Positions 1-64,000 of a stretch of 64,000 nucleotides of DNA are shown piece after piece (positions within the stretch are counted from its first letter, which is position 1; each line of letters begins with the position of its first letter). Source of the stretch: Siphonodentalium dalli (lineage: Eukaryota; Mollusca; Scaphopoda; Gadilida; Siphonodentaliidae); NCBI GenBank assembly GCA_032622095.1, contig CP136068.1, positions 160,785,465 through 160,849,464 of the forward strand, read 5' to 3'. The notes under the pieces were generated by a model. It was not told the DNA's origin and did not search any database. It was given only the letters and a program-made list of their open reading frames with translations. The translations under genes and the position numbers were made by a program.

Positions 1-597
1 TTCGTTAAATGCAGTCGTTTTCCACAATAGTCTCTGTGTATTGCAAAAACACAGGGATTTTTTGCCAACGTGCTGCGCATTATTTGGAAGATAAAGCTTT
101 GTCCATGTAGCTAATGTTGTGATCTTGTGATCGCAGGCGAGCTGCATCTCCAAATCACACAAACACAAATGTAAAGCATATTCTAGGATCGCAGAACTAT
201 ATAGCGGAAATGTCAGTCATTTATTTTATTAAATACCCACACGTACAAGCCACCATCAAATTTCCGGCCAACAGCACCCACCCCCTGAACCAAATATCAA
301 ACTCACAGGTTCGCAGAATTCCATTTGCACCCCCTTAGAAACATCTAACCTAAGAATTACATTTGCTCCCACTTAGAAATATCCAACCTAAGATTGGAAA
401 AGATTTCGAACTGTTTGAAATGTACCAAAGTTCCGGGGGGGGGGTCCAGAAAACCAACCCCTGTCGCCACGTCCATGTACCACTGACAAGTTTCGTGTGT
501 TCACAACAACGTCTTCAGAATTTGATTTAGATATAGTGCTGTTAGAAATGCTTGCCTTCATCAATAAACACACTTTAACTTGAAAAATAAGATGTGA
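1..597. other. AT-rich intergenic sequence, nothing recognised
   Basis: No coding signature or repeat structure is recognised here. There is a short G run near 436-445. The LINE reading frame that follows opens only after the TGA at 595-597, so this stretch is the 5' flank of that truncated element. Confidence 0.5.
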
Positions 598-1607
598 TTA
601 AGTCGGCTGACATACGGAGCCGAGATTTGGTCATACGAAAACCAATCCTGTTTCCAGAAAATAGAACTATGGTTTCTAAAAATTTTGCTTAATCTGAAAA
701 AATCTACACCTTCAGCATTCGTTTATGGGGAACTGGGAATATTCCCCATCACTATGAAAATAAAATTAAGAAATTTAACGTACTGGGGAAAACTTATACA
801 AATGAACTGCAATAGGCTACCATTTATGCTGTATTATATATTACTCACTTATTACAACTCATCTAACGTTAACAACCCATGGATTGCAAATGTGCTTACA
901 CTGTTAAATGAACTTGGAATGGGGGTATATGGATCAATCACACATTATCTAGTCTCGACAGATTTAAGAAGTCGGTCAAGTGTAGGCTGGAAGACCAATT
1001 CATTCAAGAATGGAGAGGTACAATATGTAATTCAAATAACTATGCCTTTTACATAATTATAAAACACGACTTCACCAAAGAGAAATTCCTCTCTTTCGTG
1101 AAAAACGACACCGTCCAAATACTTTTGAAATTTCGTACCCGCAACCACCACTTACCAATCGAATCTGGTTCATGGATTAACTCAGATTATTCCGATAGAC
1201 TATGTACTCTATGCGGTACAAATATAGGGGACGAATTCAACGTAATATTACAATGCCCGTGTTTAAAAGACATGCCAGTCAAATACATACACAAATATTA
1301 TTATTGTCGACCAAATACCATCAAATTAAGTGAACTTTTTAACTGTAAACGACGTAAAACCTTGAAAACCCTATCTCTTTTCATTAGACGGGTCCTGATT
1401 TTATTCAAAAACTCCTGAGGCATACTTTATACGTAATACATTAAAATGCGACATTTGCACAACCATGGGCTGTTCTCAATCAACTGTTTTATTATAATAT
1501 GTGTAATTTTCAACGCGCACCACTTTTGTAATTTGCACAGAAATTATTATGCACTGTATTCCACCGAGCTCTATTGTGTCATATTTGACGATTTGAGTGA
1601 ATAAATA
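598..1607 (+). mobile_element. 5'-truncated LINE: C-terminal part of the reverse-transcriptase ORF plus 3' UTR
   Basis: The frame opening at 598 reads LTYGAEIWSYEN at 607-642, the conserved segment after the RT domain of CR1/L2/Jockey-like LINEs (family pattern L-YGAEIW). It continues with KSTPSAFVYGELG at 697-735 and stops at 1056. Around 960-1000 the coding signal moves to a second frame: CRLEDQFIQEWRG, then KFRTRNHHLPIE near 1127-1162 and the zinc-knuckle-like CTLCG...LQCPCL near 1204-1266, ending at 1418. This KFRT-NH-LPIE plus Cys arrangement is the usual LINE C-terminus. The tail after 1418 is AT-rich and ends in GAATAAATAATTGAAT near 1600-1615, typical of a LINE 3' end. It is broken by at least one frameshift and lacks EN and most of RT, so it is dead on arrival. 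The clade is not certain. Confidence 0.85.
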
Positions 1608-1916
1608 ATTGAATAGTTGCTATGTATATACATATAGAAGAAAAGCATGACTTTCACAACAAACATGAACATTATACATATATGATACAAATGATACTTG
1701 TGTCAAATACATGAGCCATGTTTGACGCTGGGAGAACATTAAACATAGTATCGGTGACCATGTGGATTTCAAAATCTGACCTAGAATCCGTGTCATCTCG
1801 ATTTAGCCACGCCCCGTAATCGGTTTCGGACTATGAATCCAGATTCTCCCACGAAATAACTCTGGCGCCACCCCTATTTGAAAAGATATATATATATTTC
1901 AAAGAAAAAGACCACA
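1608..1916. other. AT-rich spacer, nothing recognised
   Basis: This is the flank downstream of the LINE. A short TATATATATA run lies near 1887. No gene signal was found. Confidence 0.4.
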
Positions 1917-2070
1917 GAGAGCACATATTAAGGGACCAATAACCACAGGCCCTGGGGAAAAATACTAAAATACCAATATAGGCTATACCTGTCACTGGTA
2001 TAGTCTGAATTGGTATTTTAGTATTTCCCCCAGGGGCCTGTGCCAATAACAAGGCATGCACGTGCTCTCA
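1917..2070. repeat. Long imperfect palindrome (foldback hairpin)
   Basis: The outer arms begin AGAGAGCAC and end GTGCTCTC. The inner arms pair CACAGGCCC (1944) with GGGCCTGTG-type sequence (2033-2042) and AATACTAAAATACCAAT with ATTGGTATTTTAGTATT. The loop is centred near TGTCACT (1990-1996). The arms are about 70 bases with several mismatches. It is probably a short MITE that reduces to its terminal repeats. Minus-strand ORFs across it are palindrome artefacts. Confidence 0.8.
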
Positions 2071-2600
2071 TAACCACAAAATTATAAACGAAAAACATCA
2101 CAAACAACCCAAATTGTGTGCCGAACAACATAAATTTTATTCAACAAATTATTATTATTTTGTTTAAACCACTTCTTTTATAATTCAGATATCTCTCTCA
2201 TGTTATGAGGGTGAATAGTTGTCATAGTACTATAGGCTATAGCATACATTGCTTATAAGGGATAATGATTTTTTCCTTAAAATTGATAGTTTGAAATAGA
2301 GATTGTTTTGAAAAATCACGAATGGAGCGCCTTCTTTATCTCACGAGTCTCTAACGCTTTTCATACATTATTACCCCAGTGGTCGAGCAATGCCAAATCA
2401 AATGCGTGATTCCATGTTACAGGCGCTCCACATACACGCAGTCACACACCTTATAATCCGACAACAGTATTGCAAGTCCTCCGTGCTGACCGTTCGGCTA
2501 TCCGGGTAATGTATATTTATTTACTCATACTCCATGCGTACTAACGATACACGTAACTGGTACAGGTCTCTAGATTTCTGACATGCAATCAGAGTTCGCG
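2071..2600. other. Spacer, nothing recognised
   Basis: AT-rich sequence between the hairpin and the TTGGCAAA-rich repeat. I see no coding exon, tRNA or inverted repeat. Confidence 0.35.
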
Positions 2601-3175
2601 CTGCCACTTGCCAAATTTGTCAATGGCAAACATAATTCACATTTGGCAAAAAATATTTTCATATGGCAAAAGTTTTGGCAAATCACTGTTTAATTCCTCA
2701 ATAAAGTTGAAAATTATCGGTCAATCAATACCATTCTTTTTAGGAAACTATTACAACAGAATTATATTAGGTATTTTATATGGTTTCGGAAAAGATAACA
2801 CCTCCAATACGATGCAGTAAAATCTGGTAACATTATTATCAATGGGTGCAGGGATTGCCAATATTTAGTGTGATGGTGGTGTTTACATAGCTAATCCTCT
2901 TGTGATGTTCCCTTCTGATGAAGCAACCATTCTACCATTTTATTGTTAGATGATTGGTTTATTGTTGTATGATAAACCACGATAGAAATGCGAGTATAAT
3001 TATTAACTAACTGCTTTCGATATCAAACGTCGTTCAAACCGCGAGTGTTGAAATAAAAGACTCAATAAAGGTTGCAGAAAATGATCCGGGACAACATTTG
3101 GCAAATTCCAGTAAAATTTGGCAAAAAATATTTTTATTTGGCAAAAGTATATTTCGGTCCAGCGCCGACACTGCA
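2601..3175. repeat. Dispersed repeat with TTTGGCAAA motifs, second copy at the right end of the window
   Basis: A cluster of TTGGCAAA words (2607-2690) recurs at 3093-3160. The block 2836-3175 (GTGATGGTGGTGTTTACATA ... CGCGAGTGTTGAAATAAAAG ... AAAAGTATATTTCGGTCCAG) has a reverse-complement copy at 63667-63955. The gaps and mismatches point to an old interspersed repeat of unknown class. The small ORFs here (2608-2820, 3098-3322) are inside the repeat and are not taken as genes. Confidence 0.65.
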
Positions 3176-3322
3176 TGCAATATGGTTAGAAATTTTCCAA
3201 ATACACCAAAGTTTGGAAAGTATTCGCCATGTGTTATAAAAATTAAAAAATCCCCACTAAATCAGAACAATGATTTTATCCTAACTGATGTTGTGTCAGG
3301 CATGACATTTCCAACTGTTTAA

Positions 3323-3641
3323 AAGCCCACTTAATTTTCGAATCACCAGATCACATTATATACAAAATATTCCGTATTATATACCACTTGAAATTGGAAG
3401 CTCAAAAAAACGGAAGGGGAAAAACTATATCTCTTAGTTTGAATACTGATGCATTCTGGGTTGACAAGGGGGAGTCTTGGAATGAATCTGAGAATCTCTA
3501 TCAGTTGGTGGGCACTCATAGGCCACAGCTGTTTCGTATTCTGGTGGAATATATATACTTTTGGTTCCTCTTCCAAATAGTATATACTATGGAATATGTT
3601 GTGCAAAATGTTATCTGGGCATTCGAAAATTAAGTGGGCCT
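3323..3641. mobile_element. TTAA-flanked MITE, family with GCCCACTTAATTTTCG ends
   Basis: TTAA at 3319-3322 is followed by AAGCCCACTTAATTTTCGAAT. The right end reads ATTCGAAAATTAAGTGGGCCT and is followed by TTAA at 3642-3645. The terminal repeats are about 21 bases and near perfect. The interior has no coding signal. A diverged, interrupted copy lies at 9976-10895; the two share the internal block GTATATACTATGG. The duplicated TTAA fits piggyBac-type insertion, though no transposase is present. It sits about 125 bases upstream of CTLD exon 1. Confidence 0.8.
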
Positions 3642-3767
3642 TTAAAATATTGTGTGGGGTGAGTGTGAAACCAACAAACCTTCCTGTCACCATATCATGT
3701 GTGAGAACTCTAAATATATAGTTGACATTGATATTTGATTTGACAATACATGTTTCTGGTACTTCAG

Positions 3768-3859
3768 GTGTGACTGATACCTTGTTCGCAAGTTTCACCG
3801 TTGATGGCGGACAATGCTACAGGATAGAGCTCGATCCGAGAACATGGATCCAATCTAAA
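3768..3859 (+). CDS. C-type lectin-domain gene (gene 1), first visible CTLD exon
   Basis: The acceptor TTCTGGTACTTCAG ends at 3767 and the donor AAA|GTGAGA starts at 3860. The exon enters in phase 1 and leaves in phase 0. It reads (x)VTDTLFASFTV, then DGGQCYRIELDP, then RTWIQSK. The G-x-CYR...TWI-SK pattern is the first beta strand and start of helix 1 of a CTLD. It is too short for the usual ORF filters. The next exon (7445) begins in phase 0 with EHCETLNSDLL, the natural continuation. The opposing minus-strand ORF at 3343-3798 is a shadow. The exons encoding the rest of the N-terminus, including any signal peptide, lie upstream of the window. Recognition rests on the domain pattern; no gene symbol can be given. 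Confidence 0.85.
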
Positions 3860-4489
3860 GTGAGATGATACATTGTTTATATAGAGAGTAATTAGAGCAT
3901 ACCATGAATATCTGCTCTAGATGCGCCCGTAGAGATCCGTGCAAGCGATGTTCCTTTAATACAACACACTGGAGCTGCGATAATTAGAAAATATGAGGGA
4001 AGCAAGCCCCGAGTTACCTCTAATTGCCGCGTAATGACCATGGGTATGGTATATATCTGTTCAGGATATATCCCTTTAATGATAAATACTAGAATTTCAG
4101 GAAGGAGACATACATTCTTTGGACTGCGATGCTGATATAAATATGAAAATATGGATTTTCTTCAACTTTCGAGTCTATATGCCCACGAATATGTTGGGAA
4201 TAAAACCCATGCTTTGTGAATTTTCTCAACGGTACATTGTTTCTCTGTGGATTGAAGCCAATGACACAGACTCCAAATCCTGCACACATTCCCGCTGATG
4301 CAACAACAATGAACTGGTTGCTGACTGCCAATAATAGGCCACATCCTTATTTTATTTATTTGGGGTTTGGGATTCAACCCGGGAGGATCTGGAAGGGGCC
4401 GAACCCCTTCCACACAACCCACGTTTGGATTTATTTAGAATACATGTTATGGTTATACATAATAATGAGATGGTGAAACATGAATGAAA
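3860..4489 (+). other. Start of gene 1 intron 1; contains a short repeated block
   Basis: Intronic, AT-rich. The segment near 4350-4430 (TTTGGGATTCAACCCGGGA ... CACAACCCACGTTTGG) resembles 5385-5455 (TTTGGGATGATACCCGGGAA ... TACAACCCACTTTTGAG). These are two copies of an unidentified module that bracket the decayed ORF at 4494-5271. Confidence 0.5.
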
Positions 4490-4493
4490 ATGA

Positions 4494-5271
4494 TCATATT
4501 TGTTTTATCTTGGCTTTCTTCTTTTGTCTGTTTTCTGATGTTATTGCTGTTGTTGTTGGTGTTTTTGTAGACTCCATGGCCCGTTGTTGTTGTTGTTCAG
4601 CGTCCTCTAGCTGTTGAGTTTGAGCTTTGCTGGCTTCGGAGGTCTTCTTAGCATCGGCCATGGTAGCCCGAGCACTTTTGTATAATCTCTTGTACCTCTG
4701 TTGATAGATGGCTGATGTCAATGTGTTCGCTGGTGTGTTCGCTGGTGGCGACGGCGGACACCGGGATGTTGTGATACTCCGGTGTCAGAGGTGGTGACGT
4801 GTCCATCTCCACCGCGAAGTCAGCAGGGACTTCCGGGGTGTCATCGGCGTCTCTGTCTACACCGGCCTCGGTGACGACGGCAGGAACATCCGGGTGTCAT
4901 CGGCGTCCCTGCGTCTGGTGGTAATGTCTTCGGCATCGTCGGCGGAGGCCAAGTGGGGGAGCTGGACGTCTCTCAGCTCGCTCCTGTTTCCACTTGGCCC
5001 TACTGTCCGCGTCTGTTCTTCTGCTGGAGGGGGTCTTTTTCCTTTTCCGCCTCCTCTTCTTAGCTCCTCCATCCACAGGTAGCTGGTGGTCTCCAGCTAC
5101 CGGGTTACGGCCGACAGAGGGTCCTGATAAGGACCGTGTCGATGTAACCCGATAAGTCAAAACCAAGTCAACCTGGCTACCTGACCGGTGTAAATTCCAT
5201 GTCAGGCAGTTATCCAGGTTGAATGAGCTCAGTACGAGCCTGACTTCAGCGGGGATTATAGACGAATCCAT
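4494..5271 (-). pseudogene. Decayed basic protein, probably a retroelement ORF1/gag-like remnant, antisense in intron 1
   Basis: This is the most protein-like stretch outside the lectin genes and is GC-richer than its surroundings. From 5271 on the minus strand it reads MDSSIIPAEVRLVLSSFNLD, then a very basic tract KKRRRKRKK (about 5055-5030) and a charged segment. The signal then moves through other frames. In those frames the acidic module DADDTP-VPA occurs twice (about 4900-4880 and 4830-4800); the first copy has lost one base, which causes a visible frameshift. The 3' part (4721-4494) is Gln/Ala-rich, with SEASKAQTQQLEDAEQQQQR, and probably coiled coil. I do not recognise the family. A basic N-part plus a coiled-coil tail is compatible with a nucleic-acid-binding ORF1/gag product, but that is inference. 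At least two frameshifts make it non-functional as read. Confidence 0.5.
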
Positions 5272-6370
5272 TGTCCGCTGATGTCAGTAATCCGGTCGCC
5301 AGGTGGTCGAAGTCCAGGATCGCTCAGGTCGGGACGTCTTATCCCACCGGCGGTCGGAGTTCGAATGACCGCATCCTACAAGTTTGGAGTTTGGGATGAT
5401 ACCCGGGAAGATTTGAAAGGGCCGTCGGCCCTCTCCTACAACCCACTTTTGAGTGCCGTAATTCCACTGAAGAGCGATTGTAGGGTTTGTGAGGTTGATA
5501 TATACCCATACACAGTATGTGTGCATACTGTGCATGGGGTGGATGCCGCCAAAGCAAGAAGCAAAGCCCCCACCCCCATTCCGAACCAGGACAGGCGGAG
5601 AAGACTTACCTTGATTTCTCTGTGTGAGTTTTATGCGTTGATATATATACTGTTTCGAGTTGTGAATAGTTGTACTTATTGTCCTATTTAGTGCTGGCAT
5701 GGACTCCAGTTGCCTTAGTCTGTTGTATTCCGGGCTTGTACTACGGGCTCAACTCTAGGAATAGGGTGCAATGCCATCCGGTTGACTTAAGGTCGGTTGG
5801 GGCTTCTCAACTCTCGATGGTGCAGTGCCCACCTTCCACTCCTGTGCGAGTGTCAGAACCAGTTGGCCTGGTTGTGTAGTGCAGTCGCGGATGATGAGGA
5901 AGCAGCTGATGCCAGACTGTGTTGGTTGGTGTTTCTCTGAAGGTTTGGAGTGACAAGTAGTGTTTATAATTATTATGTCCCACCCGTCCTCCCCTAAGCA
6001 CGGGCGCGGGTGAAAGCGTGTATTTGCAAATTGTATATGTAGTTGTTAGTAGTTTTGAGACAGATAATTATTCTATAGCATATACTACGGCCACGACAAG
6101 CGTACATATGCCGCCCGAGGACAGTCATCAGCGCCCAAGGAGCCATCTAGGGCGAGAGCCCGCTAACCTAGATATTGATATTGGTGTTAGTCGTGTTTTG
6201 TGTTCAGGTTTGTGAACTTATTGTTCTGTGCAATGATTTTACAAGGTTAGCAGGTTAGTTGGTTGTTTGATGGAGATAAATACTCAATGGCTTATACTAC
6301 GGCCACGACAAGCGTATCAGGCCACATCCTTTTCAGTTATTATTCTGATATATCGCAATCGAGATTAATG
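5272..6370. other. GC-richer block with short internal repeats, unidentified
   Basis: This continues the unusual composition of the ORF remnant on its 5' side. The 20-mer TATACTACGGCCACGACAAG occurs near 6085 and again near 6294, about 210 bases apart. The overlapping ORFs on both strands at 5281-5700 are mutual shadows, and none resembles a known family. The block may be the untranslated part of the same mobile element as 4494-5271. Confidence 0.4.
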
Positions 6371-6430
6371 TCTTACTGGTGAAGGCTAGCCATTGGTCAG
6401 TCTTACTGGTGAAGGCTAGCCATTGGTCAG
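6371..6430. repeat. Perfect 30-bp tandem duplication
   Basis: TCTTACTGGTGAAGGCTAGC-type sequence is repeated exactly twice head to tail (6371-6400 and 6401-6430), in intron 1. Confidence 0.9.
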
Positions 6431-7128
6431 TCAAACATCGTCATAGGATCATTTAGGTGGAAAAGGTTGACAATGGTGAACGTTTGGAGCATTTATATAA
6501 CTTGAATCTATAATCATACTCCGTTCCTTACCATTTGTTCCGCTTAAACTCTTAATACACCGAGGCTTCATTGGTATTGTCACAGCTTGGGTCTCTTGCA
6601 GTCATCTCTTTCGTGTTCTGCTACACAATTATGACAATTATATAAAGCAAACCTTCGCGAACCGACATCACATTGCTGTTGCATGATCAATGGTTTATGA
6701 ATAACCAAAGGATGAACCGACATCATAAATCTGTAGCAGAACTCGAAAGGTTGATTGCTGGAGACACAATCTGGCCAATATCACTGCAGTGGTCACTACC
6801 CCCCCATGTGTTGGTTGATTAATGTTCCTGTTGGGTTCGTGTGGACGGTGATAGACCAGAACCTGCCACAGACGATCACTGGATCACATGTAATCTGGCA
6901 TAACAGATTAAGTAATCTAATATATTAGAATAACTAATTTGATAGATTAGAATGCTAATCTGATATATCATACTAATAACTGAAGGAGGTGGCGGTTCTA
7001 GCTGCGCCACCGTATAATGACACGACTTCATGTGGTTTTCTAAATCACATTAATATGACGACTAACTCGATCCATCATAACAATATTTAGACGTATTGAA
7101 TGTTGCATGTAGTTGACTTTCTTATATT

Positions 7129-7216
7129 GCGCCATCATGATTAATCATTCACATACATGTATACCGAGTCATGCGCCATCATGATTAATCATTCACATAC
7201 ATGTATATCGAATCAT
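7129..7216. repeat. 44-bp tandem duplication
   Basis: GCGCCATCATGATTAATCAT...ATGTATA occurs twice in a row with two or three base differences, in intron 1. No other feature is recognised between 6431 and 7444. Confidence 0.85.
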
Positions 7217-7444
7217 GATATTTCGTCACAGAAACAAACATGCCACCGATGACACTGTTTTTGTAAAATGTTTTTGTGAAATATGATAATGGGTTATGCC
7301 TCTTTTTATCGAATTAACAAAACAACAATATCCACCAGGTTCAAATATAACAGTTGAATGCAAATGTAATAGTTGAATTCGGGATGTGACTGATCTATTC
7401 ACTAATTAGTGATCTTCTTTATCATATAACTCGTTTTGTTATAG

Positions 7445-7532
7445 GAGCACTGTGAAACGTTGAACAGCGATTTGTTGCGGTTAGATGATGCCGATGAACA
7501 GGAATATATTCGACAAATAATCTTGGATCAAG
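7445..7532 (+). CDS. C-type lectin-domain gene (gene 1), second CTLD exon
   Basis: The acceptor TCGTTTTGTTATAG ends at 7444 and the donor CAAG|GTACGT starts at 7533. The 88-base exon begins in phase 0 and ends in phase 1. It reads EHCETLNSDLLRLDDADEQE then YIRQIILDQ. The Cys followed by a leucine-rich amphipathic stretch and D-A-x-E-Q-E-Y-I is the canonical helix 1/helix 2 region of a CTLD (compare the family pattern C--L---L--I-D--E--F), and this Cys is the partner of the final domain Cys. It joins in frame to 3859 and to 10914 (codon G|AT = Asp). The exon is only 35 bases from a minisatellite, and a broken copy of it lies at 8514-8579. Confidence 0.9.
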
Positions 7533-7553
7533 GTACGTCTACCAATGATTTAA

Positions 7554-8481
7554 AAGTACTCAATCCGATTTGATGGCCCCACATCATCCGATTCGATGGT
7601 CCCCACATCATCCGATTCGATGGTCCCCACATCATCAGATTCGATGGTCCCCACATCATCCGATTCGATGATCCCCACATCATCCGATTCGATGGTCCCC
7701 ACATCATCTGATTCGATGGTCCCCACATCATCCGATTCGATGGTCCCCACATCATCCGATTCGATGGTCCCCACATCATCCGATTCGATGGTCCCCACAT
7801 CATCCGATTCGATGGTCCCCACATCATCCGATTCGATGGTCCCCACATCATCCGATTCGATGGTCCCCACATCATCCGATTCGACGGTCCCCACATCATC
7901 AGATTCGATGGTCCCCACATCATCCGATTCGATGGTCCCCACATCATCAGATTCGATGGTCCCCACATCATCCGATTAGATGGTCCCCACATCATCAGAT
8001 TCGATGGTCCCCACATCATCAGATTCGATGGTCCCCACATCATCAGATTCGATGGTTCCCACATCATCAGATTCCATCAACAGGAACGTTTTATTTTAAA
8101 TGCTGATCCAGTTATCAGAATCGTTTAATTGCCCAAAAATAATGCTAACCACAGTTAACTACAGTAAAAAAATTCCCAAAACATGTTATTTATCAACATT
8201 TTGTTCAACGAAATTCTGCCGGTTTGTAAAATATCTGACTAAAAAAATCCACTTGATTTTAGAGTTACCATCTTCATCCTAAATTTGGTCTGAGATCGTT
8301 TTCTCGTCGACCATTTACTGGGTCACTAAAATGATCGGCGATGAAATATAATAGATTTCAAAAATCGATAGCTGATCACTCTGAGCTTTGATGGGTGGGT
8401 TCCTCGAATGGAATAAAATATTTTTGACCCCCGAAGCCAAGGACATAGTAATTTGGGACCGTTAATTCGGATAATGCATCT
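7554..8481. mobile_element. TTAA-flanked MITE (GTACTCAATCC family) expanded by a minisatellite
   Basis: TTAA at 7550-7553 precedes AAGTACTCAATCCGAT. The right end TTCGGATAATGCATCT is followed by TTAA at 8482-8485. Its right interior (about 8240-8470: CACTTGATTTTAGAGTTA, GATCACTCTGAGCTTTGATG, CCTCGAATGGAATAAAATAT) matches the compact copy at 14515-14817. The tandem array at 7567-8075 has grown from the element's left end, where the unit word CCGATT is part of the terminal repeat. No transposase is encoded. Confidence 0.7.
7567..8075. repeat. 24-bp minisatellite, 21 units
   Basis: The unit begins GATGGTCCCCACATCATC and ends with NGATTC. I count 21 units by the CATCATCNG word. Variants are ordered: units 1-13 are almost all CCG (unit 3 CAG, unit 6 CTG), units 14-17 alternate CAG and CCG, and units 18-21 are all CAG. 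Because 24 is divisible by 3, three frames stay open and produce fake proteins (MMWGPSNR, GTIESDDV and MVPTSSDS repeats). It lies in intron 2, 35 bases past the exon 2 donor. Confidence 0.97.
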
Positions 8482-8513
8482 TTAATGTGTTTCTCAGTCG
8501 GTGAGGTACATAG

Positions 8514-8579
8514 AGCACTAAGTCGTGATAATGATGCAAAGGAACAGGAATACATTTCACAATTAATCTCTAATCAAAG
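8514..8579 (+). pseudogene. Broken duplicate of CTLD exon 2
   Basis: ACATAG|AGCACT resembles the exon 2 acceptor (TATAG|GAGCACT). After a deletion of about 21 bases the copy reads DNDAKEQEYISQLISNQ, against DDADEQEYIRQIILDQ in the true exon. The similarity runs on into the intron (CAAAGGTTGTCTACCACTGA against CAAGGTACGTCTACCAATGA). In the frame set by the acceptor there is an immediate TAA and the matching peptide is in another frame, so it cannot replace exon 2. It is separated from the true exon by the MITE and minisatellite. Confidence 0.8.
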
Positions 8580-8669
8580 GTTGTCTACCACTGAATTCGA
8601 AACAAATCTGGCTATTGGAACACTGACAGTGAGAACCCTGCCCTTTCATAAGTAACAAACACGAGTTAA

Positions 8670-9062
8670 CCCTTTACCCAACAGAACGGCCCTGTGCCAA
8701 TGCATTCTCTTATATATGCGAGTCGACCATAGGTCGCCTCGCATATATAAGAGAATGCATTGGCTTAACACATTAAAAATTATAAAATTGTTAAAGAATG
8801 TAAGAAAAAAATGGTAAAAAGTGTTAAAAAAATATTTTTTTTAGGCCAATGCATTCTCTTATATATGCGAGGCGACCTATGGTCGACTCGCATATATAAG
8901 AGAATGCATTGGCACAGGGCATAACTGTAACTATCACAATGTGGTCAAGGAGCCGGTTCCAATGATATCCATATTTGTATGGTTTTATTTAGACAGACCG
9001 AAGATAATTTAGGCTGTTGAAGCTTTATTTGGCCGGTTTTGGCCGGTTTGTTGGGTAAAGGG
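8670..9062. mobile_element. Nested-palindrome MITE, copy 1, shell CCCTTTACCCAACA, TTAA flanks
   Basis: TTAA (8666-8669) then CCCTTTACCCAACAG; the right end is TGTTGGGTAAAGGG then TTAA (9063-9066). CCCTTT termini with TTAA duplication match piggyBac-like elements. Inside are two 69-bp palindromes, 8696-8764 and 8845-8913, in inverted orientation, with CCCTGTG before the first and CACAGGG after the second. The A/T-rich spacer contains TTGTTAAAGAATGTAAG. After the second palindrome about 115 bases (CATAACTGTAACTATCACAA ... TTTAGGCTGTTG) are shared with 38467-38575. It is non-coding. A sister copy with the same shell is at 62518-62887. Confidence 0.92.
8696..8764. repeat. Core 69-bp palindrome, left type
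   Basis: A perfect 27-base stem starts GCCAATGCATTCTC and ends TATGCGAG. Next come one T/C mismatch, a 5-base inner stem CGACC/GGTCG and the loop ATA. The mirror-image right-type copy is at 8845-8913 (GAGGCGACCTATGGTCGACTC centre). The single mismatch is kept in nearly all copies in this window, so the orientation of each palindrome can be read. Confidence 0.97.
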
Positions 9063-9531
9063 TTAACCGATTATACGAAACGGATGACAGATGATCGACA
9101 CATACTAAAATATACGCAGTGCCCTGTTGCCCAGATATCAAATCAGGGTATTCTCAATTTCCCTGGTTCACAAAATGATCTGAATGATCCGAATTGGGTT
9201 TAGAACCAGGGTTGCTACTATTTTTTAAATGTCTATATTTGAAAAAAAATCCTATAAAAGGGCACAATTATGAAGTATGAATAAGATATGTAATACATGC
9301 AAATAGTGTTTGTTTGTAGCTTTATGGTGTGTTTTGTATATGATTAGTGTATATGATTAGTGTATATGATTAGTGTATGTTAATCATGTATGTTTGATTA
9401 ATTCAAGGTGTTACATGCTCCTGTTTACAACCTCTAGTTTATTGTGAACATTTATATAATGTTCATAATGTTCTATATGTGTAAATAGTTCACTCATTGC
9501 TCGTGTTCCACGTAAATACGGCTGAGGTTAA

Positions 9532-9800
9532 CCCTTTCATGACGGGAGCAGCGCTGGTACAGCATTAAATATCCTGTGCCAGTGCATTCTCTAAAATATG
9601 TGAATCTCCATTAGAGAACCTCGCATATATAAAATAATGCAATTGCTTTACAAGGTCAAAGTAAATATTATTAGACCAATGCATTATCTTATATATGCGC
9701 GGCTCCGTGTGGGAGACTCGCATATATATAAGATAATGCATTGGCACAGGGTTGTTACAAATTTTGAGGAAGCTCCAGTCATGGAAGTTTGAAAGCATAA
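9532..9800. mobile_element. Diverged nested-palindrome MITE, shell CCCTTTCATGACGGGAGC, TTAA flank
   Basis: TTAA (9528-9531) then CCCTTTCATGACGGGAGC. Two degenerate core palindromes follow (about 9583-9655 and 9683-9745, AATGCATT...TATATGCG). The right side has GAGGAAGCTCCAGTCATG, the inverse of the left shell, with TTAA at 9801-9804. This is an old copy of the shell seen intact at 49409-49856. The minus-strand ORF 9565-9798 is an artefact of the palindromes. Confidence 0.75.
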
Positions 9801-9975
9801 TTAATTCATTCGTTTGTTCAAAAAAACGTGCTTATGAAATTTCGCTGACTTTGGACTTTTTCCAAATTTGATTCGGTCGCTGATTCTGGATATATGATCC
9901 AGTTTAGTTTCGAGAATTCTAACAACACATATTCTTAGTCAACTCATTTTCTTAACTGAGAAATATACACGTTAC

Positions 9976-10895
9976 AGGCCCATTTAATTTTCGAGTCACC
10001 AATTATATTTTATAGTGCGTTTTAATAACAATCTATTTTATACGGTTTTAATAACAATCTATGACATAAAATATGATTACAGTAATTCATCACAATTTGT
10101 AACGTCTGTGTCTCAAAAGGTGACCATAAGTAATAGCAAATAGTTGAAATCATAGAAACATTTCCCTCGTTTTGCTCCCAGAATGCAACATAATTCAAAC
10201 TAAGATATAAAGCTATTGCCTTTCCATTAAAAATAATAGACTTTGCAGTACAATCCAAATGAAATTTAAGCTCAGAAAACACATCGGAACCTAAACAAAA
10301 ACACACTGTTCACAGTTTATTACACCATATAAGTTGATCATACAATGTTTTGGAGCTTCCTCTTTCATGTGGTATATACTATGGCATATATGTGACCCGC
10401 CATATCAAATCCAGTCGTAAGTCGGGATTTTTTTTACCCTGTGCCAATGTATTCTCTTATATATGCGAATCGACCATATGTCGCCTCACATATATAAGAG
10501 AATGCATTGGCCTAACAATTTTTTATCATTTTTTAAAAATAAATGTTTCTTACAATTTTTAGGACATAAAATAAAAAAACATCCATTACCCTGCAGGGAG
10601 CCCCACACATATATAGAAGCATATAGAAGAGTGTCGTCTGCTCATGTTTGTCTGGGGCTCTGTATGGGTGAAATTATAAAATTGTTAAAGAATACAAGAA
10701 AAAATTATTAAAATTGTAAATAATTGTTAGGCCAATGCATTCTCTTATATATGCGAGGCGACCTATGGTCGACTCGCATATATAAGAGAATGCATTGACA
10801 CAGGGTAAAAAAATCCCGACTTACGACTGGATTTGATATGGCGGGTCATATATTTTCTATAATGTGATCTGGGGGTTCGCGAATTTAGTGGGCCT
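9976..10895. mobile_element. MITE of the GCCCACTTAATTTTCG family, interrupted by another MITE
   Basis: The left end is AGGCCCATTTAATTTTCGAG. The right end is GCGAATTTAGTGGGCCT followed by TTAA at 10896-10899. The internal block GTATATACTATGG (about 10372-10384) matches 3578-3590 of the copy at 3323-3641. A nested-palindrome element has inserted at TATA near 10390. The right end lies only 18 bases before the CTLD exon 3 start. Confidence 0.7.
10390..10857. mobile_element. Nested-palindrome MITE, copy 2, shell TGTGACCCGCCATATC
   Basis: The outer inverted repeats (about 48 bases) start TGTGACCCGCCATATCAAAT and run through AAGTCGGGATTTTTTT directly into CCCTGTG. The mirror image follows the second core, ending ATATGGCGGGTCA near 10857. 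The core palindromes are at 10443-10511 (three substitutions) and 10731-10799. The spacer holds an extra insert (10561-10675, CATCCATTACCCTGCAGGGA ... GTCTGGGGCTCTGTATGGGT) that is also in the truncated copy at 26245-26490. The flanks share TATA, suggesting a TA or TATA target. Confidence 0.9.
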
Positions 10896-10913
10896 TTAAC
10901 AATCCTTCCTCAG

Positions 10914-11161
10914 ATCTGGACATTGATTATTTCGGGATTGGTGGAAACGACCTGGTTATTGATGGTGACTGGAAATGGGCTTCACGTGACGGCGAGGACA
11001 ATATTACCTGGACATCATGGTATCCCGGGGAGCCAAACAATTTTGCTCTGTGGCCTTGGACAGGCAACGAAGATTGCATTCAGATCTGGATAAATGATGT
11101 TGCAACCTGGAACGACAAATCGTGCGAATCTGTGTGTGCTTTTGTCTGCGAGAAACTGTAA
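10914..11161 (+). CDS. C-type lectin-domain gene (gene 1), last CTLD exon with stop
   Basis: The acceptor CAATCCTTCCTCAG ends at 10913. The first two bases complete the Asp codon split with exon 2. It reads DLDIDYFGIGGND, then WKWASRDGE, WTSWYPGEPNN, NEDCIQIW, TWNDKSCESVC and AFVCEKL, then TAA at 11159-11161. EPN, the E of NEDC and the WND triplet are the Ca2+/sugar site of CTLDs; EPN is usually mannose-type and WND is the classic beta-4 motif. EDC pairs with KSC, and EHC (exon 2) with the final FVC. The joined three-exon domain is about 142 residues, a normal CTLD size. The stop overlaps a perfect donor (CT|GTAAGT at 11158), so a further exon cannot be fully excluded. The product is probably a secreted Ca2+-dependent lectin, perhaps in recognition or adhesion (inference). 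Confidence 0.93.
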
Positions 11162-12037
11162 GTTTTGTATGTCTTAATTTAAAGAGGCTTTCCATCGATC
11201 GGAGGGAAGGGGATGGGGGTTAGACTCGTCCCTGGCTCATATGTGAAACACTACGGTGATATCGCTCTGTGGCGTGCCCTCCTATAATATCGACGTCCAA
11301 AGCAGAGCGATGGCAAGGTTTATAGTCCGGGGACCAGTCAAGATGGGGGTGGGCAGCGTGGACATTCCATCTGCTCTATATGTCATGCCATTGAGCCAGG
11401 TAAAGTTCTCAATTTTGATACAGCTCTTTGAGTTTGAATCTTTCAACAGTTTTATGTTAACTGAAACTTCCAATAGTTGACAACAGCCTAGCGACCTACA
11501 TGTATTATGCACACGATTCACGATACTGAATCGGGGTTCACGATTAGATACCGATCAGTCTACCACCTAATACTCCCACGATTTAATAGTTTATGCTACT
11601 GAATCGGTGTTCACTTTTAGATAGTGATTGGTGTACACTCGGGACCACACGTGCCACGCGGTGTTATAGGATTGTTTAAAAATGAGTTAATCGAAAGGGG
11701 GATAACTCAATATAGAACGTATATTTGACTAAATAACGTGTAGCACTCCCAGGTTTCCTTTTCACTAAGTAATAACTCTTAGACATGATGATAGTTATGC
11801 AATACAAGTAAACATGTATACCAGCAGTCACGGAGTTATATGCATTAAAACTTCTCTACAATTATTCTAAGCTGATTTCCTTTGTCTCATACCGATTGGT
11901 TAAGCCAGGAGACAATGGGTGTGCGCCCAGGTGTGTAATGATTCCGTATGACTCACGCCACTGAGACATAGGCGTCTAATAAGCCGAATGGTTCCAATTT
12001 CCCCTTACATCCAAAAATAATGAGTTGAAGATCTTGT
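11162..12037. other. 3' flank of gene 1, no polyadenylation signal recognised
   Basis: The sequence after the stop is AT-rich. No clear AATAAA is seen in the first several hundred bases, so the 3' UTR end is unknown. The ORFs at 11256-11521 overlap on opposite strands and look random. Confidence 0.4.
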
Positions 12038-12325
12038 ATATCACATGAAAAAACTAAAGCTTTATGCCTTTTTAGCAAATCAAAATCTTTAAAAGAAGCT
12101 GAAAAATACATGGCATTGGCTGAGATGCTTCACAGTATTGCGCGCTCTGCCTTGCGACGAAACACATTGTCCCCAATTCGTCTCTTTGTTTTTGTACCTA
12201 TTTTCGTTAGTGCAACGAAGTTAGAGCCAAGTATCCCGGAAAGCACGCGGAGATTACCCACTAGTGAGAAATAAGAAGATATCTAATGGATTTTTCAATG
12301 ATATTATAGGGGTTTCATGTGATAT
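12038..12325. mobile_element. MITE with ATATCACATGAAA ends, copy 1
   Basis: The left end ATATCACATGAAA mirrors the right end TTTCATGTGATAT. The interior words AAAGCTTTATGCCTTTTTAG and GTTAGTGCAACGAAGTT recur at 41605-42020 (same strand) and 48843-49277 (reversed). There are no coding motifs, and the target duplication is unclear. Confidence 0.75.
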
Positions 12326-12922
12326 ATTATTATCATACGCGTGCTATACAGACAATGAGTCAAAGATGATCAATCAAATTACAACTGGAATACAATCTCC
12401 TTTTGGACATTTTTATAAGGAGAGATAATGGTTCGTGGAATTACAAAATAAGTTTTATCGAACATACTCACGGCTGACCAGCTGTTTTGGATAGTGTTAG
12501 AAACGGAGAAGACAGAAACAGATTATATCGCCACATCTTTGGTCATATATAGATCCACCGGTACTTTTGATGTGCAATAAAGTTAACAATTTTTATTTCT
12601 GAACATCTTCGTGATTTAGTCATTATAATTATTCCAAAAGGCAGTATATTTAGTGGTGGGTAGTTGGATCCGGTTATAACACCTTCTGATTTAGTTAAAA
12701 CATGATACTCATTTTGAAATGTAATCATAACTTCGCATGCCACGTTTTACATAGACTGAGAACAAATCGCTATCTAATCGTGAGCCATTTCTATATATTG
12801 TTTTATACATGTATATAATCATTGGTGTATTGGCTGATGAAACACACTACATAAAATCCAGCGTTCAGAATATAAGAATATTTTGTAGCGCATTAACCAT
12901 TCCATGAAAATTTGCGAAAACC

Positions 12923-13048
12923 CTGTGTCAATGAATTATCTTATATTAGGGAGCCTCAACTATAAAATATAATGCATTAGCCTAACAATGTTGACATTGA
13001 CATTGTAAACCAGTGCATTCGCTTACACAAATAAGAGAGTGCTTACCT
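12923..13048. mobile_element. Old, degraded nested-palindrome MITE
   Basis: GCGAAAACCCTGTGTCAATG matches the inner shell plus core start of the 49.4-kb copy. Fragments of two palindromes follow (AATGCATTAGCC, CCAGTGCATTCGCTTAC). It is heavily mutated. The rest of 12326-13670 shows nothing recognisable. Confidence 0.65.
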
Positions 13049-13675
13049 ACTACTAAGATAAAGACATATTCTGGACTTGTTCGGGTGCGTGAAACTAATA
13101 AGTGGGTACTCATGCGCTATGCCAACTGTGGGAATTTAGCATTCTACTAACATCGCCGAAAATCTCAAGAAATCGACCATACCCACTCCATAGATATCAC
13201 CGTCTGAACTAAGCTTATTTGTAAATATTTACATCTCGATTCGGGACGCAACAATCGGCGTTAAACTAACGCAAATGATTTCGCCATCGGGACTCAGCAT
13301 TGCATTGAATTAAAATATAAGAATGACATTTTGTGTGCTGTAAATTTGGATTAGTATTCGTAACAATAACTACTTTGAGCAAGATTATTCTCATTTTCTA
13401 TTTGATCACCCAACGGGAGTGTTTCACATCACTTTAAGATGTTCACAATAATTTTAGCCGATCGTTATTGGTGATGTTATACATGTATATATGTTGCTCA
13501 GCTATTCACAGTGTGGGCTGGATCGATAGATATACATAATTATTTGTATATGAAGTATTAGAAAGAAGTGGATTGAAGTAGATTTAGTATAACGGGTACG
13601 CAGTATAGGTCAGTACAAAGCAGGGTGTGAGGTGGCATATCAAATGTATCTGACAAAATCAGCAAACAGTTAATA

Positions 13676-13770
13676 TGATTGAAGAGATTTGTATTCTGCC
13701 AGTGCTTGATGATCACCATACGGTTCATATGAATGAAGATATTTGTATTCTGCCAGTGCTTCATTGTTCG
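13676..13770. repeat. Two-copy tandem repeat, about 57 bp
   Basis: GATTTGTATTCTGCCAGTGC is followed by GATATTTGTATTCTGCCAGTGC-type sequence (TGAAGATATTTGTATTCTGC), each with a similar lead-in. The KHWQNTN peptide repeat seen on the minus strand is only this. Confidence 0.7.
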
Positions 13771-13949
13771 ACGTTGGAGCGAATTTTCCAATCTAAACAT
13801 CTTAAATACATGTAGTAAACATGTTATTATATAATATCCTCTATCTTTTTCAGATGCTCTACTGATGATTGATAGTCATTATATGGTTGTTATCTGGTCT
13901 GCAACAGCTCAAACTCCATGCATGGTTTACCTCCCTTGATGACTCCATA

Positions 13950-14460
13950 GGACCGCTGCCACAGGCAACAGTTTACACACATTGTGTGGACATCCGGAAT
14001 ATTATTGATTACCCCGTGTTCACATATTACAGGTGTTTATCTACCCGAAGTCAGTCGTATCCCATGAGGCCAAAGGCCGAATGTGATACGGCTGGCTGAG
14101 GGTAGGTAAAACTCCGTACTACTTGTTTTTATGTGTAAGCAATTTTTACTAAGTGGGTGTCTGACCAGGTAACACGTTGTCCAAACGAAGTGAACACCAA
14201 ACCTGGCACACCATAATGACAAAAACAAGTCAAAGTGAGATGCCGGCAGGTAAACCAGAGGCCTTTTGGAAAAGTCAAATAGGACCGCTGCCACATGCAA
14301 CATTTTACACACATTGTGTGGACATCCGCGATATTATTAGTTACCCCTTCTCTGCTCACGTAATACATGTTTTTACCTACCCAAAGTCAGTCGTATCCCA
14401 TGAGGCCAAATGCCGAATGTGATACGGCTGGCTGAGGGTAGGTAAAGCTCCGTACGGAGT
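13950..14460. repeat. Tandem duplication of an approximately 175-bp unit (spacing about 335)
   Basis: GGACCGCTGCCACAGGCAAC ... CCCATGAGGCCAAAGGCCGA ... GAGGGTAGGTAAAACTCCGTA (about 13951-14120) recurs as GGACCGCTGCCACATGCAAC ... GAGGGTAGGTAAAGCTCCGTA (about 14282-14455). It is probably part of a mobile element. Confidence 0.85.
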
Positions 14461-14490
14461 TTTACCTACCCTCAGCCAGCCGTATCACGT
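14418..14490. repeat. Near-perfect 70-bp palindrome
   Basis: GTGATACGGCTGGCTGAGGG...GCTCCGTAC meets its mirror GTACGGAGTTTTACCTACCC...CAGCCGTATCAC with about one mismatch and no loop. It joins the end of the tandem unit to an inverted copy of itself. Confidence 0.92.
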
Positions 14491-14514
14491 GACGATTTTA
14501 TCTATTGACCTTAA

Positions 14515-14817
14515 AGGTTCTCAATCCGATCACACGCTCTTAAATTAACTGACGGTCTTGCAGATAAAGATGGATAACTCTAAAATCAAGTGGTAATAAT
14601 AACCACTTGATTTTAGATTTATCCATCTTTATCTGCAAGACCGTCCGTTTGACCTCGTGCTTCTGGCCCACAAACAATTGAAATAAGAAATTGCAAAAAT
14701 CGATATCTGATCACTCAGAGCTTTGATGGGTAGGTTCCTCGACTCGAATCAAATATTTTTTACCTCTCAAGGCCAAAGAAATAGTAATTTAGGAGCGTCT
14801 GATCGGATTGAGTACCT
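14515..14817. mobile_element. TTAA-flanked MITE (GTACTCAATCC family), compact copy
   Basis: TTAA 14511-14514, then AGGTTCTCAATCCGATCA; the right end is TGATCGGATTGAGTACCT, then TTAA 14818-14821. The interior has a strong hairpin (AAGATGGATAACTCTAAAAT against ATTTTAGATTTATCCATCTT, about 14565-14630). It is the parent form of the minisatellite-bearing copy at 7554-8481. Confidence 0.85.
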
Positions 14818-15339
14818 TTAACAGTAATATTCATATCAACATATCCATTCCCCATAGAAATGAATAGGGAAATTTGAACCTGATATTTCAGTATTTGTTC
14901 ATTTTGAACTACATAAATTCATGTACTGTTTGATATTTCAACCATAACAACAGATTTCACCATAATAACTGAACACAAATTAAATTGTCGCAAGTATTAA
15001 CAAATACTCAGATCGAAACTGAAATCACTTCTCCCGTTTGTTTGACAAATACACAATACGGAAACGTTTCTGTGTGGTTCCCAGAAATATCAAGGGGCTC
15101 AATGTTGACCACACACTGCAGGTTTATCGCGTGCTGCTATCGACCAATCAAATTTAAGATAGCATACTAATCAACAGATAATATTATTTATTATATACTT
15201 GCCCATGAAGTATAAGGTTTTAGCAGTGAGATATAAGTGATATCCCACTAGTGTGTGATATCAGCTTGAAATTTCTGATGTATTGGCATTCATTGGGGGC
15301 CATAGGCAAGTAACTAAAGTATATAATAAACAGAATATC

Positions 15340-15495
15340 CACACTCTTTCTGTGGATATGGGTTAAATCTCATTCGTGATAACAAAACATTTGAATTTCC
15401 ACTCGTGGCTAAAGCCACTCGTGGAAATTCAATGTTTTGTCTTCACTCATGAGATATAACCCATATCCCAGTATCCACTGAAAAATTGTGGATAT
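15340..15495. repeat. Large imperfect palindrome
   Basis: GGATATGGGTTAAATCTCAT (15354) mirrors ATGAGATATAACCCATATCC (15449-15468), and AAACATTTGAATTTCCACTC mirrors GAGTGGAAATTC-type sequence around the centre CGTGGCTAAAGCCACTCG. The arms are about 60 bases, and the outer words TGTGGAT also mirror. It is a foldback element or MITE. Confidence 0.85.
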
Positions 15496-16129
15496 CCTCT
15501 ATATATTTACATAGCCTGTCTGTTTTACACTAAATCCTGTTTGGTGATGGGTCAATTGCCAATAATGCAGAGATCTATCGAGTGTAACACTAACCGGAAG
15601 TTACAATCTGTTGACATAATCTGACCAAATTAATCACCAAAAGAGATCAGCAGAATAATTGGGCGTGCTTTTCAAAGTTCAGCCAAATTGCATCTGAAGC
15701 CAGTTATTTATATCAATCACGTAGTCGTAGCTAAGAGTTTAGAAATAGTTTTTCGGGCTGACTTAATGTGCTGCGTGGGCTAGTCTCAAAGTAATCGGCA
15801 ATTTTGTGAAAATAAATAAGAATACACACTGCTTTTTTATGGGAAAAGCTATGTAAAAATAAGAAATGAATGTAGTTTGGGGGATACGACGCTGTGGTCG
15901 TTGTGGGCACGTTCTGTTACAAACGGAATGTTATGTGAAGGCTTTTTATTCGCTGTAGTATTGTTATGAGTGTAATTTGGCTGTGTATGGTGATGCGCGA
16001 TCACAATGTGTTCACACAACAAAAAAAAAATCCCGGATAAATAGTGGATTTGCAATGTCAAATTCAACTATAATAGTTAATAAAACTATAATAGTTGAAT
16101 TCATGATTTGCCTGTCTGTCAATAGACCC

Positions 16130-16930
16130 GTTATCACCGTAACACTGTGGAACTATGTGCGATGTACTCTGCAGAAGGAAGTGTGATCATAATGGGGGAC
16201 TTTAACGCTCACATACCGAAAGGGTCAACCACTGCGCCCATTGATCTCAATGATCGTTCCGAATTATTTCTTCAGTTTTTGGATAATTGTGAACTGATTT
16301 CCACAACAGCAAGCAACGTGTGCGGCGGTAATGAATACTCTCACATACCATATTGTTTAACAAACAAGCCCCCTCTCATTGCTCATATTTTGGTGTCTTC
16401 ACGTGATAGAGACTTAATAAAAAAAAAGCTGGATTCTGTCTGACAATGCAATCAATACTTCGAATCATATGCCAGTAACATGCAAGATGACACTCCCGGA
16501 CATTTCTAATAATATTCAGCCAACACAAACAAAAATAGCTTACTTGTGGAGCCGCATGGACACAATTTTGTATAAAAACACTTTGGATGTGAGATGCGCT
16601 GATCTGTGTAATGATGTAATCGCGTGATCCATTCCAAGCACGATATCGCATTTTTCTATGACGACATTGCAGACGCATTGCATGCAACTGCATCTTCTGC
16701 CGTTCCAGTTAGATCTACACGACAACACAGAAAGCCCTTTTGGAATTCCGAACTAGATAATCTTAAAAAACACTCATTTTCCATGTATCGCGCGTGGTCA
16801 GAAGACGACAAGCCACGTAGCGCATGCAAACGGACGTATGTGGATCACAAGCAAGCAAAGCGTGATTTTAGGCGGGTAGATAGGCATGTAGTTCGAAATT
16901 ATCAAGGAAAGCTACACACAACCATAAGTT
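16130..16930 (+). mobile_element. LINE fragment: endonuclease C-terminal half and EN-RT linker
   Basis: VIIMGDFNAHI (about 16185-16217) is the GDFNAH motif of LINE apurinic-like endonucleases. LDNCELISTTASNV and NEYSHIPYC follow, then in another frame NTSNHMPVTCKM (about 16450-16485), the SDH-PV catalytic-His motif. Farther on, KPFWNSELDNLKKHSFSMYR and SACKRTYVDHKQAKRDFRR (about 16730-16885) match the linker before RT. At least two frameshifts and an internal TGA (16443) show decay, and no RT follows. Clade not determined. Confidence 0.8.
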
Positions 16931-17570
16931 ATTCTGGCGTTCATTGCGACCACAACAAGGAGCATGTTGTTATTATATGCTCACAAATTAGATGGGAAAT
17001 TCCTCACATTTCTGTGATAGGGGTCGTAGATGAATTAGCCCTATTTATATTAGTGTATTCCTATATGATTTGCGCTTAAGCGACTTTCATTCTTTTTTCG
17101 AACCTTTATCAACTGGTGTAAGAATAAACTTCTTTGGTCCGCTGATAGTCGATTATTTTTTTTTGTCTGGCCTAAACTGACACAGCTCACAGTGAATTGT
17201 CAAATACCAGCGTACTGATGAGCGCGCGTTCACTATCAGTAATCATGTTGAGATCACAGTAATCTGCGACACGTGACTTTACATAAATCTGTATACAGAT
17301 CTACAGCAATGTAAATATACCTTTCACTGTTTAAGTTTATTGTATGTGTATGTCACCATTATGATAATCAAAACTGTTTTAATTATTGACAAATTATCAA
17401 TAATTTAAATATTTTTAATTCCTAATTTTTATTTCATCATTATTAACCATAAATATATTTAATTTGCTAATTTTTATTTTTCAATAAAATAATCATATAC
17501 ATGATGTGTTTATCTTTATTTTAATAAACATGTGTAAGTGATTTCCGGCGGTTTCTGGTGGATAATAGCG
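16931..17570. other. AT-rich sequence, nothing recognised
   Basis: This is the downstream flank of the LINE fragment. AATAAAAT near 17482 is not tied to any gene. Confidence 0.35.
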
Positions 17571-17574
17571 TAAC

Positions 17575-17672
17575 GTGTTTTATATAAAATACTAGTGTGC
17601 ACAAATAAACATGCAACATGTTTTAATATATAAAACACTAGTGTGTGCATATAGACATGCAACATGTTTTGT
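17575..17672. repeat. Two-copy tandem repeat, about 48 bp
   Basis: TATATAAAATACTAGTGTGC...ACATGCAACATGTTTT is followed by TATATAAAACACTAGTGTGT...ACATGCAACATGTTTT. Confidence 0.8.
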
Positions 17673-18157
17673 AGCTGTTTCGTTATATATACATATATTT
17701 TGCATAATAGTTATTTAACAAGATTTAGAGTGAAGAAACGATAACGGAAGCAATTCGCACCGCAACCGTATTTATGCTAGGTGCATGCATGTATCAGACT
17801 ATTTATTGCATAATTTGAGACTTTCTAAATACGATCTTTCGGACGTGCGTAGCGGATATGCTGTTGTTAACGGATGATATTGTCACTTTGACGTAAATCG
17901 CAAGGTTTAATCGTCAATGTATAATTTAGGCGAATACTCGCACCTAATTCTGTTTTAAAATGAGCAAAAATACAATAGCGCATAAAATCTAACAAACATG
18001 GGCCTACAAAACATATGATGGTTTTATTTGATTTATATATAACGTATCTGGTATCAATAAGGCAGTTTTCGTGGCAAAAATTCCGATTAAAAAGCCAGGT
18101 GTACGGTAGTATTATACGTAGCCAGTGGGCAACAGCTAGTGTGTCGTATGACATAAC

Positions 18158-18190
18158 GTCGGCTGTATTCAAAGACCTCGTAAAATCGAG
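18158..18190 (-). repeat. Inverted fragment of dispersed repeat R (end piece)
   Basis: ACGTCGGCTGTATTCAAAGA...CCTCGTAAAA is the reverse complement of the end of repeat R at 24419-24452 and 52080-52113. Confidence 0.8.
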
Positions 18191-18410
18191 TTTACCGCCC
18201 AAATAAAATTTTACGGGAGAGACAAAAAACTTATTAGCGCATGTCTCAGAGCTTGATCGGGGAAGTTGATGAACACGTACACATTCTACCGTTCAATGAA
18301 TACTTATTATAGATGCATATGTTCATTAAAGTTGTAAATGAGGAGAAAATATGCGGTTTTATCCAAACGATTTTTCTGAATTAATATTAGTTAGGCGACA
18401 TTTTTTTACG

Positions 18411-18610
18411 ATATTTTGATTTTTATGCGAGGTCTCTGAGATGACACTTTACGTCTCGGCGTTCGATGCGAGGTTATGCAATCGTCACCACTATGAAACT
18501 ATCCTCATTAAGCTTTCAGCTACTAAATGTGTATTACCGTTGCTTTGTAACTTTTGTCGTGATGACGGGAAGATTGTTGTGGTGTCACACTCATCCGACA
18601 TGATTTCCTC
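18411..18610. repeat. Dispersed repeat R, part A
   Basis: ATTTTGATTTTTATGCGAGG...TCTCTGAGATGACACTTTAC...GATTGTTGTGGTGTCACACTC matches 51091-51330 at high identity. In the 51-kb copy part B follows directly. Here part B is 5.2 kb away at 23826-24452, same strand, so this copy was probably opened by later insertions. Confidence 0.85.
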
Positions 18611-18779
18611 ACTCAAGCGTAAGCACTCAGGGAAGTTAACATTCTCAAAGCTCGAAATGTCCTGACAATCCGCCTCTGTATTATTGAGATACAATGCAAT
18701 ATATACGTCAGGGGAACTTACTTATTTTGAGATGGTTGCAAATAATAGTGAACTTCTCCGGACAGCTCTAAGTATGGAC

Positions 18780-19152
18780 TTTCGTTTTAACTCACATGCA
18801 GTTGTTGCCGGCAATGTTGTTATTGGTGTTGCCGTGATTGGTGTTGTCGTTGTAGTTTTAGTTGTAGTGCTAGTAGTTGTCGTGGTATGAGTTGTAGTGG
18901 TAGAAGTTGTAGTGGTAGTTGTGGTGGGGGTGGTGGTGGTGGTGGGGGTGGTGGTGGTGGTAGTTGTTGTTGTGGTAGTTGTCGTGGTAGTAGTTGTTGT
19001 TGTGGTAGTTGTAGTGCTAGTAGTTGTCGTGGTAGGAGTTGTAGTGGTAGAAGTTGTAGTGGTAGTTGTGGTGGTGGTGGTGGGGGTGGGGGTGGTGGTG
19101 GTAGTAGTTGTTGTTGTGGTAGTTGTAGTGGTAGAAGTTGTAGTGGTAGTTG
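18780..19152. repeat. GTT/GGT-rich simple-repeat tract
   Basis: A strand-asymmetric mix of GTTGTGGTAGTTGTAGTGGT units, about 370 bases. All frames give low-complexity ORFs (poly-Thr on the minus strand; poly-Val and Ser/Cys/Gly on the plus strand). It is not coding. Confidence 0.95.
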
Positions 19153-19219
19153 AGATAACGACTATCTTGATAATCAGCAAGTCTTGAAATAGTGAGCCTG
19201 TCATTTGCAGAATGAGGTC

Positions 19220-19286
19220 CCCAGAGGGTGAATTTAGTGATGCTACCACGCATAGCAGGCTAGCATCACCAAATTCACCCTCTGGG
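19220..19286. repeat. Hairpin, 26-bp arms
   Basis: CCAGAGGGTGAATTTAGTGA mirrors TCACCAAATTCACCCTCTGG; the loop region is TACCACGCATAGCAGGC. One mismatch is seen. Confidence 0.9.
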
Positions 19287-19857
19287 AACATGGGTTGTGG
19301 TTGCCACGTAAACATGAACCCGTTGCTGCAGAGTGCTTTCGATAAATAAAGCGTAAAGGATGATCATGATCTTCGAGTTTGTTGTTGCGTCCCTGTTATC
19401 CCAGTAGACTCCATCATACGAGTTGCCAAACTTTGGAACATGCGACGGGTATATTTCGTCGTTGTTATTTGACGCAGTATAATAATCCCCTAATAAAGTG
19501 GACGGATAATTAGTAAAACTAACACGAAGTATTTGATTGGAAGCTAAAGCGCGTGGTGCAATTATTATGCCTATATACAACCACTAAAGTAGAAATGGTA
19601 CTCGTGATCTCGAAACGTTGACTGGGGTACCCATAATCTCCAAGTCTCGCTTCGTGCTTATCATATGTGTGTCCAAAGCCTCCATTCGAGTGCCCACAAA
19701 CGAACCATGCAAGCAGTGTCCCAAACCACCCAGCGAGTGTCACTAGCTACCCAAAATGAGTGTACCAACAACCCAGCTAGTGTCCCAAACCACACCACAG
19801 AGGTAACTTTTTACGAAGAAGATAATGGTTGAGCCCGGTTTTACCATAACTAAAATA

Positions 19858-19964
19858 AAGAACAATATTATATGGGTGTTCTTATTGGTCGAGCCAATTT
19901 CACATCCCCCCTGGAGGATATGAAATGGCTCGACCAATAAGAATACCCCTATAATATTGTTCTT
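19858..19964. repeat. Hairpin, about 42-bp arms
   Basis: AGAACAATATTATATGGGTG...TTATTGGTCGAGCCA mirrors TGGCTCGACCAATAAGAATA...TATAATATTGTTCT. It is a short palindromic MITE. Confidence 0.9.
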
Positions 19965-20034
19965 ATATATCAGGTATATGTATAGACACTAGATATAAAA
20001 CAGCACACATTGTTAAATATATAACACTAGCCGA

Positions 20035-20445
20035 TGTGCCCGACTTCGTCCGGGCTATATAGAGATTGTTTTGTGATCTCCTCCGCCTGGACAAACTATT
20101 GTTAGATCGGTCCAGAAAAATGCCTAAATGAGCGTATATGAGCGAGGACAAGGTCAATGTCATGAACACGGTCGCACGTGAAATTGGACCCGACCATATT
20201 GTTCCCGGGATCAAAGTACATGTAGTCATCGAGTCAGATCGGTCGAGGTCCAGAAACATGCATATGCGACCGCATATATATATATATGAGCGAGGTCAAG
20301 ATCAAGGACACGGTCGCACGTGAAATTGTTCCCCGTATCAAAGTAGGCCTACATACCAAATTTGAGTCGGATAGGTCGAGTAGTTTTCGAGTCTATAACA
20401 CACAGACAAACAGACAGAAATTCCAAAATATATAGTGGATGTGTA
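20035..20445. repeat. Internally duplicated interspersed repeat ending in ACAGACAAACAGACAG
   Basis: GAGCGAGGACAAGGTCAATG...GGTCGCACGTGAAATTG (20141-20190) recurs as GAGCGAGGTCAAGATCAAGG...GGTCGCACGTGAAATTG (20288-20328). The tail GAGTCTATAACACACAGACA AACAGACAG resembles the short-repeat tail common at LINE/SINE 3' ends. Class uncertain. Confidence 0.6.
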
Positions 20446-23194
20446 TTTGAAATAATAGTATGGCGAACAATCGTATAATTCAACGTTAATTTAAATTAGT
20501 TGATGCACGGTGTGACGTTATAGTTTTCAGCCACCATATACATGTATGCAAAGCATTTTGTACCAGTCATCTTATAAATATAACTTTTTGTCCAAAATGC
20601 ACGGGCAAGAAGAACTTATCGGACGCGAACAATTTCTTACGTCGCAGTTCATCGCCCAATGCCATTAATTTAATTTAATTTAGTAATTAACAATTCAGCA
20701 CTTTTCCGTCAGAACAGTGATATACGGTTAGTTGCAGGAACTGGTCAATTGGTACATTCTGATAAGGCTAATGGTATCACACAAAGAACTGCAAAAAAGA
20801 CCATTGGTCTCTTTATATTAATTCACGCCGGTTGATGCAAGATAAAAATGTGCACTTGGTGCACAGTTAAATTATTCAGTTATCGAGAATGCACAGGTGT
20901 ATATATAGAATTGCGAATAGAATCATGAACAATTCGTCGTGACGTCAAACAACCATTCCCATGTCGTGTTCCGACACATCGTTAATTCATAGTATGATGG
21001 CGACACACATATACGTTGGTAGGAAAAACAAAAAAAAGAATGTTTTATCAATTGTGATGTTCCCTCCTGTGATCCCCATTCCCGACAAGAGTGGTCCCAC
21101 TTCGAAAAACAAAAAATAAACTACACTATTGGGTCTCTTATATCGCGGAAATATCTATAAGTTTTAAAAGAGTAACATCAGATTCTGTCTATCTGTCTGT
21201 CTGTTCGCGAGTTTTCTTCCAGACCACTGGACCAATTTTGGGTGACTCGGCCAAATCGAAAAAGTGCAGCGGCCAAATCGAAAAAGAGCTCTAGTTTTCG
21301 AGATACCCCTACCCTCGATAGAACAAGTTGAAAACAACTTTTTTTTAAAAGAATAAATATATATTGTTCAGGAAAATAATAGTGAAAAATAACGGAATTG
21401 GTGGTGGTTATTGTCAAATCGACGATGAACGATACCCACCAGTGGCTTTTTCCATAAATTAACGATTTTGGTAAAGCGAGGCTTGCGGCTTATTTGCCAA
21501 CATTGTTGGTGTTAAAATTACTACATCATATCATATCTCTACTTGATATGAAAAAAGTATTTGTTAATTTGGATTGTCCTGCCATTTGGAGCCGAAACAT
21601 TTATTTTTTGCTGAAAAATCGCTGTTTTTCACAAACCTATTTTGTTTTCAAACATTATCATTCAAATGGATATTACAATAATGCTAAATTATTTAATACA
21701 TATGGTGTAGCAGTTATCTAAAAAGCATATGTAGACATAATTTAACAGAAATTTACAACGGTTTGTGACATAATGGATTTTAGCTACCCCTCCCCCAAAC
21801 ACGTTTTGGTTGAAAAATTACATATTTTTGTTAAGAACTTTACCAAATTTCCCAATTGAACATAATGAGACCGAACATGACTCGTCTGCTGAAAATTTGG
21901 CCCGGGACATTGCTGAAGGGATTAAAGACGTGATCAGACTTCCGGCTTATTCTCACTTTGCCGACGAGCCTGCAAAAATATCGCCGGCAAGGTGTGAGCG
22001 TCGCGCCTATAGTCTGTATTAATTAAATAACAGTGTTCCAAACCCCAAAGTAATTAAATATTTCCTGATCGAATAGCCTTTTCTCCACACCCTCTGCTAA
22101 AACGTTGATCATTTCAGTTCGTGGTATGTTCAAGACTTCAGATAGGGTAGGGGGTCACACAAACAATAACATATTGTATTTGCCAGCCGATTATTGCAAC
22201 GTCTCCCAGACTCACAGGAGCCAAGAACCAACATATCTGTATAAATTGTTTACTTCCTGATAGAATTACCCATTTGTCCACATGTTTAGTTAAAACAGAG
22301 CGAGTATTTTATTTGGGAATAGTTTTCGTACAAATGGACACGAACTGGTGACATTTAGCATAAACTGCACAATTTTGATACCTTTGCCGCCATTTTGTCC
22401 GCTTGTTTTTATAGTGGTGGCTTAATTTCTACTCAAACAGGCAATGTGGTCCATAACTGATATACATAGCACTATACGTGTGCTCTATTGTGGACATTAA
22501 AGTAAAGATCGATAATTTGTTTAGAAATTTAGTACACCTACTTCGGAATTCGATTTTGAGGGACACACAAAGGCCAAATCGTCGTGATATGGCACACAAT
22601 AAACGGAGTTGGATTGGACATTATATCTGGTTGCGCAACTGGTCATTTAATGCTATAGGTTTATAGATAGGTATAATATAGGTATAAATAGAAAAGATTG
22701 ATTAAATTCAACGAAATTTCCCAATTTTACTGCACCAGGATTTTGACCGCCATTTTTACAATCGAATTTTACAAGTAGTGACAGATATATGTGACGTATA
22801 TCTTTCACATTGTGTGAACTTCGAATGTAAAAAACATTACGTCATTGTAACACAAATATTAAGTTTTATTGCATGTTTTCTGTCATATTTGTAACTTAAG
22901 ATGAGATCGAAATGAGTGGAGTATATCCCCGCGGTCCCCGGAAATAGCAGTCATCTTGGTCCATCGCCACCTTGTCTGGTATCTACATATCCAGTTTTGT
23001 TTCGTGTTAATATCGAACAGTTCAAACGGACATCATAGCGAACAACAATTGTGTAAAGTGTAATCAAAGATGCACGATGGTCAAGTTAGTTTCCTGGTTT
23101 TAAGGTTATGTGTGGGGCCTGGATCGAATCGCGTAGAATGAGGGCGTATATTGGTAATGGCTCAGTAATGCATTCACGAAATTATAAGTGTTAA
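20446..23194. other. AT-rich intergenic sequence, no gene recognised
   Basis: It contains a TCTGTCTGTCTGTTC tract near 21186-21206 like the tail at 20400, and a doubled GGCCAAATCGAAAAAG near 21250-21290. Short ORFs (for example 21810-22022, 22478-22666) have no recognisable motif. Confidence 0.35.
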
Positions 23195-23656
23195 AGGGGT
23201 ACTGTACACAAAGATAGGCGATTTTTGTATTTACTCCCATTGAAATAACTTTCAAGTTAGATTGTGTTCGTGTTATATGAGTTTCGTATAAACCTAATTT
23301 AGCGAAGAAAATATTGATCTTGGAAACAAAAATATTACGATTATATAACGGGCCTTCTTTTGCAGGTAACATGTTTTGTTTGCAACTCAATAATGTTCGC
23401 GAACGGCCGTCGATAAAAGACACGCAACATATGCGATTTCAAGAACGGTAACTCGTAATGGCATAATTCTCCATTTTATGACTCCAGCCATAAATGAATT
23501 TATATTAAATAATTCAATTTAACTTTTACGATAGCCTGTTAACCGGAACGTTTTCAGTAGACATCGTCGACTCAAATTAGTTATTTTATAATATAATATT
23601 CATATTAGATCGCTATTGTCACCGGGAATTTATTGAAATTGGGGTACAGTACCCCT
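23195..23656. mobile_element. TTAA-flanked MITE, AGGGGTACTGTAC ends
   Basis: TTAA 23191-23194, then AGGGGTACTGTAC; the right end is GTACAGTACCCCT, then TTAA 23657-23660. The terminal repeat is short (about 13 bases) and the interior shows no coding motif. Confidence 0.75.
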
Positions 23657-23825
23657 TTAAACTCAGATAGCCATAAAACAATGATTTATATATCACTGGA
23701 ACGAATTTGAATAGCTAATTTTATATTTCTCAACGAATGTCCCAGTCTCTATATCGACGAAATCGATAGGCTAACTATCATATGGACAGCACCTGCCAGT
23801 TTTTCTCCTTTTGGGTGAGGGTTAG

Positions 23826-24452
23826 CATTCCGGCTTTTACTCGGGAACTCTCCATAAATGCGCCATCGCAATATATTCCAATGACATGTAATTCTACCTG
23901 ATCTATAGTATAGTGTTCTTTCGAACATAGTTGAAATGGGAACATTTCTTCGAATTGTCACGAAAAACATTTTGCAGTCGTCACGATGTCATGACAGTAG
24001 ATAAATCGACAACTACATTCAGAACATATCAACTGCATTCAGAACATATCAACGCATGTAGTATTCGCTCATTCTAAGACGATTCACTCGACGTTTGACA
24101 TAAATAAAACACTAGTCCCCATAATTCCGTTTTTATTGCGACACCCATTCCATCCGCGCCTTGGCTATAATGCAGAGTTATTTGGCGCGTAATTTATATG
24201 ACGTTTGTGTCAACAGCGTGGCCGCTGTTCTTGCTCAGAAACCTCCTATAATTTTTACGTCTTTTCTGAACTGTCAAAAAAGTCCAATGAAAATACGAGG
24301 TTAGGTCACATGCCTAAATCTCTGATTTCTGATTGGATTTCGGTCCTGATGAGAATTTATCTGATGTATTTTGATACGTAGATTCCGAGTCCGAGAAAAA
24401 CACTTTTCGCGCGAAAAATCGTTTTACGAGGTCTTTGAATACAGCCGACGAT
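23826..24452. repeat. Dispersed repeat R, part B
   Basis: GCATTCCGGCTTTTACTCGG ... ACGAGGTCTTTGAATACAGC CGACG is nearly the same as 51333-52113, which carries about 180 extra bases near 51600-51770. It has the tandem word CATTCAGAACATATCAACTG. No protein motif. Confidence 0.9.
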
Positions 24453-26244
24453 AATTGTGTATGAACACGAACCCTAGGTATTTTATTTCTCACTGGAGCG
24501 AGTGGTGTAGATTTTGTAAATATTTGAGCAAAAGACTGCTCTATTTGCGCAGCATCAACGATTCGTTTTGTTGTGCTAAATAGAACTTCGCGCAGCACAT
24601 AATGTGGAAGCGTTGCCATGCGACCTGTTATTATAGTTGGTCTGACCACTCATCGTTTCTCATATAAAGTTGTTACTCAAGAATGTCATACATATATGTT
24701 TCGTGAGGTCATATGATTGTGTACATATATGTTCGCTATATTTAGTTTATATTAGTGTTCATATTATGTTGTTGTATGAAGCTATGGAACATGGACACGT
24801 GGTTAACTCAGCTGATTCGTGGGCCCTGTTTTTGTTTCCCCCCTATGTTTTCGTGTTGATGTTTTTTTTATGGAAGCCCGACCGCTTCGCCGATTGTATC
24901 TGCCTCGTAATGCAGTATTGAAACATCATAACTGGATATCTATTTGACTGAAATGAGAAACAATGTGGCGCTTACTCATTATACAAACCTCATAAGGGAT
25001 ATATAATTACGATGGAAATAAGTACCCACATTATTTCAATTGCAACTATTAGGAAATGCTGCAGCACAGTTGTATAAACTCGCATACTGCTGTACAGTTC
25101 CCTGAATACTACCGTACACTAACATGCTACTAACAGATTTTTAGCGACATAATGTTATACGAAAAGAACCGCTATAACGGCAGAAAAATGTAGCACGGAC
25201 AAAACGTACGTAAATATCAGTCAATAGAGACCTTTCGCAAAATTACGAATACGATTACGGATATGGAAATATCCTGCCAGTACACGGCCAAAATTCGATC
25301 TTTGCACAAGGTGGTTCTTATGTGAGACGAAATATACCCCACGCAGTTTAATTATGTGCACATGTGTCAAGAATGTGCCACCGGTCCTGCTTGGGGACGC
25401 TCTAACATTATCCGTGTGGTGTATTACACACGGATAAGAACTTGGGATCTTAAAGAGACACACATTATTTTTTCCATCAAATATATGTGTAGCTGAATAA
25501 AGTGGGGCATATGCCGTCTCACCAATTAGCCATCGTAGGTAAATTGTGATGGTGTCACCTTACTAGGACAATGTATCCTAGCCGTAATCGTAAGTGTGCT
25601 GTTTGCGAAAGGTATCTAATAACTGAGAAACTACACATTGAAGCGGAAGACGACATTATTTACATGTGAGTTTTAAGCTCGTCTGTTGTATGTAATTGGA
25701 CATACATGTTTGTCATCTATAGACAATACCACTACACAACAGGTGTATGATACTGAGAGAGTAATTAGAAACCAAAACACTTACTCTGGTGTATATTCCG
25801 AGGCGAATATTCCACTTTGTCAGATACAAATTTCCGGTTATCGAATGTACACAATTAGCACTCAGAGCTATTGTGGATGGCATTCAATGAGGTTCGATCG
25901 TGATAATGTCCTGCACACTCAGCCGCTAGATTTACTTTAAACGTGGATTGCACTGAGGCGGTGTGGGTGCCGCGATCTGGTTTGAATTCGTCTTACGGAG
26001 GAGGCCAAGTGGCCAATTTTTAATGGGGATTTTCATCCAGTTCATCTTCGTACCAAAAGTAGGTGCTACAAATATTCCAAGGAGTGACTTGATGTGACGT
26101 TGGAATCATTGTCTATATGACGTGTGAGCATAAAACCTGTTCCAATGAAATGTGGGTGTATTTATTTTTTAAATTTATTTTGATTTTTCAAAAGTAGGTC
26201 ATTTGTTTCATTTCCAGAACAAAATGCTTAGCTAAATGTTATGA
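24453..26244. other. AT-rich intergenic sequence, no gene recognised
   Basis: ORFs 24314-24649 and 25686-25940 lack recognisable motifs; the first overlaps repeat R. No splice-bounded exon was convincing. Confidence 0.35.
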
Positions 26245-26490
26245 CTGTTTAAATTTCACCCATACAGAGCCCCAGACAAACAGAAGCAGACGACACTCTT
26301 CTACATGCTTCTATATATGTGTGGGGCTCCCTGCAGGGTAATGGATGTTTATTATTTTATGTCCTAAAAATTGTAAGAAATTTTATTTAAAAAACATGAT
26401 AAAAAATTGTTAGGCCAATGCATTCTCTTATATATGCGAGGCGACCTATGGTCGACTCGCATATATAAGAGAATGCATTGGCACAGGGTA
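26245..26490 (-). mobile_element. Truncated nested-palindrome MITE (half of the copy-2 type)
   Basis: In reverse complement it matches the left half of 10430-10680: shell poly-T, CCCTGTG, the core palindrome (26414-26482, perfect), the spacer, and the CCCTGCAGGGAGCCCCACAC ... CTCTGTATGGGTG insert. The second core is missing. Confidence 0.92.
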
Positions 26491-27699
26491 AAAAACTTAT
26501 ATATAACTTTTGCACCAGAGACATGCATGGCAATTCCCATTCAAAATTAGTCAGTGCCCCTCCCTCCTATAACAACGAATACCTAAGTTTCAGGAAGCGA
26601 GAACTGACCCATGTACATATATAGAACCAAACCAGAACATTATCGGTCTTACCAATAACGAAATAGCTTAGAGGGTGCCACTATAAGGAATACGATAGAG
26701 CCAAATTAACGGCAGTAATTATTATAATTTCTGCCTAATAAAATAGAACAGAATTGTTTTTCTTAAACTTTGTTTTGTGTCTGATAATTTATTGGTTTCA
26801 ATATACTAAAAGTCCAAGTTTGAAATCGTTTAAAAATTAGGGTGAAACAATAGCCTAAAATTCGTGCTCTGTCGTTAAGTATTGCGCACGTTGGCATGGT
26901 AACCATGGTAACTTCACATATTTTCAGGCATGTTTCGTATACACCAGGCTATTCTCTGATATCGTTCAACCGATCGCCGGAAAGATTATTTAGTGATAGT
27001 GATACTTTATACATTAAAAAAATAAAATAAATAAAAACATTTACAAATATTATGGACCAGCGATTCTCATCTAAAATTGTTAGGATGGGATAGGATGATG
27101 TTATTTACAGTACACATATGAATAGTACAATGGAATTAACATGTAACTAGATAATAATGCAGTATATTGCTTGGGGGGGGGGGGGGGGGGTAGCCCGGTC
27201 GGGCTGTCTTCCTGCTTCACTATATAGATAATTAATCAGATAGCGTGAGAATTATTCATATGCATATCCACGTACACGTACAGGCTAATCGTATATATAT
27301 ATAAAAAAAAAAAAAAATCTAAAACAAAATGTTTAGAGCATTTTTACAAAAACGTTTTATATAGTTTTGAGCCAATCCAGACGAGTGATCACTATAACCG
27401 ACATATTTCTTACCCGGAAACGTTATATTCTTGTCAGATATTCTAAAATATGAGAAGTTTCAGTCTCAGTTTCAAACGAAGATTGAGAGAATAATATTCA
27501 GATTATAGAGAAGATCTCATGAAATCTTAGAACTTAAGCTCAACATGACGCAGATTGATTATTTCATACATATATGTAATGCATAAGATTCCTGGGAGGG
27601 ATTATGCATCCTTTAGTAAAAATAAAAAGATAGGAATTTATAAGATTTGCACAGGAAGGGCTTTTTATTGAGTGAGGTTTTGGGATAATGTTAACTAAC
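26491..27699. other. AT-rich sequence with a poly-G run
   Basis: An uninterrupted G run of about 18 bases lies at 27173-27190, and an A run near 27305-27317. Nothing else is recognised. Confidence 0.4.
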
Positions 27700-27900
27700 T
27701 GTGATAATTATGTGTATACTATCATAGTTATGGAGACGCGTAGCGGTAAAGTGGTCAAGTTTTGTTTGCAGTATGTTGTGGTCAATTGTATCGAACGCTT
27801 TAGATAAGTCAAGGAATAGGGCTAGGGTGGAATCCAGTGTCGGTTTATCATTATTTTTTAAGGAATATTGAATCTCAAATTCTAAAAGATACATATAAAT
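27700..27900 (-). mobile_element. LINE reverse-transcriptase fragment, downstream part
   Basis: On the minus strand it reads LKNNDKPTLDSTLALFLDLS then KAFDTIDHNILQTKLDHF. F-DLSKAFDTIDHNIL is the RT block around the first catalytic Asp of Jockey/CR1-type LINEs. The upstream RT blocks are found on the same strand at 30245-30830, beyond two inserted elements. Confidence 0.9.
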
Positions 27901-27915
27901 AATAAACAACCCTAA

Positions 27916-28692
27916 GGGTGGATACACACATGCATGTAATGTCTGTATGTAAAATACATGTATTTTACATGGCCATACCAATAATTGACAACATTAGTCA
28001 CCTGCGCCCAAGAGGTGCATTGTTAACAGGCCAGACAAGTGAGTAGTGATAAACGAAGTAAAACTGTCTGCTATCAGGACATTTAAGTGCAATCCAAAAC
28101 ATGTCTTCTTTTACGGATACAGAAATTAGCCAAGTCTATGTGATATCTGGCATTTTATTAATGCACAAACAACAAAAGCGACACGTCTGGAATATACAGG
28201 CTTAATATTGAACAATTTCGACCATGATGATAGTTTGGCGTGGGGTCGCGAAAGCTTCAAACCGCTAAGGGACTTAGTTGAATGCATAGGTCGGAATAAA
28301 CTGGCGAAAAAAGGTACAATATAATATGTTTTAGTTGAATAGCTCAGAGTTAGCCACACCACCTGGTAGCTTTCGGGATCACATATAGCCCCAAGTTGGT
28401 GGAAATCCTGATCCACCACTGCTATAAATATCAAGAGAGGATTGGTAATTATTTAAATAGAACGTCCACCATATGGGTTATCCCACAAACAAATATTTTA
28501 AGTGGCCTGGTGACTCGGTCTAAGATCGCGGTTTATCTATATTCCGACTTAATTGGAACTAGAACCAAGTGTGGTCAACACGTCGGCAATGATTGGGTTG
28601 TCAGTGGACACATATTGCATTGTCTGTATGATCCATGTAAAACGCCAAATACACGATAATTACACAGATTACATGCATGTGTGTATCCACCC
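27916..28692. mobile_element. PIF/Harbinger-like non-autonomous transposon, copy 1
   Basis: TAA (27913-27915), then GGGTGGATACACACATGCAT GTAAT; the mirror image ends at 28692 and is followed by TAA. The 3-bp TWA target and GGG terminus fit PIF/Harbinger. The interior (ACATGTCTTCTTTTACGGAT, GTCAGTGGACACATATTGCA) is shared with copy 2. No transposase is seen. Confidence 0.85.
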
Positions 28693-28995
28693 TAAGCAAT
28701 ATCCAAGTTTGCCTACCTGCTAAACAAGCTAGATAAAACATCATAATTGATACTTTTGACACCCGAAATTACCAACGTATACCAATTTTAAGACTTTGAA
28801 ATTTCATGTTTCCTCAAATTCAAATTGGCCCAATAAAACTCTCATGGATATCTTACAACCAGACCAGATGACAGACAGATCACAACACAGGGATTATCCT
28901 GATTAGATTAGTATGTCTGACAGACAACCGACCACCCCTCTGATTGGATTAGGTGGCCGGGGAAGCATGCATGTCCACTAGAAGTGATCTCTTTA

Positions 28996-30175
28996 GGGTG
29001 TATACACACTTGTATGTAATTTATGTATGTAAAATCCATGTATCCCTTGTATTTTACATGGTCACACCAATCATTAGTTTTAATCGCCAGCGCGATTGGT
29101 CCATTTCAACAGGCGAGACCAGTGAGTAGCTATAAGCCATTATCAAACTAACTGCCATCAATAAATTTCAGGCCAGTCTTAATTTTTTTAACATGTCTTC
29201 TTTCATATATGCCGAATGAATAAATCCTGTCTGATATCTGTTTCTGCTTTTCACGAGTTTTAATTCATTTTGAAATGTGGTTGGAGTCCGTCGATGTTAT
29301 ACTTGATTTGTTTCTCGTTATTTCTTGGAAACAGGGTCATCCAAACAAAATTAATAAGATATGCAGAGTTTGAAGCTCTTTTATGACGATACCGGTTTGT
29401 TGAGATTTCTCGGTTAATCTGAGAGCGAGCTCTTATGAAAACATTCAATTAGAATTTCCATGCAAATATCCATTACAACGCCAAAAAAGTATTGCGGGCA
29501 CAGCGTTGAAACTAAAAAGAGTGACACTCCCTATTTTTCACCTAGAATTTACAGAACGGTATATATTTCTCGAGCCAGAAGTTGAGCAAGTTCCTAACTG
29601 TCACAATTTTAGCCTGTACAGGCTTGAATTATAACATTTTCGACCATAATCCATGATTGGTGGGGCTGTTTCTCGAAAGCTCACGGATAACTAAGGGATT
29701 CAGTTGGATGTATCAGCCGGGATTATCTGGGAAAGAATGAAATATAATGTTTTACTTAAATATATTCCATAGTTGTACTAAGGACTCAGGGTACTACATG
29801 CCCACCCCTGTCGATGAAATGTACAATGGTCAGTCCGGTAGCTTCCGAGATAATATAGCCCCCATGTTGGGGATCATAGCCCTTGCGTTAGGGAAAACCT
29901 GAGGCAATCATTGGGTATAAAGATCAAGAGAAGACTGACATTGATTTAAACAGAACGTCCACCATTTGAGTTATCGCGCAAACAATTATTTTAAGCGGCC
30001 TGACGACTTCGTCCTAGGCAACAACTCTCTGCACGTCCAGTGCTTGACTCACTGTGGTCTAACATAGCCGCAATGATTGGGCTGTCAGCGGACACATATT
30101 GCACATCTGTATGATCCATGTAAAACGCCAAATACACGATATTTATAGAGATTATATGCAAGCGTGTATCCACCC
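28996..30175. mobile_element. PIF/Harbinger-like non-autonomous transposon, copy 2 (longer)
   Basis: TTA (28993-28995), then GGGTGTATACACAC; the right end GTGTATCCACCC is followed by TTA (30176-30178). It is about 400 bases longer than copy 1, with more ends divergence. It shares GTCAGCGGACACATATTGCA and TGTAAAACGCCAAATACACG. Confidence 0.85.
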
Positions 30176-30244
30176 TTACAATATGATGCACACTTGTGGC
30201 CATGGCCCTCTGACTGGGCTGACTCTTTTCAATCACTGTTGACA

Positions 30245-30830
30245 CATTTGAAAATCGAGATTCTAAAGTCCTTAACGAAATGATCTAGAAGGTGCATAAT
30301 AGGATGAAACCTTGAGTGGTTTGGTCTAGATCCATATTGGTGTTTATACAGGATTTCATTGTCGTTAAGAACATCTACTAGTCGTTTTTGCATTAATTTG
30401 CAAGCAATTTAGAGAACGATGAATTATACTGATTGGACGATAATGTGTTATTTCCTTGACGTTGTTTATTTTTGGAATGGGGACTACTTTTAGAGATTTT
30501 CATGTTCATTGGGACTAATCCCTGTTCAAACGAAAGATTAAATATATACCTACGAGCCTTGTGAAGATAGTCTCTTTAATGAGTTCAGTCGATAATGCCG
30601 ATGTAATAGTTGCTCCGTTTTCCTTTTTTTACAGACTTACTGTTGTTAATGTAATGCGTATTAATGTCTGGACATCCTGATAAATTGTTAACAAAACTTG
30701 TCTCAATCAATAATGTACCAGCACTCTTTATATGAAAAATACCACGATATACATGAATAGGTTTCAACTTTCTCAATTTTCTATGAACTTCCAAATGTTT
30801 GTGTATTCTTGCTTTGTGTCCATTTTTCAT
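30245..30830 (-). mobile_element. LINE reverse-transcriptase fragment, upstream part
   Basis: On the minus strand it reads FVNNLSGCPDINTHYINNSK (linker), then YIFNLSFEQGLVPMNMKISK, VPIPKINNVKEITHYRPISI (RT block 1-2, with the RPISI motif), KLLAN-like sequence, and NEILYKHQYGSRPNHS (the Q-GFR-HS block). Several frameshifts. It continues in 27900-27700. The two are one LINE copy split by 2.3 kb of Harbinger-like elements. Confidence 0.88.
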
Positions 30831-31043
30831 ACTATAAATTGTCTCACTTTGTCAATGAAGTTGTCAATTGTTGCTCAATGTGTAAGTTTATCGTATGAAG
30901 ATATTAAGGTTAACTGGCTTGGGGTCTCCGCCTTATATTCCGAAGTTCAGTGATTCGAGATGATCAGTAATGTGAGTATTTGCCATGGCAGTCGGTTCAG
31001 TTTGTGGACAACACAATTTTGCACAATGTTACTTGCACTTATA

Positions 31044-34000
31044 CACTGTGTATATCCGACACCGGAAATTATGCAGGAACATTTTGTTTACACAATATGC
31101 CGAATAGTTTTTACCGAACATTCGTGATTGTTAAAAACCAGAACAAATCAGGACGATAAAATCCCTCTGAACAATAGTAGAGTAAAATCAAGGACACATG
31201 ACACACCAGGAAGATAACATCCCTCTAATTAATAGTAGAGTATACTATACATCTAAAATATACTATCTATAAATTTTGGATATAAAGTACGTCCACATAA
31301 ATCACGATTATTATATGTAAAAATTATACGGATCGTCTGCAAGTTGGTCTGATAAACACCGACATTCTAACATAGCATGGGTTTTTCGGCTGTTTGTTAA
31401 ACTTATTTCCGAAAAGACATAAGTATTTGGTGTACGGCAAATTCACGCTACTGCCAGCGGCGATAACCACGCCTGCCATAAATTGCCAGACTGAATTAGA
31501 GCAGGTTAGACATCACACGCCGATATGTCTGACAACAAGGAACGACGTGTTTCAAATTTGGTGGACTTACCACCAGATTTCGCTGGATTGTTCTTCAATT
31601 CGACTGGCACTTCATTGAAATCGCGACAGCAAGGATAAAAGTACTTTAGTGAAGGCTACATAAATTCAGTTTCAATGTTTATTTGCGACGAAAAGCTCTT
31701 TATTGGGGCAAATTACCACCGAAGCATGATGAAAAATGAACCTGCACATGGCGTCGATTTTGAGATAAATTGTTCGATAATTTCGGATATTCACTGTTCT
31801 TGTCAAGCTGGATATGTAACACATAATAAATATTCAATGTTATTATAATATATCTCTTCACAATAGACGCACGATCTATCAATTTATCGATGGTGTACCA
31901 TACAATTTCCCTATTTCGATAAAAATTCGAGGACTTGTATGTTTTCATCCGTTGTTGTCAGTTTTTTGTACTTTTTCGAAGAAGCACCATACTGGTATCA
32001 AAAAGTGTTCCATGTCATAATTTATTGTTTTTTTTCTGGATAACTGATTGTTTTTTTCTGGATAATGATACATATTCTAATAGATGGGCAATATTGGATC
32101 CTATACTGGACTTATGAACGTGAACGTATTGATCATATATGGAGATGGTTTTGTCATCGACCGCCTTCAACATCTTTGACTAAACTATCTATCTATACGT
32201 ACGTAGCAGCCCACCATCCTTCCCGATACACCAAAGCATCTGATATTTGTTTTTTTTCTTTATTAACTCCTTAGTCACTAATTTAGAATTTGAAAATACC
32301 ACGCCTATACAGAAAGTGGGCGCAATGCCATAGACATAGGTTCCAATACATACGGCATATATAGTTTATATATGTTCTAGAATAATATAGGGACTGTTTG
32401 ACGTGTGTATGGAGCCTCTGTGTGTTGTAACTTGTACTAATTTTCCCACAATGACGTAGAGCAGACCACCCTATTACCAAGAAGGGCGTTATGGAACAAC
32501 ATCTGTACAATATATAATAATCCTTTTATTTCAGACAAAAAGAACGCCCTTATCCCTGCCACGTGGGTGTGTATGTGCTATGTAAAAACGTGACTTATAT
32601 ATCTAAGGAATTAATAAAGACATTTAAATTTTAAAAAAAATAATGTTATAATAACAATTAATAATCTTCATAATTGGCACATTACGCGTATAGAACAAAC
32701 ATGTTTCAGTATATTGAGAAATTATTTTCATATCACAGTTCCCTAATATTCCATTGGTCTGTCATAATGTTTGTGTATGTAAGTCTACGTATAAATGCCA
32801 TGAATACCATTTATTCACAAAATATACCAATAAATTCTGTATAATGTACCAAATATATCCATCACAAATCCGAAAGCTACCAGGAAGAGGCGCCCTAATC
32901 AGCCTGTATTAATCGACAACAGGTGAATTTAACAGGTGCTGTCATATACTTTGGCCATTTTAGTGTCCCTCTTTCCCCAACAAATCATCCCTTGGAGATT
33001 ATAACACTATGTGGTCCATTATCTCAAATGTGTACATAGTTTGATTTGATAGTTTTAACTAATAAGCTTATCTAGCCCTTCCTAATCCCCTCATCATATT
33101 TCCATTTGTCACCTCTCTGGCTCAGCGTGACATTTCATAATTTACTAATCCAATAGGGCGAAGTTTTCGGATTCCGTTACTGTTATATTATTATATGTTG
33201 CCAACTTACATGAAACCAATACTCTTTTATACAAAACAAAATCAAAGCAACATATAGAGTAAGCCGGTAAAATGAGACTTTTTGTCTAACCGCCTGTTCG
33301 CAGAAGCGACCATTGCTCCAGGCTGTATAATGCAATTATCTCATTGGCTCAGACAGCTAATTGCGGTAGGGTCAATTGCAGGAGAACTGTGGTACAAATT
33401 GCGATTCGCTGCAAGCCCAAAACAATATCTGCCAATTGTAGGCAAATAATTGGGTAAAAATGGGAGTCATATCATTACACATCATTTTGGGGACGATTGT
33501 GTCATTTTGTTGCTTTCCAGCACATTGGAACACCGCGTGTTAATGGTGACTTATTTGTTTTAGCTTTATAATAACATAATCTTTATATCTACCAGAAATC
33601 TAGTTGGCATGATAAATGAGAAGGTCCTCTTTGAAATTTAACACAAACTATGTTTGTTATGGCGATGGTTATAATACATATTTCCCCGAAACGCTAACCA
33701 TTGAAATGATCATTAATGATTATAGACTCCCCATCAATCTTAGTTTACACCCAGTCTGACTTCATACACCATCAGTGGTTAGTAACTGCATGCCAACAAT
33801 GGTTATATAAATATAAAATAAAATGTGCTGTGAATTATGTCTTGGTGTCATTACACATATCACAATCGTCACATCTGCATTATACATGTACCTCGATTAA
33901 AATGAGCAAGAAGATGTTCAGTTTAAAATTATAAATTGCCTGCACAGGGAGAAAAGTGAAAATGCGAAACATATTTATTTGTGCTAAAACCTCACTTTTA

Positions 34001-35790
34001 AGTTTATTTATTGCCCCCCCCCCCCTGATAATTTCGGAGAACGACTGTAATCAGCGTCGTCCGTACATTCACGGGTCCGTTCATCCGATTCAATGTCAGA
34101 CTGTTGACACCAGTTCAAATTATCCGATCGACTTCGTATGAGGAATGATTATTTCATTATTACTGTCCGATGATTTTTTCCCTCTGATTTATGGTCCTTT
34201 TACTTCGAAATTGCTATTTTAATGTTGTCCGGATACTAACTCTTGTGAATAATATCTGATCGGAACGAAACTTGGTACGAGTATTAAGCATTACATTATG
34301 GAGGTCGAGTTCCAATATCGTTCCTGTCAGATGATTTTTATTGGAGATATAGTCCTTTGCAGATCTATAAATTGCCATGTTCGTGTTGTCCGGATAATTC
34401 CAGTTACTATCAACTAATCCCAACTAAATGAATATCCATCACATTGTTCAAGTCAAATTTGAATGTGGTTCAGATGTGATTATTTTTGACGGAGCTAACA
34501 CACTTTTTTGACAATAAACATATCAACTGATTCGACTTGGAATATGCCGATAATTATTCTATCATGTACAAATTTCACAAACATGGTGTTCTTCTGAGCT
34601 TGTGTCTCGTGTGGTTGTTGTTGTTGTATCACTAGTCTTGGTGACATTGTTCCATGACGTAGTAATTTATGTATCTTCAGGATATACTTGTATTTAGTTT
34701 TAAATCCGCATATCTCAAGTGCAGAAGAATCGCTGACACCCCCTGAATCAAACAAGGGGATCCATAATCCCATATCTCCAGGAATGATAATAAGTATTTA
34801 TAGAATAACATATTTACATAGATGAATAATTATTTATAGATGAATATCTTTCATTCTCACAAACGATCAGAACTAAATTTATTGAAGAAGGAAAACGACA
34901 ATATGTTTTTCATTAATTGAGCGAATATGAACCAATATATTATATTGCTGCACATATTCGTTGATCAGCATATATAATATGAAGGCAACAATTCATACAC
35001 AGAAATGTTAATTGAGAGGACCCAAATATGTGACCCGTGCAGTAGAGCAATCGCCCTTCTTACTTAAATTTTATAGGAGTTCCGGGGAACTGGAGCATCG
35101 AGGAAGGGCTTAATAAGTTGAAAAACAATTTTCCCTGACCCATTTTGTATATTATAGATATTAAATAAATTTCAACTCAAGCTGGAGCAATTGATCTCTT
35201 AAAAACCTGGCCTGGTTTCGTCACATTTCATTATAGCGAATAACTACCAGTGGATCGGATTACAAGTCAGTTCATCTTAAATGCAGTCAGTCAGTCGTAT
35301 TTATCTCGTTTGTTGACCTTGTGTCGATTTCTGGGCTACAAAATTGTTTCTTTCTGGAAGGCGACAGCGCCAATTCGCACGACAGTACATATATTGTAAT
35401 TGTAATTTGCTGTACACAAGCACCTATAACGTTAAAATATTATTGTGTGTGGATGCGCTGACAATTACCATACCAATTCCCATCCGTTCTTCGTTGGTAC
35501 AATACATTCAGGAATACATTGGTGACTCATGAAAATTTAAGAGGTTTTCGCTCTCATTATTGATAGTTTTCCCGGGCAGGAACTCACTAATATTGAATAA
35601 AACTCCGTGTGCTTTGAACCGTTCAATTCATTATCGATAATCCACCAAGGCCATTGTAAGCGAACGTATTCAGCGAGAAAGTTATTATCCATTATAAATG
35701 AAATTGATAAAATTCTAACAGTGGTATACTATTAATAGGACAAAATTGGTAAAATTCCATCATAATTTCTGGTGTCGGATATCCACAGTG
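31044..35790. mobile_element. Candidate 4.7-kb DNA transposon with 30-bp CACTGTG terminal repeats and TTATA duplication
   Basis: The left end CACTGTG-T-ATATCCGACACC-G-GAAATTATG (31044-31073) and the right end, reverse-complemented CACTGTG-G-ATATCCGACACC-A-GAAATTATG (35761-35790), match at 28 of 30 positions. Both are flanked by TTATA (31039-31043, 35791-35795). The terminus fits CACWRTG, known from Transib/RAG-like (5-bp duplication) and Chapaev (4-bp) transposons. No transposase ORF is visible inside; the longest ORFs are under 95 codons with no motif. Either the copy is non-autonomous and decayed, or the pair is an unusually placed inverted repeat. The interior is AT-rich and otherwise featureless except a short C run at 34013-34024. 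Confidence 0.55.
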
Positions 35791-35795
35791 TTATA

Positions 35796-37495
35796 GACAG
35801 ACATGTATCATTATGTCAGCTATCAATATGTTGGTTGTAGTATTCAAAGATTGAAGTGCCAACAAGAGCGATGCTGATAATGCCAAATAAACCCAGTCTG
35901 AGATGTGAATAACCAGATATTCACACAGAATATGGCGTACGGTTACTATATGCAGCAACATTCATTTGGTGCGGAAAACTGTTATATTGTTCTGATAACC
36001 ATTCTTGGAGCGGGTGTATGTATATCAAATGCAAAAGGCAGTGCAGCAACGCAAACCCGTCAATTAGTTAAAAACCCACAAGCATGCTATTTATTTATCG
36101 AAATGTTTATATTATAATTTGCGTCTTATGCACTAGCAGTCGAACATATATGGTGTTACCCCACTTCTGTGACCTATTCGTTAGAAGACACTGCATAAAA
36201 TCAAATTCCAGCCTACAGCTAGTGCTGCGCAGGTTCTTGCTGGGACCCATGACCAGTAACTCACACACTTACTTGATCTTTCTTAAACGTACTGGCTACT
36301 GTTAGTATGATGATCCCTGCAGTCCGAGCGTCTGCTTGTGATGACACTCTGGTGTGCCACACGTTCAATATGTTTGTTTGCCACAGCTCTGGTCGGAATC
36401 TTGAGAGATAACGGCATTACTTACATGTATATTAGTGCGCCCACAATGATAATTGTCAAAATGTTTAATCTCTGCTTTGATTTCCATGCTACATTCAGAT
36501 TAGACTGAAGCTCTATTGTATTTGTTCATGTACTCGAAGGTGAAAGTGCTCAAGCTCTCAGAATTCGATTCATACACCGGCTATCCTTGATTTCCATAGC
36601 CACAACGCCACGATGTCACGTTCAGAGAATGCTACTGTTTTGTAGGCACAACATTTACTAGATACGATACTCAGTGTCAACCGACAATAGGCGATGCCGG
36701 TGCAGATGAACTATTGACCAGATTTATTCGTAATTAACTAGGCGTATACAACATTCAGCAGACAATAAGTGGCATCAATATATGAACATCGTCCCCAACC
36801 TCTTTCAATTGTTCTGAGCAAGGCGGTTATTGGAAACTCTATTTTGGAGTACGTCACCAAGAAGATGTGTCTTGCCGGAAAAGGGTGCCAATATAAGAAA
36901 CATTATTTAAATTATTTTAAAATAATATATTTATAAAACCAAATTCGACCCCATTGAATTATCTTTAAAAGCTTTTTTGAATGAATTAGTGAACCGAACT
37001 CATATGGAAAAGATCAGTGTTTTGAGAGGCGATAGACTGTTGAATTTTCAGGAGGAATGGGGTACCCTGACAAAAGCGTTAAATAAATAGCTCAATAAAG
37101 CAATAAATCTATTCTGACATAAAAAAACAGACACCATCAATACAAGAACTGAAACCAGGTACCAATCCAACATATATGTTGTTTTATTGATATAGGTGTA
37201 CGCACAAACACAATTAAATACCAACATATATCATGTTTTTGACATCCGAAGGTATTATTGTTTGCTTTTTTTGTCTATCATTTATAAACACTTATCGATA
37301 TGCATGTACTGTATGGTGTGCAATGAGAGTGCATGGTTAGTGTGCAGTGACCACACCCACCCCACCTGTGATGTCACTCTAATTAATAACATGATTGTTT
37401 TTGTAATACTTACATTTATGTTCGTATGGAATCACTGTATATAATGTACATAAATTATACAAATAAAAAAAAGAAGAAAAAAAAGAAGAGGTGTC
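35796..37495. other. AT-rich intergenic sequence, no gene recognised
   Basis: ORFs at 35905-36305 and 37196-37444 show no motif. A purine run lies near 37466-37490. Confidence 0.35.
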
Positions 37496-37499
37496 GCAT

Positions 37500-37605
37500 C
37501 CGTATGTGTGTTCAAACCTATAGTTACAAACGATGGACTAACACGAGATATTAGCATCCATCTGTGTGTTCAAACCTATAGTTACAAACGATGGGTTAAC
37601 TCGAT
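37500..37605. repeat. Two-copy tandem repeat, about 59 bp
   Basis: TGTGTGTTCAAACCTATAGT TACAAACGATGG occurs twice (about 37504-37535 and 37563-37594). Confidence 0.9.
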
Positions 37606-38251
37606 ATATTATGGCCGGAAGTGATCAGAATGTTTAGCATATCATCTTTATTTGAGAACGAATCTGTTTGAATCTTAGTCCCCGTTAATAATATTATACA
37701 TTTACAATTGAGTAATGCTGCGTAAACTCCATACCTGCTTACTATTGTGAGTTGGGAACACTTAGGCCAAGAACTGTCCTTGTACCATATCCAAATAAAA
37801 GTCTCCCATTTCCAAAATGACGCCCACAATGGCGAACAGATTTTGAAAAATCACCGAAATTCCCTCATATTCACATCATTGAGCATTATTGTCGAGAAAC
37901 TCACCGATTCTTACAGTTGTGTTGGAAATACTGAGGTGAAGTAATTACCTTACATCTCATACAAGAAATTGTTTTCCAAATCGAAGATGGCGGCCAAAAT
38001 GGCGACCGAAATATGAAAACACGCCTACATTCATTTACTTGCTTACGATGGGCGTTATTGTTTCGCGATTTCTACCCACCAATACATGTTGATATGAAAT
38101 ATTGATATGAAGTATGTATTCATTTGAGTTTGGCAATTGATACTCACAGTCAAGTAGGCGGTCAAGAAGTGTGGGTATATTATGCATTATGGAGTGCACT
38201 CTTTCATAGTATAATGTTCCACTATCTGATTACCTGCCAAGCGGAAATTTA

Positions 38252-38575
38252 TTGTGATGGTTACAGTTATGCCCTGTGCCAATGCATTCTCTTATATATG
38301 CGAGTCGACCATAGGTCGCCTCGCATATATAAGAGAATGCATTGGCTTAACACATTAAAAATTATAAAATTGTTAAAGAATGTAAGAAAAAATGGTAGGC
38401 CAATGCATTCTCTTATATATGCGAGGCGACCTATGGTCGACTCGCATATATAAGAGAATGCATTGGCACAGGGCATAACTGTAACCATCACAATGTGGTC
38501 AATGAGCCGGTTCCAATGGTATCCATATTTGTATGGTTTTATTGAGACAGACCCAAGATAATTTAGGCTGTTGCA
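38252..38575. mobile_element. Nested-palindrome MITE, copy with shell TTGTGATGGTTACAGTTATG
   Basis: The core palindromes are at 38278-38346 and 38399-38467, both perfect to the consensus with the fixed mismatch. The left flank TTGTGATGGTTACAGTTATG and right flank CATAACTGTAACCATCACAA are mirror images, a third shell type. The right flank then runs through 38575, sharing about 110 bases with 8914-9035, and abuts the LINE ORF1 end. Confidence 0.9.
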
Positions 38576-39436
38576 GCTTTCTGTTTCCTTTTCAGTTCTA
38601 TGCGGAGTTCATAGAACTGTTCCATTTGCGTTTTCGTGAGATTTATATTAAAGTATATTTTTGCACTACCTGTTGTTTTACTGTCCTTTTTATTGTATCT
38701 GATAGCATCACGAATAATTTTGTCTCGAGTTTGTTTATTCTTCAGGACTATCTTGACCGGTCGATTTTTGTTCGAAGACTTTGTTGCCAAGTCTGTAAAA
38801 GGACAAGACATCGCTGTCGTTAAATTTTGACCTTTCTTGTAATTCATTGCTTATAATGTGCCAGTACTGTTCTCTTGAATATTCTTCTGTTTGTGGCATT
38901 TCGGGTATATTTGCTATCACAATGTTGTGGTTCTTTGATTCTGAAATTTTATCTTTTTTGCGTTTATGGGTGTTTTAAGTTTTTCTTCTATAACATTTTC
39001 TAGCATAGTATGTTTTTTTGTATTTCTGTTCGCTGTTGTCCAAATAACTTGTTTTTCTCTTCGAATTCATTGATTAATTTTTCTGATTTTCTTTTTGATG
39101 CCTCATCATGTATGTTTCTCTCCGTTCAGTAGATTGTTTTTCTTCACATCTATTTACTCTTTTTTCTAGTTTCAACATATTTGACTCTATTTTCTGTAAT
39201 CTCTTTTCCATTTCTGAAGTGTGTTTTTCCATTTTTGCGCTATACTTCTTTTCGAAGTTATCAATGCGCTGATCCACTTTAATTTTGACACACGCATCAC
39301 ATTTGTCCATATTTGCTACTACTTTTTCCAGCAACTTTTCGATGTGTAACATCCAAATTCCCATATCCTCAGAACTTAATTGTTCCCGCATTTTCGATTG
39401 TTCTTTCCTGCTTACCTGTTCCATATTTGGTCCCAA
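38563..39436 (-). pseudogene. LINE ORF1 (L1-type, coiled coil plus RRM-like domain), broken
   Basis: The minus strand from 39436 reads MGPNMEQVSRKEQSKMREQ, then a long coiled coil (KKYSAKMEKHTSEMEKRLQ, IESNMLKLEKRVNRCEEK) to a stop at about 39074. Farther on come NIVIANIPE (about 38930-38905), VLSFYRLGNKV, then in the next frame RPVKIVLKNKQTRDKIIRDA, KIYFNINLTKTQMEQFYELR, ending KRKQKAATA stop at 38563. Coiled coil followed by IPE...FRLG...RPVKV-LKN...L- is the order of L1-type ORF1p (RNA-binding chaperone of the retrotransposon). At least two frameshifts. The last codons and stop lie in sequence shared with the adjacent MITE. Confidence 0.75.
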
Positions 39437-39856
39437 TTCTTCCTTTGTTTCCCGGTTATTCTGTTTAGTGTCATCGTATGTTTCCTGGTCACTGTGTTAT
39501 TTATTCTGGCTATTTATTGTTGGCTACTAAGGGCAGTTAAGATATTCTCTATGGAAAACACCATCATATATTGATCCTTTGATCCTATAGAACACATAAC
39601 AACTAATTAATAATTAATTATACACTAAAGGTACCTCAGTTTGGTGATGTTTTATTAACAACGCTCTAAGTCGGTGGACGTGATGATCGCAACTGACTAT
39701 AATAATGCTCTCTGACAACAACACTAGGAGTTTTGACTTTAACACATACCTATTTGAAGACAATACACACAATTATTGAGCAATGTATCATAAACATTGG
39801 TTTTTCACTAGTGAGGAGTGAGTATTGGCTGGTGGCGAACATCTGCATGAGTGAAG

Positions 39857-40795
39857 TGATTACCACAGGTATTTGAAACAATAGACCCCACCACCCAAAA
39901 TTCATATATAAGACAAGGTAACTATCTATTAGATGGCCCGAATTCCGACCACCTGGCGTTGTCAAGCTGTAGCTAACATAATTTAAAAAAAAAATGTATT
40001 CAAACTAACAAACGTTTTGTTCTCGGAGGACTCTAGTTCATTTTGACATATCAAAGACTCGATCAGTTGATTGTATCAAAAGTTACAGGCATCAGAACAG
40101 AACAATTCTTGCCAAAATTTCTGGTTGGACATTTACTGGGCATACCGGCTGAAAAACATTTATTATCTGACCAGAGAGTATAGCCGTTTTTGTCGGTGAC
40201 ATTCGTCAAGACTTGCATTGGATCAATTTCTGGTAAATTTCAATTAATTTCAGATCATAAAGGAATCTCCTCTTGCACCCATGGCAGAGATATGCAGTTA
40301 AATAGCTTTCACGAAAATGGGAGACGTAATTTGTCTTCCATTTTGGCGACGTCAGTGGAGCAAATTACGCTTTGCACTTTATTGAGAGCTATTTAACTGC
40401 ATAGTACCATAAGAGCAATTTATGGGCTGAAATTAATCAAACTTTACCTGAAATGTAGGTTTTGATGAATGTCATCGACGAAAAATGGCTGTCCCCTTTA
40501 GTCGGTGTGCCCAGTAAATGTTCGACCAGAACTTTTGGCCAGAATGTTTCATTCCGATGCCTGTAACTTTTGATACAATTAACCGATCGAGTCGGGTGAT
40601 GTGGCATACTGAACCATAGCCCATCTTGAACAAAATAGGCGTTATAGTCTGAATAACATAACATAACTATTTTAGCCTCAGCTTGATAACAAAGGGTGGT
40701 GGGAATTTGGGTCACATGATAGATAGTTACCTTGTCTTATATATATGTTTTTTGGGTGGTTTGGTCTATTGTGCCAAATATCTGTGGTGATTACG
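39857..40795. repeat. Giant diverged foldback (two arms of about 430 bp)
   Basis: ATATATAAGACAAGGTAACT (39904) mirrors AGTTACCTTGTCTTATATAT (40726-40745). Other mirrored pairs are AAAAGTTACAGGCATCAGAA against TTCCGATGCCTGTAACTTTT and TGCAGTTAAATAGCT against AGCTATTTAACTGCA near the centre (about 40300-40400). The arms are old (many mismatches). It is a foldback transposon or inverted duplication. Confidence 0.85.
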
Positions 40796-40950
40796 CCAAA
40801 ATAAGTTTTTAGTTGCTGACCATCCTTGCTCTTCGAGATGTTGTGCTTATCTTCTTTAACAAAGTCACATTTGTTGTATCAATAAGTCTAATTGGTATCC
40901 CAAATTTGATATCATTAGAACAAAGGCCATAGCGCTGTTAAATTATAATT

Positions 40951-41036
40951 TGGTCGACTCGCATATATAAGAGAATGCATTGGCATAGGGTAAAAAAAAT
41001 CCCGACTTACAACTGGATTTGATATGGCAGGTCACA
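40951..41036. mobile_element. Truncated nested-palindrome MITE end (copy-2 shell)
   Basis: Starts mid-palindrome (TGGTCGACTCGCATATATAA) and runs GCATAGGG, poly-A, ATCCCGACTTACAACTGGAT, ending ATGGCAGGTCACA. This is the right half of the 10390-10857 type. Confidence 0.9.
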
Positions 41037-41604
41037 AATGTATATCTTGATGCTGTAAATGGAGGTTTGGAATCCAAAATTCACATTTAATAGCTTGTTT
41101 ATGACTAAATTGTGTGAGAAGAGCCGGTCAAAAATCTAATTGGTTATTTGAAAAACGTTCAACTTTCGAGTATTTTCGCAGCCAATTTGGTTCCCGCTTG
41201 CTAACAAATGTAACAACTGTTCCAAGTTTATATAAGCAGGAACTTCACATGCATTTTGCGAGTTCGAGAAGAAGCTATGAAATCTTTCAAACGGATACAA
41301 TACCATATAAGATCCCATATACTGATCTTGGTTGGTTCAAACAAACAATCGTTTAACCTTTTGACCTTTGATCATTGCACAAATTGGTCCAGATATCGGT
41401 ACTAGCCCTCGGGCGTCATTTCCGTTTAAAATGATATATGACATGGATATAGGGATCTCCAACGAGTTATGTTGGGATATAAGATTATATGAAACTAGTT
41501 TGATAAATTTGATTCCCAACGAGTCGTTGGCGAGTTGTGAATAAAATTTATCGAACGAGTTTCATAAATTCTTATATCCCAATATATCGAGTCGAAGATC
41601 TTGT

Positions 41605-42020
41605 ATATCACATAAAAAACTAGAGCTTTATGCATTTTTAACAAATCAGAATCCTTAACAGAAGTTTTCAAATGCACACATTTACATTGTTGGCCGAGAC
41701 GCTTCATAATCGTATACGACAGTATTGCGAGCTCGAGCTGTTGGTGGAAAATAAAATATTTGCCTCTTCGTTTTTGTGTTTATTTTTGTTAGTGCAACGA
41801 AGTTGGACAATAATTTACTTTTAATAAACAAAGCAATCATTTTGCATTGTCTGTTGTATGCGGCTTTACGAAGTATTATTAATCCGCCTGATTCAATGTA
41901 AAGTCATGATGTTGGCGCGATGCCAAGTTGGCGGGAAGTACGCGTCTATTCGTCACTAGTGGGAGATAATGACATATTCAATGGCCTTTTTAATGATATA
42001 ATAGGGGTTTCATGTGATAT
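41605..42020. mobile_element. MITE with ATATCACATGAAA ends, copy 2
   Basis: The left ATATCACATAAA and right TTTCATGTGATAT ends mirror. It shares TTAGTGCAACGAAGTT and AAGCTTTATGC-type words with 12038-12325. Confidence 0.75.
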
Positions 42021-42303
42021 AGATTTATTCAGTATAAATGAGATATGACATGGATAGTTTTATTCAGTGCATGTCGCCAAAATTTAGGTTATTCTTGTCT
42101 TACCTCCAAACACTCCAGCATATATTTCTCCATTCGATGACCATCAAGAATACCCGAAAGAATACGTTTAGCATCGTGTCTTCAACTTGGACTTTTAGTA
42201 TATTATATCCAATATGTTTTTCTAATGAAAAAGTGATTAATCAATTCTGTTATATTTTTACTAGGTTACGTGACATTTTGGGTATACGGACTGGACTATA
42301 AAT

Positions 42304-42560
42304 AGGTCTGGCAATTTCCAATTGTAGCTACAATAGCTATACGTAGCTATTGTACCTACATTGATTATCGCAAAACAATATTTTACCAATTGGCATTGCA
42401 CGAAAGCATTACCGCGAACTGTTGCAACTAAAGGTGAAGGGTGTTATGTTGTTACAACTTATTATGACATTTCGATAAGATTCATCCATCATCAATAGCC
42501 ATATGTAACTACGATAGCATCATATGGCTATTGTAGCTATATCTGGGAATTGCCAGACCT
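42304..42560. mobile_element. Short inverted-repeat element, AGGTCTGGCAATT ends
   Basis: AGGTCTGGCAATTTCCA mirrors TGGGAATTGCCAGACCT. The internal ends also mirror (TTGTAGCTACAATAGCTATA against ATATGGCTATTGTAGCTATA). About 257 bases. Target duplication unclear. Confidence 0.8.
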
Positions 42561-42677
42561 GATATAGACACATTCGATTCAGAAACCGAACATTTATATT
42601 CTGGTAAATGGTTTCTTGGCCATAAACATTAGTTCCGCTATACGGAACAGTTCTAGGACAAAATAAGGCAGATTCAT

Positions 42678-43184
42678 GCTGGTCTAGTGGTCCTGCTAAT
42701 ATGCTATGATGCTGATGGTCCTGCTGAACTGATATGATGCGGGTAGGGAAAATTGTTGCTGTTAAGAAACAGTACCGTCATTTTTTTCTAAAGTTGTCAT
42801 TTCGCTGTTTTTGGCTAATCCGCGCGATTTGACACACAACCAGTGTGTATGAAACATTCAGCAACATATATATTTTTGAAAAATATAATAATGCCTGTGC
42901 TAGTGTTTCTGAAATGACGTGAATAACCTTCTGATTATAATCGGTTTTCAACAACTAATACAACCAGTATTAAAAATATTTCGCAATAAATATGTTTTTG
43001 AATGTTTGATAAGCATAATGGCTTTTTCTGTATATGTTCAGATTATCGGAACACCGTGAAAGCGACAAATTAAAAAAATATAACGGTACTCTTTGTTAAC
43101 AGCATCAGTTTGCCCTAATATAATCATAGCAATTCAGCCGGACCCATCCGCATCATAGCACATTAGCAGGACCACTTGACCAGG
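42678..43184. mobile_element. Inverted-repeat element just upstream of gene 2
   Basis: GCTGGTCTAGTGGTCCTGCT AATATGCTATGATG mirrors CATCATAGCACATTAGCAGG ACCACTTGACCAGG (34-base arms, few mismatches). It ends about 155 bases before the gene 2 start codon. Confidence 0.8.
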
Positions 43185-43186
43185 AG

Positions 43187-43196
43187 TGTATATATC
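43187..43196 (+). promoter_or_regulatory. Possible TATA box of gene 2
   Basis: GTATATATCC lies about 145 bases upstream of the start codon at 43340, directly after an inverted-repeat element. Position is plausible but the genome is AT-rich, and an acceptor-like TTATTTGCAG at 43308-43317 could instead mean an upstream non-coding exon. Confidence 0.2.
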
Positions 43197-43339
43197 CCAC
43201 AGGGATCCCGAAAACAAACATAATGTACTGCTTATTGTCGTCTGTTCGCCGCTCTGCGGGGATCGCTATGGGTTAACTTTACCAGGGGTGATATTTGGTT
43301 TCTCATATTATTTGCAGTTTAGTGTAAAGTAGAATAAGG

Positions 43340-43621
43340 ATGTGCCGAGTTCTGGACCTGTTCGTGTTCCTCACGTTTGTCATGCTGGTGGATATGATCA
43401 CAGCTGACCTGTGCAGGCACCGTTTTCATTATGAGGCGCATGGCGTTCTGACGGACGTGGTGGTGCCAAACATCCTGAGATGCGAGGTTATTTGCACCAG
43501 ACACCCTGATTGCACATACATCCGGTACAGTGTCAAGACAAGGATGTGTGTTCTGTTTCAACACAATGTCGCTGCGTTGGTGGCGGGACTGATGGAGTGG
43601 GTGGGGCGACACGTATCACAG
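43340..43621 (+). CDS. Gene 2 first coding exon: signal peptide plus PAN/apple-like domain
   Basis: ATG at 43340 has A at -3. Residues 1-22 (MCRVLDLFVFLTFVMLVDMITA) have the hydrophobic core of a signal peptide, with likely cleavage before DLC. Then LCRHRFHYEAHG, ILRCEVICTRHPDCTYIRYS and RMCVLFQHN give the Cys spacing C...C-x3-C-x5-C-x-Y-x-Y...C-x-L of a PAN/apple module, which mediates protein or carbohydrate contacts outside the cell. The exon probably ends at CAG|GTAAGG (43622), phase 0 after 94 codons. A second strong donor, TTG|GTGAGT (43670), would add 16 codons, also phase 0. The frame remains open to 43735. The following EGF exon enters in phase 1, so at least one exon is unseen between them, or the splice differs. 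Confidence 0.75.
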
Positions 43622-44100
43622 GTAAGGGCTTACCCTATCACGGTGGGGAATCACGTGGTTTCGACATTGGTGAGTACCACGCATTTAAAATGGCGGATGC
43701 CAGTGCAAACTCACAACATAATAACGAGGAACTGAACAAAACATAGCATTTCGACTGTTATACGAGCATAATTATGCTAGATTATTTATCTTGGATAATC
43801 ATTCGACTGACAGCATTGGACAGAATGTCAAAGCAAACAACTGCGAATTTGGACACAAATGAGGTATCAGCTTGTTTGATAAATAGTATAACATATTATG
43901 GTAGCTGCCAAACTACTATTTAATAAACGCGGGCTGCAGGGTGTGCCGATGGATTAAAATTGGAAATCCAAAATGGCTGCTGGCGGCCATGTTTTTTAAC
44001 GAATTTTGGAAAACATCGCAGGTTACTGCCGTTTTCGTCGTTTCTGGTCGGGTTTGTGATCGCCTCGGCCATTTTGAAAGCGTGATATCATCAACTCGAA

Positions 44101-44353
44101 ATCACGTGATTCCCCATCGTGCCTATATGATATCACGTGATTCCCCATCGTGCCTATATGATATCACGTGATTCCCCACCGTGCCTATATGATATTACAT
44201 GATTCCCCACCGTGCTTATATGATATTACATGATTCTCCACCGTGCCTATATGATATCATGTGATTCCCCACCGTGCCTATATGATATCACATGATTCCC
44301 CACCGTGCCTATATGATATCATGTGATTCGCTACCGTACCTACATAATATCAC
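44101..44353. repeat. 31-bp minisatellite, eight units
   Basis: ATCACGTGATTCCCCACCGT...GCCTATATGAT units start at 44101, 44132, 44163 and so on every 31 bases. The first units carry the palindrome TCACGTGA (an E-box word), later ones decay to TTACATGA or TCATGTGA. Intronic to gene 2 if the exons belong together. No spacers between units, so not CRISPR. Confidence 0.95.
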
Positions 44354-46371
44354 AGTTCACGCTGACCAGAACATGATGTTGGCCAAACGACCATTTCTGA
44401 ATTTGCTTGGTCATTTTTCAGAAACATTGGCCAAATTGAACAACCGAAAATATGGGAAATAGTAATAAAACATATATTGGAACATAGATAAACAATTAAC
44501 GGGAACCAAGACACTCGCACTGGGTAATGCTAAAAATATAAGTATCACGTACTATTTTTCGCGCACCCATCGATGCGCGAATTTAAAACTGAGCTAAAAT
44601 TAGTACGATTCCCCAAGTTTAATCTAACCCACAGTCCATAGGAAATGCAAGAGGGCTATGTTGCTAAGTTTACATATATTATGAACGATTGAATAGACAA
44701 TTACGCCTATACATGTATGTATATATTTACATTCGACCAGCCGCTAGCAAGACCATTGCTCACAATTCAAGTGACAAATCATGGTAACATATATATTGTT
44801 GAAATGCTTGTATAAGAAATACTAATATTAGTTTCTAGTTTATTGTCTACACGATGTAAATCCACGGCGATGGTGTTTAATATACACATATATTATCTCC
44901 AGCAGCGACTAAGAACGAAACATCAGCTCCAAAATATACGAAAGTATCACGGAAATATTTAGTAGTACGAAAATATTTTTGTGAGTTTTGAATTCGCGCA
45001 GCTAGGTGTGTGAATTTAAAGTGGGAGAATTCAAAACTGAGCGAAAAATAGTACTGCGCGAATTTAAATACGAGTAAGGTAATGCCATATGCGCCATGTG
45101 CATGGGATGAGGACAAATTTACTGTCACTCTTAGTGTGAGATTCTAAATCTATAGTCGAGCGTCCTACGATAGAACATGACTGGAATGAGGAATATGAAG
45201 ATTTCATTGTCAATAAGGTACTCTATTGACTGAAACCATATAATCGCAACGATGCAAAGTCCCAGGTTGGACATCAAATATGTTTGAAACGATGAATCAA
45301 TGTTTATGATAGTGCACATACTAAAACAAGCTACCTGAGCCATCGTTGAATTATAAATTATAAAGATAACAGAATATACTTAGGGTTGTCATGATATTTA
45401 TATACGTGTGGGACAAATATAATTGCGAGAAAACTTTTGTTTCGTCACCATAATGGATGGTTGTAAAAGCTATGAATCCACAATAATATTATTGTATTGA
45501 CTCTGTCGCTGCCACGGTCATATTCGTAATTATGTATGAACTATATATGTAGCGAAGTATATAGTTGGTTGGCGGGTCGGTCACAAAGCTTTTTTTCCTG
45601 TGGTATTTTTGTCTGCGAACAAACCGGTTTAAAGAGCATCCGCAGCGATCGAATATGATTAATAATAAACAGCGTCTATTCACAAACACTGGTTCACGTA
45701 CTGACTAACCGATATCATAAGCTGCTTTAAGTCCACAGTGCAAATGCATTAATTGATCAAACGTTTAACTCACTGAAAGTACATGTACATATATATTGAT
45801 GAAGTTTTCCCGTTTAATATAATTTGTTAGGCGAATGTACTGTTCATTGTTACCTGAATGTCATTCCAGTATATAACCCGTCGTCTGTCTGTCTGTCTGT
45901 CTGTCTAACTCGGTCACGCATTTGGCGCGTTTATAACTTTTCAACCATGCGTCCAATTTGGCCCAAATTTTTACCACGGCCTATAGCGTGCGGTTAAACA
46001 CTTCACGCTAAATTAATTTGTCAGTTACGGTTGAGTGTGAATATAAGTAACGAATGTTGATTTTGTCGTGGAAGTGCATGTAGTGAGGTCTACATTACTT
46101 AGAGACTCGAACGCTTTTATTTTATTTTAATTTGCCAGTTCGGTGTGAACATAAGTTAAGAATGATGTCTTGTTATGCAAATTCTGCATTGAGTGTGGAA
46201 TCGAAGAAGTACCGGTAGACCCAGAAGATGGCGAATGGACACAGTCTGACTTCCCGTCAGTGGGTATACCGTTCAGCAGATTCGCCGGAACTCGGTTTGA
46301 AAAACCACATTCCCGGCCGGGACTAATACATTGTAAACAATACTGCCGACGCTAATTAATAATAATGCTCT
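44354..46371. other. Presumed intron of gene 2, little recognised
   Basis: The words TACTATTTTTCGCGC (about 44549) and GCGAAAAATAGTAC (about 45036) are inverted around a region rich in CGCGAATTTAAA, possibly a weak inverted-repeat element. A (GTCT)5 run lies at 45889-45906. ORF 46170-46355 is GC-richer than its surroundings (GIEEVPVDPEDGEWTQSDFP) but unrecognised; I cannot tell if it is an exon. Confidence 0.35.
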
Positions 46372-46375
46372 TTAA

Positions 46376-47171
46376 GGGTCGATCGACACCGGGCGCGAAC
46401 GCACGATTATAACTGCCGTTTTCTGTCGTAGCAGCAGCAGTTCAAAGCGCGCGACTTTTATATTCACACCGCAAGCGATTGAATCGCTGACCATGATGCG
46501 ATCACAGCATTGATTTTATGCTTAGTCGATTTATCGCTTTGCGGCAAACCAGCAGGATAATTGGGTCGCTGTCAAATAGGATATTTATATGGTCGTACTC
46601 CTCCTATTTGAAGACGACACATTCATTCGTCGTCGTGATAACAAAGGTGGCGGAGGACTTTAGCGACATGCTGATAACTGAAGTGCAAGGGCAAATGAGA
46701 ATAGCAAATGAGGATAAATGAGTAATAACATGATCGTCTGGCTAATTTTTGGTCCCAATCGATTCCAAGCTTGTGAAGTCAATTTGCCCACAATTTGCAC
46801 CCCCCCCCTGATAAAAAAAAACTAACAAACTGGAATTATAGAATGAAATTCAATTAGACGCAATTGCTATGCGAATTTAGGAAGCTCGTGCATCATTCCA
46901 CTTGACAAATTATATTTGACAAATAAATGAGCTGGAAAAACTCTTACATGTATATATATTTAGCAAATTCTGATTAAAATGTCCATAAACATTGTAATTG
47001 TGACCTGCCTGTAAATGATGCAGGCAAACGATTATTTACCCAAACCATCGCGCTCGACGATGCGATCCAGTCGCTTTTGGTGTGAATATAAAAATCGCGC
47101 GCTTAGAACCGCTACGGACGACAGTAAACGTCCATTATAATCGCGCCCTCGCTCCCGGTGTGGATCGACCC
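46376..47171. mobile_element. TTAA-flanked inverted-repeat element, GGGTCGATC ends
   Basis: TTAA 46372-46375, then GGGTCGATCGACACCGGG; the right end CCCGGTGTGGATCGACCC, then TTAA 47172-47175. The terminal repeats are long (about 120 bases, including TTTTATATTCACACC against GGTGTGAATATAAAA) and CG-rich. No coding motif. A TTA/TAA 3-bp target is an equally valid reading. Confidence 0.85.
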
Positions 47172-47299
47172 TTAATCTTTCAGTTGAGTGTAAATCTGAT
47201 AAAAGAATGTCTAACAGATCAAAATGTGCGCGAAGCGCGTACTGTTCAAGATCATATAATGTGCGCGATGCGCACAAAGGGACCACAAGCACCCCCGCT

Positions 47300-47735
47300 A
47301 AACAAAGGCTCCCGAATAGAGCCTGTTTCAGTTAGTATATATAGTAATAAAGTAAAATATCTTGATTTTTGCGTTCCATATATATGTGCATGCATTATAT
47401 GGGTTGGGGAGAGGGTGGGGTAGAAAATACAGTATTATTGAAATAAAGTGTTCCCACAAATGGGCAGCAGTGCAGGAGCCAGTGATCCTTAAGCTGCATG
47501 ATGAATACAGGCTCCTAAGGGGGGTCCTTTTAAGATAAAAATGTGTCGCAAGCCCCCCCCCCCCCGTCGCTGAATATAAAGGCTCCAGAAGTGAGTATTT
47601 TTCAGTTAGTATATATGGTAATATTTAAAGTAATATATGCTGAATTTGTTTCGTTCAATAAGTGCATGCACGCGTATATGTGGGGTGGGGTGTAGAAATA
47701 CAGTTTTTACTGAAATAAGGTATTCTCACGCGCAT
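47300..47735. repeat. Diverged tandem duplication, about 275-bp period
   Basis: AAAGGCTCCCGAATAGAGCC ... TTTCAGTTAGTATATATAGT ... GTGCATGCATTATATGGGTT recurs as AAAGGCTCCAGAAGTGAG ... TTTTCAGTTAGTATATATGG ... GTGCATGCACGCGTATATGT. A C run lies at 47554-47565. Confidence 0.8.
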
Positions 47736-48368
47736 CCAGTGACAACTAAGAGAAGCATGACATTCCATCTCTAATATAGAAATGAGAATATGTTCATGAC
47801 CGCGGACACTAGAAGTAACAAAGAACATTTATATACCCGTCATTGTATGGTGGGCAATCCCCTAGTATACCATAAAACTACGGTAGGTGGCACGCTTAAC
47901 GTGCTTTGTATATACCTAATGTCTCAAATAATGTTGACGAGTAGTCCAATGTATGTGATTATGCTGCACAATTTTATATAATGGATACGTTCCATTTACT
48001 AAAAGTGAGAATAAACAGGGAGCAACATTCTAAAATCAATACCAACAATGTTACATTATGTCCCAAACCGTTAGCAGATTGTTTGATGCCCTATACTTAA
48101 ATGAAGTAGCACAAATCCATATCTCGAACAATACAAGCAGCTCATGATTATGTACACATATATCTTCTCCGAACGCATCCCTATATATTTCGGGGTATCA
48201 ACTATTAGTTTAGAGTCAATGAGAACGGGCAACATGCGTTTTTGTAACTTGGAAATATAAATGTATAAGTTGATAACACTCCATAATTTATTCTGAATTG
48301 TAACACTTGCAGTTTGGTATATACAGTTAGCCATTCAAACCAGGTAAAGCGGTTAGTATATTTATTAA

Positions 48369-48774
48369 GGGTACGTTCATACGCTGGCAAGTTTGCACGG
48401 TATATTCTTCAAGGTATTTCATCACAGAAAACCACATGGTGCCATCATATCAAAGTAAACTTGCATTTAATATGCATCTTTACCAAAGCGAACGACATGA
48501 GAAGTAAAAGTTCTTGTAACGGCACTAATGACTTTTGCCTTCAAATACCTGTATGATTGATTCTTGCGAGAAAATTGCATGTTATGTACAGGCAAATTCC
48601 GGTAGAATAGCTACGGGTGGAACTCCGGGGATTTTACTTCGCAGTATAGTTAGGTGTAGTACAGATGCAGTTTATAGGTGTTTTTTTCCATTCATATTCT
48701 GGCACCATATCGTTTTCTACGACGAAATGCCTGCAAACCATACCGTGCAAACTTGCCAGTGTATGAACGTACCC
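48369..48774. mobile_element. PIF/Harbinger-like MITE, GGGTACGTTCATAC ends
   Basis: TAA 48366-48368, then GGGTACGTTCATACGCTGGC AAGTTTGCACGGTAT; the mirror image, with one mismatch over about 35 bases, ends at 48774, then TAA. No transposase. Confidence 0.85.
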
Positions 48775-48842
48775 TAAACGATCCCACTGCATTCGAAGTG
48801 GGTTTTCCTGTGAAATAATATAAAAGGATGTGGACATTATTA

Positions 48843-49277
48843 TTATTTCACATAAAACCCCTATGATATCCTTAAAAAGCCATTACACATTTCCTTATAG
48901 ATCTGTCACTTGTGATGAATAGGTGCGTTCTCCCGAACATCACTTGGCATCGCGCCAATAAAGAAATGATTCCGCATCTGCAGATTGATTCCGGTGGATT
49001 AATAGAAAAACTGCGCACGACACCAACACCAGACAATGGAAAATTATTGTTTTGTTCATTAAAGTTAAATTCTTGTCCAACTTCGTTGCACTAAGGACAA
49101 TATACACAAAAAACAAAGAGGCAAATTGGGGGACACTCTTTACCGTCACCAACTGGAGTGCGCAATACTGTCGTATACGGCTGTGAAGCGTCTCAGTCGA
49201 TGCTGTAAAATGTATGCAGTTTGCAACTTCTTTCAAGGATTTCGATTTACTAAAAAGGCATAACGCTCTATGTGATA
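48843..49277. mobile_element. MITE with ATATCACATGAAA-type ends, copy 3 (reversed)
   Basis: TTTCACATAAAACCCCTATG at the left and CTCTATGTGATA at the right are the reversed ends of 12038-12325. CCAACTTCGTTGCACTAA and ACTAAAAAGGCATAACGCTC are the reversed interior words. Confidence 0.75.
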
Positions 49278-49408
49278 CTAGCAGAATTACTCAGCGTTGC
49301 CCAAGTTAAAGTGATGTGAAACCCTCGATCTGCTGTGGACATTTTGTGGGAATAGGGAATAATCTTGCTCAAAGTGTTACACGCATTCTCATAAATTGTA
49401 TATCCGAA

Positions 49409-49856
49409 TGACGGGAGCTTCCTCAATTGTGTTGCGAAAACCCTGTGCCAATACATTCTCTTATATATGCGAGTCGACCATAGGTCGCCTCGCATATATA
49501 AGAGAAAGCATTTTTTTTTTATCAATTTTGCTTATTCTTATTCTTTAACAATTTTGATCATTTTTTATAATATTTTCTTACATTCGTTGAGAATTTTATC
49601 ATTTTTTATAATTTTTTTCTTACATTCATTATAAATTTTATCATTATTTCTTACATTCTTTAATAGTTTTTTTTTTCACCATTTCTTACATTCTTTAACA
49701 ATTAAATGTTTATTTTTTTTATTTTATATAATTTTTTTTAGGCCAATGCATTCACTTATATATGCGAGGCGATCTATGGTCGACTCGCACATATAAGAGA
49801 ATGTATTGGCACAGGGTTTTCGCAACGCAATTGAGGAAGCTCCCGTCATGAAAGGG
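49409..49856. mobile_element. Nested-palindrome MITE, shell CCCTTTCATGACGGGAGC, expanded spacer
   Basis: The right shell ends CCCGTCATGAAAGGG followed by TTAA 49857-49860. The left shell starts at ATGACGGGAGCTTCCTCAAT (terminal CCCTTTC lost) and runs through GCGAAAACCCTGTG. The left core (49447-49511) lacks its last bases, and the right core (49742-49810) has four or so changes. The spacer has grown into a degenerate array of TTCTTACATTCTTTAACAAT words. The host word CATTCTCATAAATTGTATA flanks the left end and recurs at 49905 and 50431. Confidence 0.88.
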
Positions 49857-49860
49857 TTAA

Positions 49861-51090
49861 GGAGTTTTTTTTTATCAAATTTATCCCCATCTTACACACA
49901 CGGCATCAATCTCATAAATTGTATATCCGAAAAGTCAGAATGGAGCACTGGCTGACGAACCTTACGGCCTTTCCGTTTGTCAACATAAGTAGAGTGAAAG
50001 AAATAATGGCTTACAACCTATCCGTCATATAATTTCTCCACATAATGAAGGTGGTGCACACATGTATGGATGTCAAAAGAAAGGGGAGGTTGTGTGATAG
50101 GCATATTAAAGAAAATTCGAGGCTAAATGTGATGATGACCAAGGTCCCAATTTATCGCAGACAAATTGCTCCTCGTTCTGATGACATGAATTTTTAGGTG
50201 GAAGCTGAACACTGGAGCGGTTTATTAGAATTTTGAAAATAGTTTTAGAACGTACCCCACAAAAAAAAAGATTCATTTAATGCCAAAGGTAGAATTTCTA
50301 AGTTTTTGAAAATTACTGCCAATGAGATAAAAAATGACAAAATGTTTTGATAAGACCATCATCAGTTGCAGATTGCTGACTATATGCCATGCTAAGCGCA
50401 TGTCACATCACGTTTCGACTCGTGTTACAGGCATTCTCATAAATTGTATCCGAATGACATCAAACAACGTCATTCTTATTCATACATTATAAGTAGTGGC
50501 TCATCTTGTCGGAGTTATTGTCATTTTTATGTCGTGATTAATTCGTCCCACCAATAAAGAAGTAGTTATCATTTTTTAATATCTTATACAGTTGATGTTG
50601 TTGGAATTGACGTGTGTTTATTGTTGTTTTAATAACTTTTTATTGGGATCAAAATATGAACATCATCAACACATTACTTTGCAAAAATAAGAGACGACAA
50701 TTGTGTTTTACATAGAGATGTCTGAGTAAATCTAGTGGGTTAGACTTTTTTATTTTGAAGACACCTGGTTATCTCCACGAATTTACAGATGTTTTAAAGA
50801 AATGTCCGGGTGTTCCTCTGTTCGTGGTGCTATACTGACTCAGTGTAAAAGAAATGTTGCCATATACCAGCTACAAGTGGCCGACACAGCGACATGTTAA
50901 GTTGTTTATGCGAGGATATGAGTCAGTAGTAAAAATGAAAGAAATCTACTGTATCAGGCAGATGTACCCTTGTCAGGTGACAGTATTGCAGGATCCTGAA
51001 AGTATTGTGCTACTGACTGTGTTTTGTCTTATCTCAGAAGAAAATATGTTTGACTGCACAATGTGACACTATTTTTACCAGGCCTGCTAT
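49861..51090. other. AT-rich presumed intron, no gene recognised
   Basis: ORF 50854-51066 (70 codons, YSYKWPTQRHVKLF-like) has no recognised motif and no convincing splice sites. CATTCTCATAAATTGTAT recurs at 50431. Confidence 0.35.
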
Positions 51091-52113
51091 ACATTTTGAT
51101 TTTTATGCGAGGTCTCTGAGATGACACTTTACGTCTCGGCGTTCGATGCGAGGACCTCGCAGCGAGGTTATGCAATCGTCATCACTGAAGTAAAACTATC
51201 CTCAATGTTCAAGCTTTCAGTTTTTATGTGTATTATCATTGTTGCTTTGTAACTTGTGTTGTGATGAGCCGCGTGTACCTCCGTGCCACAGACACGGGAG
51301 GATTGTTGTGGTGTCATACTCATCCGCCATAAAAGCATTCCGGCTTTTACTCGGGAACTATTCATAAATGCGCCATCGCAATATATTCTAATGACATGTA
51401 ATACTACCCGATCTCTAGTATAGTGTTCTTTCAAACATAGTTAAAATGGGAACATTTCTTCGAATTGTCACGAAAAACATGTTGCAGTCGTCACGATGTC
51501 ATGACAGTAGAGATATCGACAACTACATTCAGAACATATCAACTGCATTCAGAACATATCAACACATGTTGTATTCGTTCATTCACTCGACGTTTAACTA
51601 TCTATGAACGTGTGGTGTTGCAGTAACCACTCTGCGGTAGTGGGCAAAAACGTCGTTAAATTTCGAGGGACATCTTTGGAAATAGGACCGATATCGTTAT
51701 TATTTTGGCTGCAACTTTTTGCTGTGCGACAAACGGGATTCGGAATTAGTGATAATGTTGTCAAAATAAAACACTAGTCCCAATAATTCCGTTTTTATTG
51801 CGACATTCCCTCCATCCGCGCCTTGACTATAATGCAAATTTATTTGGCGCGTAATTTATATGACGTTTGTGTCAACAGCGTGGCCGCTGTTCTTGCTCAG
51901 AAACCTCGTATAATTTTTACGTCTTTTCTGAACTGTCAAAAAAGTCCAATGAAAACACGAGGTTAGGTCACATGCCTAAAACCATGATTTCTGATTGGAT
52001 TTCGGTCCTGATGAGATTTTATCTGATGTATTTTGATACCTAGATTCTGAATCTGAGAGAAACACCTTTCGCGCGAAAAATCTTTTTACGAGGTCTTTGA
52101 ATACAGCCGACGT
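51091..52113. repeat. Dispersed repeat R, uninterrupted copy (A+B)
   Basis: Part A 51091-51330 and part B 51333-52113 are contiguous here. It begins ATTTTGATTTTTATGCGAGG and ends TTTGAATACAGCCGACG. Compared with the split copy it has an extra block at about 51600-51770. No protein motif is seen, so it is probably a non-autonomous element. Confidence 0.88.
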
Positions 52114-52728
52114 GATGTTTCAATCATCAAAATGTTGTTCATCATAAATGTATTATTAATTGGGGCAAATAAATATTGTTTAAATCAACTGTCACACATC
52201 ATTTTTCCGGCATCCTTCCTGGAATTGGCACATCCTCCAAGTTCATACATATCGTTGCTCCATATTATATATGGTTTGGGTGACCGTGGTGGGCATACAG
52301 CTTTCTACTGCGCATGCCTAGCCGGCTACATCTGGCTACAGCTTGTATGCTCAAATACACCCATGTTATCTTGTACGAACTTACAGCGTTCAGTTTCTAT
52401 TATAGCCGAGCCATACCAGTTGTGACAGTGGACAGATCCAAATCCAGCGATCAATTGGCGCAGGCGAATGTTTGGGTATGTTTAAAAATTCTGCTGAAAG
52501 TTACTCATAGCTCATAATAAATTGACTTAGACGTCAATGATTTGCTAAATATGTACTTTATATAAACTACCTGTATGATTTACAGTCACTTACATCTACT
52601 ATATATGTTTGCAATTAGGCTTAAAATGACTATTATAGACGAATAGCTAACTAAAAGAGATAGTAAAAGAGGCTGATATTAAATTCTGATGTTTATTTAC
52701 AATATAAATTAACTGGGCAAACCACTTA

Positions 52729-52734
<6 letters not shown>
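52114..52734. other. AT-rich sequence, one unrecognised ORF
   Basis: The 97-codon ORF at 52132-52425 (FPASFLELAHPPSSYISLLH) has no recognised domain; nothing supports it as an exon. Confidence 0.3.

Positions 52735-52822
<88 letters not shown>
52735..52822. repeat. (AT)n microsatellite, about 85 bases
   Basis: Uninterrupted AT dinucleotides directly abutting the palindrome that follows; a second (AT) run lies at 53067-53091 on the other side. Confidence 0.98.
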
Positions 52823-52825
<3 letters not shown>

Positions 52826-53028
52826 TAACATGTGATTAAAAACACAAACACATCATTTGGCTTTAAAACTAGGCCTTTCACGGCTTCAGGGCCGGTCTTC
52901 AGGTTCCGCCATTTTTATTTTAAATAAAAATGGCGGAACCTGAAGATCGGCCCTGAAGCCGTGAAAGGCATAGTTTTAAAGCCAAATGATGTGTTTGTGT
53001 TTTTAATCACATTAATCACATGTTATCT
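52823..53028. repeat. Near-perfect 206-bp palindrome
   Basis: AGATAACATGTGATTAAAAA ... GGTTCCGCCATTTTTATTT meets its mirror image. The arms of about 98 bases differ at only two bases plus one 9-base duplication (ATTAATCAC) in the right arm. It sits between two (AT)n tracts, as if inserted at TA. It is the youngest-looking hairpin in the window. Confidence 0.96.
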
Positions 53029-53087
53029 ATATATACCACTGTACGTTTGAACTTTCTACTATTCAATATATATATATATATATATAT

Positions 53088-53543
53088 ATAGCTATGTGTA
53101 GTAATCTTTAGGAGGACCATTGACCATCATTAGGCGGACTGCGACATTATGCAGACGAAATCCGGCCTAATTTTTGCTTGCCAGTCACAACTAGTTATCT
53201 GGCGCTTTAATTGTTAACACCTCTCCTTGTTAAACCGATTTAGGTTGTCTTTTGCCTATAAAATGATGGGATTGAAAGAATTTTGTTAAGGGCATTTCAG
53301 CCCCGATAATTTTGAGACATGTATATTCGATCGATATATAGTTTCATCAGTTTGCGGTCTTTTTTCAATCCCGAAATTTGTACTCAATTTCGATGTATGC
53401 ACCAGATTTCTCGATGTTTTAATGACATTTTGCCAGTTATCTCCTTTTTTGCTGCATCCTATACATAAAACATGCAAGCAGCCTTATATATAGCTATGTA
53501 TAGTAATCTTTAGGAGGACCATTGACCATCATTAGGCGGACTG
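53088..53543. repeat. Direct repeats of about 57 bp bracketing 340 bases
   Basis: TATAGCTATGTGTAGTAATC...TTAGGAGGACCATTGACCAT...GGCGGACTG at 53088-53142 recurs at 53487-53542 with one or two changes. Confidence 0.9.
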
Positions 53544-53823
53544 ATGTCTTCTGAATGATCACAACATATAGCGAAAAAATTAGGCAGACCTGAGAACCCA
53601 TGTAAGATAGATCAACATAGAATATAATCTCGACAACCCATTTAAGATAAGGTTGCTATAACCTATAAATAGCCCGTGCAACTTTGTTGAACTCCACATA
53701 TATATGACTGATATCGCCCACGGAGATAACCACTAGCTTTTATAATAACACGGGCACTTACAATATAGATATATACCAAATATACGTACATGTATGAGTT
53801 CAATATCGTCATGAATTTACACT

Positions 53824-54690
53824 ATACACCCAAAATAAAGTTTAGTCAAAATTGATGGGTTATCCTAAGTTGGTTTACTGGTTGGGCCAATTTCGAGAAG
53901 TTGGGTTAAATTATTGGGCTAGATTGTTGGGTTAGACTAGTTTAGTATTTAGTTGCACCCATTGATAAAGATTTGCTGAATGTGTGCTAACTTTGTAATA
54001 TTTTCTTCTCTTTATTGGTATCAAACTGAAATAAATACACATTGAAGGCATATGCTATGTCAGAATTATATAGTTGTAGTATTGCTTGTTTCTCTGGTAC
54101 AAGTATTCTTGTCATTATAAGTATGCTACACCTCGTTTCGGACTTTCATATTACATACTAGGTTCGGACTACCATATTACATACTAGGTTCGGACTACCA
54201 TATTACATACTAGGTTCGGACTACCATATTACATACTAGGTTCGGACTACCATATTACATACTAGGTTCGGACTACCATATTACATACTAGGTTCGGAGA
54301 CTGGTTTAATTCAACATATCTCCTCTATTCAGACGTTAAGGTCCGAAATTAATCCATTCATTTGACGTATTTTTTGGAAATCTTAATTAATTACCAGAAT
54401 ATCAGATTATATGGTTGATACTCATTCATTGAGATGAAATATAATTATATTGACATAGGTTTTCTCTAAACCATGTTTAGTTACTTCAAACCCAATGTTT
54501 GGTTATTTTAACCAAATGTTTAGTTACAAAGATGGGTTACAATAACCAATGTTTGTTACTTTTTTCGAACCCAACTAGTTTAGTTAACAGATTTAACCCA
54601 AAGCTTGGCCGGATTCGGTGGACAAAACGATGGGTTAGAGTCTGACTAAACTTATATTATATTCAACCCAATTGTGTTGAGTGTTCAACA
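53824..54690. mobile_element. TGGGTT-rich inverted-repeat element abutting the EGF exon
   Basis: ACCCAAAATAAAGTTTAGTC near the left end mirrors GACTAAACTTATATTATATT...CAACCCAA at the right. GATGGGTTA and its complement TAACCCA are scattered throughout, and AACCCAATGTTTGGTTA-type words cluster at 54490-54600. A 26-bp array lies inside. Boundaries approximate. Confidence 0.5.
54135..54299. repeat. 26-bp minisatellite, about six units
   Basis: GGTTCGGACTACCATATTAC + ATACTA, starting at 54161, 54187, 54213, 54239 and 54265, with a partial unit at each end. The full units are identical, so the array is young. No spacers. Confidence 0.97.
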
Positions 54691-54700
54691 TTCCTTCCAG

Positions 54701-54814
54701 AAACAAACGAATGTATGTCTGACCCGTGCATGAACGGTGGAACATGCGTAGATGGAACCAACGGATACAACTGCACGTGCGTTGCCATGGCTACCGGAGC
54801 GAACTGTCAGAATG
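54701..54814 (+). CDS. Gene 2 EGF-like domain exon
   Basis: The acceptor ACATTCCTTCCAG ends at 54700 and the donor AATG|GTAGGT starts at 54815. The exon is phase 1-1 (symmetric), 114 bases: TNECMSDPCMNGG, TCVDGTNGYNCTC, VAMATGANCQN. Six Cys have the EGF spacing C-x4-C-x5-C-x8-C-x-C-x8-C, with the usual C-x-NGGTC start and G-Y/F-x-C-x-C core. There is an N-glycosylation sequon (NCT). The Ca2+-binding D-x-D/N-E signature is only partial (TNE), so calcium binding is unsure. Phase-1 exit matches phase-1 entry of the CTLD exon in gene 1. The ORF continues past the donor to 55026, but that part is intronic. Confidence 0.9.
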
Positions 54815-55719
54815 GTAGGTCACAACCTCGGTTAGCCGAATATTTTCTTCGCTCATCATCACCATCACCATCATCATACCTTTTGCGTATTATTGACAAT
54901 ATGGCACTCTGGCCCCGAGTGTTTACTCTGGGAATAACAGACCCCTCCACGAAGTTTAAATTTCAATACTTTTATATACACAACAAAGAAACATCACAAC
55001 ATATAGTCATGTCGCGTCCTCGTTAAAGGAGTTAAAGGAGTCTCACTGCCATTCCTTTGTCCGGGAATAATGCATCCTCATTGGACAGTGAGATGAATAT
55101 TAATGATCTTGGATCATTATGCAAATATATCTCATTGCTCAATAATATGCCAATATCGAAGTCTTAGTACAGCATTGCAGATTTCCACACTCATGTAACT
55201 AGCAGTAGAACATACACCATCGATGTTATCACCCCACAGAGGTGTACAATTATCCATGTTATCACCCCACTTAGGTGTACAATTATCCATAACATAATTG
55301 TGGCCGGTCAGTGACATTGATCTCAACACAATGACGACTGGAGGACAGACAATTTCCAGGGCCGTCGGTTGAGATGGTAGGAATCACTGAACTAAATGGT
55401 TTCCCATAGGCGACAGTGCTAAAGTTCGGCCTGCAGGCCATACGAGTGATGTTTACCCTGCTAGATTGACACCAGTTGATCACGAAAATGCAAGAAAAAT
55501 CATAGGTCATGTGTTTACTTTTTAAAATAAATCACCAAGTGTACGACAGGGCTATCCCACATCCAAATTTGATCTGGAAAAACCCAGAACTACAGCAGCT
55601 GGTTAAATAAATTTCCCGTTCACAAAAATCCATTCCCCCATTAATTCACCAGTTTAAATTATTTAGATATGATGTACAAATCAACTAAACACGATGTCAT
55701 CCTTTAATAACGTGTCAAA
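54815..55719. other. Presumed gene 2 intron, nothing recognised
   Basis: A doubled GTTATCACCCCAC...AGGTGTACAATTATCCAT lies at about 55216-55290. No further exon was found before the window end. Confidence 0.4.
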
Positions 55720-56120
55720 CTGGAATTTATTCATTGCATAAATTCCGGATAAATGTGCATAAATCTGGATAAATCAGAAATTTATTCACTAATAAAGGTG
55801 CAAAAATCCGGAAATGCACATTTATTCACAAATTGTTCATGAATAAAGGCCGACATTTATACTCAATTTATTCACTGAATAAACCCACCTTTATTCAGCA
55901 GGATAAACTCGCATTTATTCGCACGTTTATGCATTCATTTATTCTCTACCTTTTATGCATAAATACAAATTTATTCACTGAATAAAGCTGCATAAATATA
56001 TGTAGCTACATTTATTCTGGTTATAAACTCAAATTTATACAAGTTATTCACGGAATAAACCTGAATAAATATATGTAGCTACATTTATTCTGGTTATAAA
56101 CTCCAGTTTATGCACATTTA
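55720..56120. repeat. TTTATTC/GAATAAA motif-dense tract
   Basis: About 400 bases contain several dozen copies, in both orientations, of TTTATTCA, TGAATAAA, GCATAAA and TTTATGCA, separated by 5-15 other bases. TAAATATATGTAGCTACATT occurs twice (about 55995 and 56066). It is neither a plain tandem repeat nor a single palindrome. Confidence 0.8.
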
Positions 56121-56514
56121 TACCCGGTGTAAATTTGGATTTGAACATATATATCCGTATATATATATTTGTGAAATCTACTTTAGGGTGACATTTGGCT
56201 TGTAACCAGCATATATGGCGACACTGATGTGTATATCTAACTATACATATACACATGTGGCGCCCTGATTCTGGTATCTTCATGTGTAGTAATCTGCCAA
56301 CAAAATGCTGCCCTATTGCTGGTTATACCAGTCAAAAATATAACATGAACTACTTGGACATGGCACTTTGTGTCATAGTTGTATCTTGCCGTCGTCAATT
56401 TTTGTAGTCTCTGCAATAAAGAATAAAAATTAAATAATTAAGTGATCGCATCGAAAATAAGTATAAACAATAAAATATTAAAACTAAAATAAGAATTTTT
56501 GTTTTCTGATAAAG

Positions 56515-57510
56515 AGTGATATTGCCCTTCAAGGACCACAATTTTACGGGATTCAAACTTCAAAATTGTGTTACATCATGGATTTATTGTACAATGAATT
56601 TATATGCGATATGGTAAAGCGTGATATCACCCTTCCATCACCACAATTTTACTCGATTCAAACTTCAAAACTGGATTACATCATGGACTTACTGTACAAT
56701 GCATTTATATGTGATATGGCAAAGGGTGATATCACCCTTCCATGACCACAATTTTACGCGATTCTAACTTCAAGACGGGATTACATCATGGATATTTTGT
56801 ACAGTGAATATATATGTGACACTGGAAAAGGATGATATCACCCTTCCATGACCACAGTTGCAATTTTACGCGATTAAAACTTCAAAACGGGATTGCATCA
56901 TGGACTTACTGTACAATGGATTTATATGTGATATGGCAAAGGGTGACACCGATATCACCCTTCCATGACCACAATTTTACGCGATTAAAACTTCAAAACG
57001 GGTACATCATGGACTTACTGTACAATGGAAATATGTGATATGGCAAAGGGTGAAAGCACCCTTCCATGATCACTATTTTACGCGATTCTAACTTCAAAAC
57101 GGATTACATCATGGATATATTGTACAATGAATTTATATGTGATGCTGGCAAAGGATGATATCACCCTTCCATGACCACAATTGCAATTTTACGCGATTAA
57201 ACTTCAAAACGGGATTACATCATGGATATATTGTACAATGAATTTATATATGATACTGGCAAAGAATGATATCAACCTTCCATGACAACAATTGCAATTT
57301 TACGCGATTAAAACTTCAAAATGGGATTACATCATGGATATATTGTACAATGAATTTATATGTGACATAGCCAAGGGTGAAATCACGCTTCCAATTTTAC
57401 GCGATATAATAGCCCGTTTAGCAAAATATTTAATTGTAATTTACGGCCTTTTATTTGTGATCTGGCTAAGGGTGAAATCACTCTCACAAAACCACATTTT
57501 CACGCGATAG
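56515..57510. repeat. Satellite-like array, 102-112-bp unit, eight full copies
   Basis: TACATCATGGA recurs near 56573, 56678, 56783, 56895, 57004, 57106, 57218 and 57329. The unit carries GTGATATCACCCTTCCATGA, TTTTACGCGATT and ATTGTACAATGAATTTATAT. The two last copies are truncated. It contains palindromic words (GATATC, TTGTACAA). Two ORFs across it are artefacts. Confidence 0.95.
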
Positions 57511-59085
57511 AATAACCTTATTCCGACGTCTCTTTATAATAAAAGATTTAAAGTAAATAAGTGATCAAGGCAAGCTATGTCTAAATTTAATGCGCACATA
57601 TATGTAATCTTTGTTACAATTTCATGAATGATATGGTATTCAGAATAAATTTTGACATGTGTCGATCACGCTGCGAATTGATGAAAGAATGAATATTCTG
57701 CAACATAAATTGTGAAATACCTTTATTTCGTATTCACATATGTGTTAACTTACCCTTGGTAAATTTTATAATTAGAAAGGGAATTTAAAAACTGAAATGA
57801 TGTAGCGATCATGTTCTAACCCAAGCAAATATACCCCCACCAATACGCCCCGCCACACGAACACCCCCTCCTACCCGCCTTTGTCCCTCCTGCATGCATG
57901 GCTACAGTACTGTCCACAACATTAATCGACCATTGCAAAAGATGCCTTAGTTAAGACAGAACATGCGAAAACAAACGTATTTGTATATACATAATCCGTC
58001 TAAATAGTGAATACTCGCCTGTTAGCGTTTTCATCTCTCATTCACACACATGGAACACGCGTTACGTCTGCACAGTAGCGTTGTTCAGAGACAAAGAAAG
58101 CAACCCCGGCCTCTAGCTTGTGTTATCTGATACAGGTCTCACATATGCATGCTTGCTGCTGGCATAGCATGGACGCCGTGGATGCGATCCTTGTAATAAT
58201 AAAATTATGGGCTAAGAATGAAACCCGGCGCCGGTTAAAGAAATAAGCGAAATTAATGCAGGACATCTATAAGTTATTCGGTATATGTACATCGCCGGGC
58301 CAACATTGAAATTCTCGATTTATTTAGTATGATACCTGATTTGGTATAACTGAATGTCTGCATACAGAGCGGTGCCGACAAAATTGTCAGGGACGTTTTG
58401 AATGTGTGTGTGGGGTGGTGGGTGGCGTGGTGCGGGCAAGGACAACGCTACATGTGGGAGTGTGACACCTCTCACAATATTTTCCTCAATTTTCAACATT
58501 TGGAAATTAGGAGGTCAAAAATCGAAATTTTGGAAATTTCAGACCAGGTAGAATTTGGTAGGGATTGTTAAATTTCTACGTGTAATTTTGTCTAATTTTA
58601 ATATTTTAGTTGGCAAATTTGACTCCTAGGTGGGTGACTAGTTTAAATGTTTTGGAATTTGGGATTTTTCAGTCGGAAAATCTACAGAATTTCCGAAATT
58701 TGGAAATTTAGGAAAATTTCTGCAAAGTTGATTGGAAAATGTAGCCCCAATGGGGGGGGGGGGGGGGGGTGCAGTTGGAATATCCGAAGTGGACACCCCA
58801 TTCCCCATTCCTGACCTAAATATGCTTTATTTGTAATAATTTTAATTCATTTTCGTGAGATACACGACATGTGTCTATAGATGTATAACATCTATATCAC
58901 ATTTATCTGTAGGGCGTTTTGTCCGGATACCTGATGCGAAAGGTCTTCAGTCATGGGGTTTTTGTGGGTAAACGTTGTCAGCATGTCATTTGACTCAATA
59001 GTGTTAAAGTGACATCAAATGTTTACCACATTGCTATAAATATTCGCTGGCGACATAATAGCTCTACTGACCTCCGACACTGTTC
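57511..59085. other. AT-rich sequence with a TTGGAAATTT-rich patch and poly-G run
   Basis: GGAAATTT/AAATTTCC words cluster at 58490-58740. A G run of about 18 lies at 58753-58770, then GTGCAGTTGG. No gene recognised. Confidence 0.45.
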
Positions 59086-59091
59086 CAAGAA

Positions 59092-59265
59092 AGGTGAATT
59101 TAATATGTATAAATGCATGCACAAATTCAGGGTCCTAAATTCATGCAACATTTATGCGAGATTTAAAAATATAAATGAGAGATTTATATTTTTGTATAAA
59201 GGCGAATTTAATATGTATAAATGCATGCATAAATTCAGGGTCCTAAATTAATGCAACATTCATAT
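59092..59265. repeat. Two-copy repeat, 111-bp period
   Basis: GTGAATTTAATATGTATAAA TGCATGCA...AAATTCAGGGTCCTAAAT at 59093 recurs at 59204 with the same order. A TAAATATAAATG...CATTCATATTTTATA inversion also surrounds it. Confidence 0.9.
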
Positions 59266-59531
59266 TTTATAAATCTCGCTTTTCATGCAGTATCGCATGT
59301 ATCAGGTGAAGGTCATTCTTCAGTTACCTTCACGGTGTACTCGCTCTCGACTCTGGAACACATTTAGCTCCCTGATTCTGGTAATGCGCATACTGCACAA
59401 GACCAGCATATGCTGTCCAGCGATGGAGAAACTTGTCCGAATACCCATCAACTCAGAGGAGATAACCTAATGTACATATCATAACATGAATTGGCAATGG
59501 CTAGCTTTGGTTTTGTCTATTGGGGTGTAAC

Positions 59532-59700
59532 CCTTTCATGATTGGAGATACCTGAAATTTTTCGAAAACCCTGTGCCAATGCATTATCTTATATATGTGA
59601 GTCGGTAATAGGGCGCATTGCATATATAAAAGAATGAATTGGCCTAACAATTTTATCATGACCTTGTAAGCCAATGCATTCTCATTTATATTGACCGTAT
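59532..59700. mobile_element. Degraded nested-palindrome MITE, CCCTTTCATGA shell
   Basis: AACCCTTTCATGATTGGAG, then TTCGAAAACCCTGTGCCAAT, a mutated core (about 59574-59642) and the start of a second core (GCCAATGCATTCTCATTTAT, 59671). The right half is lost. Confidence 0.8.
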
Positions 59701-61860
59701 TATTGGGATGAGGGGTGAAATAATAAAACAAGACACAGCAACTGCGACAAAGGATGACGAAACCCGACACAAACCATATACATAATATGTATCGACGACT
59801 ATTGAGAGTTTTCTCTATAGATCATTGTTCAAAATATAACGGAATTATCACTCATAGAGAGTGGCAAACAGTTTAAAATCCACGTTTTTTTCGGTCTACT
59901 TTCACCAGAAGTCTCCTAAATCATGTCATCTATCAACGATATCAGGTGGTATCATACTGTGTATATCTCCTGGTCCTGGTCCTGGGTTGTGTGCATAAAA
60001 TTTACCCTCATTTTGACTTCAGATAGTAATAGCGGAATGGTTATTGATTGATTTTCTTCAAGTGATCTGGTTCGTGGTCATTTTTCCGCCATTTTGAAAT
60101 CCAAGATGGCCGCTATTCTCATTTATCGAATTTCACCCATCTTACTAAATCACTCATCATCACATCAGTTTGCATTATCAAGCTTAGAAACAATTTTGCA
60201 CACTTCATACGTTTATGCTAAAAATACATATGAGGGAATTTACTTGTAAAGAAATGGAAATATTTGATAATATTGTGATAATTAACCACAACATTTGAGG
60301 TACAAAATGTGTTTTTTTCACATAGGGTACATTCCGTTTTGTTTTTCTGCACATAAGAAGAAAAGGTCAATGTATTAAATATGGTTGTATTCTCTGGCCT
60401 CGGGAACACTCACAAATGTAAAATTTTTGTTTAGATGTTATGATTTGCCCGCAGAAATAAATAAAACCTGACCATCCCCTAGACGGGACAATAACCACGA
60501 ACCAGATCACATGACCAAAAGAATGTAAATCAATAACTATTCCGCTATCAACATCTGAAGTTATAATGAGGCTACATGTTGTGCACACAACCCCTGACCA
60601 GGAGAGTACATAGACTGCTGTATTGTAATACAACACAATCCGAATTCTTGCGCTTTTGTATTCCGTCCTAACGAATTTCTAAAAACACTGACTGTCTGCT
60701 GAATTTTGGGGTAAGTGATGACATAATCTTAAAGATCACATCACCTACGGCACAGGATGATATGTTTAGTCTATTATTTATTTTCACAATTTTTGAGATT
60801 GTTCACGAGATCCCGCACCATATCAATATTGAATTATCGTCCATTAAGATGGGGAAAACAATTGAAATTTACCTATTGTTTGGTCTATTTCAAAATAAAT
60901 CTCAAAAATCTTGCCGTCTATCAACAAAATCATGGCATTTCCATACTGATATATAAGTCGGTATATACTGATATATCTTAGCACAAACATATCCCGAGAT
61001 CATGTGCTGCTTTACTTCGTCCGGGCGAATTTTCCCCAAAACTGAAACTTTTACTGAATTTTTGGGGTGAAATGATCTTACATAATACAACGTATTGTAG
61101 ATGCTAACATATTCATCCTATTATGTTACTAACGCTACAAATAAACGATAATATGCGTTGGAATATATGCTATGGCGTCCATACATGTACATCAGATAAA
61201 CATTTCTGTCATCCTAAAGGTGAGAAAGATACAAGTTAGGCTATTAAGCTTACACGTACGATATACTCAAGACATCTGAACCAATTTCAACCAAATCAAG
61301 CAGAACTGTGCAATGTAAGTGAGGCATACCATTACTTATGAATATTCCAACTTAATGGATCCAAAATTGTCACTTTAGCTCAAAATGACCGCCAAAATGC
61401 AGCCAAATTATCGAAAATGGTAGATATTACCATAGCGTGCCATGCAATCGGTTACAAGTTGGGCTGATGAATAACATCGACTAATATGATCTATATACAT
61501 TCAATACTAACAATGGCAAGGCACGTTGTTTATTGTTTGTTATTGTAACCACTGGGAAATGGAGTTCCAATTTTGCCCTGAAATGGTAGAATTATATCTC
61601 AGGTTCACAATAATATATACATTTGAAACATTTGTCTTAATAATTTGCATCAAAGTGCCTCGTCTTAAAGATGGCGGCCATGTTGGACGCCATCTTGTCT
61701 CGTGTGGACATGGCCACTTTTTCGTGTTAACATTGCTTAAAGTTGAGGGACATAATAATTAAGAAAACGAGTGGGCGAAGTCAAGTCATGTGGTCAGGGA
61801 GCAGGGATACCCTATCAGATCCCAGACTATGATATTTGTGTTTTCATCGTTGTTGCGTGA
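59701..61860. other. AT-rich sequence, no gene recognised
   Basis: ORFs up to 89 codons show no motifs. GATGGCGGCCATGTTGGACG-type words (61673) and CCGCCATTTTGAAATCCAAG (60088) are GC islands of unknown nature. Confidence 0.35.
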
Positions 61861-61863
61861 CCT

Positions 61864-61998
61864 TTTGACCTCCGGTGACACACACATGTCATATGTTTGT
61901 TGCTACCAGTGGATAGAGTATTCAAATTGACCTCTGGTGACGTCATCACTGAACACACGTGTCATATGTTTGTTGCTACCAGTCGATAGAGTATCCAA
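61864..61998. repeat. Two-copy tandem repeat, about 66 bp
   Basis: TGACCTCCGGTGAC...GTCATATGTTTGTTGCTACC AGTGGATAGAGTAT is followed by TGACCTCTGGTGACG...GTCATATGTTTGTTGCTACC AGTCGATAGAGTAT. Confidence 0.9.
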
Positions 61999-62517
61999 AT
62001 ACCTACCGAACGACACATCACCAATTACCAATGGGATTTCAGATCCCCCCACCGCATCATAATCAGCACCAAACAAAAGAGTAACCGAGTAAGGCCAGTA
62101 TGTACAATAGTGACCCGGTAGGTACAATAGGACCCAAAATATTTGCTGTTAACATCGTTTTTTTTCTTACCAGTACATATTAGGGTACATGGAAATCCCA
62201 AAGAAGTTAAGTAGTTGAGGTGCACGAGGTGTCCTACCAGCGCATGTGCTATGTCTGGTGCGCATTATAACAACCTTCACAATATTAATGATATATCACA
62301 AGACGGTTTGTTGTGCCGATGGACTAAACTTTCTGAAATTGATTCCGTCCGCTCTACTCTATTCTGGGGAAAATAAATAAAAAACTTGTTGACGGACACA
62401 CGGACGACAACCCATGGTAATAGTTCAAACATTTCGTTGTAAACTTGAGCTAACTAGGATATGACATATTATTTGTAGTATTTTGGTAGCTACGAGCATA
62501 TTCTATACTAATTTTAA

Positions 62518-62887
62518 CCCTTTACCAAACAGAAGGGCCCTGTGCCAATGCATTCTCTTATATATGCGAGTCGACCATAGGTCGCCTCGCATATATAAGA
62601 GAATGCATTGGCTTAACACATTAAAAATTATAAAATTGTTAAAGAATGTAAGAACAAATGGTAAAAAGTGTTAATGCATTCTCTTATATATGCGAGGCGA
62701 CCTATGGTCGACTCGCATATATAAGAGAATGCATTGGCACAGGGCATAACTGTAACTATCACAATGTGGTAAAGGAGCCGGTTCCAATGATATCCATATT
62801 TGTATGGTTCTATTGAGACAGACCGAAGATATTTTAGGCTGTTGAATCTTTATTTGGCCGGTTTTGGCCGGTTTGTTGGGAAAAGGG
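62518..62887. mobile_element. Nested-palindrome MITE, shell CCCTTTACCAAACAG, TTAA flanks
   Basis: TTAA 62514-62517, CCCTTTACCAAACAGAAGG, core 62544-62612 (perfect), a short spacer, second core 62673-62738 (first four bases lost), CACAGGGCATAACTGTAACT, right end TTTGTTGGGAAAAGGG, TTAA 62888-62891. Sister of 8670-9062. Confidence 0.93.
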
Positions 62888-62891
62888 TTAA

Positions 62892-63457
62892 AAGAAGCTG
62901 AATACCCCATTTGTGTCCACTATCAGCTTGTTTTTAAAATAATGCTCGTAACAATCAAAATTCTGTGTTATGTGTCAGTTCCTCGTATAATATGTTTTTG
63001 TGCGTTTGCGCGTGACAAATGTGTAAATATGTTCTTTTCTAATGAATTGTTCTTTGTTCTTTATGTATTTGTGTTATGTTACCTGTAACTCTTCATATGA
63101 TGGAGGCTAGAAATAAATATATATGTATAATTGGACCGCTCTGGGTATAGGTCTATATATCTCTCACTGTTTCAAAGGCACTCAGTTCTATAATGTGTAT
63201 CGATTGTAACGGCGGAGATGACACATTCGCTATATTTTTAATATATCCGGTAAAGTATATGATTTTAAAATGTTGCTTCCAATAACATGCATTAAGTTCT
63301 CTCGAAAAGTGCCGATGATGGGATCAACTAAGTATATGTACCGATATTAGCATTGTTTACTCAACTATATATAGACTTAAGTGAATCTTATTATAATGAT
63401 GTGAGAAGGTCAAAAGTTCTCATTTTGAATGCGTGCTACTCGCCAACATCGAATCCA
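62892..63457. other. AT-rich sequence, nothing recognised
   Basis: Flank between two palindrome loci; no gene or repeat structure was identified. Confidence 0.35.
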
Positions 63458-63652
63458 AGTGATTCCCCATCGCGAATTTATACTATATATAATCTATGCA
63501 ACCCGTATACCCTGTGCCAATGCATTCTCTTATATATGCGAGTCGACCATAGGTCACATCGCATATATAAGAGAATGCATTGGCCCAACAATTTCTTATA
63601 ATTGTTTATAAGTGATTCCCCATCGCGAATTTATACTATATAATCTATGCAT
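63458..63652. mobile_element. Solo core palindrome between direct repeats
   Basis: A single left-type core (63516-63584, two changes) with CCCTGTG but no partner is bracketed by AAGTGATTCCCCATCGCGAA...TATAATCTATGCA direct repeats (about 63458-63501 and 63610-63650). Confidence 0.85.
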
Positions 63653-63666
63653 GTCGGATGGATAGT

Positions 63667-63955
63667 AGGGTCCGCGCTGGACCGAAATTTACTTTTGCCA
63701 AATAATTTGACAAATGAAAATATTTTTTGCCAAATTATTTTAGCATTTCCCAAATGCTTTCCCTGATAGTATCATTTTCTGCAACCTGCAACTGTTAAGT
63801 CTTTTGTTTCAATACTCGCGGCTTGAAAGCCTTTTGGGGGGTTTTCTTCATCAGACGGGCACATCACAGGAGGATCAGTTATGTAAACACAACCACCACA
63901 CTAAATACTAGTAATCCTTCCAACCGTCGGTACTAATGCTATGAGACTAACAGCA
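63667..63955 (-). repeat. Dispersed TTTGGCAAA repeat, reverse copy
   Basis: CCGCGCTGGACCGAAATTTA CTTTTGCCAAA ... GTAAACACAACCACCACACT is the reverse complement of 2836-3175 in the same order. Confidence 0.75.
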
Positions 63956-64000
63956 TCTTATCAGAGGTGTTAACTTTTCCTAAACCTTATAAAACACCAC

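Follow-up and report, generated by a model that had tools for sequence, protein, structure and literature searches.

An internal hairpin shared by short MITE-like elements with unrelated ends in Siphonodentalium dalli

The hairpin core and its carriers in the window

The window analysed here is a stretch of 64,000 nucleotides of the Siphonodentalium dalli genome, in which a palindromic core had been reported at eleven loci; a sequence search of the window recovered the core, whole or partial, at 11/11, with best per-locus E-values from 5e-26 (several arms) down to 5e-5 (Table 1). By window sequence comparison the core arm was delimited as 75 nt, comprising CCCTGTG and a self-complementary hairpin, and was found in at least four unrelated outer sequences, termed shells A, B, C and E. 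MITEs are short non-coding elements mobilised by transposases produced elsewhere, and the core copies examined were parts of short non-coding MITE-like elements of this kind (185–478 bp for core-bearing single elements; one B copy of ~920 bp). The fold originally described (27-bp stem, one mismatch, 5-bp stem, 3-nt loop) was recovered in the arm at 8690–8770, which folded with −36.3 kcal/mol (z = −15.6); the paired arms of the 8.7-kb element folded together gave z = −24.6. The initial annotation had further described an inverted pair bounded by CCCTGTG and CACAGGG, but not every element has two arms: each E element examined had a single arm, and one A element (L051) carried one hairpin between CCCTGTG and CACAGGG in place of the two usual in A. 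The outer boundary of the core fell at the same base in six shell ends (A left, A right, B1, B2, C and E), with TCCTGTG in place of CCCTGTG at the B1 end.

Table 1. Core-bearing elements and associated direct repeats, in positions of the window.
Feature	Positions	Strand	Details
Complete shell-A element, 401 bp	8666..9066	+	TTAA both ends; arms 8690-8764, 8845-8919
Old shell-B element	9528..9795	+	B1 left, B2 right; arms 9572-9646, 9675-9751; right tip decayed, end approximate; best core match E = 8e-15
Complete shell-C element, 460 bp	10391..10850	+	TA both flanks; arms 10437-10511, 10731-10805; loop contains further inverted-repeat insert
Decayed shell-B copy	12903..13050	+	TTGCGAAAA before CCCTGTG; two half arms remain; boundaries approximate; decayed core remnant, best match E = 5e-5
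Fragment with shell-C loop	26239..26494	-	One consensus-identical arm (26414-26488); outer shell diverges beyond TTTTTTA run
Shell-A derivative without A tips	38251..38580	+	Two arms; 107 nt A right flank, 21 nt of it mirrored at left
Shell-C fragment	40951..41036	-	Half an arm and C end; best core match E = 3e-10
Direct repeat around 49.4-kb insertion	49387..49408	+	22 bp, perfect; partner 49910-49931
Young symmetrical shell-B element	49408..49860	+	Two B2 ends, mirrored over 33 nt with 1 mismatch; lacks left tip; loop long, repetitive
Old shell-B copy	59527..59691	+	B2 end; second arm truncated; best core match E = 1e-16
Complete shell-A element, 378 bp	62514..62891	+	TTAA both ends; arms ~62538-62612, ~62670-62744
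Shell-E fragment	63501..63609	+	ACCCGTATA before CCCTGTG; single arm at 63510-63584; flanked by direct repeats (63457-63500, 63610-63651)

An open reading frame first taken for a reverse transcriptase was assigned to no Pfam family and gave no protein match at E ≤ 0.001.

Shell ends, target sites and core divergence

Loci were sampled as 20 stretches at round coordinates together with the window, 30 further loci in the first Mb of contig C1, a set rich in tandem-array copies, and 5 additional hand-picked loci, the sampling as a whole being small and biased. The outer sequence differed between copies as had been claimed, and the shell ends were unrelated right up to CCCTGTG: over the last 20 shell bases any two shell ends shared 3 to 9 positions. 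The cores of A (11 arms), C (6), E (10) and young B (4) showed 0 majority-base differences over 75 nt, and the old B cores (14 arms) differed from these at 6 majority bases. Loop modules were common to A, C, E and the 49.4-kb element. Two assignments were revised: TTGTGATGGTTACAGTTATG, listed as a separate shell, is the inner end of the long right arm of shell A (the 38.3-kb copy repeats 21 nt of it in mirror image on its left side), and the 63.5-kb copy belongs, as a fragment, to the fourth shell, E.

Mirror-image outer flanks were present at 10.4 kb (55-nt arms, 93%), 38.3 kb and 49.4 kb, but at 8.7, 62.5 and 9.6 kb the left and right flanks differ from each other. Old B elements carried two different ends (B1 and B2) and the 49.4-kb element two B2 ends; the old B copies led us to drop a reading in which symmetrical shells are without exception the simple terminal inverted repeats (TIRs) of one family. 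In L026 each of the two arm types lay at the shell end opposite to the one it occupies in most other B copies.

Shells A, B and E all start with TTAACCCTT, and TTAA was present at both ends in most complete copies examined; one end was decayed in the old B copies L023, L028 and L029 and in the E copy L027. Their termini consist of the motif CC[C/T]T and a short TIR, namely TTAACCCTTT or TTAACCCTTC followed by ~8 to 13 family-specific nt. Like piggyBac-derived MITEs, A, B and E thus combine flanking TTAA on either side with CCCTT termini and short TIRs; unlike them, shell C lacks TTAA. The five complete C copies were flanked by TA in 3 (10.4 kb, L015, L016) and by TT in 2 (L053, L055, by eye), which fits a 2-bp duplication and does not fit strict TA; the TA target duplication of Tc1/mariner-type MITEs was seen in part of the copies. 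Comparison of the 10.4-kb C copy with the related repeat at 3.3 kb was compatible with insertion at TA, but left the C tip 2 nt off and is given no weight here.

Genome-wide abundance and a relative lacking the core

Genome counts were made as exact pattern matches on both strands. The first 33 nt of the arm gave 123,984 exact matches (62,101 + 61,883) in the 2.23-Gb genome and the reversed-sequence control 0 + 0, so that the abundance of the core lies far beyond chance; a 24-nt core sequence had no match in the viral or prokaryote contigs searched. A pyrimidine (C or T) preceded CCCTGTG in 544 + 521 = 1,065 cores, at most 0.9% of the exact cores, in a one-base test that is blind to insertion with a strict purine preference, and the preceding base was a purine in the young copies examined. 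As far as a test of a single base can show, insertion of the hairpin does not occur at random sites. The initial annotation had considered the core a portable module, and its presence in unrelated inverted-repeat elements bears out a shared module, but free portability does not agree with the rarity of a preceding pyrimidine; a freely jumping core was dropped on this count. Given this rarity and the purine in young copies, the transfers look like few founder events.

An unlikely explanation is a nested transposon, with CCCTGTG...CACAGGG as a present or former element that was inserted into several MITEs. It would agree with the exact recurrent CCCTGTG boundary in six shell ends, found on both sides in C, A and the 49.4-kb element, and CCCT is similar to the piggyBac terminal motif CC[C/T]T (PMC2872659); however, no direct target duplication was seen at the A or B core junction (the TA flanking C is the sole candidate), E has a single arm, and cores that followed random insertion would not be expected to show 1,065 pyrimidine-preceded copies against 123,984 in total.

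An E-like element without the core was located at L025:1972-2159, this being the one such element examined. Its layout matches E up to CAACCCATA, after which it has its own small hairpin, and its tip deviates from the E tip at a few positions. The inner word of this element gave 10,558 exact genome matches (5,341 + 5,217). At least 14 plus/minus pairs 126–142 bp apart, as expected of a symmetrical element, were present in the first 100 listed places. In the 20 stretches and the window, no coreless pairs of A, B, C or E ends were found. These data bear on the alternative originally set against the module idea, a single family with one extended consensus whose shells result from truncation or decay. 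The common TTAACCCTT start of A, B and E would suit it, but complete elements with intact, differing ends exist in each shell, unrelated shells adjoin identical cores, and the E-like shell occurs without the core and with an abundant inner word; this alternative failed the test and is highly improbable.

Covariation analysis of the arms found the stem paired in 92.9% of cells. Cells changed on both sides numbered 30 compared with 13.8 in shuffles (reached by 0/500), the covariation score was 0.125 compared with 0.079 (0/500), and the tip pairs 38–48 and 39–47 as well as pair 11–74 changed together. Such maintenance of the stem through changes on both sides, and the separate hairpin at the same position in the coreless E-like element, would be consistent with a hairpin kept for aiding transposition, as a cis-acting site or a cruciform for a transposase or host factor, the MITEs that acquired it having won out. 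We regard this role as rather doubtful: the pairs with a both-side change (5) were no more than in shuffles (mean 5.1; reached by 317/500) and further pair types were not in excess (144/500), which indicates few lineage events; moreover, templated correction could also preserve hairpins, and the coreless inner word is likewise abundant.

A candidate history and its relation to known elements

A, C, E and young B contain one and the same hairpin, with a shared derived tip and related loops. We consider it fairly probable that these MITEs share one internal hairpin cassette owing to a few founder captures from B, followed by amplification by the recipients' own transposases. Shell B is probably the oldest carrier of the core, since the most diverged cores lie in it. 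With B as the home lineage, other MITE families would have acquired the cassette from a B element in a few rare founder events, for which template switching or gap repair at hairpins is the likeliest mechanism. Each recipient family would then have multiplied by means of its own transposase, of piggyBac type in A, B and E. Some symmetrical members, for example that at 49.4 kb, may have arisen when one half was duplicated in inverted orientation across the hairpin. The mirrored flank at 38.3 kb, the two B2 ends at 49.4 kb, the arm placement in L026, the single hairpin of L051 and the shared loop modules are in line with this history. The swapping of ends by template switching at hairpins, which had been proposed, is plausible. 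Against capture, random template switching does not require the identical CCCTGTG boundary in six ends, which resembles the end of a former element, and no capture intermediate was found among the copies examined. It is possible, though we hold it only tentatively, that the hairpin is a second-order parasite, a fixed-end cassette replacing subterminal hairpins of unrelated MITEs and spreading across transposase types (TTAA and non-TTAA); replacement would then occur by hairpin-for-hairpin template switching, with subsequent spread under the recipient's transposase.

Both readings concern the open question of how new MITE families obtain their ends and interiors, and the data suggest that MITE-like elements can trade internal parts and ride different transposition machineries. 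With a near-identical module, four unrelated end sets, a coreless relative and a likely home lineage, the order of events becomes testable from genome sequence. Repeat libraries based on interiors should be used with caution, as they would lump together elements that depend on different transposases for their movement.

The initial statement that no named family has such an architecture was too strong. The CMITEs of Acropora corals (Wang et al. 2010; PMC2872659) have TTAA duplications, mostly CCCTTT-type ends and tandem arrays, and their families combine different piggyBac-type TIRs with one conserved ~75-nt interior, which is unusual among MITEs; the TIR of family I is also found on the autonomous piggyBac-like transposon AmiPB1, which lacks that interior (PMC2872659). 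Different TIRs around one conserved interior, and TTAA in A, B and E, are thus common to both systems, whereas CMITEs are ~100 bp long with an estimated 1,600 copies, all families being of the TTAA type (PMC2872659), and the present elements measure ~185–480 bp (one ~920 bp), occur with more than 100,000 exact arms, enclose a hairpin and include one shell that is not of the TTAA type. The words 'palindrom' and 'hairpin' are absent from the text of the CMITE paper (PMC2872659). New relative to CMITEs are the hairpin interior, the non-TTAA shell and the scale.

Besides CMITEs, no other recognised precedent was found in the open PMC literature, represented mostly by titles and abstract openings. 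Foldback elements, studied as modular transposable elements, likewise combine palindromic modules in varied ways (PMC2955051). Their modules belong to one family, and they are not known to be TTAA MITEs. In Galileo of Drosophila, TIRs recruit internal or foreign sequence that can be passed to the other TIR (PMC4168063). Galileo differs in belonging to the P superfamily, with 7–8 bp duplications (TTAA or 2 bp here), and in varying inside one transposon rather than sharing one interior across families (PMC4168063). The TIR-to-TIR transfer reported for it was counted in favour of capture by template switching.

Abundance of the hairpin core and its shells

The 69-bp hairpin that the initial annotation had placed at eleven loci in 64 kb was recovered at all of them, in full at nine and in remnant form at the other two (12.9 and 40.95 kb), and the computed structure of the 75-nt arm (CCCTGTG plus self-complementary hairpin) agreed with the fold described there. 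Exact words were searched in 2,226,750,531 bases on nine contigs; a 33-mer of CCCTGTG and half of the hairpin gave 62,101 + 61,883 matches, and the same 33-mer reversed, used as control, gave 0. The core was present in 8 of 20 stretches of 10 kb taken at round coordinates. Bases outside the arms were compared in the window, these 20 stretches and 30 loci from the 33-mer listing (L numbers), a small and partly biased sample in which the 30 loci are not independent because many are units of tandem arrays. Such arrays of kilobase units, each with a core copy, were seen on contig C1 at 0.73-0.92 Mb, as L030-L033 (spacing ~14.6 kb) and L037-L046 (~11.2 kb), with further core-bearing arrays at 94.24-94.29 Mb of C1.

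Four shells, A, B, C and E, recurred in this sample. Exact tips were counted genome-wide for shells E (7,409 + 7,560) and C (6,429 + 6,633). The flank gave no shell assignment for the cores at L049 and 26.4 kb, the latter having a loop of the C type.

Shell ends and further features of the window
Feature	Position	Sequence or description
Shell A, left		typically TTAACCCTTTACCCAACAGAASGG immediately 5' of left arm
Shell A, right		flank of 147 nt, ends ...GTTACAGTTATG before right arm
Shell B, TIR		TTAACCCTTTCATGACNGGAGCT, then two differing inner ends, B1 and B2
Shell B, B1 end		...GCATTAAAGA before TCCTGTGCCAGTG
Shell B, B2 end		...TTTTGCGAAAA before CCCTGTGCCAATG
Shell C		TGTGACCCGCCATATCAAATCCAGTCGTAAGTCGGGATTTTTTTA
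Shell E		TTAACCCTTTGAGTGCCAGGTCCGATTTTTGTATCAACCCATATA; single arm; right end differs
Direct repeat, 49.4-kb copy	49387-49408 with 49910-49931	22 bp, perfect
Direct repeat, 63.5-kb copy	63457-63500 with 63610-63651	44 and 42 bp
Palindromes	52830-53012; 14547-14649	near-perfect, 1-nt centre, unrelated to core
Inverted-repeat element	3318-3646	relatives on both sides of 10.4-kb shell-C copy, within 10177-10899
Minisatellite	7457-8200	24-bp units
Minisatellite	44067-44407	31-bp units
Minisatellite	54106-54313	26-bp units

Among complete copies of shells A, B and E, most had TTAA at both ends; an end had decayed in one E copy and in some of the old B copies. The flanks of shell C fitted a 2-bp duplication in 5/5 complete copies, either TA (10.4 kb, L015 and L016) or TT (L053 and L055, read by eye), so shell C is not a TTAA element; judged by target duplication alone, it would in our view have been moved by a different kind of transposase. 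Since relatives of the 3.3-kb inverted-repeat element lie on both sides of the 10.4-kb copy, this copy was probably inserted into one of them.

One core in different shells

All 75 nt had an identical majority base across shells A (11 distinct arms), C (6), E (10) and young B (4). In old B (14 arms) the majority base differed from these at six positions, of which four lie in the tip of the hairpin. Mean core identity was 0.976 for A-C, 0.986 for A-E and 0.969 for C-E, compared with 0.836 to 0.849 to old B and 0.824 within old B; the final 20 shell bases 5' of CCCTGTG matched at 3 to 9 positions for any pair of shell ends. A loop stretch around TTCTTAYATTCTTTAACAATTTTATAATTT was common to A, C and the 49.4-kb B copy and partly present in E, and the old B loops read were ~30 nt without this stretch. 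By these shared majority bases, identities and the common loop stretch, the cassette of A, C, E and young B goes back to one recent origin, for which its relatives indicate B. The B element L026 combines B1 and B2 ends with the young core.

The best argument for the rival view, in which CCCTGTG marks a former transposon end, is the exact boundary that the shells share there. Random insertion of arms would place C or T before CCCTGTG in about half of the cores; these bases were found in only 544 + 521, a share of at most ~0.9% as the word used was relaxed by two bases at its end relative to the 33-mer, in a test blind to insertion with strict purine preference. One such case that was read (L054) was a B end with small changes. 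From the rarity of a pyrimidine here, the core seems to travel with its shells, with few transfers between them. Of the portable module proposed initially, the same core in unrelated shells is supported, and free portability is not.

B elements with two hairpin arms were the most diverged carriers. A young form with changed tip and loop arose, and A, C and E now carry this cassette. Under transfer between shells, it would have reached these in a handful of events. Each would have been a switch, at a hairpin, from one MITE to another during repair or replication, and every new chimera would have spread with the transposase recognising its ends.

An E-like shell was read without the core in one 188-bp element (L025:1972-2159), which carries E-like tips at both ends, differing from the E tip at a few positions, and matches E through GTATCAACCCATA before entering its own small hairpin where E-plus-core enters CCCTGTG. 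The coreless inner word TATCAACCCATATTTCCTTGA occurred 5,341 + 5,217 times in the genome, a count of a different word from the E tip and not summable with it to a total; the first 100 places listed included plus/minus pairs with a spacing of 126-142 bp, at least 14 of them. The window, the 20 stretches and the 30 loci yielded no coreless copy of A, B or C; a possible C end, matching weakly, lies at 16,024-16,057 (76% over 34 nt).

Rearrangement and conservation of the hairpin

The 49.4-kb copy has two B2 ends, mirrored over 33 nt with one mismatch, where old B has B1 and B2, and at 38.3 kb 21 nt of the shell-A right flank are mirrored on the left. L026 pairs its B1 end with the CCCTGTGCCAATG arm and its B2 end with the TCCTGTGCCAGTG arm, opposite to most other B copies; L051 has a single hairpin between CCCTGTG and CACAGGG within shell A, and in L021 and L025 parts of the hairpin are deleted from the arms. 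Such traces are expected from template switching driven by hairpins, from inverted duplication and from deletion; a capture under way was seen in none of these copies.

In a shell-B copy at L008:2378-2556 the hairpin part GCCAACGCATTCTCTTATATAT is tandemly repeated at ~22 nt per unit. Long direct repeats surround the 49.4- and 63.5-kb copies, which differ in this from the TTAA copies. The 49.4-kb insert takes in ~50 nt past the right TTAA of the element and looks like a genomic fragment put in during break repair.

Stem covariation was analysed in 40 arms of our choosing (32 distinct), in which 92.9% of cells were paired. Cells changed on both sides numbered 30 against 13.8 in shuffles (reached by 0/500), and pairs with both-side change 5 against 5.1 (reached by 317/500), so that the covariation support comes from few lineage events, mainly the tip and pair 11-74. 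Despite change the hairpin has persisted, owing either to selection or to templated correction.

Known systems and other observations

The coral CMITEs described in PMC2872659 have TTAA duplications and differing TIRs around a conserved interior of 75 nt, the origin of which is given as unknown, and one of their TIRs is also found on an autonomous piggyBac-like transposon lacking that interior. As they share an interior behind different TIRs, the principle was already known, and the initial view that no named family has this architecture was too strong. What the present elements add is an interior that forms a hairpin, its passage to a shell of non-TTAA type, and their scale. In Galileo, TIRs are described as extended by internal and foreign sequence (PMC4168063).

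ORFs with PAN and EGF domains were found, from which the genome was taken to be that of an animal. Relatives of the palindrome at 14547-14649 were seen in L006, L010 and L012.
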